Part shown: piece by piece, positions 1 through 64,000 of the stretch | Numbering within the stretch: position 1 is the first letter of the stretch | Layout: each line of letters starts with the position of its first letter | The notes under the pieces: generated by a model | What the model was told of the DNA's origin: nothing | The model's input: only the letters and a program-made list of their open reading frames with translations | The model's database searches: none | Position numbers and translations under genes: made by a program | NCBI RefSeq assembly: GCF_038050405.1 | Contig: NZ_CP150900.1 | Coordinates: forward strand, 2,976,001-3,040,000 | Direction of reading: 5' to 3' | Origin: Paraburkholderia sp. IMGN_8 | Lineage (GTDB): Bacteria > Pseudomonadota > Gammaproteobacteria > Burkholderiales > Burkholderiaceae | DNA length: 64,000 bases

Positions 1-566
<566 letters not shown>

Positions 567-719
567 TTACAGGTGAGAGGTAATACACGTAGTGTAGGAA
601 ACCGCACGCGATACGTCTTGCGCATACGCGACGCTTTCTATGAGCTTCCGGGCGGGCATGCGGTGTGAGGCGCTGATTCGGCCGTCTATCCGCTTGCCTA
701 TTTCGTCTGCTTGTCCGGA

Positions 720-1769
720 TTACCCGGTTTGATCGGGCCGCTCGATCAACGCGCCGGGCCGCGGCTCGCTCGCCGCGGCGCCCGTCGCGCCGGTCTGCTT
801 GTCGATCCAGTTACGACGATCCTCGCGCGGTGTGACACCAAAGCGTTCGCGATACGCATTTGAAAAGTGCGCCGCCGACGAAAATCCGCAAGCAAGACTG
901 ATCTGCACCACCGATTTGCTGGTGCGCTGCAATTGCGTGCGGGCCTTCGAAAGCCGCAGCCCCAGGTAGTATTTAGACGGCATCGAGCCGAGGTACTGGC
1001 GAAACAGGCGCTCCAACTGCCGCCGCGAGACGCCGACCAGACCGGCGATTTCATCAGTGGTGAGCGGATCTTCGATATTCGCCTCCATCAGCAGCAGCGC
1101 ATCGTTCAACCGCGGATGGCGCTCGCCCGGCGCGGTCACGAACGGAATCCGCTGACGCTCCTCGCCCGCGCGCAACACGCCTACGCCGAGCGTATCGGCG
1201 ATCCGGTCCGCCAGTTCAGGGCCGTGATCGCGGCCGATCATCGCCAGCATGAAGTCGACCGTTGCCTGGCCGCCCGCGCACGTCGCGCGATCACGGTCGA
1301 TTTCGAAGATCTGTTGGGTGACGATCGAGCGCTCGAACTGCTCGGAGAACTGCTGATAGGTTTCCCAGTTGACGCTCACGCGATAGCCGGACAACTGCCC
1401 CGCCATCGCCAGCCACCAGACGCCGTGGTGAATGCCGGTGACGAGCGGCGTGCGCTGCCCGACGCGCGACAAACTCGCCAGAAACAGGCGGTAATCGGCG
1501 AATTGCTGAAACCGCTCGCTGACGATGATCAGCCAGTCGCACGAGATCGCGTCGCCGAATGCGGCATCGGCCGGCCATTGCGCGCCGCCCGAGAGCGGCA
1601 CCGCGCGGCCGTCCCACGAGCACACCTGCACGCGGTACAGCGCGCGGCCGTCTATTTCGTTGGCGAGATTGAGCGCGTCGACAATGGGCCCGACGCCCGA
1701 CATCGACACAGGCGGCAATGCGACGATTGCAACCTGAGTGGTGCGTGCGGGGCTGGACGTGCGAGCCAT
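720..1769 (-). CDS. argR: AraC-family regulator of arginine catabolism (GATase1-like domain plus AraC HTH)
   Basis: 349 residues. The N-terminal two thirds (about 12-200) has the DJ-1/PfpI, glutamine-amidotransferase-like fold found in GlxA/FtrA/ArgR regulators. The C-terminal hundred residues carry the double AraC helix-turn-helix (TDEIAGLVGVSRRQLERLF, then VVQISLACGFSSAAHFSNAY). In pseudomonads ArgR of this architecture is encoded between the arginine transporter and the aru/ast genes and activates them with arginine. Here it sits in the same place, between the transporter ATPase (36 bp upstream) and astC (165 bp downstream). It is unrelated to the E. coli hexameric ArgR. Start ATG at 1767-1769. 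The role as AST regulator is inferred from architecture and context. Confidence 0.85.
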   Translation of the reverse strand: MARTSSPARTTQVAIVALPPVSMSGVGPIVDALNLANEIDGRALYRVQVCSWDGRAVPLSGGAQWPADAAFGDAISCDWLIIVSERFQQFADYRLFLASLSRVGQRTPLVTGIHHGVWWLAMAGQLSGYRVSVNWETYQQFSEQFERSIVTQQIFEIDRDRATCAGGQATVDFMLAMIGRDHGPELADRIADTLGVGVLRAGEERQRIPFVTAPGERHPRLNDALLLMEANIEDPLTTDEIAGLVGVSRRQLERLFRQYLGSMPSKYYLGLRLSKARTQLQRTSKSVVQISLACGFSSAAHFSNAYRERFGVTPREDRRNWIDKQTGATGAAASEPRPGALIERPDQTG

Positions 1770-1805
1770 CGCCTATTAGAGAAACGCGGAAGCGCGAGCC
1801 ACGCG

Positions 1806-2597
1806 TTACTTCAGACTGCCGGACAGGAACTGCTTGAGCCGTTCGCTGCGCGGCGTGGTCAGCACCTCGGCGGGCAAGCCCTCTTCTTCGGTGCGGCCCT
1901 GATGCAGGAACATCACATGGTTCGACACGTTGCGCGCGAAACCCATTTCGTGCGTGACGACGATCATCGTGCGGCCTTCTTCGGCAAGCTTCTGCATCAC
2001 CTTCAGCACTTCGCCGACCAGTTCGGGATCGAGCGCGGAAGTCGGCTCGTCGAACAGCATCACGTCCGGGTTCATCGCCAGCGCGCGGGCAATCGCCACC
2101 CGCTGCTGCTGACCGCCCGACAGATGCGACGGATACTGTTTTTCCAGACGCGGCGCGAGACCGACTTTCTCGAGATACTCGCGCGCGCGATCTTCGGCTT
2201 CGCGACGCGATATGCCGAGCACATGAATCGGCGCTTCGACGATGTTCTCGATCACATTCATGTGCGCCCACAAGTTGAAGTGCTGGAACACCATCGCGAG
2301 TTTCGTGCGGATGCGTTGCAACTGCTTGTGATCGGCGACTTCGAGATTGCCGGCGCGGTCGGTTTTCGTCTTCACCGCTTCGCCGTCGACGACGATTTGC
2401 CCGGCGTTCGGCCGCTCCAGAAAATTGATGCAGCGCAGGAACGTGCTCTTGCCCGACCCGCTCGCGCCGATGATGCTGATCACGTCGCCTTTGTTCGCGT
2501 TCAGCGATACGCCCTTGAGCACTTCGTTGTCGCCATAGCGCTTGTGGATGTCTTGAACGGCGAGCTTGCAAGCTTCGGTTTGAGTCGTGTGGAGCAA
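1806..2597 (-). CDS. aotP: Arginine/histidine-type ABC transporter ATP-binding protein (AotP/HisP-like)
   Basis: 263-residue polar amino-acid ABC ATPase. All catalytic motifs are visible: Walker [10 protein letters not shown], signature LSGGQQQR, Walker [13 protein letters not shown] and the switch histidine in VTHEMGF. The start is a TTG (2595-2597) preceded by a GGGAGA ribosome-binding sequence six bases away; no better ATG exists. It follows the two permease genes and precedes argR, as in the Pseudomonas aot operon. Substrate, basic amino acids such as arginine and ornithine, is inferred from the neighbours. Confidence 0.88.
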
Positions 2598-2686
2598 GAT
2601 GCTCTCCCAGTGAAAATACAGATCAATCTTCGTGACGGCGCGAGTCAGACGCGCCGCTCAATGCCAACACGCCCGCTCGATGCGTG

Positions 2687-3400
2687 TCAATGCGTACGTA
2701 CCGCCAGATACCCGAGCCAGTGACGCTCGGCGCGCCGGAACAAAGCCACCAGCGCGAACGACACCACCAGGTAAATTAGCGCCGCGAGGCCGAACGCGTT
2801 GAACGACTGATACGTGGCCGAATTCGCATCGCGCGCCACCTTCAGGATGTCCGGTACTGTGGCCGTGAACGCGACCGTGGTGGCGTGCAGCATCAGGATC
2901 ACTTCGTTACTGTACAACGGCAGCGCCCGGCGCAGCGCGGACGGTATCACAATGCGCCGGTACATCGTGAACCAGCTCATGCCGTAGGCCCGCGCCGCTT
3001 CCACTTCGCCGTGCGAGGTCGAACGGATCGCGCCGGCGAAAATCTCGGTGGTGTACGCGCAGGTGTTCAGTGCAAAGGCGAGAATCGCGCAGTGAAAACC
3101 GCTGCGGAAAAACGCGTCCAGCAGTTGATGCGAGCGCACGAATTCGAGGCTGTACATGCCGGTGTAGATGAGCAGCAGTTGCACGTACAGCGGCGTGCCG
3201 CGAAACACGTAGGTGTAAATACGCACCGGCGTCGACAGCCAGCGCTTCTTTGAGACCCGCGCGACCGCCAGCGGAATCGCCATCACGAAGCCGATCCCGA
3301 TCGACGTCACCAGCAGCCACAACGTCACCGCGAGACCGGAAATACGCTGACCGTCCCAGTACAGGAACGCGCGCCAGAATTGGTTGAGGATGTCGATCAT
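2687..3400 (-). CDS. aotM: Basic amino-acid ABC transporter permease (AotM/HisM-like)
   Basis: 237-residue inner-membrane permease with about five hydrophobic segments and the EAA loop (EVEAARAYGMSWFTMYRRIVIP) that contacts the ATPase. It resembles HisM more than HisQ in its N-terminus and lies between aotQ (6 bp upstream) and aotP (89 bp downstream), clearly one operon. With AotQ it should form the heterodimeric membrane channel for arginine/ornithine. ATG start at 3398-3400. Confidence 0.87.
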   Translation of the reverse strand: MIDILNQFWRAFLYWDGQRISGLAVTLWLLVTSIGIGFVMAIPLAVARVSKKRWLSTPVRIYTYVFRGTPLYVQLLLIYTGMYSLEFVRSHQLLDAFFRSGFHCAILAFALNTCAYTTEIFAGAIRSTSHGEVEAARAYGMSWFTMYRRIVIPSALRRALPLYSNEVILMLHATTVAFTATVPDILKVARDANSATYQSFNAFGLAALIYLVVSFALVALFRRAERHWLGYLAVRTH

Positions 3401-3406
3401 GGTCTG

Positions 3407-4108
3407 TCAGAGCTCCGCGTGCCGCACGCCAATCGAATAACGCCGTTCGAGCCAGATCAGCACGAGATTCGATGCAGTGGTGATCGCCAGATAGATCAGT
3501 GCGGCGACCAGAATGAAGAAGAACATGTTGAAGGTGCTCTTGCCGGCATCCTGCGCGGCCTTGACGACATCAGCGAGACCGATGATCGACACCAGCGCGG
3601 TGGCCTTCACCAGCACCTGCCAGTTGTTGCCGATGCCGGGCAGCGCGAAGCGCATCATCTGCGGAAACAGGATGCGCGTGAACACGCGCACGCCGCTCAT
3701 GCCATACGCGCTGCCCGCTTCGAGCTGACCGCGCGGCACCGCGAGAAACGCACCGCGGAAGGTCTCGGTGAAATACGCGCCGTAGATGAAGCCGAGCGTC
3801 AGCACGCCGGCCACGAACGGATCGATATCGAACTGCGGCAGATTGAGCGCATCGGTCAGATTGTTGACCGCGATCTGGATGCTGTAGAACAGCAGCAGCA
3901 TCAGGACCAGATCGGGCACCGAGCGGATCAGCGTCGTATAGCCGGTCGCGATTGCCCGCAGCGGGCGGTTGAACGAGAGTTTCGCCGCCGCGCCCGCGAG
4001 GCCGAGCAGCACGGAGGCTGCCAGCGACAGGACGGACAGCTCGATCGTCTGGATCGTGCCGGCCAGCAACACCGGACCAAAGCCGTAAAGGAACACACGC
4101 GTCTCCAT
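3407..4108 (-). CDS. aotQ: Basic amino-acid ABC transporter permease (AotQ/HisQ-like)
   Basis: 233-residue HisQ-type permease with hydrophobic segments at about 10-40, 55-80, 90-115 and 185-215, and an EAA loop (EAGSAYGMSGVRVFTRILFP). It is the first gene of the visible transporter operon. The periplasmic binding-protein gene (aotJ/hisJ) that normally precedes or lies next to it is absent: upstream are about 280 bases of unassigned DNA and then repeat element A. No strong ribosome-binding sequence is seen before the ATG at 4106-4108, but the alignment to the family from the first residues supports this start. Confidence 0.86.
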   Translation of the reverse strand: METRVFLYGFGPVLLAGTIQTIELSVLSLAASVLLGLAGAAAKLSFNRPLRAIATGYTTLIRSVPDLVLMLLLFYSIQIAVNNLTDALNLPQFDIDPFVAGVLTLGFIYGAYFTETFRGAFLAVPRGQLEAGSAYGMSGVRVFTRILFPQMMRFALPGIGNNWQVLVKATALVSIIGLADVVKAAQDAGKSTFNMFFFILVAALIYLAITTASNLVLIWLERRYSIGVRHAEL

Positions 4109-4385
4109 CCAGGTTTATTGAGGATGTCACGGACGGCGCCGGCTGCTTTCCTTGCCCGACTCGTCCGACATGGCGCGGAGTCTCGCAAGCGAAAATTAAT
4201 TGCTCAAATAGAGGGGCGGAGGTTTGTTGCATTGCAACATGACGCGGTTTGGTGCCGCTGGAGGCTCCTGGGGCTTGGTTTTGCGGGGGATATGGGTTTG
4301 TAAGCCGGCTCGTTTGCGGCGCGGGCTGCCGCGATTTAGCAAGTTTCGGGTCGCTTTTTCGATAGACGGATTGAGGCGCGACTGT
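4109..4385. other. Intergenic region 5' of aotQ, promoter candidate
   Basis: No gene is seen. On the minus strand an AT-richer stretch at about 4190-4210 could hold the promoter of the aotQMP operon. A perfect palindrome GTTGCA-T-TGCAAC lies at 4226-4238. No binding-protein gene or fragment was found here. Assignment of a promoter is inference. Confidence 0.3.
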
Positions 4386-5265
4386 GGTTTGCCTACGCGG
4401 CGCTTGTTGTCTGTTTGCCTGCGGCGTTGGCCTTTCCTTGATTTCTTAGTGGTCTATTAGCGTCGCCCCTGTGCGGGGCAGGCACTTACTTTCTTTGCCG
4501 CCGCAAAGAAAGTAAGCAAAGAAAGCGGCTTCACACCGCTAATTCTTAAGCGGGTCCCCTGGCTTGGAGGAGGTAGTGGAGCATCTGGAATCGGTGCTCT
4601 CGCACATTCAACCCTGGTGACAAGGCAGTCATACTTCCGGCGGCGCTGCGCGCGCCGTGGCGGTACTTCCCAACACCGATGGGGCGTGTGCGCCTTCGGC
4701 ATCATCCTTCCCGCCTCGCACTGCGTGCTCGCCGGAACGGTCTGCATGGGAAACCCGTGGCTTCGTTTGTGCGCATTGGGAGCCATTGGCTGCGCCTCGG
4801 CGAGGTGCTGAATGGTGGAAGTGCGGGCCGCTTTGCCGAACGAAATGCAGCCGCGAGTTACGCGAGTTGAGCAAAGGCAATCCCTTACGCTTGAACAACC
4901 GCAGGAACGCCGCTGGCGCAGCGAAGACAAGCCGTTACTCCTGATAACCGCCGGCACGAAAGCGCCTGACGGTTTTGTGAAGTACCGCTACGGCGCGCGC
5001 AGCGCCGCCGGAAGGATGACTGCCTTGTCACTCACGCGGAATGTGCGAGAGCGCCGATTCCAGATGCTCCACTGCCTCCTCCAAGCCAGGGGACCCGCTT
5101 AAGAGTTAGCGGTGTGAAGCCGCTTTCTTTGCTTACTTTCTTTGCGGCGGCAAAGAAAGTAAGTGCCTGCCCCGCACAGGGGCGACGCTAATAGACCACT
5201 AACAAATCAAGGAAAGGCCACCGCTGTAAGCACAACCACCATGCCGCCGCTAAAGGCAAAAAAAC
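4386..5265. repeat. Palindromic dispersed element, copy A
   Basis: About 880 bp of non-coding DNA with two inverted arms (about 4386-4669 and 4978-5265) around a centre. Reading in from each edge, the arm holds a GGTTTGCC edge, GCGTTGGCCTTTCCTTG, a CCCCTGTGCGGGG hairpin, a 14-bp stem (CTTACTTTCTTTGC/GCAAAGAAAGTAAG), an AGCGG/CCGCT hairpin, AAGCGGGTCCCCTGGCTT and GGAGGAGGTAGTGGAGCATC. The centre contains a directional module (about 4700-4830, GCCTCGCACTGCGTGCTCGC) shared with copies B, D, E and F. The right edge runs directly into the stop codon of the patatin gene: the G of TAG is the first base of the edge. Open frames inside are by-products of the palindrome. Confidence 0.9.
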
Positions 5266-6219
5266 CTAATCAATCCCGAGCCGAGCCCGAATAGCCGGCA
5301 ACATATATTCCACCGCCGCACGGCCCTCTTCAATCGCCGGCGCGGCCCGATGAAAATCAAAAATCCCCATCCCCCCCAACCGCGGTTGAATCAAAATATC
5401 CGCCGGTTCGCCGGCAAGACGACTCCGCGTAATCCGCACTTGCATGATATCGATGCTCTGCGCGATCGAGCTAAGCATCGAAGGCACGCGCGTGCTCGGC
5501 GCAGGCGGCACCCGAACATCGTCGACACCGCGTGCCTCAGCCGGTGCAAGCCACCGTGGCCAAGGCTTGCCATTACGCCGTAATGCGACAGGCGGCGGCG
5601 CTGTCGGATCAATCGCGGGCGTATCGACCACCGCGCCGCCAAAATCGCGGCCGTTCAGAATATCGTTGTTCAGATCGACAGCGATCACGCAGTCCGCCCG
5701 CATGCCGCGCGCCACCGAGACCGGCACCGGATTGCTCAAGCCGCCGTCCACCAGCCACACGCCGTTGTGCCAAACCGGCGTGAAAATCCCGGGAATCGCA
5801 ATCGACGCGCGCACGGCATCCACCACGCTGCCGTCCTGCAACCAGCTTTCGCGGCCCGTATCGAGTTCAGTAGCAACCGCCGCGAACGGCATGTTCAACT
5901 GCGCAATCGAGCGGCCGTCGAATTTGTCCGCGAATAACTGGATCACTTTACGCCCGCCTAGCAAGCCGCCCGACAGACGCAGATCGAGCAGACGCACCAC
6001 CGTTTGCCACGTGAGCCGCGAAACCCATTCTTCAAGCCAGTCGAGATCGCCGTTCGCATACACCGCGCCGACCAGCGCCCCGATCGATGTGCCGCACACC
6101 ACATCCGGCTTGATGCCCGCGTCTTGCAACGCGCGAATCGCGCCGATATGCGCCCAGCCGCGCGCGGCGCCCCCACCCAACACCAGCCCGATACGGCTGT
6201 ATCGACGTCGATGTATCAT
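5266..6219 (-). CDS. Patatin-like phospholipase (RssA/NTE family)
   Basis: 317 residues. The patatin dyad is complete: glycine-rich oxyanion loop GGGAARGWAHIG near residue 15, nucleophile serine in GTSIG near 45, and aspartate in DGG (DGGLSNPVPV). It is predicted to hydrolyse acyl chains of phospholipids or lysophospholipids, probably in the cytoplasm or at the inner membrane, since no signal peptide is seen. An open frame continues upstream to 6834 but overlaps the next gene in another frame, so the ATG at 6217-6219 is preferred; it matches where homologues begin. The TAG stop abuts repeat element A. Physiological substrate unknown. Confidence 0.88.
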   Translation of the reverse strand: MIHRRRYSRIGLVLGGGAARGWAHIGAIRALQDAGIKPDVVCGTSIGALVGAVYANGDLDWLEEWVSRLTWQTVVRLLDLRLSGGLLGGRKVIQLFADKFDGRSIAQLNMPFAAVATELDTGRESWLQDGSVVDAVRASIAIPGIFTPVWHNGVWLVDGGLSNPVPVSVARGMRADCVIAVDLNNDILNGRDFGGAVVDTPAIDPTAPPPVALRRNGKPWPRWLAPAEARGVDDVRVPPAPSTRVPSMLSSIAQSIDIMQVRITRSRLAGEPADILIQPRLGGMGIFDFHRAAPAIEEGRAAVEYMLPAIRARLGID

Positions 6220-6239
6220 TTTTCCCTGCCTTTTCTTGC

Positions 6240-6830
6240 CTATCGCCCGCGCACCACGTCCGAGCGCGATGTGGTGTACACCTTGTGAAACTCGTCGAAG
6301 TGGACGTTGAAAATGCCCTCTTCCGTCACACCGCCCTCGCGCCACTTCCAGCTCCACACGGTTTCCGGCTTCAACGGAAACACGGCGACTTCGCCCGGCT
6401 TGCCGAGCAGGCGGCGCACTTCGTCCTCGGTCATGCCGATGCGAATCTTCGCGAAGTTGGCGGCGGTGAGCACCTGTGTGATGGCTTGCAGTTTGCCGTC
6501 GCTGTCGATGTCGACCATGTAGGTGTTCAGCCCTTGCGGACCGCGCGGATATTCGAGGCGCTTCGAGCCGTCGGTAAACGTCCGTTCGGTTTCGGGCTTG
6601 CCCATCTGGTCGCGGACTTGCGCTTCGCTCGTGACGCCGGGCGTCATGTTCTTGAGCAGTAATGCGTCCGGTTTGACGGCGTTGAAAAATTCCTTGAGTT
6701 TTTGCACGGCGCGGTCGCTCTGTTGGTCGTCGCAGCCGGCCAGCGCAACGCACGCGCTCAGCATGGCGACGGTAAGCAGTTTGAGGCTCACAGCAAGTTT
6801 CCTGTACGAATGCGGACGCGTAACGCGCAC
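6240..6830 (-). CDS. BamE/SmpA-like outer-membrane lipoprotein
   Basis: 196 residues with a lipoprotein signal peptide ending in a lipobox (VALAGC, Cys about 33) and two SmpA/OmlA-like half-domains: MTPGVTSEAQVRDQMGKPE and IRIGMTEDEVRRLLGKPGE. Family members such as BamE are outer-membrane lipoproteins assisting beta-barrel assembly, but this one is longer, with an apparent internal duplication of the BamE-type repeat, and is not in the usual bamE context. It lies 20 bp upstream of the patatin gene on the same strand, so the two are probably co-transcribed. True BamE function is unproven. Confidence 0.75.
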   Translation of the reverse strand: MRVTRPHSYRKLAVSLKLLTVAMLSACVALAGCDDQQSDRAVQKLKEFFNAVKPDALLLKNMTPGVTSEAQVRDQMGKPETERTFTDGSKRLEYPRGPQGLNTYMVDIDSDGKLQAITQVLTAANFAKIRIGMTEDEVRRLLGKPGEVAVFPLKPETVWSWKWREGGVTEEGIFNVHFDEFHKVYTTSRSDVVRGR

Positions 6831-6994
6831 GCATCCCGTTGTGTAGTGTGTACTACAGGATAACCGCGTGCAGGCAAAACCGCGAGCGCCGCCCGCAAGG
6901 AGGCTGTCAGTCTCCTTGCGGCGCGGTTTGCTGCGAGTGGGCTAGGCAGAGGAAAACGCGAGGGGAAAAGCCGCAGGAAATACGGCCCAGAAGC

Positions 6995-7023
6995 AAAAAG
7001 GCGACGCTGTGCAAAGCGTCGCC
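6995..7023 (-). terminator. Intrinsic terminator
   Basis: On the minus strand a perfect 9-bp stem GGCGACGCT/AGCGTCGCC with a 6-base loop is followed by TTTTT (6995-6999). It lies about 300 bases beyond the stop codon at 7330, so it ends either the sulfur operon transcript or an independent RNA made from 7024-7329. Confidence 0.75.
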
Positions 7024-7270
7024 AGGCCGGTCGGTACGGTCACCGAACGGTGGGGGCGGCAGAAAAGCCGCCCGAAGCGAAGCACCGCGGACGACGCGCA
7101 GCGGCCTGGTTCCCGGCGAAGCGGTGAGAGACCTTTGATCTCCGACCTTACGCCATCGCCGGAATGGCAGACCGCTGCTTGTTTGGCCGCCCTGGTCCCT
7201 CGATAAGCCTTCTAGGTGCAGCCAATCTAAACGCATTGACGAACTTAGACGAGAGCGCGTTTACACCGAA
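6995..7270 (-). ncRNA. Candidate small RNA or long structured 3' UTR
   Basis: The minus-strand sequence between the sulfur-operon stop codon and the terminator at 6995-7023 has consecutive GC-rich hairpins (for example CGGGCGGC/GCCGCCC around 7052-7072) and no good reading frame. It could be an sRNA processed from, or transcribed beside, the operon. It does not match 6S RNA, tmRNA or RNase P RNA as I know them. The 5' end is a guess. Confidence 0.25.
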
Positions 7271-7329
7271 TTGGCAGATGATTTCTGGCTGAGCGGCACA
7301 GGCCCCACGCCGCGCCGAGTCGTGCATCC

Positions 7330-8520
7330 TCACACGGTCGAAAACGCGGCGAAACCCGCCCGCCCCGCGCCCAGCAGCACGAAATCGTTCTGCGGCGTAT
7401 GAATCCGCGCGCACAGCACATCGCGATAGTGGCGCTCGAGCGGATTGTCGCGGCTCAAGCCGGGATTGCCACTCGCCTCGACGGCCAACTGCACTGCTTC
7501 GATCGATTGATTCGTCACCATGTATTTGACGAGCGGCGCTTCGTCGAGCGTCACGTGTTGGCCGCGCGCGCCCGCGTCGAGCAGCACGCGATTGTTGAAC
7601 AGCAGCGCGTCGATCCGGCCGAGCGTCTGCGCGAACGCCGGCAGGCTCGCGAGCGGCGCGCCGAGATTGCCGGGTGTGCGGTTCGCGGCCCACTGCGCGA
7701 ACCAGTCGCGCGCGGCCCGCGCAACGCCGTCGTAGACCGCCGGCAACAGCACGCTCATCCACGCGAAGCCGAGCGGATCGAGCCCGGCGCCGGGCTCCCC
7801 CGGCGGATGCACATCGACCGCATGCGCGGCTGGCACAAACACGTTGTCGAATACCAGTTCATGACTGCCGGTGGCGCGCATACCGAGGTGATTCCACTCG
7901 CTGCCGACCCGCACGCCCGGCGTATCGCGATGCACCAGCCACACGCCGACGCGCGGCGGCGTCTCGTCGCTGCGTGCCCACACCGCGAGCCATGTGAGAC
8001 CGGGACTGCCGGTCGAATACAGCTTGCTGCCATCGATACGCCAGCCGTCACCACTGCGCTTCGCGATGGTCGACGGCAAGCCGCCGCGCGCCGGCGTGCC
8101 GAGTTCGGGTTCGACGCGCAACGCGTTGATCAGCGCGCCGTCGCGCACCGCTTCACGCGCGACGCGTTCGCGCAGTTCGACGGGCCAATGCGGATTGCCC
8201 TGCAAGCGCTGATGAAACAGGTACTGCATCACCAGCACCAGCGCCGTGGACGGCTCGCCGCGCGCCACCGCACGTATGACCTTCAACGCCTGCGGCAAGC
8301 TGGCGCCCGCGCCGCCGAGCGACACGGGCACCGTCAACGAGAGCAGATCGAACTCGTGCAAACGCGCCAGATTGGCGTGCGGAAATTCGGCAGTGCGGTC
8401 GTAGTGCGCTGCGCTCGCGGCAAACCCGGTGGTGAGTTGCGCGAGCAGCGCGTCGAACGCATCGCTATCGAGCGGCGGATGACGGCGCGTCACCGCGCTT
8501 TCGGCAATCGTGGCATTCAT
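7330..8520 (-). CDS. Acyl-CoA dehydrogenase-fold flavoprotein, SfnC/DszC-like
   Basis: 396 residues of the acyl-CoA dehydrogenase fold, with the substrate/flavin segment WRIDGSKLYSTGSPGLTWLAVWA in the middle and a helical C-terminal domain. In sulfur-scavenging operons, proteins of this type (SfnC, DszC) act as FMNH2-dependent monooxygenases on organosulfur compounds rather than as true fatty-acyl-CoA dehydrogenases. It is the last gene of a minus-strand operon with an SsuD-like monooxygenase, sulfonate binding protein and rhodanese, which supports that role. Start chosen at ATG 8518-8520 (MNATIAESAV); the frame extends to 8670, but that part has no family similarity. Exact substrate unknown. 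Confidence 0.75.
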   Translation of the reverse strand: MNATIAESAVTRRHPPLDSDAFDALLAQLTTGFAASAAHYDRTAEFPHANLARLHEFDLLSLTVPVSLGGAGASLPQALKVIRAVARGEPSTALVLVMQYLFHQRLQGNPHWPVELRERVAREAVRDGALINALRVEPELGTPARGGLPSTIAKRSGDGWRIDGSKLYSTGSPGLTWLAVWARSDETPPRVGVWLVHRDTPGVRVGSEWNHLGMRATGSHELVFDNVFVPAAHAVDVHPPGEPGAGLDPLGFAWMSVLLPAVYDGVARAARDWFAQWAANRTPGNLGAPLASLPAFAQTLGRIDALLFNNRVLLDAGARGQHVTLDEAPLVKYMVTNQSIEAVQLAVEASGNPGLSRDNPLERHYRDVLCARIHTPQNDFVLLGAGRAGFAAFSTV

Positions 8521-8542
8521 GCGAGAACTCCGGCACGCCGTG

Positions 8543-8656
8543 TTACGGCAGAGGGAAACTGCGATCGAAGCTCGCGCGCACGTCGAACGATTCGGCGCGG
8601 CGATCGAACGGCAATTCAAGGACGCCCGCGCGTAGCGCGCGGCCTGAGCCGCACAC
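8543..8656 (-). CDS. Possible 37-codon ORF in the rhodanese-flavoprotein gap
   Basis: The 162-bp gap between two operon genes contains a GTG-started frame (8654-8656 to TAA 8543-8545) whose peptide, with segments such as GVLELPFDRRAESF and DVRASFDRSFPLP, looks more protein-like than the competing frame. It could be a small real gene, or the remnant of a larger one lost between rhodanese and flavoprotein genes. No family is recognised and the ribosome-binding sequence is weak. Confidence 0.25.
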   Translation of the reverse strand: MCGSGRALRAGVLELPFDRRAESFDVRASFDRSFPLP

Positions 8657-8682
8657 GACACTCGCTTCAATAAGCCGTCACG

Positions 8683-10284
8683 TCAGATCACATGAAAACC
8701 GTGCGTGCCGTCGCGGCCGAGTTGCGCGACGAGACCGTATTCCCACTCCAGATACGCGTTCATCGCTTCGCGCGCGTTGTCGGTACCTTCATACGGACGC
8801 CGGTAACGGTCGATGCGCGGCGAAGCCAGCCGCGTCTCGCCGCTTTCGACCGGCAAGCCCGCTTCGATCCACGCGTTCGTGCCGCCGCTCAGCACCTGCA
8901 CCGGCTTGCCGGTCAACGCGGCCAGTTCCGGCGCTGCAAAGCGCGCCAGCAGACTGCTGCCACAAGTCACCACATAGCGTTGCGCGTCGGGCAGCTTGCG
9001 CACGGCGTCATGGAGTTGCGCGCGAATCACGTACCACGCACCCGGAATATGACGCTTCACGTAGTTCGCGCTCGTCGTGAAATCGAGCACGACGGTGCCG
9101 GGCGCCTGCAGCAGCGTCGCCAGCCCGGCGGGCGAAATCTCATCGGCGTCCGGCGGTGTGGGCGCATACCGTGCAGCGGGCGCCGCGCCCCGTTCACTGA
9201 AGTCGGCGGCGCCCAGGCCGTCCACCACGTACACCTCGACGTTCATCTGCGCGAGCCACGATGCGCTCATGTTCGCGCGCACGCCGTCGTTGTCCGCGAG
9301 GATCACGCGCGCGCCGCGCACCGGCGCGAACATGTCGGTTTCCTGCACGAGCTGACCGCCGGGCGCGCTGCGAAAACCGGGCACGTGGCCCGCTTCGTAT
9401 TCTTCCGGCGTACGCACGTCGAAACGATAGACGGTGCGTACCGCTTCGTCGGCCCAGCGGCGCGCTTCGTCACGCGACGTGCGGCCCACTTTCGCGCGAT
9501 CCGCCACCTTGCGCGCAGCGTCGGCGGCGGCCAGACGAACTTCGTCGTCGATATTCGGATCGAAGCGGCGCGAACTGCCGTGCGCGAGCGGCTGACCGGC
9601 GAGCGTCCAGCCGATCGTGCCGTTGCGCAGCGCCGCGACCGGATTGGGCACGCCCGCGTTGATCAGCGACTGCGCGCCGATGATGCTGCGGGTGCGCCCC
9701 GCGCAATTGACGATGATGCGCGTGGCGGGATTCGGCGCCAGCTGCCGTGCGCGCAGCACCAGTTCCGCGCCCGGCACGCTGATACTGCCGGGGATGTTCA
9801 TGGTCTGGTACTCGTCGAAGCGGCGCGCGTCGAGCACCACCGCGTCGGCTTCGCGGTCGAGCAGCGCCTGCACTTGCGGCGCTTCGAGCGACGGCGTATG
9901 CCGCTCGCTTTCGACCAGTTCGCCGAACGCCTTGCTCGGCGCGTTGACGTCCTGGAACAGCTCACCGCCGGCCTTACGCCAGCCTTGCAGACCGCCTTCG
10001 AGCAAGCCGACCCCGGTATAGCCCAGCTCGCTCAAACGGCGCGCGGCGCGTTCGGCGAGACCTTCGCCGTCATCGAACACGACGATCGGCACCGCGAGAC
10101 GCGGCAGACGCAGCGGCGCTTCCAGTTCGAGCCGCGACAGCGGCAGGTTCGCCGCAAAGAGCGGATGACTGCGCGCGTGCGGATCTTCCTCGCGTACGTC
10201 GACGAGCGCGATTTCCTGGCGCTCCAGCAGCGCGCGGCGCACGTCCTTGAATGAAAGGGTACGGAACTCTGTAGCGAAACTCAT
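8683..10284 (-). CDS. Four-domain rhodanese-like sulfurtransferase
   Basis: 533 residues made of four rhodanese domains at about 10-110, 135-235, 265-365 and 385-480. Active-site cysteines are present in domain 2 (C194, NCAGRTRS) and domain 4 (C441, VTCGSSLLAR). Domains 1 (FDDGEG) and 3 (ADNDG) lack the cysteine and are presumably structural. Sulfurtransferases of this kind move sulfane sulfur from persulfides or thiosulfate to acceptors such as thiols or cyanide. The start overlaps the stop of the upstream cysteine-dioxygenase-like gene by four bases (ATGA), so the two are translationally coupled. Within this operon it likely handles sulfane sulfur released from organosulfur compounds. Confidence 0.85.
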   Translation of the reverse strand: MSFATEFRTLSFKDVRRALLERQEIALVDVREEDPHARSHPLFAANLPLSRLELEAPLRLPRLAVPIVVFDDGEGLAERAARRLSELGYTGVGLLEGGLQGWRKAGGELFQDVNAPSKAFGELVESERHTPSLEAPQVQALLDREADAVVLDARRFDEYQTMNIPGSISVPGAELVLRARQLAPNPATRIIVNCAGRTRSIIGAQSLINAGVPNPVAALRNGTIGWTLAGQPLAHGSSRRFDPNIDDEVRLAAADAARKVADRAKVGRTSRDEARRWADEAVRTVYRFDVRTPEEYEAGHVPGFRSAPGGQLVQETDMFAPVRGARVILADNDGVRANMSASWLAQMNVEVYVVDGLGAADFSERGAAPAARYAPTPPDADEISPAGLATLLQAPGTVVLDFTTSANYVKRHIPGAWYVIRAQLHDAVRKLPDAQRYVVTCGSSLLARFAAPELAALTGKPVQVLSGGTNAWIEAGLPVESGETRLASPRIDRYRRPYEGTDNAREAMNAYLEWEYGLVAQLGRDGTHGFHVI

Positions 10285-10889
10285 GGGATCGGGAACTCCT
10301 TCGAAACATTCCAGATATTGGGCAACACGTCGTTCGAGTAGCCCGAGATGAAATTCTTACGGCCGCCGCTTGCCGGATAAACCGAGCGCGTCACCGCGCC
10401 GATATTTGCACCGTACACGTGAATGCTGATCGACGTAAGGTCGCCAAAAGCATTACTGACACGATGAATATCGCCGATGCGCGGCGACACGGCATCCACG
10501 GCGCCGGCGTCCAGACGCCGCGGCGCGCCCTCCTCGACTAAGGTGCCGCCTGGTGCGACGCGATAATCCTGTGCAATTTCCGCGCCACGCAGCACCCCGA
10601 TCAAACCCCATACGGTGTGATCGTGCACCGGTGTCGCTTGCCCCGGTCCCCAGACAAAGCTGACGACCGAGAAACGCTGCCGTGCATCCGCGTACAGCAG
10701 GAATTGCTGATAGCGCTCGGGATCGGGCTGCGCGAAGGCGTCGGGCAACCAGTCGTCGTGGGCGATCAGCTCGCGCAGATGCGCGCCGCCGGCTTCGAGG
10801 AGTTGCGCTTCGAGCACGGCGTCGTCGACAAGGGACGCGATCCGGCCGACGAACGCGCGCAGCCGGTCCGTTCTTAAGGCTTGGGTCAT
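10281..10889 (-). CDS. Cysteine dioxygenase-like cupin (thiol dioxygenase)
   Basis: 202 residues. The three-histidine iron site of bacterial thiol dioxygenases is visible: H89 and H91 in VHDHTVWG and H142 in DIHRVSN. It should oxidise a small thiol (cysteine, or 3-mercaptopropionate as in several bacterial members) to its sulfinate. ATG at 10887-10889 gives the usual family length; the frame stays open to 10985 but that part overlaps the preceding gene. No clear Shine-Dalgarno precedes this ATG. It follows the binding-protein gene by 40 bp and is coupled to the rhodanese gene. Substrate is not decided by sequence. Confidence 0.82.
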   Translation of the reverse strand: MTQALRTDRLRAFVGRIASLVDDAVLEAQLLEAGGAHLRELIAHDDWLPDAFAQPDPERYQQFLLYADARQRFSVVSFVWGPGQATPVHDHTVWGLIGVLRGAEIAQDYRVAPGGTLVEEGAPRRLDAGAVDAVSPRIGDIHRVSNAFGDLTSISIHVYGANIGAVTRSVYPASGGRKNFISGYSNDVLPNIWNVSKEFPIP

Positions 10890-10929
10890 CGAAAGCTCAA
10901 GGAGGGGTGACAGAAATCGGGGAGCCGGC

Positions 10930-11985
10930 TCAGGTGCCGTGGGCGAGCGCGGCGTTGAAGGTGTCGGTCCACAGCAGCGCGACATCGACGCGCCGATCGA
11001 TCACCGCCGCGCGCGCGAAGGTATCGGCAACCTGCTGCTCGCTCGCGATGTCCGCCGCCGTGACGCCGGTGATGCGGCGCGCCTGGCTCTGGTTGCGATA
11101 CAAGGACAGAATTGCTTCTTCCGGCACGCGCAGTTCAGTGGACAACACCTTTGCGTACGCGTCCTGATGCTGGCCGAACCACGTGCAGGCGCGTTGCAGC
11201 CGCACCAGCAGATCCGCGGAAGCGGCGCGCCGTTGCGGGTCGGCCAGCACCGCAGGATGTCCGTAGTACAGGTAATTGCCGGACAGATAACCGTTGGCGT
11301 TTTTCAACACGCGCGCGCCGGCTTGCGAGATCGCGAGCGGCACGTTGTAGCCGTAGATCGCCCATGCATCGAGCGAACCGGCATTGAAGGCGGCAAAACC
11401 GTCGCGCGGCGCGAGCGAGGTCGCCTGGATATCGCTAAACGACAGCCCTGCTTCTTCGAGCATGCGCAGCAGGTAGTAATGCGTGGTGGTCGCGCGCAGA
11501 TAGCCGACGCGCTTACCCTTCAGATCGGCAATCGAACGGATCGTCGAGCCCTTCGGCACCAGCACGACCTGGTTGTTGACGTCGTCCTTGTAGACGGCGA
11601 TCACGCGCACCTGGGCGTTTTGCAGTCGCGCGAAGATCGGCGGAATCTCGCTGCCCGAGGCGATATCGAGCGAGCCGCCGTTCATCGCTTCGATCATCGC
11701 GTTGCCGGACTGGAATTCGGACCAGTCGATCGTGTAAGGCGTATCCGCGAGGCCGGCCGTTTTGAGCAGCGTGGCATCGCCGCCTTTGTAAGTCGCGACA
11801 CGCAGACGGACTTTGCTGAGGTCGAGGTGCAAGTCGTTGTTCCCGGTTGCGGCAGACGCGGCTCGCGCTGCTGCTGGAACCAGGCTCGTGCTTGCGCCGA
11901 GGAGTGCCATGGTTGCCGCGGCCGGCAACGCGGACATAAGCCGGCGGCGCCGGAGCGAAACCGGCGGGTCGAAACGTTGGGTCAT
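10930..11985 (-). CDS. Sulfonate/taurine-type ABC transporter substrate-binding protein (SsuA-like)
   Basis: 351 residues with a long signal peptide beginning SLRRRRLM and ending after a hydrophobic core (AAARAAS), followed by a periplasmic binding domain of the SsuA/NMT1 type (VRLRVATYKGGDATLLK; LKGKRVGYLRATTTHYYLLRML). It should bind an aliphatic sulfonate or similar organosulfur compound in the periplasm. No permease or ATPase gene is next to it, so it must work with components encoded elsewhere or has a sensory/scavenging role. It is 12 bp from the upstream aldolase-like gene. Confidence 0.82.
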   Translation of the reverse strand: MTQRFDPPVSLRRRRLMSALPAAATMALLGASTSLVPAAARAASAATGNNDLHLDLSKVRLRVATYKGGDATLLKTAGLADTPYTIDWSEFQSGNAMIEAMNGGSLDIASGSEIPPIFARLQNAQVRVIAVYKDDVNNQVVLVPKGSTIRSIADLKGKRVGYLRATTTHYYLLRMLEEAGLSFSDIQATSLAPRDGFAAFNAGSLDAWAIYGYNVPLAISQAGARVLKNANGYLSGNYLYYGHPAVLADPQRRAASADLLVRLQRACTWFGQHQDAYAKVLSTELRVPEEAILSLYRNQSQARRITGVTAADIASEQQVADTFARAAVIDRRVDVALLWTDTFNAALAHGT

Positions 11986-11997
11986 GTTGGGAGGCGC

Positions 11998-12834
11998 TCA
12001 GGTCAGTACGTCGGGCTCGGCTTCGACAAGCCCTTCCAGCAGGCTCTCGAACGCAAACAGTGCGCCGCCTGGGCGGCCCATCTGCTCGTGCGTGAGCGTC
12101 GCGACATCGTGTGGAATCGCTTGCGGCGTGCCGGCGGCTTCGGCGAGCAATTGCGCGTGGCAGGCGTTATCGAGCGCGATGTACCACCACGCGGCGGCCT
12201 CGACGCCCGGACCAGCGGTAAGGATGCCGTGATTCTTCAGGATCACCGCGCGACGAACGCCCAGCGCCGCCGCGATGCGCGCGCCTTCATCGGTATCGAG
12301 CACGACACCGCGGAAATCGTCGAACAGCGCGTGGTCCTGATAAAACGCGCAGGAGTCCTGCGTCAGCGGATCGAGTGTGCGGCCGAGTGACGACCACGCT
12401 TTGCCGTAGAGCGAATGCGTGTGCGCCGCCGCGACCACATCGGGACGCGCCTCATGAATCGCCGCATGAATCGCGAAGGCCGCCTGATTCACAGGACCCT
12501 CGCCGATGACGATCTCGCCCTGCGCATTCACCAGCAGCAGATCGGACACGCGGATGCGGCTGAAGTGCTTGCCGAACGGATTGACCCAGAAATGATCGGA
12601 CCATTCCGGATCGCGCGCGGTGATATGACCGGCGAGCCCCTGATCGAAGCCGTAGCGCGCGAACAGACGAAACGCCACTGCGAGGCGTTCTTGCCGATGG
12701 CGGCGTTCATCCGCGATGCTTTCGCGCGGCGGCACGTCGTCGAACCAGAATTTGCGTATGGGTTCGTGGCGCTGGAGCGTCGGTGCCTTGCCCGCAGGCG
12801 TGTTTTTGAGGACGGCGACAGACAGATCGGTCAT
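11998..12834 (-). CDS. Class II aldolase/adducin-family protein
   Basis: 278 residues. The zinc ligands of class II (fuculose-phosphate type) aldolases are present: HTHSLYGKAW (two His) and KNHGILTAGPG (third His). By manual alignment with E. coli FucA, the position of its catalytic Glu73 (before the FHMAAYQSRPD segment) is an alanine here (in FAIHAAIHEARPD). Aldol cleavage is therefore uncertain, and a different lyase or decarboxylase-like activity is possible. It lies 11 bp after the SsuD-like gene inside the sulfur operon, which suggests a C3 or C4 sulfonate or related compound as substrate. ATG start at 12832-12834. Confidence 0.75.
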   Translation of the reverse strand: MTDLSVAVLKNTPAGKAPTLQRHEPIRKFWFDDVPPRESIADERRHRQERLAVAFRLFARYGFDQGLAGHITARDPEWSDHFWVNPFGKHFSRIRVSDLLLVNAQGEIVIGEGPVNQAAFAIHAAIHEARPDVVAAAHTHSLYGKAWSSLGRTLDPLTQDSCAFYQDHALFDDFRGVVLDTDEGARIAAALGVRRAVILKNHGILTAGPGVEAAAWWYIALDNACHAQLLAEAAGTPQAIPHDVATLTHEQMGRPGGALFAFESLLEGLVEAEPDVLT

Positions 12835-12845
12835 TGGGGCTCCGT

Positions 12846-13925
12846 TCAGGCGGCCACGCGCTCGACGCGCGCGATCCGTTCGCGGGTGGCTGGAATCAAT
12901 TCGCGGCCGTAGTCGATGGCGTCTTCGAGCGGATCGAAACCGCGCACGAGGAAGGTCGACACGCCGAGCGCGTAATACTCGGCGAGCGTATCGGCGACCT
13001 GTTCGGGCGTGCCGACGAGAGCGGTCGAATTCGAGCGCCCGCCGATTTCCTTGGCGATGCCGGTCCACAGACGTTCATCGACGCGATCCGATTCACCGGA
13101 CGCCGCCAGCAGACGCCGCGCGCCTTCGCTTTGTGCCGGCCCGCCGACGCCGAGCCCTTGAGCCGCGCGCAGCCGGCGGGTTTCTTCGAGTATGTGATCA
13201 GCGCGTTCCCAGGCGGCGGCTTCGGTGGCGGCGAGAATGGGCCTGAACGACACCGAGAAGCGCACTGTACGGCCGTGCCTGGCGGCTTCGGCGCGCACGC
13301 GGGTGACCTGTTCGCGCACTTGCGCCTTCGATTCGCCCCAAAGCGCGTAGACATCCGCGTGACGGCCGGCGATTTCGAGCGCGGGCGCCGAGGCGCCGCC
13401 GAAGTACACGGGGATATGCGGTTGCTGGACCGGCTTCACTTCGGAGAAGCCTTGTTCGAAGCGGTAGTACTGGCCCGCGTGATCGAAGGGTTTATCTTCG
13501 GTCCAGATACGGCGCAGGATGTGCAGGTATTCGTCGGTGCGGGCGTAGCGTTCGTCATGCGAGAGGTAGTCGCCATCGCGGCGTTGTTCGGCGTCGTCGC
13601 CGCCGGAGATGATGTGGACTGCCAGGCGGCCGCCTGAATAGTGATCGAGTGTTGCCAGCTGGCGCGCGGCGAGGGTCGGCGCCACGAAGCCGGGGCGATG
13701 GGCCAGCATGAAATGGATTTTTTCTGTGACGCTGGCGGCGTGCGCTACTGTCAGGAGCGCGTCGGGGCTCGTCGAATGATGCGGCACGAGGATGCGGTTG
13801 AAGCCCGCTGTCTCGTGCGCGCGGGCGAATTGTTCAATGTAGTTGATGTCGATGCTCGGGCCTTGTGGCGCGTGGGTTTCAGACACCTTGCGGGTCTGGA
13901 TCATGCCGATGAATTCGATTGACAC
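12846..13925 (-). CDS. FMNH2-dependent alkanesulfonate monooxygenase-like protein (SsuD/MsuD family)
   Basis: 359 residues, luciferase-like TIM barrel of the SsuD type, with GFNRILVPHHSTSPDAL, HFMLAHRPGFVAPTLAARQL and the RLAVHIISGGDDAEQRRDGD segment. Family members use reduced FMN and oxygen to cleave the C-S bond of sulfonates, yielding sulfite and an aldehyde; a separate NADPH-FMN reductase is needed, and none is encoded nearby. It is the first gene of the operon. The start is a GTG (13923-13925) behind GGGAGCC. The promoter must lie in 13926-14094, which is AT-rich at its far end. Sulfate-starvation control is expected but no binding site was identified. Confidence 0.85.
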   Translation of the reverse strand: MSIEFIGMIQTRKVSETHAPQGPSIDINYIEQFARAHETAGFNRILVPHHSTSPDALLTVAHAASVTEKIHFMLAHRPGFVAPTLAARQLATLDHYSGGRLAVHIISGGDDAEQRRDGDYLSHDERYARTDEYLHILRRIWTEDKPFDHAGQYYRFEQGFSEVKPVQQPHIPVYFGGASAPALEIAGRHADVYALWGESKAQVREQVTRVRAEAARHGRTVRFSVSFRPILAATEAAAWERADHILEETRRLRAAQGLGVGGPAQSEGARRLLAASGESDRVDERLWTGIAKEIGGRSNSTALVGTPEQVADTLAEYYALGVSTFLVRGFDPLEDAIDYGRELIPATRERIARVERVAA

Positions 13926-14094
13926 TTTTGTGGCTCCCAGGGGGTTTTTTGCCCAGCGGGGCGGTGGCTTTCTTTTGTTCGCTTTTACTGCTGCGGGTGC
14001 TGCTCTGCTCGAGGGGTTAAGGTAGCAGCGCTACATGCGGTTGTTAAATATTGATCAGCCATATCTATATCGGTTTTGCATGTATTGATTTTTC
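13926..14094 (-). promoter_or_regulatory. AT-rich promoter region of the sulfur operon (candidate)
   Basis: Between element B and the GTG start at 13925 lies a stretch much richer in A+T (about 14035-14094) than its surroundings, as expected for the promoter and CysB-type activator region of a sulfur-starvation operon. No individual -35/-10 pair is convincing. Confidence 0.3.
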
Positions 14095-14965
14095 GTTTTT
14101 TTTGCCTGCGCGGCGCTTATGTCTGTGTGCCTGCGGCGTTTGCCTTTCCTTGATTTCTTAGTGGTTTATTAGCGTCGCCCCTGTGCGGGGCAGGCACTTA
14201 CTTTCTTTGCCGCCGCAAAGAAAGTAAGCAAAGAAAGCGGCTTCACACCGCTAATTTTTAAGCGGGTCCCCTGGCTTGGAGGAGGTAGTGGAGCATCTGG
14301 AATCGGTGTTCTCGCACACTCCGCGCTTGTGACAAGGCAGTCATACTTCCGGCGGCGCTGCGCGCGCCGTCGCGGTACTTCCCAACACCGATCGCAGATA
14401 GGCGCCTCCGGCATCATTCTTCCCGCCTCGCACTGCGTGCTCGCGGGAACGGTCTGCCAGGGAAACCAGGGGCTTCGTTTGTGCGTGATTGGGGGCCATC
14501 GGCTTTGCCTCGGCGAGGTGCTGAATGGTGGAAGTGCGGGCCGCTTTGCCGAACGGAATGCGGCTGCAAGTTACGGCAGCGGAGCAAAGGGATGCAGTCG
14601 CGAGTGACGCTAGCACCGCAAAGGCAAGCCGTTACACACGAACCACAGCAGGCGCGAAAAGCGCCCGACGGTTTTGTGAAGTACCGCTACGGCGCGCGCA
14701 GCGCCGCCGGAAGTATGACTGCCTTGTCACCAGCGCGGAGTGTGCGAGGGCACAGATTCCAGATGCTCCACTACCTCCTCCAAGCCAGGGGACCCGCTTA
14801 AGAATTAGCGGGGTGAAGCCGCTTTCTTTGCTTACTTTCTTTGCGGCGGCAAAGAAAGTAAGTGCCTGCCCCGCACAGGGGCGACGCTAATAGACCACTA
14901 AGAAATCAAGGAAAGGCCAACGCCGCAGGCACACAACCAATAGCGCCGCGCAGGCAAAAAAAACC
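14095..14965. repeat. Palindromic dispersed element, copy B
   Basis: About 870 bp. Edges are the clearest of the family: GTTTTTTTTGCCTGCGCGGC at the left and its inverse GCGCAGGCAAAAAAAACC at the right. Arms are about 14095-14381 and 14679-14965; both carry the CTTACTTTCTTTGC/GCAAAGAAAGTAAG hairpin. The centre includes the conserved directional module at about 14410-14545 in the same orientation as copy A. This is the only copy lying between divergent genes, so it separates two promoters rather than two gene ends. Confidence 0.9.
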
Positions 14966-15094
14966 AGCCAGCCATTACGCGCAAATAAACCCGTTCCACG
15001 AACGTGGACATCACCAGGCGATCAGCAAGAAACCAAAACCTTTGCCACAATGCCCCATCGCGCGAAAGCGCAAAAAATAGCAATTGAACAGAAC

Positions 15095-16090
15095 ATGATC
15101 CCTTTCTCGGTCCTAGACCTATCGCCAGTCACCGCAGGTGCCACCCCAGCTGAAGCATTCAAAAACACACTAGACCTGGCGCAGCATGCGGAAAATTGGA
15201 ACTACCACCGCTACTGGCTAGCGGAACACCACAACATGACCGGCATCGCCAGTGCCGCCACCTCAGTGGTGATCGGCTACGTCGCCGGCGGCACCCGGAA
15301 AATCCGCGTCGGCTCCGGCGGCATCATGCTGCCCAACCACGCTCCGCTAGTCATCGCAGAGCAATTCGGTACCCTCGCCTCGCTCTATCCGGATCGCATC
15401 GACCTGGGCCTCGGCCGCGCGCCCGGGACCGATCAGACCACCGCCCGCGCGCTGCGCCGCGATCTGCAAAATAGCGCGGAGTCGTTCCCCGACGACGTCG
15501 TCGAGCTGCAACGCTATTTCGCCGACCCCGTGCCGGGCCAACGCATTCGCGCCGTGCCAGGCGCCGGTCTGCATGTGCCGCTGTGGCTGCTCGGCTCATC
15601 GCTCTACAGCGCGCAACTCGCCGCGGCGCTCGGTCTGCCATTCGCGTTCGCGTCGCACTTCGCGCCCGATCACATGCTCACCGCGCTGCGGCTCTATCGC
15701 GCGCAATTCCGGCCGTCGGCGACACTCGATAAACCCTACGCCATGGTCGGCGTCAATCTGTTCGCCGCCGATACCACCGCCGATGCGCAGCGTCTCTTCA
15801 CGTCGCTGCAACAGCAGTTCATCAACCTGCGCCGCGGTACGCCCGGCCAGTTGCAGCCGCCCGTCGACCGGCTCGAAGCAGCGGAAATGGAGTTGAACAG
15901 CGTCGCGCATTCGCTCGCCTGCACGGTGCTCGGCGATCGCGATGCGGTGCGCGAAGGCCTGCTGTCGGTGATCGAACAAACCGGCGCGGACGAGTTGATG
16001 CTGACCGCGCAAATCTACGATCATGCAGCCCGCCTGCGATCGTTCGAAATCGCCGCGCAAGTGCGCGAGGAATTGATCGGCAGCAGGTAA
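15095..16090 (+). CDS. Luciferase-like flavin monooxygenase (YhbW/MsnO8 type)
   Basis: 331-residue bacterial-luciferase-family protein. It begins with the typical [21 protein letters not shown] and has [44 protein letters not shown] and [12 protein letters not shown] segments of the alkanal-monooxygenase-like single-component subgroup (E. coli YhbW). It probably uses reduced flavin and oxygen; the substrate is unknown. The frame is open from 15050, but the upstream part is repeat-adjacent sequence, and ATG 15095 matches the family start. Divergent from the sulfur operon with element B between them; a link to sulfur metabolism is only positional. Confidence 0.85.
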
Positions 16091-16093
16091 CAA

Positions 16094-16123
16094 AAAGGGC
16101 GGCTCTGGCCGCCCTTCTTCTCG
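16094..16123. terminator. Bidirectional intrinsic terminator
   Basis: AAAAA, then a 7-bp stem GGGCGGC/GCCGCCC with a TCTG loop, then TTCTTCT. It is placed in the short gap between the convergent genes ending at 16090 (plus) and 16162 (minus), so it can serve both. Confidence 0.8.
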
Positions 16124-16161
16124 TTGATCGCCTGAGTTCGAGTCCAGACTCGAGTCCGGGC

Positions 16162-17271
16162 TCAGCGGTTCGCCGGCACCGCCGCCAGGCCGTCGAGCAG
16201 CGCCTTATGAAACGCCTGCGGGTCTTGCATCTGCGGCGCGTGTCCCAGCGCCGCGAATTCGACGAGCGTCGCATGCGGAATCGCCTTCGCCGCGGCCTTG
16301 CCCAGTTCCGGGTAATGGCCGATCTTCGCGCGCACCTCGGGCGGCGCTACATCCTTGCCGATAGCCGTGGTGTCCTTCTGACCAATCAGCAGCAGTGTCG
16401 GCATCGGCAACTGGCCCAGTTCGTACACCACCGGCTGCGTGTAAATCATGTCGTACAGCAGCGCGGAATTCCACGCGACGATCTGTTTGCCGGGGCCACG
16501 GTACATCCCTGCCAGCATCTGTACCCACGGTTCATAGTCCGCGCGCCACTGGCCTGCGTAGTAGGTCGACTGCTCGTAGCGGCGGATGCCGTCCGCGGTA
16601 GTCTTCAGCTCGCGCTCATACCATTGGCCGATCGATAGCGACGGCACGCCCTTCGCTTTCCAATCCTCGAGCCCGATCGGGTTGACGAGCACAAGTTGCT
16701 GCGTCTCGTGCGGATACATCAGCGCATAGCGGATCGCGAGCATGCCGCCGGTCGAATGGCCGATCACGGTTGCGTCGGTCACGCCGAGCGATTCGAGCAG
16801 CGCGTGCGTATTGCGCGCCAACTGCTGAAAACTGTACTGATAGTGCTCAGGCTTGCTCGATTTGCAGAAACCGATCTGGTCGGGTGCGATCACGCGGTAG
16901 CCGGCGTCGCTCAGGCGCTGGATCGTCGTTTCCCAGGTCGCCGCGCAGAAGTTCTTGCCGTGCAGCAACACCGCCGTGCGGCCGTTGGCGTGCTCCGGCT
17001 CGATGTCCATGTACGCCATATGCAGCGCCACGCCTTGCGAGGTGAAGTCGTACTGCTCGACCGGCGCCGGATAGTTGAAGCCCTGCAACTCGGGGCCGAA
17101 AGCGGGACCGCCGTTGTCGGCGGCGCCAGTGGCGCCGCCGGCTACGGCCGGACTGGCGGCGCTGGCCGGCGTTGCGGTCGAACCGACCGGTGCAGCCGCG
17201 AAAGCGGCCGGCGCGGCGGCAAGCGCGCAGGCGCTCAGCAAGGCGAACAAAGAATAGCGGCGAAAACTCAT
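16162..17271 (-). CDS. Secreted alpha/beta hydrolase
   Basis: 369 residues: Sec signal peptide (MSFRRYSLFALLSACALAAA, cleavage after about residue 25), an Ala/Gly-rich linker to about residue 60, then an alpha/beta-hydrolase domain. Catalytic features: oxyanion motif LLHGKNFCAATW, nucleophile S173 in GHSTGG, acid in IGQKDTTAIG, histidine in GHAPQMQDP. It probably acts as a periplasmic esterase, lipase-like or C-C hydrolase; the substrate is unknown. An in-frame ATG at 17287-17289 would add six residues, but the signal peptide fits better from 17271. Convergent with the luciferase-like gene, divergent from glgC. Confidence 0.8.
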   Translation of the reverse strand: MSFRRYSLFALLSACALAAAPAAFAAAPVGSTATPASAASPAVAGGATGAADNGGPAFGPELQGFNYPAPVEQYDFTSQGVALHMAYMDIEPEHANGRTAVLLHGKNFCAATWETTIQRLSDAGYRVIAPDQIGFCKSSKPEHYQYSFQQLARNTHALLESLGVTDATVIGHSTGGMLAIRYALMYPHETQQLVLVNPIGLEDWKAKGVPSLSIGQWYERELKTTADGIRRYEQSTYYAGQWRADYEPWVQMLAGMYRGPGKQIVAWNSALLYDMIYTQPVVYELGQLPMPTLLLIGQKDTTAIGKDVAPPEVRAKIGHYPELGKAAAKAIPHATLVEFAALGHAPQMQDPQAFHKALLDGLAAVPANR

Positions 17272-17736
17272 CGACAGGATTTCTTGCAAAGAGAAAGCAA
17301 AGGAAAACGCGCAGGCCGCGCGCCGGCAGTCGCGCTCAAGCCCCGTTCACGAACCGGCGATTCTACGACGCGCCGCCGGACTCCGCTGCCGCGCGCGCAT
17401 GCTCATGGCGGCGTCGGCCGGTTTGGCACACATATTGCGCCGGGCCATCGCGCGCTCAATGTGTCGTGGCGCACGGATGCGTGGCGTGCAAGCGGCGATC
17501 GTGCGCAAGGTGGGAACGCGAGCGGCATCCGCACAATTCAGACTACGCGCCCGCGCCAAATCGGTGCTAGAACTAGCAGACGGAGCCGCAAATACGAAGC
17601 CGTCAGGCAGCACGATCCAGAAGCAGGCAGGAAAGCGAACTAAAACCAGCACAACGGCTAAAAACCAGCGGCCAGAACCACCGGCTAGAACAAGTCCAGC
17701 ATGGCCATCCGGGGGATACAAACCAAGGAGACAGAC
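17272..17736. other. Divergent intergenic region between hydrolase and glgC
   Basis: 465 bp. Frames open through it lack coding character. The first 100 bases next to the hydrolase start are likely its promoter region. Just before glgC a clear AAGGAG is present at about 17725-17730. Nothing else recognisable. Confidence 0.5.
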
Positions 17737-19002
17737 ATGGAAAGTCCGGCACGCCTGAACGATCTGCAACGCACCACCCTCGCCATCGTCCTCGCGGGCG
17801 GACGGGGCACGCGGCTCGGGCCGCTCACCAACAAGCGCGTCAAACCGGCGGTGCACTTCGGCGGCAAATACCGGATCATCGACTTCGCGCTGTCCAATTG
17901 CCTGAACTCCGGCATCCGCCGCATCGCGGTAGTCACGCAATACAAGGCGCACTCTCTGCTGCGCCACTTGCAGCGCGGCTGGGGGTTCCTGCGCGGCGAA
18001 TTCAGTGAATTCATCGATCTGTGGCCCGCGCAGCAACGCGTGGAAGGCGCGCACTGGTATCGCGGCACCGCGGACGCGGTGTTCCAGAACCTCGACATCA
18101 TCCGCTCGATCAGGCCGAAATACGTCGTGGTACTGGCGGGCGATCATATCTACAAAATGGATTACACGCGGATGATCGCCGATCACGAAGAAAGCGGCGC
18201 GGATTGCACGGTCGGCTGTATCGAGGTGCCACGCATGGACGCGGTGGCCTTCGGCGTGATGGCGGTGGATGAAAACCGCCGCGTAACCGGCTTCGTCGAA
18301 AAGCCGGCCGATCCGCCCGCGATGCCCGGCCACCCGGATAAGGCGCTCGCCAGCATGGGCATCTACGTGTTCAACGCCGACTATCTGTACACGCTGCTCG
18401 AAGAAAACATCTCCACCGTCGACACCGATCACGACTTCGGCAAGGACATCCTGCCGCGCGTGGTCACGCAAGGGATGGCGATCGCGCACCCGTTCAGCAT
18501 GTCGTGCGTGTCGTCGGACCCGAGTGTGGAGCCGTACTGGCGCGACGTCGGCACGATCGACGCCTATTGGGCGGCCAACCTCGACCTCGCCTCGACGATC
18601 CCGACGCTCGACCTGTACGACCGCAACTGGCCCATCTGGACGTATCAGGAGCAATTGCCGCCGGCCAAATTCGTACGCGACATGAAAGGCCTGCAAGGGA
18701 CCGGCAACAATCTGATCGTGTGCGGCGGCTGCGTGATCTCCGGTTCGCAGATTTCGCGCTCGGTGCTCTCGTCGAATGTGAAAGTGAATTCGTTCTGTAA
18801 CATCAATGAGGCAGTCTTGTTGCCGCAAGTCACGGTCGGAGCGAGTTGCCGGCTGCAGAAGGTCGTGATCGACCGCGGTTGCACGATTCCGGACGGCACG
18901 GTGATCGGCGAGGATCCGGTGAGCGATGCCGAACGCTTCTACCGTACCGACGACGGCGTCGTGCTGGTCACGCCCGAGGCGCTCAGGCAGAAGATCAGTT
19001 GA
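17737..19002 (+). CDS. glgC: Glucose-1-phosphate adenylyltransferase
   Basis: 421 residues. GlgC makes ADP-glucose from glucose-1-phosphate and ATP, the committed step of glycogen synthesis. Seen: nucleotidyltransferase motif [20 protein letters not shown] at the N-terminus, [12 protein letters not shown] (metal/catalytic Asp), FVEKP, and C-terminal left-handed beta-helix repeats ([20 protein letters not shown]). Start ATG 17737 behind AAGGAG; an earlier in-frame ATG at 17701 lacks a ribosome-binding site. Followed after 105 bp by glgA. A long open frame on the opposite strand is its antisense shadow. Confidence 0.95.
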
Positions 19003-19107
19003 TCCCCGGGTCGTTGGCGAATGCGTTGGCGAAGAAAGCGCCGAATGAAGCGCCGCCCGCGTCGCGGCTGAACGAAATCTCGCACTAACAGGAATGAGAC
19101 AGAGCCT

Positions 19108-20568
19108 ATGACGATCCGCGCCCTGCACGTCGCAAGCGAGCTGTATCCCCTACTGAAAACGGGCGGTCTCGCCGACGTCGCGGGCGCGCTGCCGCCCGCG
19201 CTGATCGAGCGCGGCGCCGATGTGCGGGTGCTGCTGCCCGGCTTCCCCGCGGTCGCCGCCGGTCTGACCGACTTGCGCACGGTGGCGCAACTGGGCCGCC
19301 GCTTCGATGCGCCCGCGGTCACGCTCGAACAGGGCACGCTGCCGTCGAACGGCCTGACGGTCTACATGATCCGCGCCGACACGCTATACGACAGGCCCGG
19401 CAACCCCTATCTGAACGACGAACACGTGCCCTACGGCGACAACGCGCAGCGCTTCGCCCTGCTCGGCTGGGTCGCCGCGCAACTGGCGCAGCAACTCGAT
19501 CCGGCGTGGTCGCCGCAGATCGTCCACGCGCACGACTGGCACGCAGGGCTCGCGCCCGCCTATCTGAAGGCGGCCGAACGCCAGCACGGCCGCTCCTTCG
19601 CGCCCAGTATTTTCACGGTGCACAACCTCGCGTATCAGGGCATTTTTCCGGCCCATCAGTTCGGCCAGCTGGGCCTGCCGGACGACTTCTTCAGCATGCA
19701 CGGCATCGAGTTCTATGGGCAGTTGTCGTTCCTGAAAGCGGGCCTCTACTACAGCGACCGCATCACCACCGTCAGCCCGACCTACGCGCGCGAAATCCAG
19801 ACGCTCGCCCAGGGCGGCGGACTCGACGCGTTGCTGCGCCATCGTTCGCACGACTTGAGCGGCATCCTGAACGGCGTCGACTACACCGTCTGGAACCCCG
19901 CCACCGACCAACTGCTGGTGGATCACTACACGGCTACGCGTTTGGCCGGCAAACAGGCGTGCAAGGAAGCGCTGCAAAAGCGCTTCGGCCTCGCACCGAA
20001 AAGCGATGCGCTGCTATTCGGCGTGGTGAGCCGGCTGACCGAGCAGAAAGGCCTCGACCTGCTGCTCGCCGCGCTACCCGAAATCGTCAAGCGCGGCGGC
20101 CAGCTGGCGGTGTTCGGCACCGGCGACCCGGCGCTCGAAAACGGCTTGAAACGCGTCGCGCACGCCCATCCGGAAGCCGTCGCGGTCGAACTGGGCTTCG
20201 ATGAAAAGCTCGCGCATACGATCGTCGCGGGCAGCGACGTGATCGCGGTGCCGTCGCGCTTCGAGCCGTGCGGGCTGACGCAGCTCTATGCGCTGGCTTA
20301 TGGCTCGCTGCCGCTCGTGCATTGCGTCGGCGGCCTGGCCGATACGGTGGTCGACGCGTCGCTTGAAAATCTCGCCGACGATCTCGCTACCGGCTTCGTG
20401 TTCGAACGCTTCGAACCACAGGGCCTTTCCGCAGCGATCCGCCGTGCGTTTGCGCTCTATGAGCGGCGCACCGAATGGAAAGCGACGCAGCGGCGCGCGA
20501 TGCACCAGGACTTCGGCTGGGGCGCATCGGCCGAGCAGTATCTCGCGCTGTATCGGGAACTCGCTTAA
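19108..20568 (+). CDS. glgA: Glycogen synthase (ADP-glucose-dependent)
   Basis: 486-residue GT5 glycosyltransferase that extends alpha-1,4-glucan from ADP-glucose. The ADP-glucose binding K-x-G-G motif is at K17 (LKTGGLADVAGALP). HAHDWHAGLAP, FTVHNLAYQG and the C-terminal catalytic loop SRFEPCGLTQLYAL with its conserved Glu are present. Length is normal for bacterial GlgA. It follows glgC with an AGGAATGAG-like ribosome-binding stretch; the pair should form one transcript. Branching enzyme and phosphorylase genes are not adjacent here. Confidence 0.95.
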   Translation: MTIRALHVASELYPLLKTGGLADVAGALPPALIERGADVRVLLPGFPAVAAGLTDLRTVAQLGRRFDAPAVTLEQGTLPSNGLTVYMIRADTLYDRPGNPYLNDEHVPYGDNAQRFALLGWVAAQLAQQLDPAWSPQIVHAHDWHAGLAPAYLKAAERQHGRSFAPSIFTVHNLAYQGIFPAHQFGQLGLPDDFFSMHGIEFYGQLSFLKAGLYYSDRITTVSPTYAREIQTLAQGGGLDALLRHRSHDLSGILNGVDYTVWNPATDQLLVDHYTATRLAGKQACKEALQKRFGLAPKSDALLFGVVSRLTEQKGLDLLLAALPEIVKRGGQLAVFGTGDPALENGLKRVAHAHPEAVAVELGFDEKLAHTIVAGSDVIAVPSRFEPCGLTQLYALAYGSLPLVHCVGGLADTVVDASLENLADDLATGFVFERFEPQGLSAAIRRAFALYERRTEWKATQRRAMHQDFGWGASAEQYLALYRELA

Positions 20569-20706
20569 AGCCGTTTGGCGCACCGCCCCCGCCCGCGCTT
20601 CGCCCAACCGTCCCGCTGCCGATACGTTTGATGGTTCGACGCAACAACACGGGGACGGATCAACTCAGGCGCGGCAAACTCATGGCAAACTCATGTATTG
20701 TTTCCT

Positions 20707-20740
20707 GACTATGCAGACCGCGCATTTTTCTTGCATAGTC
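20707..20740. promoter_or_regulatory. Inverted repeat upstream of pdxY
   Basis: Perfect 9-bp arms GACTATGCA and TGCATAGTC separated by 16 bases, 108 bases before the pdxY start. A short tandem repeat (GGCAAACTCAT twice) is just upstream at about 20675-20696. It could be a regulator site or an RNA hairpin; no T-tract follows, so it is not an intrinsic terminator. Confidence 0.4.
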
Positions 20741-20847
20741 TGAAGCAACCATGCTGCAACGGGCGCCCGGCCAAAACCGGTTCGCTACTGCGGCGCATCC
20801 TCCCCGTTCTCAGCCATCGCGCATCACGGCTTGCGCGAGCCGACACC

Positions 20848-21717
20848 ATGACGAAAAACGTTCTGAGCATCCAGTCGCATGTCGTGTTTGGGCACGCCGG
20901 CAACAGCGCGGCGGCGTTCCCGATGCGCCGGCTCGGCGTCAACGTCTGGCCGCTCAATACCGTGCAGCTCTCGAATCACACGCAATACGGCCATTGGAGC
21001 GGCAGCGCGATCGACGCATCGCAGATGGAGGAGCTCGTCGAAGGGATCGGCGCGATCGGCATGCTGCCGCGCTGCGACGCCGTGCTGTCCGGCTATCTGG
21101 GCACGCCGGAGCAAGCGCAATCGGTGCTGGAGATCGTCAAGGCCGTGAAGGCCGCCAATCCGCGTGCGTGGTACTTCTGCGATCCGGTGATGGGCGCGGC
21201 GAGCGGCTGGAAAGTCGCGCCGGGCATTCAGGAATTCCTCGTGCGCACGATGCCGGAGATGGCCGACGCGATGGCGCCAAACCACTTCGAGTTGCAGCGG
21301 CTGGTGGGCCGCGAAATCGAGACGTTCGAAGAAGCCGTCACCGCCTGCCGCGAGGTCATCGCCCGCGGGCCCAAGCTCATGCTGGTCAAGCACTTGCTCG
21401 ACCGCAACAGCCCCGCCGACCGGTTCAACATGCTCGTCGTCACCGAGCGCGAGGCCTGGATGGGTCAGCGTCCGCTCTATCCGTTCGCGCGGCAGCCGGT
21501 CGGCGTCGGCGATCTGACGAGCGCGGTGTTCGTCGCGCGCACGCTGCTCGGCGATTCGATTCGCGCGGCGTTCGAGCACACGCTGGCCGCTGTGAATGCA
21601 GTGGTCAAGGCGACCTGGCAGGCGGGACGCTACGAGCTCGAACTGGTTGCCGCGCAGAACGAAATCGCGCAGCCGCGCGAATGGTTCGATGCGTGGGTGG
21701 CCGCTGAGACGGCGTAG
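20848..21717 (+). CDS. pdxY: Pyridoxal kinase
   Basis: 289 residues of the PdxY/PdxK ribokinase family, which phosphorylates pyridoxal in the vitamin B6 salvage pathway. Diagnostic segments: [20 protein letters not shown] at the N-terminus, [19 protein letters not shown], and the catalytic [14 protein letters not shown] near the C-terminus. ATG at 20848 is the family start; the frame is open from 20698 but that part is promoter DNA. Length matches E. coli PdxY. Monocistronic as far as visible. Confidence 0.93.
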
Positions 21718-21850
21718 AAGCGGCCTGGAAACGGCCTGAATCAAGCGAGAGAGCGCGGCATCTGGCGATCTCGTCATAGCGTGGTTCAGGACGCGCCGTT
21801 GTGGTGCGCGTCGGTGGCGCGGTATGCACTGCATGCTGCCGGGGCACCTG

Positions 21851-22240
21851 GCTTTTTGCCTAAGGCGTTGGCCTTTCCTTGTTTTCTTATTGGTTTATTA
21901 GTGTTGCCCCTGTGCGGGGCGGCACCTACTTTCTTTGCCGCCGCAAAGAAAGTAGGCAAAGAAAGCGCCCCGCTTCACACCGCTAATTCTTAAGCGGGTC
22001 CCCTGGCTTGGAGGGTGTAGTGGAGCATCTGGAATCAGTGTCCTCGCGCACTCCGCGCTTGTGACAAGGCAGTCATACTTCCGGCGGCGCTATGCGCGCC
22101 GTGGCGGTACTTCACGAAACCGTCCTCTGGGTTTGAGGCCCGCTCGTGGCTGGAACCCAGTGGTTCGCGCTGCGCGCGCCGGAGCGGTACTTCAGAAAAC
22201 CGCCCGCCAGTTTGGATACCTTGGCAACTTGGGAGCGGCT
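21851..22240. repeat. Palindromic dispersed element, copy C (single arm)
   Basis: Only one arm of the family is present, starting GCTTTTTGCC and running through the hairpins to the GGCGGTACTTC block, followed by a partly repeated GCGCGCCGGAGCGGTACTTC segment. The main hairpin here is CCTACTTTCTTTGC/GCAAAGAAAGTAGG, an intermediate between the two other variants. The conserved centre and the opposite arm are missing. It lies between convergent pdxY and the DUF4148 gene. The right boundary is imprecise. Confidence 0.8.
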
Positions 22241-22264
22241 CACAACTCGTCGATGCAGTTGACG

Positions 22265-22546
22265 TCAGTTGCTGGTCGAACCCACGCCCGGCTGATTGGC
22301 AACTTCGGCGGAGCTGGCTGTGGCAGCCGCCGCCCGTTGTGCGCGCAGTGCGACAACCTTGCGCGTTGCTTCAACGGCCTCCTCCGGGTATCCCGCATCG
22401 CTGAACTCGTAGCCGACCGTCTTATAGTCGGCCAGTTCGGCTAGCACTTCCGCCCGCGTCAGTCCCGCCGCCTGCGCCGACGATGCGCCAACAGCCGTGA
22501 CACCCAGCAAACCGACACACAGCGACACCCAAACAACCTTCATCAT
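22265..22546 (-). CDS. DUF4148 small exported protein
   Basis: 93 residues with a signal peptide (MMKVVWVSLCVGLLGVTAVG, cleavage around AQA-AG at about 25) and a short mature part beginning LTRAEVLAELADYKTVGYEF, typical of the DUF4148 family that is abundant in Burkholderiales. Function unknown; probably periplasmic. GGAGAA precedes the double ATG (22541-22546). Its stop lies close to the end of element C. Confidence 0.85.
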   Translation of the reverse strand: MMKVVWVSLCVGLLGVTAVGASSAQAAGLTRAEVLAELADYKTVGYEFSDAGYPEEAVEATRKVVALRAQRAAAATASSAEVANQPGVGSTSN

Positions 22547-22714
22547 GTTTCTCCGATTGACTCGACCAAAACGGTCAAACAAAGTCTAGCGACAGCCGCG
22601 CGTAAGAAAATCCCCCGCGCGCGGAAGGCACTGTTCCGCACTGTGTGAGCAATCCGCGGCGAGCGCGGCTGGGCGTGCGGGCGGCGATTGTCATCCGGCC
22701 GTCCTATAATGCCT

Positions 22715-22756
22715 GCCGCGTGGACAAAGCAGCCGCCCGTCCACGCGGCATTTTTT
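22715..22756 (+). terminator. Intrinsic terminator in front of the ORF at 22788
   Basis: Perfect 11-bp stem GCCGCGTGGAC/GTCCACGCGGC (22715-22725 and 22739-22749), a 13-base loop and ATTTTTT. It points at the gene starting 22788, only 31 bases after the T-tract. A TATAAT lies directly before it at 22705-22710. It either ends a short RNA from the divergent intergenic region or attenuates the downstream gene. Confidence 0.75.
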
Positions 22757-22787
22757 CAGCATCCGGCATTCAGCAGACGAGGCATCG

Positions 22788-23249
22788 ATGGACGGTTATA
22801 TCCGCAGCGAGCGGGAAGAATATTTTGAGCAGTTGTGCATCAGCGTCGACGCTGACGAAGCCCACGAGCAGGAAGCGATCGAGTACTTCGAGAGCCAGTT
22901 CGACGAAGCCGACTTCGATCCGGCCCAGTGGCTCGACATCGCGCTCTACTATTCGCCGGCGGTGGCGCGCGGCATCATCGACATGGTGACGCCCGACGAC
23001 AAGGCGCGCAGCAACATCGCTGAAGTAATCGCCGACAACCTCGACATCTCGTACGGCGAGGACGAATGCCAGCAGTTTGCCGAGACCATCGAGTTTGCGC
23101 TCAACAACGGCGTACCGGTCGATCTCGACCTGGTGCTCGACGGCTGCCAGCGCGCCATCGACGACCTCGACACCTGGGCCGATGAAGACACCAAGGCGCC
23201 GCTCTTGCGTCTACGTGAAGAGTTGCTGCGCCAGCAAGGCGAGCACTAA
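22788..23249 (+). CDS. Acidic protein of unknown function
   Basis: 153 residues, strongly acidic, starting MDGYIRSEREEYFEQLCIS; predicted mostly helical with no signal peptide or membrane segment. Codon use and composition are those of a real gene. I do not recognise a domain. An intrinsic terminator lies immediately upstream (22715-22756), so expression may depend on read-through or on a promoter inside 22757-22787. A hairpin CGGCGC/GCGCCG at 23325-23340 may end the transcript. Confidence 0.7.
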   Translation: MDGYIRSEREEYFEQLCISVDADEAHEQEAIEYFESQFDEADFDPAQWLDIALYYSPAVARGIIDMVTPDDKARSNIAEVIADNLDISYGEDECQQFAETIEFALNNGVPVDLDLVLDGCQRAIDDLDTWADEDTKAPLLRLREELLRQQGEH

Positions 23250-23795
23250 GGGCTTGGCTTTAACCCGCTGATTTTCCGGCGCATTCGCGGCCCGGCGGCT
23301 GCGGATGCGCTACTGCAGTAAAGTCGGCGCACTCGCGCCGGTTTCCTGAGCTGGGTTCTCTACTTCGCTTTCTCTACACCGCCTTCTCTCCAGCGCTTTC
23401 CCTGCACCGCTTTCTCGCACTTCTTCCTGGCACCTCTTCCTGGCACCTCTTCCTGGCACCGCGTTTTGCAGCCGATTTTCTTAAGCATGTGCCGCAATCC
23501 GCATCTACGCGCCCGGTCTGACAGGCCGCCAGCCCAAGCGCTTCGCCGTCTATGCCGAAATGCTCATTCAAAGCGCCGCGAATTGCCAAGACGGCTGCAA
23601 ATTGGCTTTTTATATTCGCGCCAGATTGACGGGCGCGTGCTTGCCACTCCGCGTAATCCAGCGTTGTTTACGAAGACGGATCATCCGTAGTCCGACGATG
23701 CGCGGGATGCGAACAGGAGACGGCTCGCGCGCGTCGATCCAGCGTTACTGCCTTGCTGCTTTCCCAACCTGAAACTGACGATGGAAGGAGAGACC
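23250..23795. other. Non-coding region before the LivK-type gene
   Basis: 546 bp with no credible gene. Contents: the hairpin at 23325-23340, a pyrimidine-rich stretch at about 23350-23460 with imperfect CTTTCTC-type repeats and a 13-bp tandem repeat (23423-23460), then the promoter region of the binding-protein gene, ending with GGAAGGAG at 23783-23790. Confidence 0.6.
23423..23460. repeat. 13-bp tandem repeat, about three units
   Basis: CTTCCTGGCACCT is repeated twice exactly and a third time up to its last base. Each unit contains TGGCAC. Short in-phase repeats of this sort can vary in number between strains; it lies about 335 bases upstream of the LivK-type gene. Confidence 0.85.
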
Positions 23796-24947
23796 ATGAG
23801 TCTTCGCAACCCGCTGAAACCGCTTGCACTGATCGTTGGCGCCGTCTTCGCGATGGGGCCGCTGGCCAGTTTCGCCGACGACCTGCCGGTCAAGATCGGC
23901 TTTGCTGCGCCGATGACGGGAGCCAACGCCGGCTACGGCAAGGATCTGGAAAACGGCGTACGGCTTGCGATCGAAGAAGCCAACGCCCAGAAGATCAAGA
24001 TCGGCGACAAGGTCGCACAATTCCAGCTCGTCTCCGAGGACGACCAGGCCGACCCGCGCATTGGCGTTCAGGCGGCGCAGAAGCTGGTTGACCAGAGCGT
24101 ATCGGCGATAGTGGGCCACTTCAATTCGGGCACGACGATTCCTGCGTCGCAGATATACGAACAGGCCGGCATTCCGGTGATCGACCCGGCCGCGACCAAC
24201 CCGATCATTACCGGGCGAGGTTTTGCGAACACCTTCATGGTGATTTCCACCGATGCGCAGAACGCCGGCAATGCGGGGATTTATGCCGTCGAGGTGACCA
24301 AAGCCAAACGGATTGCGATCATCGACGACCGGACCGCCTTCGGCCAAGGCGAGGCCGACGAGTTCGAGAAAGCGGTGAAGGCGCACGGCGGCAACATCGT
24401 GACGCGGGAGTACACCGATAATCATGCTGTTGATTTCAGCACCCAGCTCACCAAGATCAAGTCGACTAATGCGGATCTGATTTTCTTCGGCGGGCTGGAT
24501 ACGCAGGCTGCCGGGTTTGCCAAGAAGATGAAGCAATTGGGGATGACCGCTCAGCTGGTGGGCGGCGGCGGCGTGGTGGATCCCGAGTTCATCAAACTGG
24601 CCGGCGATTCGTCTGAAGGCGTGATGGCATGGGAGTATGGCAGGCCGTTGGCTCAGTTGCCTGGCGGCAAGGATTTTTCTGCCAAGTTCAAGAAGAGATT
24701 CGGGGTGGATATCCTGTCGTACGCGCCATTTGGGTATGACGGGGCATGGGCGGCTATTCGCGCCATGCAGCAGGCTAAGTCCAGTTCGCCGGCTGTTTAT
24801 CGGCCTGTGCTGAAGGGGATTGATTTTGACGGTGTCACTGGGAAGATTTCTTTTGATAATACCGGGGCGTTGAAGAGTGGGGCTTCTACGCTATATCAGG
24901 TTAAGGGGGCGGTTTGGGTGCCGGTTGTTACTAAGAGTGGGAGTTAA
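23796..24947 (+). CDS. Branched-chain amino-acid-type ABC substrate-binding protein (LivK/LivJ family)
   Basis: 383 residues: Sec signal peptide (core LALIVGAVFAMGPLASFA, cleavage before DDLPVKIGF), then a type-I periplasmic binding fold with IGFAAPMTGANAGYGKDLENG and PVIDPAATNPIITGRGFANTF typical of Leu/Ile/Val binding proteins. Start ATG 23796 with GGAAGGAG in front; the ATG at 23781 overlaps this ribosome-binding site and is unlikely. No livHMGF genes accompany it, so it is an orphan binding protein here. Its TAA is followed directly by the edge of element D. Confidence 0.9.
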   Translation: MSLRNPLKPLALIVGAVFAMGPLASFADDLPVKIGFAAPMTGANAGYGKDLENGVRLAIEEANAQKIKIGDKVAQFQLVSEDDQADPRIGVQAAQKLVDQSVSAIVGHFNSGTTIPASQIYEQAGIPVIDPAATNPIITGRGFANTFMVISTDAQNAGNAGIYAVEVTKAKRIAIIDDRTAFGQGEADEFEKAVKAHGGNIVTREYTDNHAVDFSTQLTKIKSTNADLIFFGGLDTQAAGFAKKMKQLGMTAQLVGGGGVVDPEFIKLAGDSSEGVMAWEYGRPLAQLPGGKDFSAKFKKRFGVDILSYAPFGYDGAWAAIRAMQQAKSSSPAVYRPVLKGIDFDGVTGKISFDNTGALKSGASTLYQVKGAVWVPVVTKSGS

Positions 24948-25166
24948 GGTTTTTTTGCCTGCGCGGCGCTTATGTCTGTGTGCCTGCGGCGTTGGCCTTT
25001 CCTTGATTTCCTATCGGTTTTTTAGCGTTCCCCCTGTGCTGTTTGCCTACTCGGCGCTTTAGGTTGTACGCCTACGACGTTGGCCTTTCCTTGCTTTCTT
25101 ATTGGTTTATTAACGTGCCCCCTGTGCGGGGGGCACCTACTTTTCTTTGCCGGCCGCAAAGAAAAG
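24948..25166. repeat. Palindromic dispersed element, copy D, left part
   Basis: Starts with GGTTTTTTTGCCTGCGCGGC immediately after the TAA of the binding-protein gene. The outer module (TTGGCCTTTCCTTG) occurs twice in tandem (about 25003 and 25083). The sequence breaks inside the 3' half of the main hairpin at GCAAAGAAAAG, where the IS110 element begins. Confidence 0.88.
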
Positions 25167-25350
25167 CAACCGTATTGGAAGTCAAGCGGCGAGCTGTCCC
25201 TCAAGGTGCGAATTGTCGGTCGTGGAGAGCATTTTGTGGGCGCGCGTAATCCTCGCGACCCGCACGATTGAGCAACCTGCAGAAGGTGGGCATGGGCGGC
25301 GTGAATGCTTGCGTTAAAAGCGCAACAGCCGGACGCAACCCTGCCGGAAG

Positions 25351-26476
<1,126 letters not shown>

Positions 26477-27280
26477 AGTAGGCAAAAGAAAGCGGCTCAA
26501 ACCGCTGACACTTAAGCGGGTCCCCTGGCTTGGAGGAGGTAGTGGAGCATCTGGAATCTGTGTCTTCGCGCACTCCGCGCTGGTGACAAGGCCGTCATAC
26601 CTCCGGCGGCGCTGCGCGCGCCGCGGCGGTACTTCACAAAACCATCGGCCATTTTCGTACCTGTGGATATCCAGGTGTAACGGCTTGTCTTCGCTGCGCT
26701 AGCGGCGTGCCTGCGGTTGTTCAAGCGTAAGGGCTTGGCTACGCTGACGTAACTCGCGGCTGGTTCGGCGCGATGACTCGCCCTCGCGTTCCCAATCTCT
26801 TGCCGAGGCGCTGGCGTCTCATTCGGAATAATGGTTCGCACCCCACACTTCGGCGCCTCGCCGAGGCGCAGCCGATGGCTCCCACCGCGCACAAACGAAC
26901 CCACTGGTTTCCCGTGCAGACCATTCCGGCGAGCACGCAGTGCGAGGCGGGAAGAATGACGCAGGAAGCGCTTACGCCCCATCGGTGTTGAGAAGTACCG
27001 CTGCGGCGCGCGCAGCGTCGCCGGAAGTATGACTGCCTTGTCACCAGCGCCGAATGTGCGAGAACACTGATTCCAGATGCTCCACTACCTCCTCCAAGCC
27101 AGGAGACCCGCTTAAGCGTTAGCGGTGTGAAGCCGCTTTCTTTGCTTACTTTCTTTGCGGCGGCAAAGAAAGTAAGTGCCCGCCCCGCACAGGGGCGACG
27201 CTAATAAACCACTAAGAAATCAAGGAAAGGCCAACGCCGCAGGCAAACACCCCAACCAAGCGCCACGCGCAAAAAAAACC
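26477..27280. repeat. Palindromic dispersed element, copy D, right part
   Basis: Resumes at AGTAGGCAAAAGAAAGCGG, completes the first arm to about 26632, contains the conserved centre in the opposite orientation to copies A, B, E and F (about 26845-26975, read on the minus strand), and the second arm from about 26992 to 27280. The right arm has the CTTACTTTCTTTGC hairpin variant whereas the left arm had the longer one. The edge GCGCAAAAAAAACC touches the stop codon of the DUF3857 gene. Confidence 0.9.
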
Positions 27281-29167
27281 TTATTTCAAAACCTTAACCA
27301 CAACCTCAGAATCCAAATCCCTTTGAACCCGAACCAGATCCGACTTCACGTCGAGAAACTCAGTAGGAGAACACATCTGATGCCCAAACCCGGCCCGAAG
27401 GTGCCGCCTAACCTGCAATACCCGCTCCGCAGGATCAAACACATAGTGAGAAGAAAAATCAAAAACCCGATCTTTCACCACCGCATCAGGCGGCACATCG
27501 ATCACTTGAACAAACCTCGGCAATGCCAACTCCAAAGTCTCATCAAACTCCCCTCCAATACAAGTCCATGGCTGCGTCCTTAAAGGCTCCGCAAGCCACG
27601 CTTGCACCTGACTCCCCATGCCGCCAGACAAGCTCGTCAAAGCCGGCACAGCCGTCGTCCCATCCTCCCAGACAAAATGCTCCACACGCCCTTGCATCGA
27701 AGTAGAAAAAGGCCCATCCATAGCGGCCACATCGCCCGTGCGCAATTGCGCAGTCCCATGCAGCCCCGTCTGCAATAACCTGCTCGCGGCAATCAACTGG
27801 GTCCGCTGCCGCGTTGCCCTACGAAACATATTGCGCTCGAGCTCCGCCGTCGACCCTACATCTTCCACGCGATATGCGTAATTAGCCGCCCCGCTCTCAT
27901 CGACATCGATCTGCAATCGCGCAGTCCGCTCGCGCAACTGTGTGGCCGGCGTGCGCGACAGCATTCCCTCGTCGACCAGCAGCGCGGGCCGGTCCATCAC
28001 GCTCGCCGGCAAATAACCGAAACTAACGCCGCCCGCCGTCGTGTCGGCATACAAGAACAACTCAGGAATCCAGACGATTGCATGATTGATCGCGCTCCCG
28101 CCATATCCCGGCACGTCCGGCAAACTGTAGTACGGCCCGAGATTGAGCAGCACGGCCTCGCTGCGAATGCCCACCGCGGCCAGCAACGCGCCGTACAACG
28201 CGACGTGATCCTTGCAGTCGCCGTAACGATTGCGCAGAATGTCGATCGCCTTGTGCGGGATCGCCGCCGTCTCGCCGAGAAACAACGCTACGTAGCGAAT
28301 GTTCAACCGCATCCAGTCGTACAGCACCTGCGCCTTCGCGCGCGGATCCGTAGCCTGCGCAGTCAGACTCTGTGCGAGGCGCACGATCGCCGGGTCGTTC
28401 ATCGTCGCGTCGACGGCCGGTCCGCGATAACGCGCGGCAAAACTCGCGAAGTCGGGCACCGTCGATATCATCAGGCGGTCTCCCCAGTTCGCATAGCCGA
28501 CCGCGCCCGCTTCGAGCGGCGCATACGGGCCGTGCCGGTAATCGAATTCGTAGCGGGTACGGCCGTTCTCCGTGACCGGCGGCAGCGCGAGGTAGCCGCG
28601 CGCGTCGGTATAAAACGGCACGTCGGCGGGTAAGTCGAAGATCAGACGCTGCATCTCGACCGGCTCGCGCGTCGGTTCGACCAGGTACGCGAAGGTGCCG
28701 GCCTGCAAAGGCTTCGTGCGCGTCTTGCGAAACGCCAGATGCACGCGTGAACCGGGCTCGACGCCCGGAAAAATCACCGTGCGCAATACGCCGTCCTGGA
28801 AATTCGGTGCGCCGGCCGAGCGCGGTTCCTGCACGTCGCGGATCGCCTCCGGGCCGACCTGGTGCGCCACGCCGTTCGGGTCGATCGTTTCCGCAACCAG
28901 CAATTGCACCTGCTCGATGTCCTTGTTGAACCACACGTAGCGTTGCGCGATATCGTCGACGCCACTCGTCGTGTTGGCACGCAAAATCGTGTCGTCGTGT
29001 TCTTCCACCGAGCCGTCTTTCTGGATCACGAAGAGATGGACGTCGCGCTCCATCGTCGACGGTGCGAGATCGTCGCTGGCGGCGGGCTCACCTGCATGCG
29101 CGATAGCGACGCACCCGCCCAGCATCAACGCGGCGGCTAGCCTCGTGAACGCGAAGCACCTCGTCAT
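27281..29167 (-). CDS. DUF3857/transglutaminase-like exported protein
   Basis: 628 residues from the ATG at 29165-29167: signal peptide (MTRCFAFTRLAAALMLGGC, cleaved near AHA-GEP, or lipidated at the Cys), an N-terminal DUF3857 domain (about 60-220), then a transglutaminase-like domain with Cys in RYGDCKDHVALYGALL, His in SAINHAIVWIPE and Asp in LYADTTAGG. The function of such proteins is unknown; a periplasmic protein-modifying or peptide-handling role is plausible. A second in-frame ATG at 29225-29227 overlaps the stop of the upstream AraC gene (ATGA); the two starts arose by a 60-bp tandem duplication. The downstream start is preferred because it gives a clean signal peptide. Confidence 0.8.
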   Translation of the reverse strand: MTRCFAFTRLAAALMLGGCVAIAHAGEPAASDDLAPSTMERDVHLFVIQKDGSVEEHDDTILRANTTSGVDDIAQRYVWFNKDIEQVQLLVAETIDPNGVAHQVGPEAIRDVQEPRSAGAPNFQDGVLRTVIFPGVEPGSRVHLAFRKTRTKPLQAGTFAYLVEPTREPVEMQRLIFDLPADVPFYTDARGYLALPPVTENGRTRYEFDYRHGPYAPLEAGAVGYANWGDRLMISTVPDFASFAARYRGPAVDATMNDPAIVRLAQSLTAQATDPRAKAQVLYDWMRLNIRYVALFLGETAAIPHKAIDILRNRYGDCKDHVALYGALLAAVGIRSEAVLLNLGPYYSLPDVPGYGGSAINHAIVWIPELFLYADTTAGGVSFGYLPASVMDRPALLVDEGMLSRTPATQLRERTARLQIDVDESGAANYAYRVEDVGSTAELERNMFRRATRQRTQLIAASRLLQTGLHGTAQLRTGDVAAMDGPFSTSMQGRVEHFVWEDGTTAVPALTSLSGGMGSQVQAWLAEPLRTQPWTCIGGEFDETLELALPRFVQVIDVPPDAVVKDRVFDFSSHYVFDPAERVLQVRRHLRAGFGHQMCSPTEFLDVKSDLVRVQRDLDSEVVVKVLK

Positions 29168-29250
29168 GTGCGGCGCGCCCTGCCCCGACGCGGCGGCTAG
29201 CTTTACGAACGCGAAGCACCGCGTCATGTGCGGCGCGCCCTGCCCCGCGC
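29131..29250. repeat. 60-bp tandem duplication covering a start codon
   Basis: Two adjacent units with period 60 (29131-29190 and 29191-29250) differ at only a few positions. Each contains CGTCATGTGCGGCGCGCCC, that is the upstream leader plus the ATG and first codons of the DUF3857 gene. The second unit also holds the stop codon of the AraC gene. Confidence 0.92.
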
Positions 29251-30054
29251 GCGCCATGCTCGCGGACTCGAAGCAAACTCCGCGCGAAACGTGTGATTGA
29301 AATTCGATAGATCGTTAAAGCCGCAATCCAGCGCAACGTCGACGATCTTCGCGCCGTCGTCATGAAGACGCAGCGCTGCCGCTCGCAAACGCGCCCGCAG
29401 AATGTATTGATGCGGCGTCACGCCGGTCACCCGCCGGAAGGTCCGCAGGAAGTAGAACTCACTCAAACCCGCCGCCGCCGCAAGGCTCGCGAGCGTATGC
29501 GGCGCGGCGGGCGCGGCGTCGATCAGACGCACGGTCTGCGCGACGCGCGACCATGCCGCGGCGCTGGCCGGCTGCCCTGCGCGCGTCAATGCCCCGGCCG
29601 CATCCAGGGTCGCGACGGCCAGTTCGACGGCAAGCTCATCCCACACCGGTTCGCCCACATCGGAAGCCCCCGCGCAGGCTCGCGCGATCAACGGCGACAG
29701 CGAACGAAGCGCCGGCATCCGCGCGCGCCTGAAGTTCAGATTGCCGCTTGCGATGCCTGCGTCGGCGGCGAGCTGCTCGAAGTAAGCCGGCGCATAGCGA
29801 AACGCGATACAGCGATCGCCGGCCCCGTGCCGATGGCCGCACTCGAAGCAGTCGCCGTTGTTGCCTAGCAGCAGCGCCCCCGGGGTCAGCAGTTCGCGCC
29901 CTGCCGCAGCCCGGTAGCCGAACGAGCCGGCGACCACCATCGCGATGCACACGCCGCCGTGCCGCTCCTCGAACGGCTGGTCGCGTGGTCCGAAGGTGCA
30001 AAGAATGTCCGCGACGTCCCAGCCCGCGCCCTGCGCCAACGGGCGCGCGGCCAT
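29224..30054 (-). CDS. AraC-family transcriptional regulator
   Basis: 276 residues from ATG 30052-30054. Cupin-like N-terminal sensor (about 10-110, with LLGNNGDCFECGHRHGAGDRC) and C-terminal double helix-turn-helix (LASLAAAAGLSEFYFLRTFRR; IVDVALDCGFNDLSNFNHTFRAEF). The frame is open to 30279, and a TTG or other start between 30054 and about 30125 is possible, since residues such as VTLQQALAQRAREG look coding. It is divergent from the gene at 30234 and overlaps the DUF3857 start by the duplicated segment. Target genes are probably its neighbours. Confidence 0.8.
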   Translation of the reverse strand: MAARPLAQGAGWDVADILCTFGPRDQPFEERHGGVCIAMVVAGSFGYRAAAGRELLTPGALLLGNNGDCFECGHRHGAGDRCIAFRYAPAYFEQLAADAGIASGNLNFRRARMPALRSLSPLIARACAGASDVGEPVWDELAVELAVATLDAAGALTRAGQPASAAAWSRVAQTVRLIDAAPAAPHTLASLAAAAGLSEFYFLRTFRRVTGVTPHQYILRARLRAAALRLHDDGAKIVDVALDCGFNDLSNFNHTFRAEFASSPRAWRARGRARRT

Positions 30055-30233
30055 GCTGCCGCGCGAGCCTTCCCGTGCGCGTTGCGCGAGCGCCTGCTGC
30101 AAAGTGACGGCAATTTTCCCCAAGATGCACCTCGGCTGAGTCCGTATTCTGGTTTTAGCACATCGGCGGCCGGCGCGGTTTTGCCGCTTGCGACACGCCG
30201 CCGCCTCGCTAAACGCCTGAAGGAGGACACACG

Positions 30234-30782
30234 ATGAACATGCTGGACAACGATCTGGAGCGCGGCTTCCAGGACGCATTAAGCGCGCCCGCGCGCGCCG
30301 CCGACATCGACGCCGCCGATGACGTCTACGGCTGGCTGATCGGCAGTTGGGACATGGACGTGGTGCACTACCGCGTCGACCTCGGCGCAGAGCGCCGACG
30401 CGGCGAGATTTATTTCGGCTGGGTGCTGGAGGGCCGCGCTGTGCAGGACGTGTGGATCATGCCGCCACGCGGCGAGCGGCACGCGGGGCTCGCCGTCACT
30501 GACGACATGTACGGCACCACGTTGCGCGTCTGGGACGCAGCGCTGCGTGCGTGGCGGGTCACCTATATCAATCCACGGACTGGACAACGTGATGAACTGA
30601 TCGGCCGACGCGTCGGCGATGCGCTCGTGCAGATTGGCACGCATGCCGATGGCACGCCGATTCGTTGGAATTTCACTGATATCACGAGGGATGCTTTTCG
30701 CTGGACTGGTGTTGCGCTCGCGCAGGACGGCGTGACCTGGAGGCTTGAAGCTGAGTTTCATGCTCGGCGCAGACGTGCCTGA
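30234..30782 (+). CDS. Small protein of unknown function, lipocalin/DUF1579-like
   Basis: 182 residues, beginning MNMLDNDLERGFQDAL after a strong AAGGAGG. The body, with YGWLIGSWDMDVVHYR, GEIYFGWVLEGRAVQDVWIMP and WNFTDITRDAFRWTGVAL, resembles beta-barrel proteins of the DUF1579/lipocalin-like type that bind small ligands; no signal peptide, so cytoplasmic. Divergent from the AraC regulator, which may control it. Its TGA is 15 bases from element E. Confidence 0.75.
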   Translation: MNMLDNDLERGFQDALSAPARAADIDAADDVYGWLIGSWDMDVVHYRVDLGAERRRGEIYFGWVLEGRAVQDVWIMPPRGERHAGLAVTDDMYGTTLRVWDAALRAWRVTYINPRTGQRDELIGRRVGDALVQIGTHADGTPIRWNFTDITRDAFRWTGVALAQDGVTWRLEAEFHARRRRA

Positions 30783-30797
30783 AGATGGGCTTTTCTT

Positions 30798-31726
30798 GGT
30801 TTTTTTGCCTTTGGCGGCGGCATTGTTCTGGGTGCCTATGGCGTTGGCCTTTCCTTGATTTGTTTGCCTTGCGAGGCGGCATTGGCTGTTCGCCTGCGGC
30901 GTTGGCCTTTCCTTGTTTTCTTAGTGGTCTATTAGCGTCGCCCCTGTGCGGGGCAGGCACTTACTTTCTTTGCCGCCGCAAAGAAAGTAAGCAAAGAAAG
31001 CGGCTTCACCCCGCTAATTCTTAAGCGGGTCCCCTGGCTTGGAGGAGGTAGTGGAGCATCTGGAATCAGTGTTCTCGCACACTCCGCGCTGGTGACAAGG
31101 CAGTCATACTTCCGGCGGCGCTGCGCGCGCCGTGGCGGTACTTCCCAACACCGATGGGGCGTGTGCGCCTTCGGCATCATCCTTCCCGCCTCGCACTGCG
31201 TGCTCGCCGGAACGGCCTGCGAGGGAAACCAGTGGCTTCATTTGCAAGTAGCGGGGGCATCGGCTTCGCCTCGGCGAGGCACCCGAGTGTGCGGGTGTGG
31301 GCCACCACTCCGAGTGAGACGCTGTTGCCTTCGCGAGGCGTAGGGGACGCGAGGGCGAGCCACCGCGCCGAACCAGGCGCGGGCGCCCAAACCGCCGGGC
31401 GGTTTGATGAAGTACCGCCACGGCGCGCGCAGCGCCGCCGGAAGTATGACTGCCTTGTCACCAGCGCGGAATGTGCGAGAACACCGATTCCAGATGCTCC
31501 ACTGCCTCCTCCAAGCCAGGGGACCCGCTTAAGAATTAGCGGGGTGAAGCCGCTTTCTTTTGCCTACTTTTCTTTGCGGCCGGCAAAGAAAAGTAGGTGC
31601 CCCCCCGCACAGGGGGAACGCTAATAAACCAATATCAAATCAAGGAAAGGCCACCGCCGTAGGCACACAGAAGAATGCCGCCGCCAAAGGCAAAACCCCA
31701 ACCACTCGCTCCGCGAAACCAAACCC
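30798..31726. repeat. Palindromic dispersed element, copy E
   Basis: About 930 bp between convergent genes. Left arm about 30798-31145, with its outer module duplicated in tandem (TTGGCCTTTCCTTG at about 30844 and 30902); right arm about 31409-31726. The left arm carries the short hairpin CTTACTTTCTTTGC/GCAAAGAAAGTAAG, the right arm the longer CCTACTTTTCTTTGC/GCAAAGAAAAGTAGG; each is internally complementary although the two arms differ. Centre module at about 31170-31290, same orientation as A. The right edge GGGTTTGG follows the neighbouring TAA directly. Confidence 0.9.
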
Positions 31727-32386
31727 TTATTCTCCAATTTGCCCCAGCAAGGCCTGCAACTTCTCAACATGCCGCAACAACAAATGCCGATGCTTCTCAA
31801 TCTGCTCGAGCCGCCCGGCAAGATCGGCCTGAATCGGATCATCCAGATCGGCGGCAGCAATCACATCCTCCACTTTCGACCGCATAGCGGCCAACTCCAC
31901 CGGTGCATGGCTCAAATGCCGCTCAAACCGCCGTACGTCCTGCACCGCCAGATCCCGGACCTTGCGGAAATGCGCCTGGCGCCGATGCGCTTCGGCATCG
32001 AGCGTCTCCTCCTCCACGCGTTTGGCCGGCGCGGCCTGGCCGAAAATCGGCTCGGGCGGCCGCAGCACCGTTTTCTTACGCACCGGATACGCAGTGCCCC
32101 GAAAACGCGCAAGCGGCATTTCGTTGTCGATCGCCTCACGCGCATTGGCCGGTATGTCCTGCTCCGTGTGCGGCGTGTTCATCCAGCCGTTCGGCAAACC
32201 AGTGACCGCCTCGATGCCACGCACGAACTCCTCGCTGAATTCGCGCTGGCCGGACAACATTAATTTCAGGTAGCTGGCGGAGAAGGTCATCATGCGCGCG
32301 AGACGGGTCGCGGCACCGACCTCGCGGGTCAGCAGCACCAGGTTCGCTCGCCAGACCGGGAGCAACAATTCGTCGGAATCTTCCAT
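31727..32386 (-). CDS. Cro/C1-like helix-turn-helix protein with coiled-coil tail
   Basis: 219 residues from ATG 32384-32386 (MEDSDELLLPVWR), preceded by GGAAGA; an ATG at 32399-32401 would add five residues. Residues about 10-65 (LVLLTREVGAATRLARMMTF, then LKLMLSGQREFSEEFVRGIE) look like a phage-repressor-type HTH followed by LPNGWMNTPH. The remainder is charged and helical and ends in a coiled coil (about 175-219). It resembles DNA-binding proteins found across Burkholderia but I know no assigned target. The TAA abuts element E. Confidence 0.7.
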   Translation of the reverse strand: MEDSDELLLPVWRANLVLLTREVGAATRLARMMTFSASYLKLMLSGQREFSEEFVRGIEAVTGLPNGWMNTPHTEQDIPANAREAIDNEMPLARFRGTAYPVRKKTVLRPPEPIFGQAAPAKRVEEETLDAEAHRRQAHFRKVRDLAVQDVRRFERHLSHAPVELAAMRSKVEDVIAAADLDDPIQADLAGRLEQIEKHRHLLLRHVEKLQALLGQIGE

Positions 32387-32966
32387 CGCTGGGTCTTCCA
32401 TCTCTTTTGCCCGATGTACGGATGACGCGCTCGCACGCGTCATATTTCTGAAAGGGTAGCCGTTTCACTGCATGGCGTGCAATGGCAGCGCACTCACCCG
32501 GCAGTTTTTCGATTTGCCGAAGTTACACGCTACCGCGTGCAGCCGGCTTCACGGAGCGCGAGGTGTGCGTTTTGCATTGACACAGCCATACATCCAGCGT
32601 TCCAAGTCAGCGCACGCAATGTGCAGCTTCCCGTGGAATTTTTCGGCACGCATTATGCTGTTTCGCTAGCGCCACCACGTCGATTTAAGGACAGGCCGGC
32701 TTCCTTTCCGACCGGTCGAGTCGCATTGACGGCCGCCGGCAAATGCTGCAGCGCTCTATACGCTCTGCGCGAAACCGGCAGCATGCAATCACGGACACAT
32801 GCTGTTACACCTGTGTCGTGCAACGGCGGCAAAGGCGGATCCCCCGCAAAACGCGGATTAGCTGCACAAATACTGTGGGGAAGATGAGGTGAACACCGAC
32901 GCGGCGCCGGAGGGTCGGCGCCGCTTGAGAGGAGACAGGCGTGTTGCGCCGCAGCGGCGCGGAAAG
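32387..32966. other. Intergenic region between hutG and the HTH gene
   Basis: 580 bp without a convincing gene. The part next to 32386 should contain the HTH-gene promoter. A GC-rich hairpin next to hutG is listed separately. Overlapping open frames in both strands have no recognisable similarity. Confidence 0.5.
32901..32924 (-). terminator. GC-rich hairpin 3' of hutG
   Basis: Perfect 9-bp stem GCGGCGCCG/CGGCGCCGC with a 6-base loop, 43 bases after the hutG stop codon. No T-tract follows on the minus strand, so it would act as a pause/Rho-assisted terminator or 3'-end stabiliser of the hut transcript. Confidence 0.45.
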
Positions 32967-33788
32967 TCAGGCCGAGGCGATCCGGTCCAACGCCGTCGTC
33001 ACCAATTTTTCCAGCAAAGGCTCGACCTTCGCGGCCAGCGTTTCGTCGTATGCATACGGCATCTGTTCTTCCATATACGTAATCTGTGACAACTCGAGCT
33101 GCACCGCGTGCACGCCCTGCGCCGGCTGCCCATACTGGCGCGTGATATAGCCGCCCTTGAAGCGCCCGTTCGCGACCGCCGAATAACCGCCATGCCGTTC
33201 GACCACAGCGGCCAATTCCTCGCCCAGTCCCGCCACCGCACTCGTCCCGTTGGACGTGCCGAAGTTGAAATCCGGCAGACGTCCTTCGAAAAAGCGCGGC
33301 ACGTGCGAGCGGATCGAATGGGCTTCCCACAGCAGCACCTTGCCGTGCTTCGCCTTCAACGCGACGAGTTCGCCTGCCAGTGCGTCGTGATACGGCTTCC
33401 AGTACGCATCGCGCCGGCGCGCGACTTCGGCGTCGGTCGGCAGATGGCCTTCGCGGTACAGCGGTTCCTTGTCGAACGTATCGACCGGCAGCAAACCGGT
33501 GGTGTCCTGCCCCGGATAGAGATTCGCGCCATCAGGCGGACGGTTCAGGTCGATCACATAGCGCGCGTACGAAGGCGACAGGATCGACGCGCCCATGCGC
33601 TTCGCGAACGCATACAGACGGTCGAGGTGCCAGTCGCAGTCGTCGGTACGCTGCGCGACGGGCGTCATCGTCGCGGCGATGTCGGCGGGGATTTGCGTGC
33701 CCAGATGCGGGATCGAAATCAGCAGCGGCAGGCTTCCTCGATGCAACGTGAAAACCGGCGGAGTAGTTAAAGTCGACGAAGCAGTCAT
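32967..33788 (-). CDS. hutG: N-formylglutamate deformylase
   Basis: 273 residues. Converts N-formylglutamate to glutamate plus formate, the last step of the five-step histidine route. The family is recognised by VFTLHRGSLPLLISIPHLG at the N-terminus, DCDWHLDRLY, YARYVIDLNRPPDG and LWEAHSIRSHVPRFFEG (metal-binding residues of the FGase family). It follows hutF, which makes its substrate. Last gene of the hut operon. Confidence 0.93.
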   Translation of the reverse strand: MTASSTLTTPPVFTLHRGSLPLLISIPHLGTQIPADIAATMTPVAQRTDDCDWHLDRLYAFAKRMGASILSPSYARYVIDLNRPPDGANLYPGQDTTGLLPVDTFDKEPLYREGHLPTDAEVARRRDAYWKPYHDALAGELVALKAKHGKVLLWEAHSIRSHVPRFFEGRLPDFNFGTSNGTSAVAGLGEELAAVVERHGGYSAVANGRFKGGYITRQYGQPAQGVHAVQLELSQITYMEEQMPYAYDETLAAKVEPLLEKLVTTALDRIASA

Positions 33789-33860
33789 GTCAGTCCGGAA
33801 TCAATGGGATCGAAGGCTCAATCACGTAAGCAACCCACGTAAGCAAGTCCCTTTAGCAAC

Positions 33861-35246
33861 TCACTTCAGCAAGTCCGCGAGCGCCACACGATAGCGCGCG
33901 TAAGCGCCCTCTTCGTCGCGATGCCGGCGGTTGTCGACGACCTTGTCGCCGCCCGCGTAGACGTCGCGAATCGGCGTCTCGCCATGCTCGCAGAATACAA
34001 CGCCCGAGAGCCACGCGTGCGGCGCGTGCTCGGCGATGCTCGAATGATCCGCGTCCAGCACCAGCCAGTCGGCGCGCCGGCCGGCCTGCAACGCGCCGAC
34101 CGTGCGGCCTGTCGCGTGCGCGCCGCCTTCGAGCGCGGCGTCGAACAGACGGTCGGCCACATGCGTGGCTTGCGCCGATGCCAGCACATTGCGTTGACGG
34201 CGCGTGAGGCGCTGGCCGTATTCGAGCAAACGCAACTCGGCGCGCCAATCGACGCCGATATGGCTGTCCGAGCCGACGCCGATGCGCCCTTGCGCTTCGA
34301 GATATTCATGCGCCGGGAAAATGCCGTCGCCGAGATTGGCTTCGGTGGTCAAGCACAAACCGGCGACCGCGCCGCTCTTCGCGAGCGCAAGCGTTTCGTT
34401 CGCATCGACGTGCGTGGCATGCACGAGGCACCAGCGGCTATCGACATCGAAACGATCGAGCAGCCATTGCACCGGCCGCGCGCCCTCGGTTTCCAGACAC
34501 GCGTCGACTTCGGCGGTTTGCTCGGCGATATGAATATGAACCGGCGCCCTTGCATCGATGCCGCCAAGCAGCGCACGCAACGAATCCGCCGATACCGCGC
34601 GCAACGAATGTGGCGCCACGCCGTAACGCAACGCGGCGTTTTCGGGACGCGCCGCGCGCAAGGTGCCGAGCAGATCGAGCAGACTGTCCGGCGTATTGAT
34701 GAAGCGCTGCTGATCTTCGCGCGGCGCACGTGAGCCGAAACCGCTGTACTGATATAGCACCGGCAGCATCGTCATACCGATGCCGCTCGCCGACGCGGCA
34801 TCCACCACACGCTGCGCCAGTTCCGCTTGATTCGCGTAGCGGCTGCCGTCAGGGGTGTGATGCACATAGTGGAATTCGCAGACCGACGTATAGCCCGCCT
34901 TCAGCATTTCGATGTAAAGCCACTGCGCGACCGACGCGAGCCCTTCCGGCGTGATCCGCGCGGCAAAGCGATACATCAGATCGCGCCAGCTCCAGAAATT
35001 GTCGGTGGCGTTCGCGCGATATTCAGTGAGGCCGGCCATCGCGCGCTGAAAGGCGTGCGAGTGCAGATTCGGCATGCCTGGCAGTACGGGACCCGCTGCT
35101 TTTTGCACGCCCGCAGGCGCAGCGGCCGTATCGGCCGTGACCGAGGTCAGTGTGCCAGTAGCGTCCCACTCCAGCAGCACATTGCGGCGCCAGCCATCCG
35201 GCAGGTACGCATGGTCGGCGAATAGCGATTGCTTCGATTGCGTCAT
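33861..35246 (-). CDS. hutF: Formimidoylglutamate deiminase
   Basis: 461-residue amidohydrolase that deaminates N-formimino-glutamate to N-formylglutamate and ammonia. Metal site: HSHAFQRAM (PNLHSH), later HIAEQ and SDSHIGVDWRAELRLLEYGQ. Presence of hutF and hutG shows that this strain uses the formylglutamate branch rather than direct formiminoglutamase. Separated by 9 bp from hutI and 72 bp from hutG. Confidence 0.93.
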   Translation of the reverse strand: MTQSKQSLFADHAYLPDGWRRNVLLEWDATGTLTSVTADTAAAPAGVQKAAGPVLPGMPNLHSHAFQRAMAGLTEYRANATDNFWSWRDLMYRFAARITPEGLASVAQWLYIEMLKAGYTSVCEFHYVHHTPDGSRYANQAELAQRVVDAASASGIGMTMLPVLYQYSGFGSRAPREDQQRFINTPDSLLDLLGTLRAARPENAALRYGVAPHSLRAVSADSLRALLGGIDARAPVHIHIAEQTAEVDACLETEGARPVQWLLDRFDVDSRWCLVHATHVDANETLALAKSGAVAGLCLTTEANLGDGIFPAHEYLEAQGRIGVGSDSHIGVDWRAELRLLEYGQRLTRRQRNVLASAQATHVADRLFDAALEGGAHATGRTVGALQAGRRADWLVLDADHSSIAEHAPHAWLSGVVFCEHGETPIRDVYAGGDKVVDNRRHRDEEGAYARYRVALADLLK

Positions 35247-35255
35247 CTTCAGGCC

Positions 35256-36479
35256 TTAGCTCAATTCACGCCGCGTATAAACCGTCTCGCCCGAGCGCAC
35301 GACCCGCGCGCACAACGGACGCCCAATCCAGTAAGCCAGCTCCGCCAGCGACTCGACCGACCATACGGCGAAATCCGCCGCACGCCCCACTTCCAGCGAG
35401 CCGTGCGTATCCGCTTTGCCGAGCGCGCGCGCCGCGTGCGCCGTCACGCCCTGCAGCACTTCGGGCACGGTCATGCGGAACAGCGTGGTCGCCATGTTCA
35501 TCATCAGCAGCAGCGATGTAGTGGGCGACGTGCCAGGGTTGCTGTCGGTCGAAATCGCGATCGGCACCTGATAGCGCCGCAGCAGATCCAACGGCGGCAA
35601 TTGCGTCTCGCGAATGAAGTAGTACGCGCCTGGCAATAGCACGGCAACCGTGCCCGCTTCCTTCATTGCGGCGACGCCCGCTTCGTCGAGAAATTCGAGG
35701 TGATCCGCGGACAGCGCATGGTGGCGCGCCGCCAATGCCGTGCCACCGCCATTCGACAACTGCTCGGCATGCATCTTCACCGGCAACCTGTAGCGCTCGG
35801 CTGCTTTGAACACGCGCTCGCTTTGTTCCAGCGAAAAGCCGATGCGCTCACAGAACACATCGACCGCATCCACCAGGCCTTCGCCGGCGAGCGCGGGCAG
35901 CATGGTGTTGCAGACTTCGTCGATGTACGCATCGGCGCGGCCTGCAAATTCAGGCGGCAATGCATGCGCGCCGAGAAATGTCGTATAGACCGACACCGGA
36001 TAACGTTCGCCCAGACGGCGCGCAACGCGCAGCATCTTGCGCTCGCTGGCGAGGTCGAGGCCGTAACCGGATTTGATTTCCACCGCCGTGACGCCTTCGG
36101 CGAGCAGCGGTTCGAGCCGCGCGGCGGATTGGCGGAACAAGCTGTCTTCGTCGGCGGCACGCGTGGCGCGTACCGTGGAGACGATACCGCCGCCCTGCCG
36201 CGCGATCTCTTCATAGCTCACGCCAGCCAGGCGCTGCGCGAACTCGTCGGCGCGCTGACCGCCGTACACCAGATGCGTGTGGCAATCGACGAGACCCGGG
36301 CTCACCCATGCGCCGTGCAGATCTTCGCGCGGCCACGCAGCGTATTCAGCGGGTAATTCGGACGCTGCGCCGAGCCACGCGATCTTGCCGTCTTCTACGG
36401 CAATCGCAGCGTCGGGCAGCGTGTGTTGGGGGTCGCCCTGCGGGCAGAGTTTCAGGTGATGCCAGACGGTTTGCTTCAT
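35256..36479 (-). CDS. hutI: Imidazolonepropionase
   Basis: 407-residue amidohydrolase opening 4-imidazolone-5-propanoate to N-formiminoglutamate. Conserved features: [17 protein letters not shown] metal ligands, [47 protein letters not shown] with the conserved Asp. Length is typical. Third enzyme of the pathway, encoded between hutD and hutF. Confidence 0.95.
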
Positions 36480-36557
36480 CGCGTGCTCTTTGCAGCTTGT
36501 TGCGTGTCTGTAGTGGTTCGCGGCGCGCTTTTTTCAAAGCGCGGCCGTGAGCCGTCG

Positions 36558-37160
36558 TCATCGTTGCGCGTAGCGGATGGTGATCGCGAGCAATGCGCCC
36601 GCGCCTTTGACTGTGCATGACAGTGATTGCGGTGTGTCGATGCGTAGCGTGTCGTCTGCGTTCAGTGAAAACGGCTGAGCGCGGTTGCCCAACTGAACTT
36701 CAACCGAACCGCTTGCGCAAAACAACAGCACCACGTCGGCGGACAGATCGCGTTGCGTATCGCCGCGCCATACTTCGACCTCTCCCGCCGCCGCGCCACG
36801 CCGCACCATCAGGTTGAAGTCGCGTGTTGCACCGTCGACCAGACGCGCGTCGATTTGCGCTTCGCCAGCGAAACGTGCGATATCGAGTGGCTGTGTCAAT
36901 GCACGCGTTTTCAGGCCATTCACATTGTCCGTTTCATCGAGCAACATGCCCGCGCCGGACAACAGCGCAAGCGTGCGATCGATGCCGACGAAACGCGAGA
37001 ACGGCCCGGCCTGCGCCACATCGGCGACGCTCACGCGCCACACGAATGCATCGAGCCCGGCGCCCTCGGGGAACGCCGCCACTTCGCGCGTGACGCCGCC
37101 GCCGTTCTTCCACGGCGCCGCCACCAGGTCGGCGCCGCGGATCAGCGTCACGGTTGCCAT
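36558..37160 (-). CDS. hutD: HutD family protein
   Basis: 200 residues of the HutD cupin family, starting ATVTLIRGADLVAAPWKNGG and with TREVAAFPEG, WRVSVADVAQAGPFSRFVGIDRTLALLSG. In Pseudomonas HutD is thought to limit over-induction of the hut operon, possibly by binding urocanate or an intermediate. A TTG start at 37194-37196 overlapping the hutU stop is an alternative; ATG 37158-37160 gives the family length. Confidence 0.88.
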   Translation of the reverse strand: MATVTLIRGADLVAAPWKNGGGVTREVAAFPEGAGLDAFVWRVSVADVAQAGPFSRFVGIDRTLALLSGAGMLLDETDNVNGLKTRALTQPLDIARFAGEAQIDARLVDGATRDFNLMVRRGAAAGEVEVWRGDTQRDLSADVVLLFCASGSVEVQLGNRAQPFSLNADDTLRIDTPQSLSCTVKGAGALLAITIRYAQR

Positions 37161-37192
37161 GCTGCCGACAAGCGGGCTGTGAAGCGTCACGA

Positions 37193-38881
37193 TCAACGGC
37201 CCAGCATCGGCAGATTCAGGCCTGCCTCGCGCGCCGTTTCCTGCGCGAGTTCATAGCCCGCATCCGCGTGACGCATCACGCCGGTGGCCGGATCGTTGAA
37301 CAGCACGCGGCCGAGGCGCCTGGCTGCCGCATCGGTGCCGTCCGCGACGATCACCACACCCGAGTGCTGGCTGAAGCCCATGCCGACGCCACCGCCATGA
37401 TGCAGCGAGACCCACGATGCGCCGCCTGCCGTGTTCAGCAATGCGTTGAGCAACGGCCAGTCGCTGACCGCATCCGAGCCGTCCTTCATCGATTCGGTTT
37501 CGCGATTCGGGCTCGCCACCGAACCGGTGTCGAGGTGATCGCGGCCGATCACGATCGGCGCCTTCAGCTCGCCGTTCCTGACCATTTCGTTGAACGCCTG
37601 GCCCAGACGATAACGATCCTTCACGCCGACCCAGCAGATCCGCGCCGGCAGGCCCTGGAACGCGATACGTTCGCGCGCCATGTCGAGCCAGTTGTGCAGA
37701 TGCGGATCGTCGGGGATCAGTTCCTTGACCTTCGCATCGGTCTTATAGATGTCTTCCGGATCGCCCGACAGCGCGACCCAGCGGAACGGGCCCTTGCCTT
37801 CGCAAAACAACGGGCGGATATACGCCGGCACGAAGCCCGGGAAATCGAACGCATTTTCGACGCCCATTTCCAGCGCCATCTGACGGATGTTGTTGCCGTA
37901 GTCGAGCGTGGCCGCGCCGCGTTCCTGCAGCGTCAGCATCGCCTGCACCTGCCTGGCCATCGATTGCTTGGCGGGCAGCACGATGCTGTCCGGCACCGTC
38001 TTCTGACGCTCGCGCCAGTCTTCGACATTCCAGCCTTGCGGCAGGTAGCCGTGGATCGGATCGTGCGCGCTCGTCTGGTCGGTCACGCAATCCGGCGTGA
38101 TGCCGCGCGCCACGCATTCCGCGAACACGTCAGCGGCATTGCCGAGCAGACCGATCGACACCGGCTTGCCCGCCTTCTTCGCTTCTTCGAGCATCGCGAG
38201 CGCTTCGTCGAGCGTCGCCGCTTTCTTGTCGACGTAACGCGTCTTCAGACGGAAGTCGATGCGCGTCTCGTCGCATTCGACGGCGATCATCGAGAAGCCC
38301 GCCATCGTCGCCGCGAGCGGCTGCGCGCCGCCCATGCCGCCGAGACCGCCCGTCAGAATCCAGCGGCCCGACGGGTCGCCGTTGAAATGCTGGTTCGCCA
38401 CCGAGAAGAACGTCTCGTAGGTGCCCTGCACGATGCCCTGGCTGCCGATGTAGATCCAGCTGCCGGCGGTCATCTGGCCGTACATCATCAAACCCTTGCG
38501 ATCGAGTTCGTGGAAGTGTTCCCACGTCGCCCAATGCGGCACCAGATTCGAATTCGCCAGCAGCACGCGCGGCGCGTCCGCGTGAGTGCGGAACACGCCG
38601 ACCGGCTTACCCGATTGAATCAGCAGCGTCTCGTCTTCGTTCAGGTCCTTCAGCGATGTCAGGATCTGATCGAAACAGTCCCAGTTACGCGCGGCACGGC
38701 CGATGCCGCCGTACACGACCAGCGCATGCGGATGCTCGGCGACTTCCGGGTCCAGATTGTTCTGGATCATCCGGTACGCGGCTTCCGCAATCCAGGTCTT
38801 GCAGGTCTTTTCCGCACCGCGCGGTGCGCGGATCGTGCGGGTTGGGTCCAGACGCGGATCGATATGTTTCGGGTTATTCAT
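37193..38881 (-). CDS. hutU: Urocanate hydratase
   Basis: 562 residues. Hydrates urocanate to imidazolonepropionate using tightly bound NAD+. Typical segments: [39 protein letters not shown] (nucleotide binding), [20 protein letters not shown] and [15 protein letters not shown] with the active-site cysteine. Length and start agree with other proteobacterial HutU. Follows hutC by 42 bp. Confidence 0.96.
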
Positions 38882-38923
38882 GGTGGCCCTCGGAATGTTT
38901 GACGATGTTCGGAAAATGGCGAA

Positions 38924-39619
38924 TCAGAAATGTCCGGTGAAACGATAGCGGCTGCCGGGATGCCAGAGATTGGCAACGGAAGCGACCTGGCTTTGCGACC
39001 ACGTGCGCCGATGCAGCACGAGGCATGGTTCGAGCTCATCCATGGTCAGCAACTGCCGCGTATCAGCGTCCGCGGCCAACGCTTCGATGCGGTATTCGAC
39101 ACGCTGCAGCGGCGCGACGCGCACCAGATACTGGTTCGGCGTCGTGTTGGTGAAGTCCTGCAGCGCATACTCGGGCGCGACCGCCGGATTGACCCAGCGC
39201 TCTTCGAGCTGCACCGGCTCGTCGTTTTCGAAATGCAGCACGCGCGAATGAAACACCGGGCTGCCCGCGCTCACCTGCATTTCCTCGGCGAGCGCTTCGT
39301 CGGCGATGCTCGCGCCGATGTGCAGCACGTTCGCCTGATAACGATGACCGCGCGCGACGATTTCGTCGGAGATGCTGCGGATCGCCACCAGCGTCGATTC
39401 GTACTTGGGGCGGGCCACGAAAGTGCCCGAACCCTGCACACGCGTAAGGACCTGCTCCGAGGTCAACTCGCGCAACGCGCGGTTGACCGTCATGCGCGCG
39501 ACGTTGAATTCGCGCGCGAGCTCGTTTTCGGAGGGCACCTGGTCGCCTTCAGCCCATTCGCCCGCATGGATGCGGCCGAGGATGAAGTCCTTGATGCCCT
39601 GATAGGCCGGTGCGTTCAT
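38924..39619 (-). CDS. hutC: Histidine utilisation repressor, GntR/HutC family
   Basis: 231 residues: GntR winged helix at the N-terminus (VPSENELAREFNVARMTVNRALRELTSEQVLTR) and a UTRA effector domain (about 85-225). HutC represses hut genes and is released by urocanate. It is embedded between hutH and hutU, and HutC-type palindromes occur upstream of hutH, consistent with autoregulated control of the whole operon. Confidence 0.94.
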   Translation of the reverse strand: MNAPAYQGIKDFILGRIHAGEWAEGDQVPSENELAREFNVARMTVNRALRELTSEQVLTRVQGSGTFVARPKYESTLVAIRSISDEIVARGHRYQANVLHIGASIADEALAEEMQVSAGSPVFHSRVLHFENDEPVQLEERWVNPAVAPEYALQDFTNTTPNQYLVRVAPLQRVEYRIEALAADADTRQLLTMDELEPCLVLHRRTWSQSQVASVANLWHPGSRYRFTGHF

Positions 39620-39650
39620 TGGCTTGCTCTGCCTGACTGTCTGCTTCTGC

Positions 39651-41174
39651 TTATTGTTCGGAGGCGAACGAGAACGGGCTGTGTCGGGCGATCGTGCCGG
39701 ATTGCACGAGACGCGTCACGGCCGCGATATCCGGCGCGAAGTAGTGATCGAGTTCGTAATGCGCGACATCCTTGCGCACCGTGTCCATCACCTTCTGCAG
39801 GCTCGGGCTGGTCTTGTGCGGCGCGCGCAGATCGACGCCTTGCGCGGCGGCGAGCAACTCGATCGACAGAATGTTCGCGGTGTTCTCGGCGATGTCGCCG
39901 AGCTTGCGCGCGGCGAAGGTCGCCATCGACACGTGATCTTCCTGGTTCGCCGAAGTGGGCAGCGAATCGACCGATGCCGGATGCGCGAGCGTCTTGTTCT
40001 CCGACGCGAGCGCCGCAGCCGTCACGTGAGCGATCATGAAGCCCGAATTCACACCGCCGTCGCGCACGAGGAACGGCGGCAGGCCCGACAGCGTCGCGTC
40101 GATCAGCAGCGCGATGCGGCGTTCGGCCAGCGCGCCGATTTCAGCGGCGGCGAGCGCGAGATTGTCGGCAGCGAACGCGACCGGTTCCGCGTGGAAGTTA
40201 CCGCCCGACAGCACTTCGCCGGTGTCCGGGAAAATCAGCGGGTTGTCGGAGACGGCGTTCGCTTCGATCAGCAGCACGTCGGCGGCATGCCGCATCTGGT
40301 CCAGACATGCGCCCATGACTTGCGGCTGGCAGCGCAGGCTGTACGGGTCCTGCACCTTATCGCAATCGGCGTGCGAGACGTTGATCCCAGAACCTTCCAG
40401 CAGCGAACGGTAGGCGGTTGCCGCTTCGATCTGACCTTGATGACCGCGCAATTCGTGGATGCGCGCGTCGAACGGCTTGACCGAACCCGCTGCTGCGTCC
40501 ACCGACAAGGCGCCCGCGACCAGCGCGGTGCGGTACAGGTCTTCGATTGCGAACATGTTGTACAGCGCGAGCGCGGTCGATGCCTGCGTGCCGTTCAGCA
40601 GCGCAAGACCTTCCTTCGCTTGCAAGGTGAGCGGCTTCAGGCCGACAAGGGCGAGACCCTCGGTAGCCGGCATGCGCTCGCCCTTCGCGAACACTTCGCC
40701 GACGCCGAGCAACACTGCCGACATATGCGCGAGCGGCGCGAGGTCGCCCGATGCGCCGACCGAACCCTTGACCGGAATCACCGGCAGCACGTCGGCGTTG
40801 TACAGCGTAATCAGCGCTTCCATCACTTCGCGGCGGATGCCCGAGTGCCCGCGGCCGAGGCTCGACAGCTTCAGCGCGATCAACAGACGCACAACCGGAC
40901 GCGACATCGGCTCACCCACGCCGACCGCGTGCGACAGTACCAGATTGCGTTGCAGCAGTTCGAGCTGGTCGCGCGGAATGTGCGTGCTGGCGAGGCGCCC
41001 GAAACCCGTGTTGATGCCATACGCCGGCTCGCCCTTAGCGGCGATGTCGGCAACGGCCTTGGCGCAGGCGTCGATAGCGGCATGGCTGGCGGGATCGAGT
41101 TGCAGCGCGACGTGTTCGCGTGCGATCTCGCGCAGTTGCGGGAGGGTCAGGTAGCCGGGCTTCAGAATGATCAT
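39651..41174 (-). CDS. hutH: Histidine ammonia-lyase
   Basis: 507 residues. Removes ammonia from histidine to give urocanate. The self-formed MIO cofactor triad is A141-S142-G143 in [15 protein letters not shown]. Conserved [10 protein letters not shown] and [15 protein letters not shown] are present. First gene of the operon; the promoter lies within 41175-41454 together with HutC-like operators. Confidence 0.97.
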
Positions 41175-41186
41175 GGTTTTGTGTCC

Positions 41187-41196
41187 TGTCTATACA
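41187..41196. promoter_or_regulatory. HutC-like operator, site 1
   Basis: TGTCTATACA, a near-palindrome of the GntR/HutC type (known HutC sites have a TGTATATACA-like core), 13 bases upstream of the hutH start, where repressor binding would block transcription or translation start. Identical to site 3. Confidence 0.65.
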
Positions 41197-41223
41197 ATTT
41201 GAGAGAAGTCTAGCGTCGCCGTC

Positions 41224-41235
41224 TTGTATATACAA
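41224..41235. promoter_or_regulatory. HutC-like operator, site 2
   Basis: Perfect 12-bp palindrome TTGTATATACAA, 50 bases upstream of hutH. Best match in the window to the HutC operator known from Pseudomonas. Confidence 0.75.
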
Positions 41236-41366
41236 CTTGTTTTTGCAGGTTTCGGCCCAGGGGTTTCCATTAGGGCGGGATGCTTGCGTAGTATGTATAT
41301 CGCTTACGCCGGGACCTCGCGTATCGGGGGCACACGGCACGGCACTCGATCCTCACGGCCGTCAAC

Positions 41367-41378
41367 TTGTCTATACAC
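41367..41378. promoter_or_regulatory. HutC-like operator, site 3
   Basis: TTGTCTATACAC contains the same 10-mer TGTCTATACA as site 1, 193 bases upstream of hutH. Distant spacing would allow looping with sites 1 and 2. Confidence 0.55.
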
Positions 41379-41454
41379 GTTACACGTTCAAAATATCCCT
41401 CGGCAAGCGAACAAAAAAGCGGACAAAAAGATTTCGCGCGCCTGGCGCGGCCCG

Positions 41455-42351
41455 CTAAAGCCTCACCCGCGCCGCCATAAAGTCCAGAAAACACTGCACC
41501 CGTCCCGCCAGCGACGCGCTCTGGTAATACACTGCGCTCACCGGCTGCCGCTCGTCCAGCAGCACGCTTTCGAGAATCGGCACCAGCCGTTCTTCGCGTA
41601 CATCGGCGGTGGTCATGAAGTCGGCCAGGCACGCAATGCCCCACCCCGACAAGGCCAACTGCCGCAGCGTTTCGCCGCTCGACGCGGTGATCGACGGCTC
41701 GATCTTCAGCGACCCGGCGCGACCCTTTCCGCCCTCCCGCAACGGCCAGCGGTTCAGATGCTCCGGCGCGGTGAAGCCGATCAGCCGATGCGAGTGCAAC
41801 GCATCCACTGAGCGCGGTTCGCCATATTCGGCCAGATACGCCGGACTCGCGAGCACCCTCAGCTTGCTGCTGCCCAAGGCCCGCGCATGCAAGGTCGAAT
41901 CCTGCAACGCGCCGATCCGGATCGCGATATCCACCTTCTGTTCGAGCAGATCGACAATCCGCTCGTTGCTGGTCAACTCCAGACGGATCTCCGGATACAG
42001 CGCCGAAAACGCCTTCATATACGGCGCGATGCAATGGAGCATGAACGGCGACGCCGCGTCCACGCGCAAACGTCCCGAGGGACGCTCGCGTCCGCGTGTG
42101 ACGGACTCCTCGGCCTCTTCCATCGCCTCGAGAATGGCCCGGGCGCGCTGCAGGAAGGCTTCGCCCTCTTCGGTCAACTGCAAACGGCGCGTCGTACGCC
42201 GCACCAGCGCGGTGTCGAGTTTCTTTTCGAGGCGCGTCAGGGCGCGGCTCACGCCGGATACCGTCTGCTGCAATTTCTCCGCAGCCGCGGTAATCGAGCC
42301 GCTGTCGATCACCGTCACCAACACCAATAACTCGTCTGTTGAAGTTTTCAT
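41455..42351 (-). CDS. LysR-family transcriptional regulator
   Basis: 298 residues. N-terminal winged helix (ELLVLVTVIDSGSITAAAEK, SGVSRALTRLEKKL) and a C-terminal effector domain of the CrgA/DmlR-like subgroup (LRVDAASPFMLHCIAPYM). Start ATG 42349-42351; a TTG at 42363 is an alternative. Divergent from the SDR gene at 42459, which it probably controls through inverted repeats at 42355-42378. Confidence 0.9.
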   Translation of the reverse strand: MKTSTDELLVLVTVIDSGSITAAAEKLQQTVSGVSRALTRLEKKLDTALVRRTTRRLQLTEEGEAFLQRARAILEAMEEAEESVTRGRERPSGRLRVDAASPFMLHCIAPYMKAFSALYPEIRLELTSNERIVDLLEQKVDIAIRIGALQDSTLHARALGSSKLRVLASPAYLAEYGEPRSVDALHSHRLIGFTAPEHLNRWPLREGGKGRAGSLKIEPSITASSGETLRQLALSGWGIACLADFMTTADVREERLVPILESVLLDERQPVSAVYYQSASLAGRVQCFLDFMAARVRL

Positions 42352-42354
42352 TGT

Positions 42355-42378
42355 TGATTTCAAATCAAGATTGATTTG
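42355..42378. promoter_or_regulatory. LysR-type operator between divergent genes
   Basis: Two overlapping perfect inverted repeats: TGATTT-C-AAATCA (42355-42367) and CAAATCAA-GA-TTGATTTG (42361-42378). They lie immediately upstream of the LysR start and about 80 bases before the SDR start, the usual place for an autoregulated LysR site. Confidence 0.7.
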
Positions 42379-42458
42379 AGACTAACACGCTTTTTGCGAG
42401 AATCAAGACGATAGATACTGCGCTCCTGTCATCGTGTTTCCACTCGCAGGAGAACGTC

Positions 42459-43409
42459 TTGAAGATTTTCATCACAGGTGCAAGCGGCTTTATCGGCGGT
42501 TCCATCGCGGCTCATCTGGTGCGCGCCGGCCATCACGTGCGCGGTTTGATCCGTAAGCCCGAACACGCCGCCGAACTGCATCGCCTCGGCATCGAACCCG
42601 TGATCGGCACGCTCGACGACCGCGCGCTGCTGATTAGCGAAGCGCACGCGGCGGACGCCGTCATCAATGCCGCGAGCAGCGACCACGAAGGCGCCGTCAA
42701 AGCGCTGATCGAGGGCCTTAACGGCTCGGGCAAGCCGTTTCTGCATACGAGCGGCTCGAGCATCGTCGGCGATGCGTCGGGCGGCGAAGCGGGCGGAGCG
42801 CGCATCTATCACGAAGACACCCTGCCCGAGCCGACCGCGGATAAAGCGGCACGCGTCGCGATCGATCAGCTCGTACTCAATGCGGCGCAACAGAACATCC
42901 GCTCGGCCGTGCTGTGCAACACGCTGATCTACGGACACGGTGCGGTGGCCGGCAGCGCCAGCGTGCAGTTGCCGCGGCTCGTGCGCCAGGCGCAGAAGAG
43001 CGGCGTCGTGCGGCACGTGGGCAGCGGCGGCAACATCTGGTCGAACGTGCATATCGACGACGTCGCCGAACTCTATCGCCTCGCGTTGGAAAACACGCCG
43101 GCGGGCACGTTCTACTTCGTCGAAAGCGGAGAGGCGTCGTTCCGCGACATGAGCGCCGCGATCGCCCGCGTGCTGAAGCTGGGCGCGCCGCAAGACTGGC
43201 CGCTGGAAGAAGCGCAGAAGGAATGGGGCTATGAAATGGCGTCGTACGGACTCGGTTCGAACAGCCGGGTGCGCGGTGAGCGCGCGCGCAAACTGCTTGG
43301 CTGGCAGCCGAGGCGTACGTCCGTGATCGACTGGATCGAGCACGACATGATGTCCCCCAAGGGGACTTCCTTCGGGGCGCCCCCCAAGGGGACTTCCTTC
43401 GGGGCGTAA
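42459..43409 (+). CDS. NAD(P)-dependent epimerase/dehydratase-family (extended SDR) protein
   Basis: 316 residues. Rossmann motif at the N-terminus (FITGASGFIGGSIAAHLVRAG), later NVHIDDVAELYRLALE. The usual YxxxK is not obvious, so it may be an atypical SDR. The start is TTG (42459-42461) behind AGGAGA with 5-base spacing. The C-terminus ends in a double PKGTSFGA octapeptide encoded by a 27-bp tandem repeat, which looks like an added sequence rather than family sequence. Regulated, probably, by the divergent LysR protein. Confidence 0.85.
   Translation: MKIFITGASGFIGGSIAAHLVRAGHHVRGLIRKPEHAAELHRLGIEPVIGTLDDRALLISEAHAADAVINAASSDHEGAVKALIEGLNGSGKPFLHTSGSSIVGDASGGEAGGARIYHEDTLPEPTADKAARVAIDQLVLNAAQQNIRSAVLCNTLIYGHGAVAGSASVQLPRLVRQAQKSGVVRHVGSGGNIWSNVHIDDVAELYRLALENTPAGTFYFVESGEASFRDMSAAIARVLKLGAPQDWPLEEAQKEWGYEMASYGLGSNSRVRGERARKLLGWQPRRTSVIDWIEHDMMSPKGTSFGAPPKGTSFGA
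43354..43406 (+). repeat. 27-bp period tandem repeat forming the C-terminal codons of the SDR gene
   Basis: Two copies of a 26-bp unit beginning CCCCCAAGGGGACTTCC, one base apart, immediately before the TAA. Period 27 keeps the frame and yields PKGTSFGAPPKGTSFGA. I recall comparable PKGTSFGA or PKEVPLG tails (the other strand) in many Burkholderia proteins, so the unit is probably a dispersed short repeat. Confidence 0.85.
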
Positions 43410-43518
43410 GCTGTGTAAGCGTCGACGTTGCGAATTCGTAAGCCCAGCTCGATAGAATCGCGCCCACATAATGGTGCGATTCGATCATCCGGGTCGCGCG
43501 CGAGCCCGGATTTGATCG

Positions 43519-43701
43519 ATGAACTTGGCGCTGAACCTCGACTGGCTAACCAACCTGCTGGCGATTCTTTTCGTTGTGGCGTGCCTGTACGATGCTCGCT
43601 ACGACGAATACGGCACGCTGACACTGTCGGCGGCCGCGATGGGGCTCGCGGTGATGGCGATCGAAATCTTCCTCAAGCCCGCGTTCGACATGGCACTGTG
43701 A
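43519..43701 (+). CDS. Small membrane protein, 60 residues
   Basis: Two hydrophobic helices (about 8-24, LTNLLAILFVVACLYDA, and 33-53, LTLSAAAMGLAVMAIEIFL) separated by a charged turn DARYDEYG. The composition is credible for a small inner-membrane protein and the frame ends before the convergent permease gene, but no strong ribosome-binding site is present. No family recognised. Confidence 0.5.
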   Translation: MNLALNLDWLTNLLAILFVVACLYDARYDEYGTLTLSAAAMGLAVMAIEIFLKPAFDMAL

Positions 43702-43752
43702 GGAGGACGCTGCGCCGTACAGTGTCATGCGTGCCGGCTTGCAGCGCTCTCG

Positions 43753-45108
43753 TCAAACCGCGACTTCCGGCGGCGCGCGGCGGAAACCGCGCGTGATCCA
43801 GCCGAGATAGCACAGCCCCGCCACGAACCACACCGCACCGAGCACCAGCGCGGTTTTCTCCAGGCTCACGAGCAGCCACACATCGGCAATTGCGCCAGCC
43901 AACGGAAACAGCAGGCCGCCGATCACGCCCATTGCATTGGCGCCGCCCTTCGCATTGAAGAACTGGCGGATCACGCACAGATTGACCGCAGTGAACGCGA
44001 GGAACGCTCCGAAGTTGATGAACGAGGTCGATGTCGCCACATCGAGCTTCAACGCAATCAGACCGATTGCGCCGGCAAGCGAGATGTTCAATGCCGGCGT
44101 CTTGAACTTCGGATGCACGAAACCGAAGATGCGCCTGGGCAGCACTTCGTCGCGCCCCATCGCATATAGCAGACGCCCCACGCTCGCCTGCGCCGAGATG
44201 CCGGAAGCAAATTGCGCGAGGATCAAGCCCGCCAGAAACACCGTCACGAAGATATCGCCGCCCACTTTGCGCGCGACTTCGAAGGCGGCCGAATCGGGAT
44301 CCTTGAACACTGCGCCCGGATGCGCGAGTTGCACCGTGTACGCGGCGATCACGAAGATCGCGCCGCCTATCAGCGCGATCAGCACGATCGCGCGCGGCAT
44401 CGTCTTCTCAGGCGCGATGGTTTCTTCGGTCAGCGTCGAGACCGCGTCGAAACCGAGGTACGAATAGGCAGCAATCGCGGCGCCGGCCATCGTCGCCGAG
44501 AACGGCACGTGCGGCTTGAAGAACGGCTCAGCCGAAATCAGACCGCCGGGGCCGACGGCTGCCGTCACATAGTGGCAGCACAGCACAACGAACAATGCGA
44601 CGATCGCCAGTTGCACCACCATCAGCACGATGTTGAAGCGGTTCGCGAGCTCGATGCCGAGAATGTTCAACGCACTCGTCAACACGATAAACGCGACGAT
44701 CCAGATCCAGCTCGGAATGTGCGGAAACGCGGCGCTCAGGTACGAGGCGCCGATCAGCCAGATCACCATCGGCAGGAAGAAGTAATCGAGCAAGGTGGCC
44801 CAGCCGATCATGAAGCCCAGATGCGGATTGAAGGTTTTGCGCGTGTACGTATACGCCGAGCCGGCTACGGGGAACAGCCGCGCGAGTTTGCCGTAACTGA
44901 GCGCGGTGAACACGATCGCGATCAACGCGATCAGATACGCGAGCGCGGCGGTGTCGTTGCTGGCGCTCGCGAGCACGCCATAGGTGCCGTAGACGATCAG
45001 CGGTGCCATATAGGCAAGTCCGAACAGCAATACCGAAGGCAAGCCGAGCGTGCGCTTCAGGTGCACGGCCTGTGTGCTCGTGCGTTCGGCGGTGGATGAA
45101 GGGGTCAT
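43753..45108 (-). CDS. APC-superfamily amino-acid permease
   Basis: 451 residues, about twelve transmembrane segments. N-terminus LGLPSVLLFGLAYMAPLIVY and SLGYDAVSTLTEE-like segment (YLGFDAVSTLTEETIAPEKT) are typical of the AAT/ethanolamine-type APC transporters. RBS AGGAGACACC before ATG 45106-45108. Downstream of a nitrilase-type gene on the same strand (131 bp) with a divergent LuxR regulator: likely imports the amide or amino compound that the nitrilase hydrolyses. Substrate unknown. Confidence 0.88.
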   Translation of the reverse strand: MTPSSTAERTSTQAVHLKRTLGLPSVLLFGLAYMAPLIVYGTYGVLASASNDTAALAYLIALIAIVFTALSYGKLARLFPVAGSAYTYTRKTFNPHLGFMIGWATLLDYFFLPMVIWLIGASYLSAAFPHIPSWIWIVAFIVLTSALNILGIELANRFNIVLMVVQLAIVALFVVLCCHYVTAAVGPGGLISAEPFFKPHVPFSATMAGAAIAAYSYLGFDAVSTLTEETIAPEKTMPRAIVLIALIGGAIFVIAAYTVQLAHPGAVFKDPDSAAFEVARKVGGDIFVTVFLAGLILAQFASGISAQASVGRLLYAMGRDEVLPRRIFGFVHPKFKTPALNISLAGAIGLIALKLDVATSTSFINFGAFLAFTAVNLCVIRQFFNAKGGANAMGVIGGLLFPLAGAIADVWLLVSLEKTALVLGAVWFVAGLCYLGWITRGFRRAPPEVAV

Positions 45109-45239
45109 ACGGTGTCTCCTGAGGCGAATGGGCGAGCGGCGCCGCGAGCGGCGCCGCATGCGCCACCCGGTCGAGCTCTATTAATCAGACTTGCTGGATG
45201 CGCGTGTTGCGCGCGGAGGGTGTTTGCTCGATGCGCGCC

Positions 45240-46067
45240 TTAACGTGCGCGGATCACACGCACTCGTTCTCCACGCTCGCCTTCGACGGTTGCGAGGTCG
45301 AGCGCAATGCGCGCGTCGTGCAGATAACGGTAGTGTTCACGCGCGCCTTCGAGACGCGCCGGATCGAGCGTTGCGCACAGCACTTTCTCGCCGGCGCCCG
45401 CATCGCACACCACGTCGCCGAACGGATCGATCAACGCCGATTCGCCGGGGAACGTGAGGTCGTCATCGCCTGATCCGGTGCGATTGACGAGCGCGGCGAA
45501 CATCTGGTTCTCCATGGCCCGCGCGACAATCGCACGCCGATGCACCGGTCCGAACGGCGCCATATTGCCGTTCGTCACGATCAGCAGATCCGCGCCGAGC
45601 GATGCAACCGCGCGCGCCGTTTCGGGAAACTCGATGTCATAGCAGATCAGCATACCGACGGTCATGCCCTTGAAGCTGCACACTTCATAACGGTCGCCCG
45701 CTTCGAACACGCCGACGTCCGACGCCCACAGATGCGTCTTGCGATAACGCAGCGCAATCTCGCCGTGCTCGTCGACCAGCACCGTGGTGTTGAAAAAGCG
45801 GCTGCCGTCGCGCTCGGCGAGACCCACCGCGACCGCGACGCCCGCGTCACGCGCGGCGTTTCGCACTTTGGTCAGCGACGGCCCGTCGATCGATTCGGCG
45901 ATTTCACCGATGTTGTGCCGCGTCGGGAAACCCGACAATGTAGCCTCGGGAAATACGATCAGCTCCGTGCCGGCCGCCCGTTGCGCGATGGTGCCGAGCA
46001 CGCGCTGCAGGTTCGTGGCGACGCCGCTGTCTTCGATCGGAATCTGCGCGAGTTCGAGTTGAATCAA
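45240..46067 (-). CDS. Carbon-nitrogen hydrolase (nitrilase superfamily)
   Basis: 275 residues. Complete Glu-Lys-Cys triad: E41 (FPEATLSGF), K110 (YRKTHLW), C142 (LICYDIEFPE). These enzymes cleave non-peptide C-N bonds such as amides or carbamoyl groups in the cytoplasm. The start is TTG (46065-46067) with AGGAGA five bases before. Predicted operon with the APC permease; divergent from LuxR at 46207. Confidence 0.88.
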   Translation of the reverse strand: MIQLELAQIPIEDSGVATNLQRVLGTIAQRAAGTELIVFPEATLSGFPTRHNIGEIAESIDGPSLTKVRNAARDAGVAVAVGLAERDGSRFFNTTVLVDEHGEIALRYRKTHLWASDVGVFEAGDRYEVCSFKGMTVGMLICYDIEFPETARAVASLGADLLIVTNGNMAPFGPVHRRAIVARAMENQMFAALVNRTGSGDDDLTFPGESALIDPFGDVVCDAGAGEKVLCATLDPARLEGAREHYRYLHDARIALDLATVEGERGERVRVIRAR

Positions 46068-46169
46068 TTTTGTCTCCTGTCCTTGCCGGTCCGCTTCGCG
46101 TTAAATGGCGGCTGCTGTCAGCCGCCTGCGATCAGGTTGAGCCTATTATTACCAGACATATTTTTGTTC

Positions 46170-46190
46170 GTAATCACCCGGGTGGGTTAC
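46170..46190. promoter_or_regulatory. Imperfect palindrome upstream of the LuxR gene
   Basis: GTAA and TTAC flank a central ACCCGGGT in the 21 bases ending 17 bases before the LuxR start, inside the divergent promoter region. Size and form suit a LuxR-family dimer site controlling both directions; also a GGCGGCT/AGCCGCC hairpin at about 46107-46126. Confidence 0.45.
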
Positions 46191-46206
46191 CCTCAACGGA
46201 GCACGC

Positions 46207-47046
46207 ATGGAACTCGAATGGCGCGATCTGGCTTTTCACCGGGAGATCGGCGCGGTCATCGAAGCACTCGATAGCGCGCAATTCTGGACCCGCCTCACGC
46301 GCGCGCTCGAACGCTATGTCGCCTTCGACAACTGGGTGGCGCTGCGCTTCACGCGAGGCGCTGCGCCGCTCGTGTGCGCCGAATCGCCGACGCCGGACGG
46401 CGCGGTGGACGCAATGTTCCAGGACTATCTGGCCGCGCTTTATCAACTCGACCCGTTCTATATCGCCGCCACCGAAAAGCCCGCGTCGGGCTTCGTCACG
46501 CTCGCCGATGTCGCCCCCGACAACTTCTCGATGACCGACTATTACCAGCGCTACTTCAGGAAGAACATCGTCGGCGACGAAGTGCATTTCAACTTCATGA
46601 TCGACGCACGGCACACGCTGGCGTTCTCGTTGGGCGCGACGCAACGCTATGGCGAGCGCGATCTCGCGGTGCTCGCGCTATGCGCGCCGTGGGTGATCGC
46701 GCTGATGCGGCAACGCTTGCCGTATGAGGTGTTCGACGCTTCGGCGATGGCCCCGAGCGTGACGGTGACAGAAACAGAAACGCTCACGCGCGTCGATGCA
46801 CCCACCTATGCCGCGCGCTTCGAACAGGTGTCGTCGGCGAGCGGCCGCGCGGCGCTCACCGCCCGCGAGGTGGAAGTGGCGATGCTGACCTTGAGCGGAT
46901 TTTCGACGCGCGCGATGGCGGAAAAACTGACGATCTCGTTCGAGACGGTACGCGCTCACAAGAAACACATCTATACGAAGCTCAACGTCAATTCGCAATC
47001 GGAGCTGTTCGCGCTATTTTACGAAGCGGGACGCAAAGGCGCATGA
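46207..47046 (+). CDS. LuxR-family transcriptional regulator
   Basis: 279 residues with a GerE-type helix-turn-helix at the C-terminus (LTAREVEVAMLTLSGFSTRAMAEKL, then ISFETVRAHKKHIYTKLNVNSQSEL). The N-terminal 190 residues are not an autoinducer or receiver domain that I recognise; they may sense a small molecule. Divergent from the nitrilase-permease operon, which is its probable target. No N-terminal phosphorylation Asp pattern seen. Confidence 0.87.
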   Translation: MELEWRDLAFHREIGAVIEALDSAQFWTRLTRALERYVAFDNWVALRFTRGAAPLVCAESPTPDGAVDAMFQDYLAALYQLDPFYIAATEKPASGFVTLADVAPDNFSMTDYYQRYFRKNIVGDEVHFNFMIDARHTLAFSLGATQRYGERDLAVLALCAPWVIALMRQRLPYEVFDASAMAPSVTVTETETLTRVDAPTYAARFEQVSSASGRAALTAREVEVAMLTLSGFSTRAMAEKLTISFETVRAHKKHIYTKLNVNSQSELFALFYEAGRKGA

Positions 47047-47421
47047 CGGCCCGCTTATTTCCCGCTAGAACACATTACGAGCCGCACGCGGGACAATCGC
47101 CACTCGCCTTCTCTTCATAGCGAGAGTGATTCGGACCAGAAGTGCAGATAGCGGCCAAGCCACTCCATCGCTTCCTCCATCGGTCCGGTGGACAGGCGGC
47201 ACGCCGCCGTGCGGACGGATGTCAAAGACAGATGCGCGCGTCGGCGCATTAAACGACGCGGAGAGAGGATTCGAAGGGGTGCGGGCAAAAAGATACGCGG
47301 TGCATCGCAGACAAAACCCTGCAACACGCCGCGTCAAGGTGGAGAACAACCGACTACACGTTCGAGCGAGGCGCCAGGAAGAAACCGCCCCGCTCTCGCG
47401 CTACAGCAAAATGCAGCACAC
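47047..47421. other. Intergenic region between LuxR and purine permease genes
   Basis: 375 bp between convergent genes. Only spurious frames seen. A short peptide frame on the minus strand near 47115-47180 resembles the C-terminus of ArsR-like regulators but is too short to call. Confidence 0.5.
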
Positions 47422-48804
47422 TCAGATCGCCCAGCCGCCGAGATAAAAGCCGACCAGCACGATAGCGATCACAACGGTGCCGACGTTCAGCTTGCGGTAC
47501 TCGCCGCTCACCACGCGGCCGATCACCAGCGTCGCGAAGCCGAGCATGATGCCCGTGACGATGTTGGCGGTCAGCACGATGAACACCGCGCACATCAGGC
47601 CCGACATCGCATCGACCATGTCGTCCATATGCAGCTTGCTGACGTTGGAGAGCATCAGCAGACCGACGTACATCAGCGCCGGCGCCGTCGCATACGAAGG
47701 CACCAGGCCCGCCAGCGGCGAGAAGAACATCACCACGAGGAACAGCAGGCCGACCACCGCCGCGGCCATCCCCGTCTTCGCGCCGGCTGCGACGCCGACC
47801 GTCGATTCGATGTACGCTGCTGCCGGTGCGCCGCCGAGCAGACCCGAGAAAATCGAGCTCAGCGAATCGGCCGTCAACGCACGGCCACCGTTGATGATGC
47901 GGCCGTTTTCGTCGAGCTGGCCGGCTTGTCCTGCGACGGCGCGGATCGTGCCGGTTGCGTCGAACACGGCGGTCATCACCAGTGCCAGCACGCTAGGCAA
48001 GACTGCCATCGACAGTGCGCCCTTGATGTCCATCGCGCCGATCAGTGAAGCATGGCCCGGCGCGCTCAGCGAAGGCACGGCGAACACACCATGGAACGCC
48101 ACCGCCGGATCGATCAGCAATGCGATCGCCGAGATCGCGATAATCACGATCAGGATCGAACCCGGCACGCGACGGCGCACCAGACCGAAGATCGCGGCCA
48201 GACCCGCCACCGACATGATCGCCGGCAACGCCGTGATATTGCCGAGCGACACCGGCAAGCCAGCACCTGGATTCTTGACGACGAGACCGACGTCGTTCGC
48301 CGCGATCAGCAGCAGGAACAGGCCGATACCGATGCCCGTGCCGTGCGCGATGCCGGTCGGCAGATTGCGCAGGATCCACGAACGCACGCCCGTCACCGAG
48401 ATTCCGGTGAAGACGACGCCCATCAGAAACACCGCGCCGAGCGCGACGTTCGGATGCAGGCCTTTGCCGAGCACGAGACCGAACGCGGTGAACGCGGTCA
48501 GCGAGATCGCACAGCCGATCGCGATCGGCAGACGCGCCCACACGCCCATCAGCAGCGAGCCGAACGCGGTGGTCAGGCACACGGCGACGAACACCGCGCT
48601 GGTATCGAAGCCCGCTTTGCCGAACATGCCTGGCACGACGAACACGGAATAGACCATCGCGAGGAAGGTCGTAATACCGGCGACGATTTCCTGACGCTGC
48701 GAGCTGCCGCGCGAGGAGATTTCGAAGTAGCGGTCGAGAAAGCCCTTTCCGTCGAATGATTCGGCGCCGACTTCGGAAATCGGTTGGGCGTGGGGTTCCA
48801 TCAT
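47422..48804 (-). CDS. NCS2-family purine permease, AzgA/GhxP type
   Basis: 460 residues, about 12-14 transmembrane segments. [19 protein letters not shown] and [12 protein letters not shown], together with the [20 protein letters not shown] loop, are typical of the AzgA group that imports hypoxanthine, guanine or adenine with protons. Double ATG at 48799-48804 behind AAAGGAGG. Upstream in-frame sequence to 48903 is not part of the protein. No purine-riboswitch-like fold noticed in the leader. Confidence 0.9.
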
Positions 48805-49380
48805 GATGAGTGCCTCCTTTATCAGCGTGCTGAAACGGCCATCGATCTGGCCGCCATCAGGTTCGTCTCGTTGCGTTTGTCTATCTAATGAGGGGTGTGG
48901 CAAGGTTTGAACGTCGGCTTGCGATGCATTTAAGTTCTCGTCCTCCGGCGGCCAACTTCCTTAAAGCGCCGACCGTCGATTTCCCGGGATGACGTACAAC
49001 CTGCATGCTCCGTTCTTCTTTTGCTGTCTCGAAATGTAGGGCAACACAAATATGTCTCCCATCGCATGAATGGCATGCTCGACATGTCGCGATGCTTATA
49101 TCGTTTAAGGGACGGCAAATCATGCGCATGGTCCGCGCGTTTACACCTACGGTTTGTCATCGAGTTGCGAAGCGTTTTTTTGCGGTTTTGAGGGGTTAAA
49201 AGGGGAGCAAAGGCGCGAAGCGCGGCACGAACCGCGTCTGCGGCGGACCTGTCGGATGGCCTGCAAAACCGGTCGGCCCGCTGTCGCGGGTTACACTCTG
49301 CCCCGTATCTGTCTTAACTGCGTGTCTAAACTGCGGCGGTCCACAGCGCCCGTCCGCACTCGCCGATGGAGTCCTTCTTG
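48805..49380. other. Divergent intergenic region
   Basis: 576 bp between the purine permease and the PRC-barrel lipoprotein genes. AT-richer at 49000-49200. No gene is evident; presumably holds both promoters. GGAG at 49368-49371 is the ribosome-binding site of the lipoprotein gene. Confidence 0.5.
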
Positions 49381-50349
49381 ATGAGTGGCGGTTTTTCGCG
49401 TCCTGCCTGGCGTCTTCTGATTCTTGCTGCGTTCGCAGTGCTCGCGTTGTCCGGTTGCAGCCTGCTGTGGGGTCCGCAACAGGCGCCGATCGTCGAAGCC
49501 ACGGTCATGCCCGTCGAACCCGCGAGCGCGCCGGTGGCCGCCTCCGAGCCGGAACCGGCCGAGACCGAGGCGGCCGGGCCCGAGCAGCCGAGAAAGCCGA
49601 AGAAGCCGGTCGTCAAGCCCCACAAGGTCGAACCTCCACCGCCGGTCGCCGCGCCCGCGCCGCCGCCTCCACCGCCCCCGCCGCTGATCGTGTTGCGCAC
49701 GATCGAGCGCAACGAAGCGCACGGGCTGCTCGATAGCCCGGTGCAGAAACCCGACGGCAAAGTGGTCGGCCGCGCGGTCGATATGCTTGCGGACGCGGCC
49801 GGCAAGCCACGCGAGATGGTGGTCAACCTGCAGGGTTTCCTCGGCGTCGGCGACCGCAAGGTGAATTTCCCGTGGAGCGCTTTCCGCTTCACGCCGACCG
49901 CGAAGATCGCGCCGATCACGCTCACCGCGCCTGCCGTGCCGGCGCCCGCGGCCAGGTCCAACGTCGTGCAATTGCCGTTGCTCGACGCCACCGTCGAGCG
50001 TTCGAACGGCGCGAAGGTCGGCCGTGTGATCGACGTGCTGATCGACGCCAACGCGCAGCCGCAAGCGGTCGTACTCGACGTCAACGGGATGGTCAGCACG
50101 GAGCGGCGCACGATTGCCGCGAACTGGTCGGCGCTGCGCTTCGTCACCAAAGAAAAGGAGCTGCATCCGCTGATCGATCTGAGCGATGCGCAGATCAACG
50201 CGACGCCGCCTTACGCCAGCGACAAACCGATCCGCGCGGTGTCGCCTGCGCCGCCGCCCGCGCCTGCGCCTGCCCCAGTGCCTGCTGCCGCGGCCACCGC
50301 GGCACCGGCCACTGCCACAGCGGTTTCCAGCGCACGGGTGGCCCGATGA
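49381..50349 (+). CDS. Lipoprotein with two PRC-barrel domains
   Basis: 322 residues: lipoprotein signal (LLILAAFAVLALSGC, Cys about 26), a Pro/Ala/Glu-rich linker (about 35-100, including a run of prolines) that could span periplasm, then two PRC-barrel-like domains (DGKVVGRAVDMLADAAGKPR; NGAKVGRVIDVLIDANAQPQ) and a second Pro/Ala-rich tail. PRC-barrels are protein-interaction or RNA-binding modules; function here unknown. Stop overlaps the MFS start by ATGA, so the two are co-expressed. Confidence 0.75.
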   Translation: MSGGFSRPAWRLLILAAFAVLALSGCSLLWGPQQAPIVEATVMPVEPASAPVAASEPEPAETEAAGPEQPRKPKKPVVKPHKVEPPPPVAAPAPPPPPPPPLIVLRTIERNEAHGLLDSPVQKPDGKVVGRAVDMLADAAGKPREMVVNLQGFLGVGDRKVNFPWSAFRFTPTAKIAPITLTAPAVPAPAARSNVVQLPLLDATVERSNGAKVGRVIDVLIDANAQPQAVVLDVNGMVSTERRTIAANWSALRFVTKEKELHPLIDLSDAQINATPPYASDKPIRAVSPAPPPAPAPAPVPAAAATAAPATATAVSSARVAR

Positions 50350-51602
50350 CAGGCCGCACTCTGGTAACCGCGCGCAGCCTGCTGGCGCTCGATTGGCTCA
50401 ATTTTTTCGTGGCCAATGTGCAGACGGGCTTTGGGCCGTTCATCGCGTCGTACCTTGCGTCGCACAAGTGGACACAGGGCGAGATCGGTATGGCGCTATC
50501 GGTCGGCACCATCAGTGCGATGATCAGCCAGGTGCCGGGCGGCGCCGCGGTCGACGCGTTACGCAACAAGAAAGGCGCTGCTGCCTGGGCGATTTTCGCG
50601 ATTATCTTCAGCGCAGTGCTGCTGGCCGTGAGCCCGACGGTGCTGCCGGTGATCGCCGCCGAGGTGTTTCACGGCTTTGCCAGCTGCATGCTGACGCCGG
50701 CTCTGGCGGCGATCTCGTTCGCGCTGGTCGGCCGCGCGAATCTTGGCGACCGGCTCGGGCGCAATGCGCGCTGGGCGTCGATTGGCAGCGCGGTCGCGGC
50801 CGGGATGATGGGCGTATTCGGTGAGTACTATTCGCCGCGCGCGGTGTTCTGGCTGACCGCCGCGCTTGCCGTGCCTGCCCTGTTCGCGTTGACGATGATC
50901 CAGCGCACTGACACTGTCGAGTTGCCGAGGGCCGCGCCGACGCCGGCACAGATCGAACGGCGCGAGAGCTTGCGCGAGTTGCTGCGCGACAAGCGGATGC
51001 TGTTGTTCGCGGCGTGCATTGTGTTGTTCCACTTGTCGAATGCGGCGATGTTGAATCTTGCCGCTGGCGAAGTGACGGCCGGCATGGGGGACAACGTGCA
51101 GTTGGTGATTGCGGCTTGCATTATCGTGCCGCAAGCGATTGTGGCGATGATGTCGCCATGGGTTGGGCGTTCTGCCGAACGATGGGGACGCAGGCCGATT
51201 TTGTTGCTGGGGTTTTCTGCGCTGCCGATACGGGCGTTGTTGTTTGCCGGGATCAGCAGCCCGTATTTGCTCGTGCCGGTGCAGATGCTCGATGGGTTGA
51301 GCGCCGCCGTGTTCGGTGTGATGCTGCCGTTGATCGCCGCCGATGTGGCCGGCGGGAAGGGGCGGTATAACCTTTGTATTGGGTTGTTTGGGTTGGCTGC
51401 CGGGATTGGGGCCACGTTGAGCACTACGGCTGCTGGGTTTATTGCTGATCATTTTGGCAATGCTGTTAGCTTTTTTGCCTTGGCGGCGGCTGGGGCGATG
51501 GCCGTGCTGCTGGTGTGGGCAGCAATGCCGGAGACGCGCGATGCGGCAGCCGATGAGGATCAGGTTGCGGTGCCTGATGGGGGGAAGCCGGTAAAGGGTT
51601 AA
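50346..51602 (+). CDS. MFS transporter
   Basis: 418 residues, twelve hydrophobic segments; N-terminus LLALDWLNFFVANVQTGFGP, followed by PGGAAVDALRNKKG and VGRSAERWGRRPILLLG, the A-motif-like loops of the major facilitator superfamily. Single-gene exporters of this type often export small toxic compounds; substrate unknown. Translationally coupled to the PRC-barrel lipoprotein. Its TAA is directly followed by element F. Confidence 0.88.
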   Translation: MTGRTLVTARSLLALDWLNFFVANVQTGFGPFIASYLASHKWTQGEIGMALSVGTISAMISQVPGGAAVDALRNKKGAAAWAIFAIIFSAVLLAVSPTVLPVIAAEVFHGFASCMLTPALAAISFALVGRANLGDRLGRNARWASIGSAVAAGMMGVFGEYYSPRAVFWLTAALAVPALFALTMIQRTDTVELPRAAPTPAQIERRESLRELLRDKRMLLFAACIVLFHLSNAAMLNLAAGEVTAGMGDNVQLVIAACIIVPQAIVAMMSPWVGRSAERWGRRPILLLGFSALPIRALLFAGISSPYLLVPVQMLDGLSAAVFGVMLPLIAADVAGGKGRYNLCIGLFGLAAGIGATLSTTAAGFIADHFGNAVSFFALAAAGAMAVLLVWAAMPETRDAAADEDQVAVPDGGKPVKG

Positions 51603-51603
51603 C

Positions 51604-52388
51604 GGTTTTTTTGCCTGCGCGGCGCTTATGTCTGTTTGCCTGCGGCGGTGCCTTTCCTTGTTTTGTTATTGGTTTATTAGCGTCGCCCCTGTGCGGGGGG
51701 GCACCTACTTTTCTTTGCCGCCGCAAAGAAAAGTAGGCAAAAGAAAGCGGCTCAAACCGCCAACTCTTAAGCGGGTCCCCTGGCTCGGAGGAGGCAGTGG
51801 AGCATCTGGAATCTGTGTTCTCGCACATTCCGCCCTGGTGACAAGGCAGTCATTCTTCCCGCCTCGCACTGCGTGCTCGCCGGAACGGTCCGCAAGGGAA
51901 ACCCGCGGCTTCGTTTACGCGCGGTCGGGGCCATCGGCGTCGCCTCGGCGACGCACCGAAGTTTGGGAGCGCGAGTCACTATGCCAGGCGAAACGCCGGC
52001 GCTGAAACTGGCGGGCAGTTTTATGAAGTGACGCCGAGCGCCGAAACCGGCAGGCGGTTTGATGTACCGCCAAGCCCCAAAACCGCTAGACGGTTTGATG
52101 AAGTACCGCCACGGCGCGCGCAGCGCCGCCGGAAGTATGACTGCCTTGTCACCAGCGCGGAGTGCGCGAGAACACCGATTCCAGATGCTCCACTACCTCC
52201 TCCAAGCCAGGGGACCCGCTTAAGAATTAGCGGTGTGAAGCCGCTTTCTTTGCTTACTTTCTTTGCGGCGGCAAAGAAAGTAAGTGCCTGCCCCGCACAG
52301 GGGCGACGCTAATAAACCAATAACAAATCAAGGAAAGGCCAACGCCGCAGGCAAACACCCCAACCACGCGCTACGCGCAAAAAAAAAC
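51604..52388. repeat. Palindromic dispersed element, copy F
   Basis: About 785 bp, between two convergent MFS genes. The left edge GGTTTTTTTGCCTGCGCGGC begins two bases after TAA; the right edge merges into the TAG of the next gene. The left arm has the long hairpin variant CCTACTTTTCTTTGCC, the right arm (about 52098-52388) the short one. The left arm is shortened: the TCATACTTCCGG block is joined straight to the centre at a shared TCATNCTT, which fits a deletion between short direct repeats. Centre module about 51855-51980, same orientation as A. Confidence 0.9.
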
Positions 52389-53756
52389 CTAATCAATGAC
52401 CTCCCCAGCAGTCTCCCGCATAAACGGAAGCGGCAACAGCGACACCAAACCACATGCAATCAAATACCAGGCAGGCGCAAGATTACTGCCGGAAATCTGA
52501 ATAAGCCAGGTAGCAAAAAACTGCGCGAACCCACCAAAAATAGACACGCCCAAACAATAAACAATCGACATCCCAGTAGCGCGAATCTCGCGCGGAAACA
52601 TCTCCGGGAGCATGACGATATTGGGCACGGCAGTAAAAGCAACAAACACTGCCAGCACGGCAACAACCGACAACAACACCGGCACCGTCGGCGACGCATT
52701 AATAATCATAAACGCGGGATACACCGCCACAATCAACAACACGCGCGACACCCACAAAACCCGCTTACGTCCAACGCGATCGGACAACGCCCCCGCGAAC
52801 GGCGAACATATCACCGTAACAACCGCCGCAGTCCAGGCGGCCCACAGCGCCGACGACATCGGCAAATGCAAAATCCGGATCGCGTAAGTAGAAAGGTAGA
52901 ACAGCACGATATAGTTGGCCGCCGTCCCGCCGATGGTCGTCAACACGCCAGTCGCTATCACGCGCGAATGATCGCGAAACAACTCGCGCACCGGCTGCGC
53001 AGCAGGCACCCGGTCCGCCTGAGCCGTGCCGTCTTCGACGCCCGGCAGCGTCTCATTCAGATGCCTCCGGATATAGATACCAATCGGCCCCATCGCCATG
53101 CCGATTACAAACGGCACCCGCCAGCCCCAGCTTTCGAGCGCGGCCGTCGACAACGCCGCCGCCAGCGCAACACCGAGCAACGAGCCGCACACCGTGTTCA
53201 ACCCCTGGCTCACAAACTGCCAGCTTCCGTAGAAACCGCGCGTCTTGTCGCTGCCGTATTCCAGCAGCAGCGAAGTCGATGCGCCAACCTCACCACCCAA
53301 CGCAAAACCCTGAATCAATCGCGCAAGGATCACCAACAGCGGCGCGGCCACGCCAATCGCCGCGTAAGTCGGCGCGAATGCGATGATCGCCGAACCGAGC
53401 GTCATCAGCCACAGCGTCAAACTCATCGCGGCCTTGCGCCCCGCGCGGTCCGCATACGCACCCAGGACAATGCCGCCCACCGGCCGCATGATGAAACCCA
53501 CGCCGAACGTGCCGGCCGCCAGCATCAGTTGCGCAAGCTGCCCTTCGACCGGGAAATACAACTTGCCAATGATGGTCGCAAAGAAACTGTAGATCGTGAA
53601 ATCGAAGAACTCGAGGCCGTTGCCGAGCGTGATCGCGGCGATAGCCTTCACATGGCTCGCGCGCTGAACGGGCTGCGTGGACAACGCGCTCTGCATGTTC
53701 AACGTGTCGGCGCGCGCGGGTTGCGGTGTAGCGGAATAGTCCATCTTTGTCTCCAT
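52389..53756 (-). CDS. MFS transporter of the metabolite:H+ symporter (MHS) family
   Basis: 455 residues, twelve transmembrane segments. ITLGNGLEFFDFTIYSFFA, YADRAGRKAAMSLTLWLMT and IQGFALGGEVGASTSLLLEY are typical of MHS members such as ShiA, ProP and citrate/alpha-ketoglutarate transporters. Two starts are possible (53756 or 53744), each with a ribosome-binding sequence; the longer form is given. It stands 63 bp downstream of an M20 amidohydrolase gene on the same strand, so it probably imports the acylated amino acid or organic acid that enzyme handles. Confidence 0.87.
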   Translation of the reverse strand: METKMDYSATPQPARADTLNMQSALSTQPVQRASHVKAIAAITLGNGLEFFDFTIYSFFATIIGKLYFPVEGQLAQLMLAAGTFGVGFIMRPVGGIVLGAYADRAGRKAAMSLTLWLMTLGSAIIAFAPTYAAIGVAAPLLVILARLIQGFALGGEVGASTSLLLEYGSDKTRGFYGSWQFVSQGLNTVCGSLLGVALAAALSTAALESWGWRVPFVIGMAMGPIGIYIRRHLNETLPGVEDGTAQADRVPAAQPVRELFRDHSRVIATGVLTTIGGTAANYIVLFYLSTYAIRILHLPMSSALWAAWTAAVVTVICSPFAGALSDRVGRKRVLWVSRVLLIVAVYPAFMIINASPTVPVLLSVVAVLAVFVAFTAVPNIVMLPEMFPREIRATGMSIVYCLGVSIFGGFAQFFATWLIQISGSNLAPAWYLIACGLVSLLPLPFMRETAGEVID

Positions 53757-53819
53757 GGTGTCCTTCCTGCTGATGCGCGGCTCTACGGCCGCTCCGTCAA
53801 TCGAAGATAAAAGCTGAAC

Positions 53820-54992
53820 TCAGACGAGGAACGTCTGCGCGAGCCGCACCCAATAGGCCGCGCCGGTGGCGAGGCAAGCGTCGTTGAAGTCGTAACCGGG
53901 GTTGTGCACCATGCAGCCACCCTCGCCGTCGCCATTGCCGATGATCAGGTAGCTGCCGGGGCAACGCTCAAGCAGGAACGCGAAGTCTTCGCTGCCGGTC
54001 AGCGGCTGCATATCGGCAATCAGGCCGTCTTCACCGAGCCAGCCGAGTGCGACTTGCCGCGCGAGGCCGGTCATTTCCGCGTCGTTGACGAGCACCGGGT
54101 AGCGGCGCTGATAGTCGACGTCCGCCCGCGCGCCGAACACCGCAGCCTGTCCGCAGGCGAGCGCCGTAATACGCTCCTGCAAATAATCGCGAACCTCGGG
54201 CCGCAACGCGCGCACCGACAAGCGCATCTCCGCGGTTTCCGGAATCACGTTCGGCGCTTCGCCGGAGTGAATCGCGCCAACGGTGATGATCGCCATGTCG
54301 AGCGGCGCGATGTTGCGCGACACAATGGCCTGCAACGCCAGCACGATCTGCGCGCACACCACGACCGGATCAACGGCCTTGTGCGGCATCGCGCCGTGAC
54401 CGCCGCGTCCGGTCACCTTGATGATCACCGTGTCGGAGGACGCCATGAACGAACCCGGCAGAAAACCGAACTTGCCGGTCGGATATCCCGGCATGTTATG
54501 CATCGCAAAGACGGCGTCGCACGGAAACTTGTCGAACAGGCCGTCTTCCAGCATTTTCTTCGCGCCGGCCAGGCCTTCTTCGGCAGGTTGGAAAATCAGA
54601 TTGAGCGTGCCGTCAAAGCACTTTTCCTGCGCGAGGTGTTTGGCCGCGGCCAGCAGGATCGCCGTGTGGCCGTCGTGGCCGCATGCGTGCATCTTGCCGG
54701 GCACCGTGCTCGCATATGGCAGGCCGGTGGATTCGTGGATCGGCAGCGCGTCCATGTCGGCGCGCAGGCCGAGCCTGCGCGCGCCATTGCCAACTTTCAA
54801 TTGCCCGACAACACCGGTTTGACCGAGCCCGCGATGCACGGTATAGCCCCACTGCTGCAAGCGTTCGGCGACCAGGTCGCCGGTGGCGAACTCTTCGTAG
54901 GCAAGCTCCGGCTGCGCGTGGATGCGATGGCGCAGCGCAATCATTTCGTCTTCCAGTTCGGCGATGCCTGCCGGAATGGCCATGGTGTTCAC
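53820..54992 (-). CDS. M20-family amidohydrolase (hippurate hydrolase/acetylornithine deacetylase-like)
   Basis: 390 residues from a GTG (54990-54992) behind GGAGA; an ATG at 54981-54983 would give MAIPAG. Metal ligands are present: MHACGHDGHTAILLAAAKHL, PAEEG, AMHN and TGSEDFAFLLE. The M20D group removes acyl groups from amino acids (hippurate, N-acetyl or indole-acetyl conjugates). Divergent from LysR at 55111 and upstream of an MHS transporter on its strand. Confidence 0.86.
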   Translation of the reverse strand: MNTMAIPAGIAELEDEMIALRHRIHAQPELAYEEFATGDLVAERLQQWGYTVHRGLGQTGVVGQLKVGNGARRLGLRADMDALPIHESTGLPYASTVPGKMHACGHDGHTAILLAAAKHLAQEKCFDGTLNLIFQPAEEGLAGAKKMLEDGLFDKFPCDAVFAMHNMPGYPTGKFGFLPGSFMASSDTVIIKVTGRGGHGAMPHKAVDPVVVCAQIVLALQAIVSRNIAPLDMAIITVGAIHSGEAPNVIPETAEMRLSVRALRPEVRDYLQERITALACGQAAVFGARADVDYQRRYPVLVNDAEMTGLARQVALGWLGEDGLIADMQPLTGSEDFAFLLERCPGSYLIIGNGDGEGGCMVHNPGYDFNDACLATGAAYWVRLAQTFLV

Positions 54993-55110
54993 GATGTCGT
55001 CTCCGTCTATGAATGCGTGAACCGAGCATAGCGACGCCGATTTTCCAGCGGCAGGCGTAGAATCGTTGCGGCAGCAACCCGTGGTTGCCACCTTCATACA
55101 CGCTTGTCAG

Positions 55111-56061
55111 ATGAAACTGCATCAGCTCAGCACTTTAGCGGCGATTGCGGATACCGGCAGTATCCGGGCCGCGGCCCGCTCGCTCGGTCTGTCGCCGGCC
55201 GCCGTCACCAAGGCAATGCGCGAACTGGAGGCCGATCTGCACGCGCCGCTGGTGGTGCGCAGCGCAAGCGGCGTCGCGTTCACCGAGTTCGGCCGTGCGC
55301 TGGTCGTCCATGCGCGGCTCGTGCTGGGTCAATTGCAACGCGCGGAAGCGGAGATCGAAGCGATGCGCGGCGCGGCGGCCGGCAAACTGTCCATCGGTGT
55401 CACGCCGTGGGTCGCGCTGACTTTTCTGCCGCCGACCGTGCAGCGGTTCCGGCAGCGCATGCCGGAAGTGCAGCTGGAATTTTTCGAAGGTTTGCTGGCG
55501 GTCGTGCAACCACGCTTGCGCGACGGCAGCCTCGACTTTTCGATCGGCCGTCCGCCGCCTGCGTCGCCGCAATCGGAATTTCACAACGTGCCGCTGTTTT
55601 CGACACATTCGGCCGTGGTCGCGCGCCGCGATCATCCCAAGGCCGGTTGCCGCACGCTGCTCGAACTGCAAGATGCCGAATGGGTGCTGAACTGGGACCC
55701 GGCGAGCCGCGAGTCGATCTCGGACAACCTGTTCCGCAAGCGCGGCATGACCGTACCGCACACGATCCATCTCGCGCATTCGCTGGCGATCGTGCTGGGT
55801 TTGCTCGCGCGCACGGACATGCTCAGCATCTTCCCGTGGCCGCTCGTCGAGGTGAGCATCGCGAAGGAAAATCTGTGGGCGCTGCCGCTGCGTGAGACGG
55901 TCGATGAAACCATCGTCAGCATCACGTCACGCCGCGGCGCGCCGACGAGTCCCGCGGCCACGTGTTTTCTCGATTGTTTGCGTGAAGTGATCGACGAAGG
56001 GGCGCGCTCGCACGATCCCGAGCAGCGCCGCCTGTTTCACTCGATCGAACTGCTGCTGTAG
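55111..56061 (+). CDS. LysR-family transcriptional regulator
   Basis: 316 residues. N-terminal HTH (LSTLAAIADTGSIRAAARSLGLSPAAVTKAMRELE) and effector-binding domain (LSIGVTPWVALTFLPPTVQRF). Start ATG 55111 (MKLHQLST). The frame upstream to 55066 overlaps the amidohydrolase promoter. Likely regulates the divergent amidohydrolase-transporter pair. Ends 22 bp from the convergent aldehyde dehydrogenase gene. Confidence 0.9.
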   Translation: MKLHQLSTLAAIADTGSIRAAARSLGLSPAAVTKAMRELEADLHAPLVVRSASGVAFTEFGRALVVHARLVLGQLQRAEAEIEAMRGAAAGKLSIGVTPWVALTFLPPTVQRFRQRMPEVQLEFFEGLLAVVQPRLRDGSLDFSIGRPPPASPQSEFHNVPLFSTHSAVVARRDHPKAGCRTLLELQDAEWVLNWDPASRESISDNLFRKRGMTVPHTIHLAHSLAIVLGLLARTDMLSIFPWPLVEVSIAKENLWALPLRETVDETIVSITSRRGAPTSPAATCFLDCLREVIDEGARSHDPEQRRLFHSIELLL

Positions 56062-56083
56062 TTACACGGTTAGTCACGCGAAC

Positions 56084-57520
56084 TTAAGTCGCGTAGCCCA
56101 CCACGCCCTTGATCTCCAGAAAATCCTCGAGACCGAACTCGCCATACTCGCGGCCGTTACCCGATTGCTTGAATCCGCCGAACGGCGCATCCGGGCTGTA
56201 GTCCGCGTAGTTCAGATAGATCGTGCCGGTGCGCAAGCGTTTCGCTACCGCACGCGCGTGCTCGATCGAGCCGGATTGCACATAGCCCGCGAGACCGTAG
56301 AGACTGTCGTTGGCCATCGCGATCGCTTCGTCTTCGGAGTCGTAGGCGAGGATCGACAGCACCGGGCCGAAGATCTCCTCACGCGCGATCGTCATATTCG
56401 GCGTCACTTTGCCGAACACCGTCGGCCGCACGAAGTAGCCATCCGTCAAACCCTCAGGACGGCCCAGGCCACCGGCCACCAGCGTCGCGCCCTCCTCCAC
56501 GCCGACGCCGATCAGCCGCTGGATCTTGTCGAACTGTTGCTCGCTGATAACCGGCCCGAGATCGGTGCCCTTTGCATCCGCGGGACCGACGGCCAGCGCT
56601 TCAGCCGCTTCCTTTGCATACGCCAGTGCTTCGGCTTCACGCGCACGCGGCACGAACATGCGCGTAGGCGCATCGCACGATTGACCGCTGTTGTCGAAGC
56701 ACGCGCGCGCGCCGCGCATCACCGCGTCCTTCAGATCGGCGTCCTCCAGAATCAGATTGGCCGACTTACCGCCCAGCTCCTGATGCACACGCTTGACCGT
56801 ATCCGCCGACGCCTTCGCGACCTGCACGCCCGCGCGCGTCGAACCGGTGAACGACATCATGTCGATGTCCGGATGACGCAACATCGCCTCACCCACCGTG
56901 CGGCCTTCGCCGTTCACGAGGTTGAAGACGCCGGCCGGCACGCCCGCTTCGTCGAGGATTTCGGCGAACAGCAGCGCGCTCATCGGCGCCAGTTCCGAGG
57001 GCTTGAGCACCATCGTGCAACCGGCCGCCAGCGCCGGCGCGACCTTGGTGGTGATTTGCAAGGCCGGCCAGTTCCACGGCGTAATCAGCCCGCATACGCC
57101 GACCGCTTCCTTGCGGATCAGAATGCTGCTCTTCGTGTACTCGAACTCGAAGGTATCGAGCGTGCGGATCATCGTTTCCAGATGCGCGACGCCGGTCCAC
57201 GCCTGCGCGTCGTTCGCGTATTGGAGCGGCGCGCCCATCTCGCGGCTGATCGCGTGCACCATGTCGTCGTAGCGCTTGCGGTACACGTCGAGAATCGCTT
57301 GCAGCAGGTCGATGCGCTGCGCGATCGTCGTTTCGCTATACGCCGGGAACGCGCGTTTCGCCGCCGCCACGGCGCGATCGACATCGGCGGCGCTGCCCAG
57401 CGAGATCTGCGCGAACGCGGCCGCGGTGGACGGATCGATCACGTCGAGCGTGGCAGGATCGACCGATTCGACCGGGTCGATCCATTGGCCGTCGATGTAA
57501 AACTGTTTGGCGTGTTGCAT
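56084..57520 (-). CDS. NAD(P)-dependent aldehyde dehydrogenase
   Basis: 478 residues. Catalytic E248 (HQELGGKSAN) and C282 (NSGQSCDAPTRM) are in place, with cofactor segments ITPWNWPALQITTKVAPALA and SFTGSTRAG. Oxidises an aldehyde to the acid; substrate unknown. Related to aldehyde dehydrogenases of Burkholderia aromatic and amine pathways. No operon partner is visible. Confidence 0.93.
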   Translation of the reverse strand: MQHAKQFYIDGQWIDPVESVDPATLDVIDPSTAAAFAQISLGSAADVDRAVAAAKRAFPAYSETTIAQRIDLLQAILDVYRKRYDDMVHAISREMGAPLQYANDAQAWTGVAHLETMIRTLDTFEFEYTKSSILIRKEAVGVCGLITPWNWPALQITTKVAPALAAGCTMVLKPSELAPMSALLFAEILDEAGVPAGVFNLVNGEGRTVGEAMLRHPDIDMMSFTGSTRAGVQVAKASADTVKRVHQELGGKSANLILEDADLKDAVMRGARACFDNSGQSCDAPTRMFVPRAREAEALAYAKEAAEALAVGPADAKGTDLGPVISEQQFDKIQRLIGVGVEEGATLVAGGLGRPEGLTDGYFVRPTVFGKVTPNMTIAREEIFGPVLSILAYDSEDEAIAMANDSLYGLAGYVQSGSIEHARAVAKRLRTGTIYLNYADYSPDAPFGGFKQSGNGREYGEFGLEDFLEIKGVVGYAT

Positions 57521-58007
57521 GAGCTTGGTCCTCTACATGAATGATCGGATCAGACGTCGGGCCGGAGATTGCACCCGCAACGGCATCGAATGCTTTACAT
57601 CGACGCTAAAGGTCCTGGCGCTTCCGGCCTGAACCCGGCCCTGCACGATTGACCGGACGCCGGCCTTGAACGACAAGCCGGGCAGCACCGGAAAACTGCC
57701 GAGTACCGACGTCGAAAAACTATTGCAACCGCCGAACAGCAAGCGGAACAGATCGATCGGCCGCGCATAACGCGAGCGATCGGGAATGCGTTCGAAACCG
57801 AATGTTTCGATTTGGGTGATGCTGTTGCTGCTCAGTGTCGCCGACTTCCGTAACGGCCATGTCAATCACGATGGCTCGCCAGGGGGATGCGGCGTCCAAT
57901 TTTCTCAGATGTCTGGACGCCAGTGTAAAGACAATCGGCGCGGGCAAAAAAATATCGCCCGCCCAACCTTTACCGAATCGCGAGAATGATCGGGCTCGAA
58001 CTCAGGC
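57521..58007. other. Intergenic region upstream of the aldehyde dehydrogenase gene
   Basis: 487 bp. No gene seen. Contains GGCGTCCA/TGGACGCC (about 57888-57918) and a GGGC-A/T-rich-GCCC hairpin (about 57940-57965) on the side of the LysR gene end, possibly terminator or regulatory structures. Small open frames are not credible. Confidence 0.45.
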
Positions 58008-58961
58008 CTAGGCCTGTCGGCGCCGCTTCGCCGCGGCGAGGGTCGGCAGCCGGATCGGCACCGTGCCGGACATACCCTGCTCGATCAGAAAATCGCGGAA
58101 CAGGCTGGCGACATGCGGCAGGCGTTTATCGGACACATGCATCACATACCAGTCGCGCTCGATCGGATTGGCGGGCAACGGCAGCAACGCGAGCAAGCCG
58201 GCCTGAAACTCCAGCGAACAGGCATGCAGCGACAGAAACGCAGTGCCCAAACCCGCTTCGACCAGTTGCTTGATGGCCTCGTTGCTCGACAATTCCGATC
58301 CGATATGCAGTTTGTGACCCGCTTGCCGGAACAGATTCTCGACGGTCGAGCGTGTGCCCGAGCCCCGTTCCCGCACGAATAGATTCGCTGTTTGCAAGTC
58401 GTCGAGCGACAGGCGCTTTTTCTTCATCAGCGCATGCGCGGGCGATGCGACGAACGCCATGGGGTGCTTTGCGAACGCGGTGGCCACCGTACGCAATTCG
58501 CGCGGCGCGCTGCCCATCACCGCGAGATCGATCTCGTGCGTGGCGAGCATGCGGATGATGTCGGCGCGATTGCCGACCTTGAACTGCACCTTCACTTGCG
58601 GGCGCAATTCAGTGAAGCGCACTAGAAACGGCGGAATCAGATACTCCGCGGTGGTAATCGCGCCGATCCGCAAGGTGCCGCCCTGCTCTCCGTGGAGCGC
58701 GGCCAGATCATCCGCCGCGCCGTTCCATAGATCGAGAATCTCCAGCGCGTAGCGCGCGAGGATTTCGCCCGCCGCCGTCAGTTGCACGCCACGGCCGACC
58801 CGCTGCAAGAGCGGCGCGCCCGCAGCGTCTTCGAGCAGACGCACCTGGAGCGACACCGCCGGTTGCGTGAGCCGCAATTCTTCCGCGGCGCGCGACACGC
58901 TGCCGAGCTTCGCGACGGTATGCAAGGCCTTTAACTGACGGAACGTGGCTGCTTTTAACAT
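58008..58961 (-). CDS. LysR-family transcriptional regulator, CbbR-like
   Basis: 317 residues. HTH (FRQLKALHTVAKLGSVSRAAEELRLTQPAVSLQVRLLE) and an effector domain similar to CbbR-type proteins (LRIGAITTAEYLIPPFLVRF; LATHEIDLAVMGSAPREL). Divergent, 188 bp away, from the NDH-2-like gene at 59150; the AT-rich sequence at 58970-59010 is the likely shared promoter/operator. No Calvin-cycle genes are near, so the CbbR similarity does not imply that role. Confidence 0.88.
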   Translation of the reverse strand: MLKAATFRQLKALHTVAKLGSVSRAAEELRLTQPAVSLQVRLLEDAAGAPLLQRVGRGVQLTAAGEILARYALEILDLWNGAADDLAALHGEQGGTLRIGAITTAEYLIPPFLVRFTELRPQVKVQFKVGNRADIIRMLATHEIDLAVMGSAPRELRTVATAFAKHPMAFVASPAHALMKKKRLSLDDLQTANLFVRERGSGTRSTVENLFRQAGHKLHIGSELSSNEAIKQLVEAGLGTAFLSLHACSLEFQAGLLALLPLPANPIERDWYVMHVSDKRLPHVASLFRDFLIEQGMSGTVPIRLPTLAAAKRRRQA

Positions 58962-59149
58962 AAGTGAAAACCTATATGTTCTGTATAAACATTAAATTGT
59001 GCTGCTGATTATGCGGATTCTATACTGGCCCTGACAGATGAGCCGGGCGAATGGTTTGTATAGCGCGTTAGCGGATTAGCGCCTTCGCCGGCTCAGTGCG
59101 GATAACCAGTTCGGGTCATCAGTTCAGTAAACTCGGGAGGATACGGATC

Positions 59150-60520
59150 ATGGTCGCAATCGATCGGCAAGCAACCTCTACAGCGCACAGCACCACGCGA
59201 AGCTCGGCACATCGGATCGTGATCGTCGGCGGTGGCGTCGGCGGCCTTGGGCTCGCTACACGTCTGTCCGAAACGCTCGGCCGCGACGGGCTTGCGAAGA
59301 TCGTGCTGGTCGACCGCTGGCCGACGCATTTCTGGAAGCCATTGCTGCACGAGGCCGCTTCCGGCCAGCTCGATCCGGCCACACATCAATTGCAATACGC
59401 GGTGCAGGCGCAGCGGCATGGCTTCGAATTCGAACAGGGAGAACTCGCGGCGCTCGATCGTACGCAACAGCACATCACGGTGAACGCACTGCACGACGCC
59501 GACGGCCGCGAAATTCTGCCCGCGCGCCAGCTTGCGTTCGATACGCTGGTGCTGGCGATGGGCAGCGTCACGCAATATTTCGGCGTGCCAGGCGCGGCCG
59601 AACATGCGTTGCCGCTCGAATCGGTCGCGCATGCGGAAGCGTTCCGCCGCAAGCTGCTCGACGCCTGTCTGCGTGCGAACCATGCGCGTCGCGCGCGGAC
59701 CTCGCAAGCGGACACGCCCGTGTCGATCAACATCATCGGCGCCGGCGCAACCGGCGTCGAACTCGCAGCGGCGCTGCGCGATACCGTGCGTTTGCTGAAC
59801 CGCTATAGCCCGTTCGCACTCGATCCGGTGCGCGACTTTCGCATCCGTCTGATCGAAAGCAGCGAGCGCGTACTGCCCGCGTTGTCCGAAACGATTTCGG
59901 CGCGTGCGCAACGGATGCTCGGCAATCTCGGCGTCGAAGTATTGAACGCGACGCGCGTCACCGAAGTGCGCGCCGACGCCGTCTTGACGAACGACAGCGT
60001 GCCGCTCGCGAGCGACATCGCGATCTGGACCGCCGGTATCGCGGGGCCGCCGGTGTTGCGCACGCTGGATGGCATCGCGGTGAATCGCAACGCACAGGTG
60101 CAGGTGAGCCGCACGCTACAGTGCACGAACGACGCGAACATATTCGGCTTGGGCGATTGCGCGGCCTGCCCTGCTGAAAACGCGGGTGCGTTTCTGGCGC
60201 CGCGTGCACAGGTCGCGCATCAGCAGGCGCTGTTCCTCGCGCGGGCGTTGAAGTGCCGGGTGGCAGGCGAGGCGCTGCCCGAGTTCGCGTATCACGACGC
60301 GGGCACGCTGGTCGGTTTCGGCCGTGAAGGCACGATCGGCAGCCTGAGCAGCAGCCTGTTAACACGGCCGGTGTTCGTGGACGGTTGGCTGGCGACTGCC
60401 GTCTATAAGCTCATCTACCGGCGCCACGTGATGACGCTGACCGGCTTTGCGCGCATGGCGCTCGATACGGCGAGTCATTGGTTGCGCAGACGCGTGCATC
60501 CGGTCATCCGGCTGCACTGA
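59150..60520 (+). CDS. NADH dehydrogenase type II-like FAD/NAD(P) oxidoreductase
   Basis: 456 residues. Two dinucleotide-binding folds: FAD site IVIVGGGVGGLGLATRLSE and NAD site NIIGAGATGVELAAALRD, plus the C-terminal FAD motif IFGLGDCAACP. Non-proton-pumping NADH:quinone oxidoreductase family, peripheral to the inner membrane by a C-terminal amphipathic segment. RBS GGGAGG before ATG 59150. Probably regulated by the divergent LysR protein. Confidence 0.88.
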   Translation: MVAIDRQATSTAHSTTRSSAHRIVIVGGGVGGLGLATRLSETLGRDGLAKIVLVDRWPTHFWKPLLHEAASGQLDPATHQLQYAVQAQRHGFEFEQGELAALDRTQQHITVNALHDADGREILPARQLAFDTLVLAMGSVTQYFGVPGAAEHALPLESVAHAEAFRRKLLDACLRANHARRARTSQADTPVSINIIGAGATGVELAAALRDTVRLLNRYSPFALDPVRDFRIRLIESSERVLPALSETISARAQRMLGNLGVEVLNATRVTEVRADAVLTNDSVPLASDIAIWTAGIAGPPVLRTLDGIAVNRNAQVQVSRTLQCTNDANIFGLGDCAACPAENAGAFLAPRAQVAHQQALFLARALKCRVAGEALPEFAYHDAGTLVGFGREGTIGSLSSSLLTRPVFVDGWLATAVYKLIYRRHVMTLTGFARMALDTASHWLRRRVHPVIRLH

Positions 60521-60529
60521 AGTCGAGAA

Positions 60530-60564
60530 GCGCGGGCGGCGTCTCCCGGAAACACCGCCCGCGC
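60530..60564. terminator. Hairpin terminator between convergent genes
   Basis: Perfect 10-bp stem GCGCGGGCGG/CCGCCCGCGC in the 48-bp gap between two convergent stop codons. No T-tract, so termination may need Rho or rely on the strong stem. Confidence 0.55.
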
Positions 60565-60568
60565 AGCC

Positions 60569-61462
60569 TCAGTCGAGAAACTCCGCCGCCCGCTTGCGCA
60601 GCACCGCACCGAAATCGTCGAGCCAGCCAATCGACAGGCGCCAGCTCTGCCAGTACAAATCGATGTCGAGATGCTTGCCGGGCGCCATATCGACCAGCTC
60701 GCCGCTGGCCAGATGCGGCGCGATCATCCGTTCCGGGCACATACCCCAGCCGAGCCCCGTCACGCACGCACGCAAAAAACCGGCGACGTGCGGAATCCAG
60801 TGCAATGGCGGATCGAGTTCCGCCCGCGTGATGCGGCGCATGAAGCGCTTTTGCAACTGATCCTTCGGATTGAAATCGACACACGGCGCGCGCCGCAAAG
60901 TCTCGCGCGTGATGCCGTCGGCAAAATGGCGCGCGCGAAACGCTGGCGTACACACCGCCAGATAGCGCATCCGGCCGAGGCGCGTCGAGCGGCAGCCCTG
61001 CACCGGCTCGGCCTGCGTCGTGACCGCGCCCTGCACGCTGCCGTCGCGAATCCGCTGCGCCGTGTGGTCCTGATCGTCGATCACCAGATCGAGCAGCATT
61101 TCCCGCTCGACACAGAAACCCGCCACCGCGTCGATAAACCAGGTGCCCACGCTGTCGTCGTTGACGGCGACGCGCAGCGCCGGCCAAGGTTCGACCAGCG
61201 CGCCGGGCAGCACCGGCAGACGGCCGGTCAGCTCCGCTTCCAGCAACTGCACGCGTTCGGTATGGCGGCACAGCAGTGCGCCCGAGGTGGTCGCGACGCA
61301 CGGCTGGCCGCGCTTGACGAGCACGCTGCCCACCCGTTCCTCCAGCAGCTTGACCCGCTGCGATACGGCTGACGGCGTCACATTGAGTTCACTGGCCGCA
61401 CGGTCGAACGAGCCGTGACGGACCACTGCGGCCAGTGCATCGAGCAGTGCATAGTCGAGCAT
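60569..61462 (-). CDS. argP: LysR-family regulator, ArgP/LysG-like
   Basis: 297 residues. N-terminal HTH (LDALAAVVRHGSFDRAASELNVTPSAVSQRVKLLEERVG) and a C-terminal domain of ArgP/IciA type. Divergent from an ArgO/LysE exporter (97 bp away), the pairing known for ArgP-argO and LysG-lysE, in which basic amino acids induce export. The intergenic AT-rich stretch at 61470-61500 is the likely operator. Confidence 0.85.
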   Translation of the reverse strand: MLDYALLDALAAVVRHGSFDRAASELNVTPSAVSQRVKLLEERVGSVLVKRGQPCVATTSGALLCRHTERVQLLEAELTGRLPVLPGALVEPWPALRVAVNDDSVGTWFIDAVAGFCVEREMLLDLVIDDQDHTAQRIRDGSVQGAVTTQAEPVQGCRSTRLGRMRYLAVCTPAFRARHFADGITRETLRRAPCVDFNPKDQLQKRFMRRITRAELDPPLHWIPHVAGFLRACVTGLGWGMCPERMIAPHLASGELVDMAPGKHLDIDLYWQSWRLSIGWLDDFGAVLRKRAAEFLD

Positions 61463-61559
61463 TAGCGCTCCTTAATCTGCATTAACTAAATTAGCTTCTC
61501 TTATGCGAAGCAAAACCGCAGACTAGCCTCGTTCGTCTCTTCCGTCTACTGGATCGATT

Positions 61560-62183
61560 ATGAATTGGCTGTCTTTTTCCCACGGTGCGGCGCTGTGCGC
61601 GTCGCTGATCGTGACAATCGGCGCGCAGAACGCGTTCGTGCTGCGGCAAGGGATCATGCGCTCGCATGTCGGCAAGATCGTCGCGTTGTGCGCGATCTCG
61701 GACTTCATCCTGATCGGCGCGGGCGTCGGCGGCGCGTCGGTGCTGGTCGAGCGCTATCCGGTGTTCGTCCACGCGATGCTGTATGTGGGGCTCGCCTATC
61801 TGGCGTGGTTCGGCATCAATGCGCTGCGCCGCGCTGTGCGGCCGGGGCACGCTGTTCTGGACGCCAACGCGAATGGCGCCGCCACGCCTCCCGTGCAACG
61901 CGCCATGCCGATCATCCTGATGACGCTGGCCTTCACGTGGCTCAATCCGCACGTGTATCTCGACACGTTCCTGCTGATCGGCACCGCCGGCGCGCGTGAA
62001 CCGGACGGCGCACGCGTGGCGTTCGCGCTCGGTGCGATGGCGGTAAGCGGAATCTGGTTTATCGGTTTGGGTTATGGCGCACGAGCGTTGGCGCCGCTGT
62101 TTCGCCGCGCGACCGCATGGCGCGTGCTGGATGGCGCGATCGGCAGCATGGTGTTGCTGCTGGCGGTGACGCAGCTTCGTTGA
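61560..62183 (+). CDS. argO: LysE/ArgO-family basic amino-acid exporter
   Basis: 207 residues, six hydrophobic segments. ASLIVTIGAQNAFVLRQGIM at the N-terminus and MTLAFTWLNPHVYLDTFLLIG in the middle are the LysE/ArgO signatures. Exports arginine or lysine across the inner membrane. Paired with divergent ArgP-like regulator. ATG 61560-61562. Confidence 0.9.
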   Translation: MNWLSFSHGAALCASLIVTIGAQNAFVLRQGIMRSHVGKIVALCAISDFILIGAGVGGASVLVERYPVFVHAMLYVGLAYLAWFGINALRRAVRPGHAVLDANANGAATPPVQRAMPIILMTLAFTWLNPHVYLDTFLLIGTAGAREPDGARVAFALGAMAVSGIWFIGLGYGARALAPLFRRATAWRVLDGAIGSMVLLLAVTQLR

Positions 62184-62251
62184 GCGTGGCGCCGCCGCGG
62201 CAGCGCTCGCTCTCACGACGCGCGCTAGCCGGCGCATGCCTCAAACAGCCG

Positions 62252-62524
62252 TTATTCGAGCACTGGCGCCCGCGCCGGACTCTGCGCCGCGGGCAAAGCC
62301 ACATCATCAGCAGGCACGAGTTTCATCAGCCGCGCGAGCACCGGCCACTTCACCAGGGCGTGCTGATACGACTCCCGCGCCTGTTCGTCGAAATATCGGG
62401 CCGGATCGATTTCCGGCAAACGGCGCCCCAAACCGGTGATATCGTCCACCGGCCAGCCGCCCGCCGCCGCCCCACGGGCCTTGATAGGCGCTTTCATCGG
62501 CGCTTCCGTATCAGTCGCTGTCAT
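62252..62524 (-). CDS. bcsR: BcsR-like small cellulose-biosynthesis protein
   Basis: 90 residues. The conserved part DDITGLGRRLPEIDPARYF followed by HALVKWPVLARLM corresponds to the short BcsR protein of E. coli-type cellulose operons, which supports BcsQ and synthase assembly. Start ATG 62522-62524 overlaps the bcsG stop (ATGA), so it is translationally coupled to it. Convergent with the argO-like gene. Confidence 0.72.
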   Translation of the reverse strand: MTATDTEAPMKAPIKARGAAAGGWPVDDITGLGRRLPEIDPARYFDEQARESYQHALVKWPVLARLMKLVPADDVALPAAQSPARAPVLE

Positions 62525-64000
62525 TTGCCGCCCACCCATACGCCGTCAGGCGTCTTCACCACATAACCGGACGCCGTCTTCATCGTCACGGTCCCTTCGT
62601 TCTCGCCGACCATCTCCGTTTGCGGCAGGTTGGCCGCGTACTGCGACAAGGTTACGCCCGGTTTGAACGGACTGTTCGAGACGAGATTCGACAGCAATTG
62701 GGCGACGGCGAGAAAGCTCGTCGGATTGTCGATCACCGTGGTCGGACTGTGATTGCCCTGGAAACCGACCAGCCGCACGCCTGCGGGTCCATGGACGATG
62801 CGCGGCGTCGGGATTTCGCGCAAGCCGGCGATCTGGTTGGCATCGCCACGCAGCGCCGCGCCATGTTCCGGCACGAACACGATCACCGCGCGCCGTCCCG
62901 AAGCCGCGATCAGATCCGCAAAGCGGTCGAAGTCGCTCATCATCTTGTTCACGCGCTGCGGGTACGAATCGATACTCGACAGGCTGCTGTTCGGCAGACG
63001 GTTGCCGTCGTGCAGACTGATCGTGTTGTAGTACAGCGCGACAGGCCCTGCCGTATTGGCGCGCTGCGCGTACCAGTTGGCAAGCGTCGCGTAATCGTCG
63101 CGAATAGCCGAGCCATCGAACGCATGCATGGCGACGGGCGCGCTCGCATTCGAGATCATCGGCACGTTCGGCACACCGGTGTTGTCGTGCACCAGTTGCA
63201 GGAAGTTGTCGAAATGGCCGTCGTGATTCAGCATGGTTTGCGGGGTGTAACCGGCTTGCGCCAGATCGGCCAGCAGATGACATTGCTGCGGCGCGTCCTT
63301 GTACAGGTCCGCGTGCGCTTCCTGTCCGCAGCTCGCGCGCAACACGCGAATCGCGGCCGGTCCGCTGTAGCTGGCCGCCGTGCTGAAGTTCGTGAACAGA
63401 TAGTCGAAGTGGCTGAGCATCGGATGATTACGCGCCTTGGCCGCATCGAGGTCGTCCCACGACAGCGAACAGATATGCAGCACGATCAAGTCGAATTGCG
63501 TGTTCGCATCGGCGCCGAGATGACCGAAGCTCACCTGCCGCTGCGATTCCTCCGTGCGGAACGCCGCCAGCGTCGCGTTATGGTCGAGCGGGTGGGCGGC
63601 GAGCACGTTATTCGAAGAGGCCGTGGCCGGGTCACTTTGCAACCGCGCGAGCACTACGCTGCCTTCCTGCCACAGCGGGATCGCGACCAGCGCGATCAAC
63701 ACGAAGGTCGCCACGCGCAGCCAGCGGTTCACGATCAGATAGCCGATCAATCCGCCGAAGGCGGCCAGCAACAGCATCGGCGGCAAGAAGCGCTGCGCGA
63801 GTTCGAGCCAGTAGCCGAAACTGAAGGTCGTGAGGTTGCCGAACTCTTCGGTCAGACGCGAGAACGGCGGCGCCTTCGCTTCGGAGTACATCAACGGCAC
63901 GCCGATCGCCAGCCCGAGCAGGTTGCGCAATACGCGCAGCCCGCGATGCCGCAGCGTCGCGCTCACCGCCAATGCCAGCGCGAGCACGATGTTGGCGATC
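62521..64000 (-). CDS. bcsG: Cellulose biosynthesis protein BcsG (phosphoethanolamine transferase), partial
   Basis: About 493 residues visible; the 5' end lies beyond the right edge. N-terminal transmembrane segments (MLALALAVSA-type, then FLPPMLLLAAFGGLIGYLIV and ATFVLIALVAIPLW), then a periplasmic alkaline-phosphatase-type domain with Cys in LHICSLSWDDLDA, the presumed nucleophile serine in AASYSGPAA, and Glu-His in VPEHGAALRGD. BcsG adds phosphoethanolamine to cellulose. Its neighbours beyond the window should be other bcs genes. Confidence 0.9.
   Translation of the reverse strand, partial: IANIVLALALAVSATLRHRGLRVLRNLLGLAIGVPLMYSEAKAPPFSRLTEEFGNLTTFSFGYWLELAQRFLPPMLLLAAFGGLIGYLIVNRWLRVATFVLIALVAIPLWQEGSVVLARLQSDPATASSNNVLAAHPLDHNATLAAFRTEESQRQVSFGHLGADANTQFDLIVLHICSLSWDDLDAAKARNHPMLSHFDYLFTNFSTAASYSGPAAIRVLRASCGQEAHADLYKDAPQQCHLLADLAQAGYTPQTMLNHDGHFDNFLQLVHDNTGVPNVPMISNASAPVAMHAFDGSAIRDDYATLANWYAQRANTAGPVALYYNTISLHDGNRLPNSSLSSIDSYPQRVNKMMSDFDRFADLIAASGRRAVIVFVPEHGAALRGDANQIAGLREIPTPRIVHGPAGVRLVGFQGNHSPTTVIDNPTSFLAVAQLLSNLVSNSPFKPGVTLSQYAANLPQTEMVGENEGTVTMKTASGYVVKTPDGVWVGGK

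Follow-up and report, generated by a model that had tools for sequence, protein, structure and literature searches.

ERIC, RUP and similar sequences are MITEs, which are dispersed and non-coding and carry inverted repeats. REP sequences and BIMEs are high-copy extragenic palindromes that lie 3′ of genes, between convergent or co-directional neighbors, and are built on a REP unit of 20–40 bp; a GTAG or CGTC tag marks one REP end (PMC3733652), and the IS110, IS3, and IS4 families are known to target REPs (PMC1525189). In P. fluorescens, repeats such as R0, R2, R26, and R200 consist of a core flanked by inverted repeats, show a Tail-repeat-Tail bias, and have strain-specific copy numbers; Table 3 gives them lengths of 50–352 bp with inverted repeats of 11–43 bp, and no stop-flush rule is stated for them in the portion of that paper considered here (PMC2718517). 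The palindromes that we describe from Paraburkholderia sp. IMGN_8 are apparently a very large version of such short palindromic repeats. They share with REPs and BIMEs the high copy number, the extragenic position at gene 3′ ends, and the use as IS targets, but differ in their arms of ~300 nt, their shared directional centre, and the lack of a linked RAYT flanked by the repeat. They also resemble MITEs in being dispersed, non-coding, and bounded by inverted repeats, although the arms are much larger, no clear target duplication was seen at the sites compared, and their sites are common to relatives.

The region analyzed, hereafter the window, comprises 64,000 nt of the forward strand of contig NZ_CP150900.1 (positions 2,976,001–3,040,000; assembly GCF_038050405.1), and the coordinates of copies A–F are counted from its first position (Table 1). 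All six copies proposed in the initial annotation were recovered with an nhmmer arm profile, and the arm matches confirmed the anatomy proposed for full copies: two inverted arms flanking a directional centre, together ~880 nt long. None of the copies contains a transposase of its own. Copy C, described as one arm at 21851–22240, is indeed a single arm, but its detectable part ends earlier than claimed. Among the 25 longest inverted pairs listed, the two arms of a copy are complementary at 95% over 296 nt in B, 93% over 263 nt in A, 92% over 176 nt in E, and 86% over 168 nt in D; the pair from F is absent from that list, and both F arms match the arm profile. Folded as single-stranded RNA, copy B reaches −713.5 kcal/mol (z = −51.8 vs. 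20 shuffles); the initial annotation proposed that copies, if transcribed, could yield RNA with a long double-stranded stem.

Table 1. Palindrome copies and associated features in the window.
Feature	Position	Strand	Parts	Basis or remark
Copy A	4385–5265		left arm 4385–4682 (+); centre 4683–4965; right arm 4966–5265 (−)	nhmmer arm profile; gene context; relatives
Copy B	14095–14965		left arm 14096–14393 (+); centre 14394–14664; right arm 14665–14964 (−)	nhmmer arm profile
Hairpin H4, B left arm	14197–14228	+		most conserved core; sequence and pair counts
Hairpin H4, B right arm	14831–14862	−		sequence; pair counts included other arms
RF02421 (Bp1_684), B right arm, outer part	14852–14949	+		marginal match, 44.9 bits, cut-off 44
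Copy C, single arm	21840–22124	+		nhmmer arm profile
Copy D	24948–27279		extra tip 24948–25039; arm piece 25042–25169; IS; arm piece 26476–26646; inverted centre 26647–26978; right arm 26979–27279 (−)	nhmmer arm profile; both ends flush to stops
IS110-family transposase in copy D	25351–26310	−		Pfam and NCBIfam; insertion at arm position 129/138
Copy E	30798–31726		extra tip ~30798–30859; left arm 30860–31157 (+); centre 31158–31396; right arm 31397–31695 (−)	31696–31726 outside arm profile
Copy F	51605–52388		left arm 51605–51889 (+); centre 51890–52088; right arm 52089–52388 (−)	

Across the 9.1-Mb genome, the arm core has 208 matches at three or fewer mismatches (105 forward and 103 reverse), while a reversed-pattern control has none, and the genome holds roughly 100 palindromic elements. 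The proposed density of about one copy per 10 kb reflects a local cluster in the window, six copies in 48 kb; genome-wide the figure is roughly one per 90 kb, assuming two cores per copy. Chaining of arm-profile matches in 60 chosen genome stretches and the window yielded 89 elements, and centres occur genome-wide in both orientations (39:33).

A coding origin, in which the copies would be decayed protein genes or coding repeats, is almost certainly wrong. Long open runs, with a median longest run of 158 codons per copy among 51 uninterrupted copies, could be read in its favor, but runs of this kind are probably to be expected of GC-rich sequence. Power at period 3 reached 0.40 of the mean, gap runs had lengths other than multiples of three in 116 of 127 cases, and no gene was called in the 51 copies; no conserved reading frame was found, and three element ORFs had no Pfam match at E 0.001. 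The original description of the elements as non-coding therefore stands.

Mapping of the copies to gene ends, suggested in the initial annotation, revealed a preference for convergent pairs. Such pairs flank 48 of 88 elements, whereas they make up 128 of the 664 pairs of adjacent genes in those stretches; co-directional genes flank a further 32, and among 89 elements a single one overlaps a called gene, marginally. At 47 of 112 neighboring gene ends, no more than 10 nt separate the element tip from a stop codon, and a T6 run is found up to 15 nt from the stop at 57/112 element-side ends vs. 3/214 other ends. In the window, the right tip of A adjoins the stop of a patatin-like gene (5266–6834, −), D is flush to stops at both ends (24945–24947 and 27281–27283), and F fills the space between two convergent MFS genes, flush to both stops; the neighbors of B are divergent luciferase-like genes. 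Solitary arms point their tip toward a gene 3′ end in 12 of 15 cases (a hand count from which one 53-nt fragment was dropped). In a set of named genomes, 99 of 156 cores face a gene end and 50 a gene start; the set also includes one core within a called gene. Intrinsic terminators have a GC hairpin with a U run behind it on the sense strand. Strict sites of this kind were not enriched, being found within 320 nt of 7/112 element-side ends vs. 27/215 other ends, and lax sites numbered 8 vs. 2.0 expected around B and 4 vs. 1.7 expected around F; a simple intrinsic-terminator role, though possible, is not supported by the strict sites.

That the family has no recognized name was nearly right. The match of RF02421 to the outer right arm of B, the sole gathering-level Rfam match in the window, passes its cut-off by 0.9 bit and thus only grazes a named family. 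RF02421 corresponds to Bp1_684, a Burkholderia sRNA candidate of 114 nt in B. pseudomallei that a figure legend places among ‘verified sRNAs’ (PMC3521395), and on that listing a short relative may be transcribed. Unlike the palindromes, Bp1_684 is presented as a single sRNA candidate, and the main text of that paper contains neither ‘repeat’ nor ‘palindrom-’ (PMC3521395). In the open-access papers searched, PMC3521395 was the only one found to name a related sequence; a search there for printed core sequences gave one match, in a cattle paper, and a term search of the stem-loop survey PMC2267715 found no mention of Burkholderia.

Comparison with relatives indicates that individual sites persist while their content changes. 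At site F, full-length arms are present in 19 of 29 relatives, partial arms in five, and none in five. The centre is in the host orientation in all 14 relatives with a centre match at F (five of the 19 had none) and at 8 of 9 loci for site A, against the genome-wide 39:33; the counts from relatives are not mutually independent. As relatives hold elements at the same junctions, the sequences point to old, inherited residents at the compared sites, although repeated insertion at a favored site may have produced the same pattern. The closest relative (G228), which a three-segment tree places as the sister of the host (support 1.0), has no arm matches, yet stop-flush tips are still present at three of seven compared sites; element size thus changes at fixed sites. 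Other genomes of the genus have 0 to 67 arm-core matches vs. 208 in the host. Host arms have a similarity of 0.84–0.90 to their paralogues and 0.75–0.78 to orthologous arms; in 53 of 54 comparisons, the orthologous arm scored lower than the mean of the paralogues, and this closeness to paralogues suggests concerted evolution. Strong pairing of arms within elements was not found in the host, where arms of the same element are only slightly closer than shuffled pairs (0.891 vs. 0.880 ± 0.003). In one relative (G218), the site-A arm is 0.90 alike to the host arm pool, so horizontal spread or a recent burst has taken place.

The uneven copy numbers and the host-type arm in G218 are also what would be expected of selfish mobile DNA that is not autonomous, such as a very large MITE, fold-back, or REPIN-like sequence moved in trans by a putative recombinase, for which the zone behind stop codons would be the least harmful landing site; the tail-to-tail bias of the P. 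fluorescens repeats is likewise described as a ‘least worst’ location (PMC2718517). A candidate enzyme exists in the one REP-type tyrosine transposase homologue of the genome (PF01797, Y1_Tnp; 28.5 bits vs. a Pfam cut-off of 23), but this gene falls under the NCBIfam cut-off (50.3 vs. 80) and its 3.3-kb locus is free of arms, which leaves a RAYT-driven REP unsupported. No clear target-site duplication was seen by eye at the compared sites, a weak test given variable junctions, as the post-stop zone varies in length by 0–24 nt among relatives. Moreover, sites A and F are common to relatives, mostly in one orientation, and elements sit more tightly against stops than harmless insertion by itself would require. 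We regard mobility in trans as possible but rather unlikely. Insertions of four IS families are found repeatedly at fixed positions in the arms, and IS110, IS4, and IS3 elements were found inserted in arms; all six genome copies of the IS110 transposase in copy D sit at arm position 129/138, which identifies the palindrome arms as the target of this element.

Each arm carries a conserved local hairpin (H4), whose core is present in 20 of 273 other genomes of the class, several times within palindromes. Covariation in H4 comprises 38 cells changed on both sides and none on one side only, but pairs with two-sided change (2 vs. 2.0 in shuffles) and further pair types (5 vs. 7.0) show no excess, and the score is higher with partners slid by +1 (0.089) than in the true register (0.071); the signal therefore rests on two pairs and may stem from few haplotypes. 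A class-wide look for GC stems beside the core was mixed, with stems better than most shuffles at some loci and none found at others, and of 13 loci outside the host’s group searched with Rfam, one had a TwoAYGGAY match that exceeded the cut-off. In E. coli, BIMEs are bound by gyrase or IHF, and the palindrome and its hairpins could similarly act at the DNA level, as an architectural site bound by a nucleoid or topology protein where positive supercoils meet between convergent genes. The strand-symmetric anatomy, the bias toward convergent pairs, the spread of the hairpin core across the class, and the absence of G-U intermediates at both covarying H4 pairs would suit such a site; the polarity of solitary arms relative to genes and the 32 of 88 copies between co-directional genes argue against it, and we consider it improbable.

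With a probability of about one half, we favor a giant REP/BIME-like family of 3′-flank palindromes, homogenized by recombination, with a molecular function that would lie at the mRNA 3′ end. Of the two likenesses first proposed, a very large REP/BIME is the better supported, since the elements are extragenic, biased to tail-to-tail positions, high in copy number, hit by IS110, IS4, and IS3, and not linked to a transposase. The case for a fold-back mobile element is weaker, since relatives carry the A and F elements at the same junction and mostly with the same centre orientation. In the REP/BIME-like reading, each arm would be the 3′-end structure of the gene whose stop adjoins it: transcribed as the 3′ part of the mRNA, it would form a fold that shields the 3′ end and reduces read-through from one convergent gene into the other, while palindromy would allow one element to serve both strands. 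Recombination by gene conversion, acting among dispersed copies and also from arm to arm, could keep copies alike. Where only the tips of an element are left, another full copy could provide the template to restore it, so that the family might spread with no dedicated transposase.

As a rule, palindromes with arms of ~300 bp are regarded as unstable in bacterial genomes. In E. coli, SbcCD removes long-palindrome structures (PMC3733652). The rarity of SbcD in the genus may render such palindromes tolerable. Of 114 genomes of the genus, 10 have an SbcD match above cut-off, and none of these ten has arm matches (a count of SbcD alone, uncorrected for phylogeny), while the closest relative has neither arms nor SbcD above cut-off; loss of SbcCD as a cause of palindrome gain or loss is suggestive only. 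A broader and rather unlikely proposal is that an ancient, class-wide population of post-stop palindromes renews itself without a transposase, elements shrinking to hairpin tips that gene conversion from other full copies rebuilds in place, so that whole genomes can lose and refill their copies, and that it would form a standard 3′-end module of tail-to-tail genes in lineages lacking SbcCD. The genome keeps ~100 long palindromes, many of them against stop codons, despite their expected instability. If the recombination model is true, it shows a way for a family of repeats to last and to spread with no mobility enzyme of its own, and these palindromes would offer a natural system for palindrome tolerance, concerted evolution, and 3′-end function.

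The initial annotation had described six palindromic copies (A–F) in the window, and these copies are indeed present in its sequence; a full copy consists of two inverted arms of about 300 nt around a directional centre. Searching with a profile of nine window arms produced 190 matches in 858,659 bases, made up of the window and 60 host-genome stretches that were picked for holding matches and are not a random sample of the genome. A 23-base arm core (up to 3 mismatches) occurred 105 times forward and 103 times reverse across the two contigs of the genome (9,114,050 bases in total), where the reversed pattern, used as a control at the same tolerance, gave 0 matches on either strand. Chaining of arm matches in the window and the chosen stretches yielded 89 elements. 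The inter-arm stretch (114-387 nt) could be excised in 72 of them, and all 72 matched a single directional centre, with the best match on the plus strand in 39 and on the minus strand in 33; the centre profile was made from these same 72 stretches, seeded with copy A, and a few matches are weak.

With genes called by a purpose-built hexamer-based finder, one of the 89 elements overlapped a called gene, marginally. For the 88 elements with both flanking genes known, the neighbours were convergent in 48 cases, co-directional in 22 + 10, and divergent in 8, against a background of 128 convergent pairs among 664 adjacent gene pairs in the same stretches (element-bearing pairs included). The arm starts within 10 nt of the stop codon at 47 of 112 element-side gene ends, and further distance groups occur at about 20-39 and 50-69 nt, where the sequence between stop and arm often resembles, by eye, an extra copy of the tip (the outer end of the arm). 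The usual junction consists of the stop, then GG, a T run, and GCC; a run of six Ts lies within 15 nt past the stop at 57 of these 112 ends vs. 3 of 214 element-free ends. Tips facing a gene start lie at least 27 nt from it (138 tips listed), and solitary arms direct their tip at a gene 3′ end in 12 of 15 cases (hand count, a 53-nt fragment left out).

Coordinates of individual features in the window and in extracted DNA stretches (L numbers)
Feature	Stretch	Position	Strand	Remark
Local hairpin H4 of the arm	Window	14197-14228		Counted together with its mirror; used for pair counts on arms
IS110 copy within an arm	Window	25170-26475		One of the three in host stretches
DUF3857/transglutaminase gene	Window	27281-29257	-	
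60-nt tandem duplication	Window	29116-29235		85% identical; in the 5′ end of the DUF3857/transglutaminase gene
Mini-element, 164 nt	L083 (host)	3211-3374		Truncated in both arms; may represent a form of intermediate size
REP-type tyrosine transposase homologue	L091 (host)	1459-2166		Only instance detected in the host; scores under the NCBIfam cut-off, no arm near
Site-A arm of G218	L153	125-326		
TwoAYGGAY match (Rfam RF01731)	L333	1558-1687	-	Above cut-off, beside the core
TwoAYGGAY match (Rfam RF01731)	L333	1805-1883	+	Above cut-off, beside the core, opposite orientation

Four unrelated insertion sequence families recur at fixed arm positions in host stretches (examples in L044, L048, L049, and the window): IS481 at profile positions 116-123 (4 copies), IS110 at 129-138 (3 copies), IS4 at 180-188 (4 copies), and IS30 at 144-148 and 144-163 (2 copies). 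A fifth family, IS3, was found once, at 102-105 (L037). Family names come from NCBIfam for nine proteins, eight of them IS frames; 4 of the 14 IS copies counted were assigned via a similar copy close to them in length and score (L050, L056, and L057 via L044; L063 via L049), and L072 and the IS110 of L082 were likewise assigned via a like copy. The genome’s six IS110 copies encode 100% identical proteins and all six sit at position 129/138 of an arm. According to Tobes and Pareja (PMC1525189), REP sequences are targeted by IS3, IS110, IS4, IS256, and IS5 elements; IS481 and IS30 are absent from the five families named in that paper.

Arm-core matches (up to 2 mismatches) were found in 39 of 117 genus genomes drawn, host included, and in an order-wide draw of 200 genomes only in the host and one other genome (a single match), both being lower bounds since the strict pattern misses diverged arms. 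At site F, between convergent MFS genes, an arm match spanning at least 200 profile positions is present in 19 of 29 relatives, shorter arm pieces in 5 (some at contig edges), and no arm in 5. An arm of at least 200 positions occupies site A in 10 of 29 genomes, and the others have short armless gaps, arm pieces, or contig edges. Arms were found at site D in 0 of 28 relatives, the 29th genome being left out as it gave a paralogue only. The centre at F is oriented as in the host in all 14 relatives with a centre match (5 of the 19 arm carriers gave none); at A the same holds for 8 of 9 loci (7 of 8 genomes), with G310 as the flipped case. These site counts are non-independent observations, and their simplest reading is that elements at shared sites are probably old orthologous residents; recurrent insertion into a preferred junction is a formal alternative. 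No clear target duplication was seen at the sites compared, a weak test.

G228 groups as the host’s sister with support 1.0 in a FastTree tree built on three gene segments. Its whole genome lacks an arm-core match at up to 2 mismatches, and no arm was matched in the 221 kb surrounding the syntenic region, in which both flanks could be matched for seven host elements. G228 retains tips right behind the stop at 3 of these 7 sites, within gaps of 28, 45, and 60 nt, with no clear tip seen at the other 4; genome-wide, tip matches number 15 forward and 2 reverse. At site F, another relative, G288, carries a palindrome of this type that is 59 nt long. The element is present at F in clades on either side, and the simplest account there is that its interior was lost in G228. 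At site D, among 8 of 28 relatives chosen by eye, alignment of the tip to the intergenic start beat all 1,000 shuffles in G228, G249, G267, G218, and G276, was weaker in G309 (11 of 1,000 shuffles), and was not significant in G308 (284 of 1,000) and G240 (442). At site D the element may instead have grown from a short form. None of 79 convergent host gaps without an arm held an obvious short form (by eye, host stretches).

Host arms at A and F have a mean identity of 0.84-0.90 to 142 other host arms vs. 0.75-0.78 to their orthologous arms, and 53 of 54 orthologues fell below the paralogue mean. Left and right host arms form one pool (LL 0.872, RR 0.876, LR 0.874), with a slight excess of likeness between partners within an element (0.891 vs. 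0.880 for shuffled pairs; sd 0.003, maximum 0.892 of 2,000). The F element’s own two arms are 0.98 alike in G264 and 0.96 in G283, vs. at most 0.88 and 0.90 when compared with F arms from other species; the left arm at F is, in several further species, nearer another species’ left arm than its own partner. Sequence also crosses species, since the site-A arm of G218 is on average 0.90 alike to the host pool over 202 positions (adjoining gene, 89%), pointing to cross-species spread of an arm subfamily.

Of 131 distinct segments recovered, 66 arms (24 of the host, 42 of relatives) were used to follow the hairpin H4; 98.6% of its cells are paired, with 38 changed on both sides and 0 on one side only. 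Shuffling of the whole structure (three helices) gave 13.1 expected two-sided-change cells, and 0 of 500 shuffles reached 38. However, the covariation rests on two pairs, because neither pairs with two-sided change (2 vs. 2.0 in shuffles) nor further pair types (5 vs. 7.0) are in excess and the covariation score rises on shifting partners by +1 (0.089 vs. 0.071). Out of 273 further genomes in a sample of the class, 20 contain a 22-base core at up to 2 mismatches; the reversed pattern, used as a control, matched once, in a single genome. Eleven non-host core loci, from 11 of the 20 genomes, were read: a same-strand ORF ends within 400 nt upstream in 8 and an opposing ORF lies within 1.5 kb downstream in 10 (raw ORFs of at least 90 aa, without a control). 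Inverted arms surround or include the core in at least 5 of the 11 (L323, L326, L328, L333, and L334), as in Hydrocarboniphaga effusa, and were not seen at the core in L324, L329, L330, and L332. Such palindromes may contain the TwoAYGGAY RNA motif. Among the matches listed for named genomes, most are from Burkholderia, Paraburkholderia, and Caballeronia, together with Hydrocarboniphaga, Lysobacter, a Pseudoxanthomonas MAG, and a Moraxellaceae MAG. The outer side of 156 cores among at least 120 loci listed there is a gene end in 99 and a gene start in 50, with 6 lacking a gene on that side and 1 inside a called gene; the two cores of a palindrome point in opposite directions.

In E. coli, SbcCD removes such structures, according to PMC3733652. 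SbcD scores above the NCBIfam cut-off in 10 of 114 genus genomes and not in 104, nor in the host; a weaker match of some kind is present in 99 of the 114. None of the 10 genomes with SbcD above cut-off has an arm-core match, in raw counts that ignore relatedness, and this pattern is only suggestive of a link to palindrome tolerance.

A protein-coding origin was rejected, as family copies carry no coding signal and three element ORFs have no Pfam match. No transposase was linked to the elements. Computed results underlie the statements on placement, sites common to relatives, size change, concerted evolution, and hairpin conservation. We give roughly even odds (about 0.5) to the family being a REP/BIME-like 3′-end element whose copies are kept alike by recombination. 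Such an element would act at the RNA level at gene 3′ ends, conversion would be the agent keeping copies alike, full elements could be rebuilt from tips, and SbcCD may play a role in the persistence of the palindromes.
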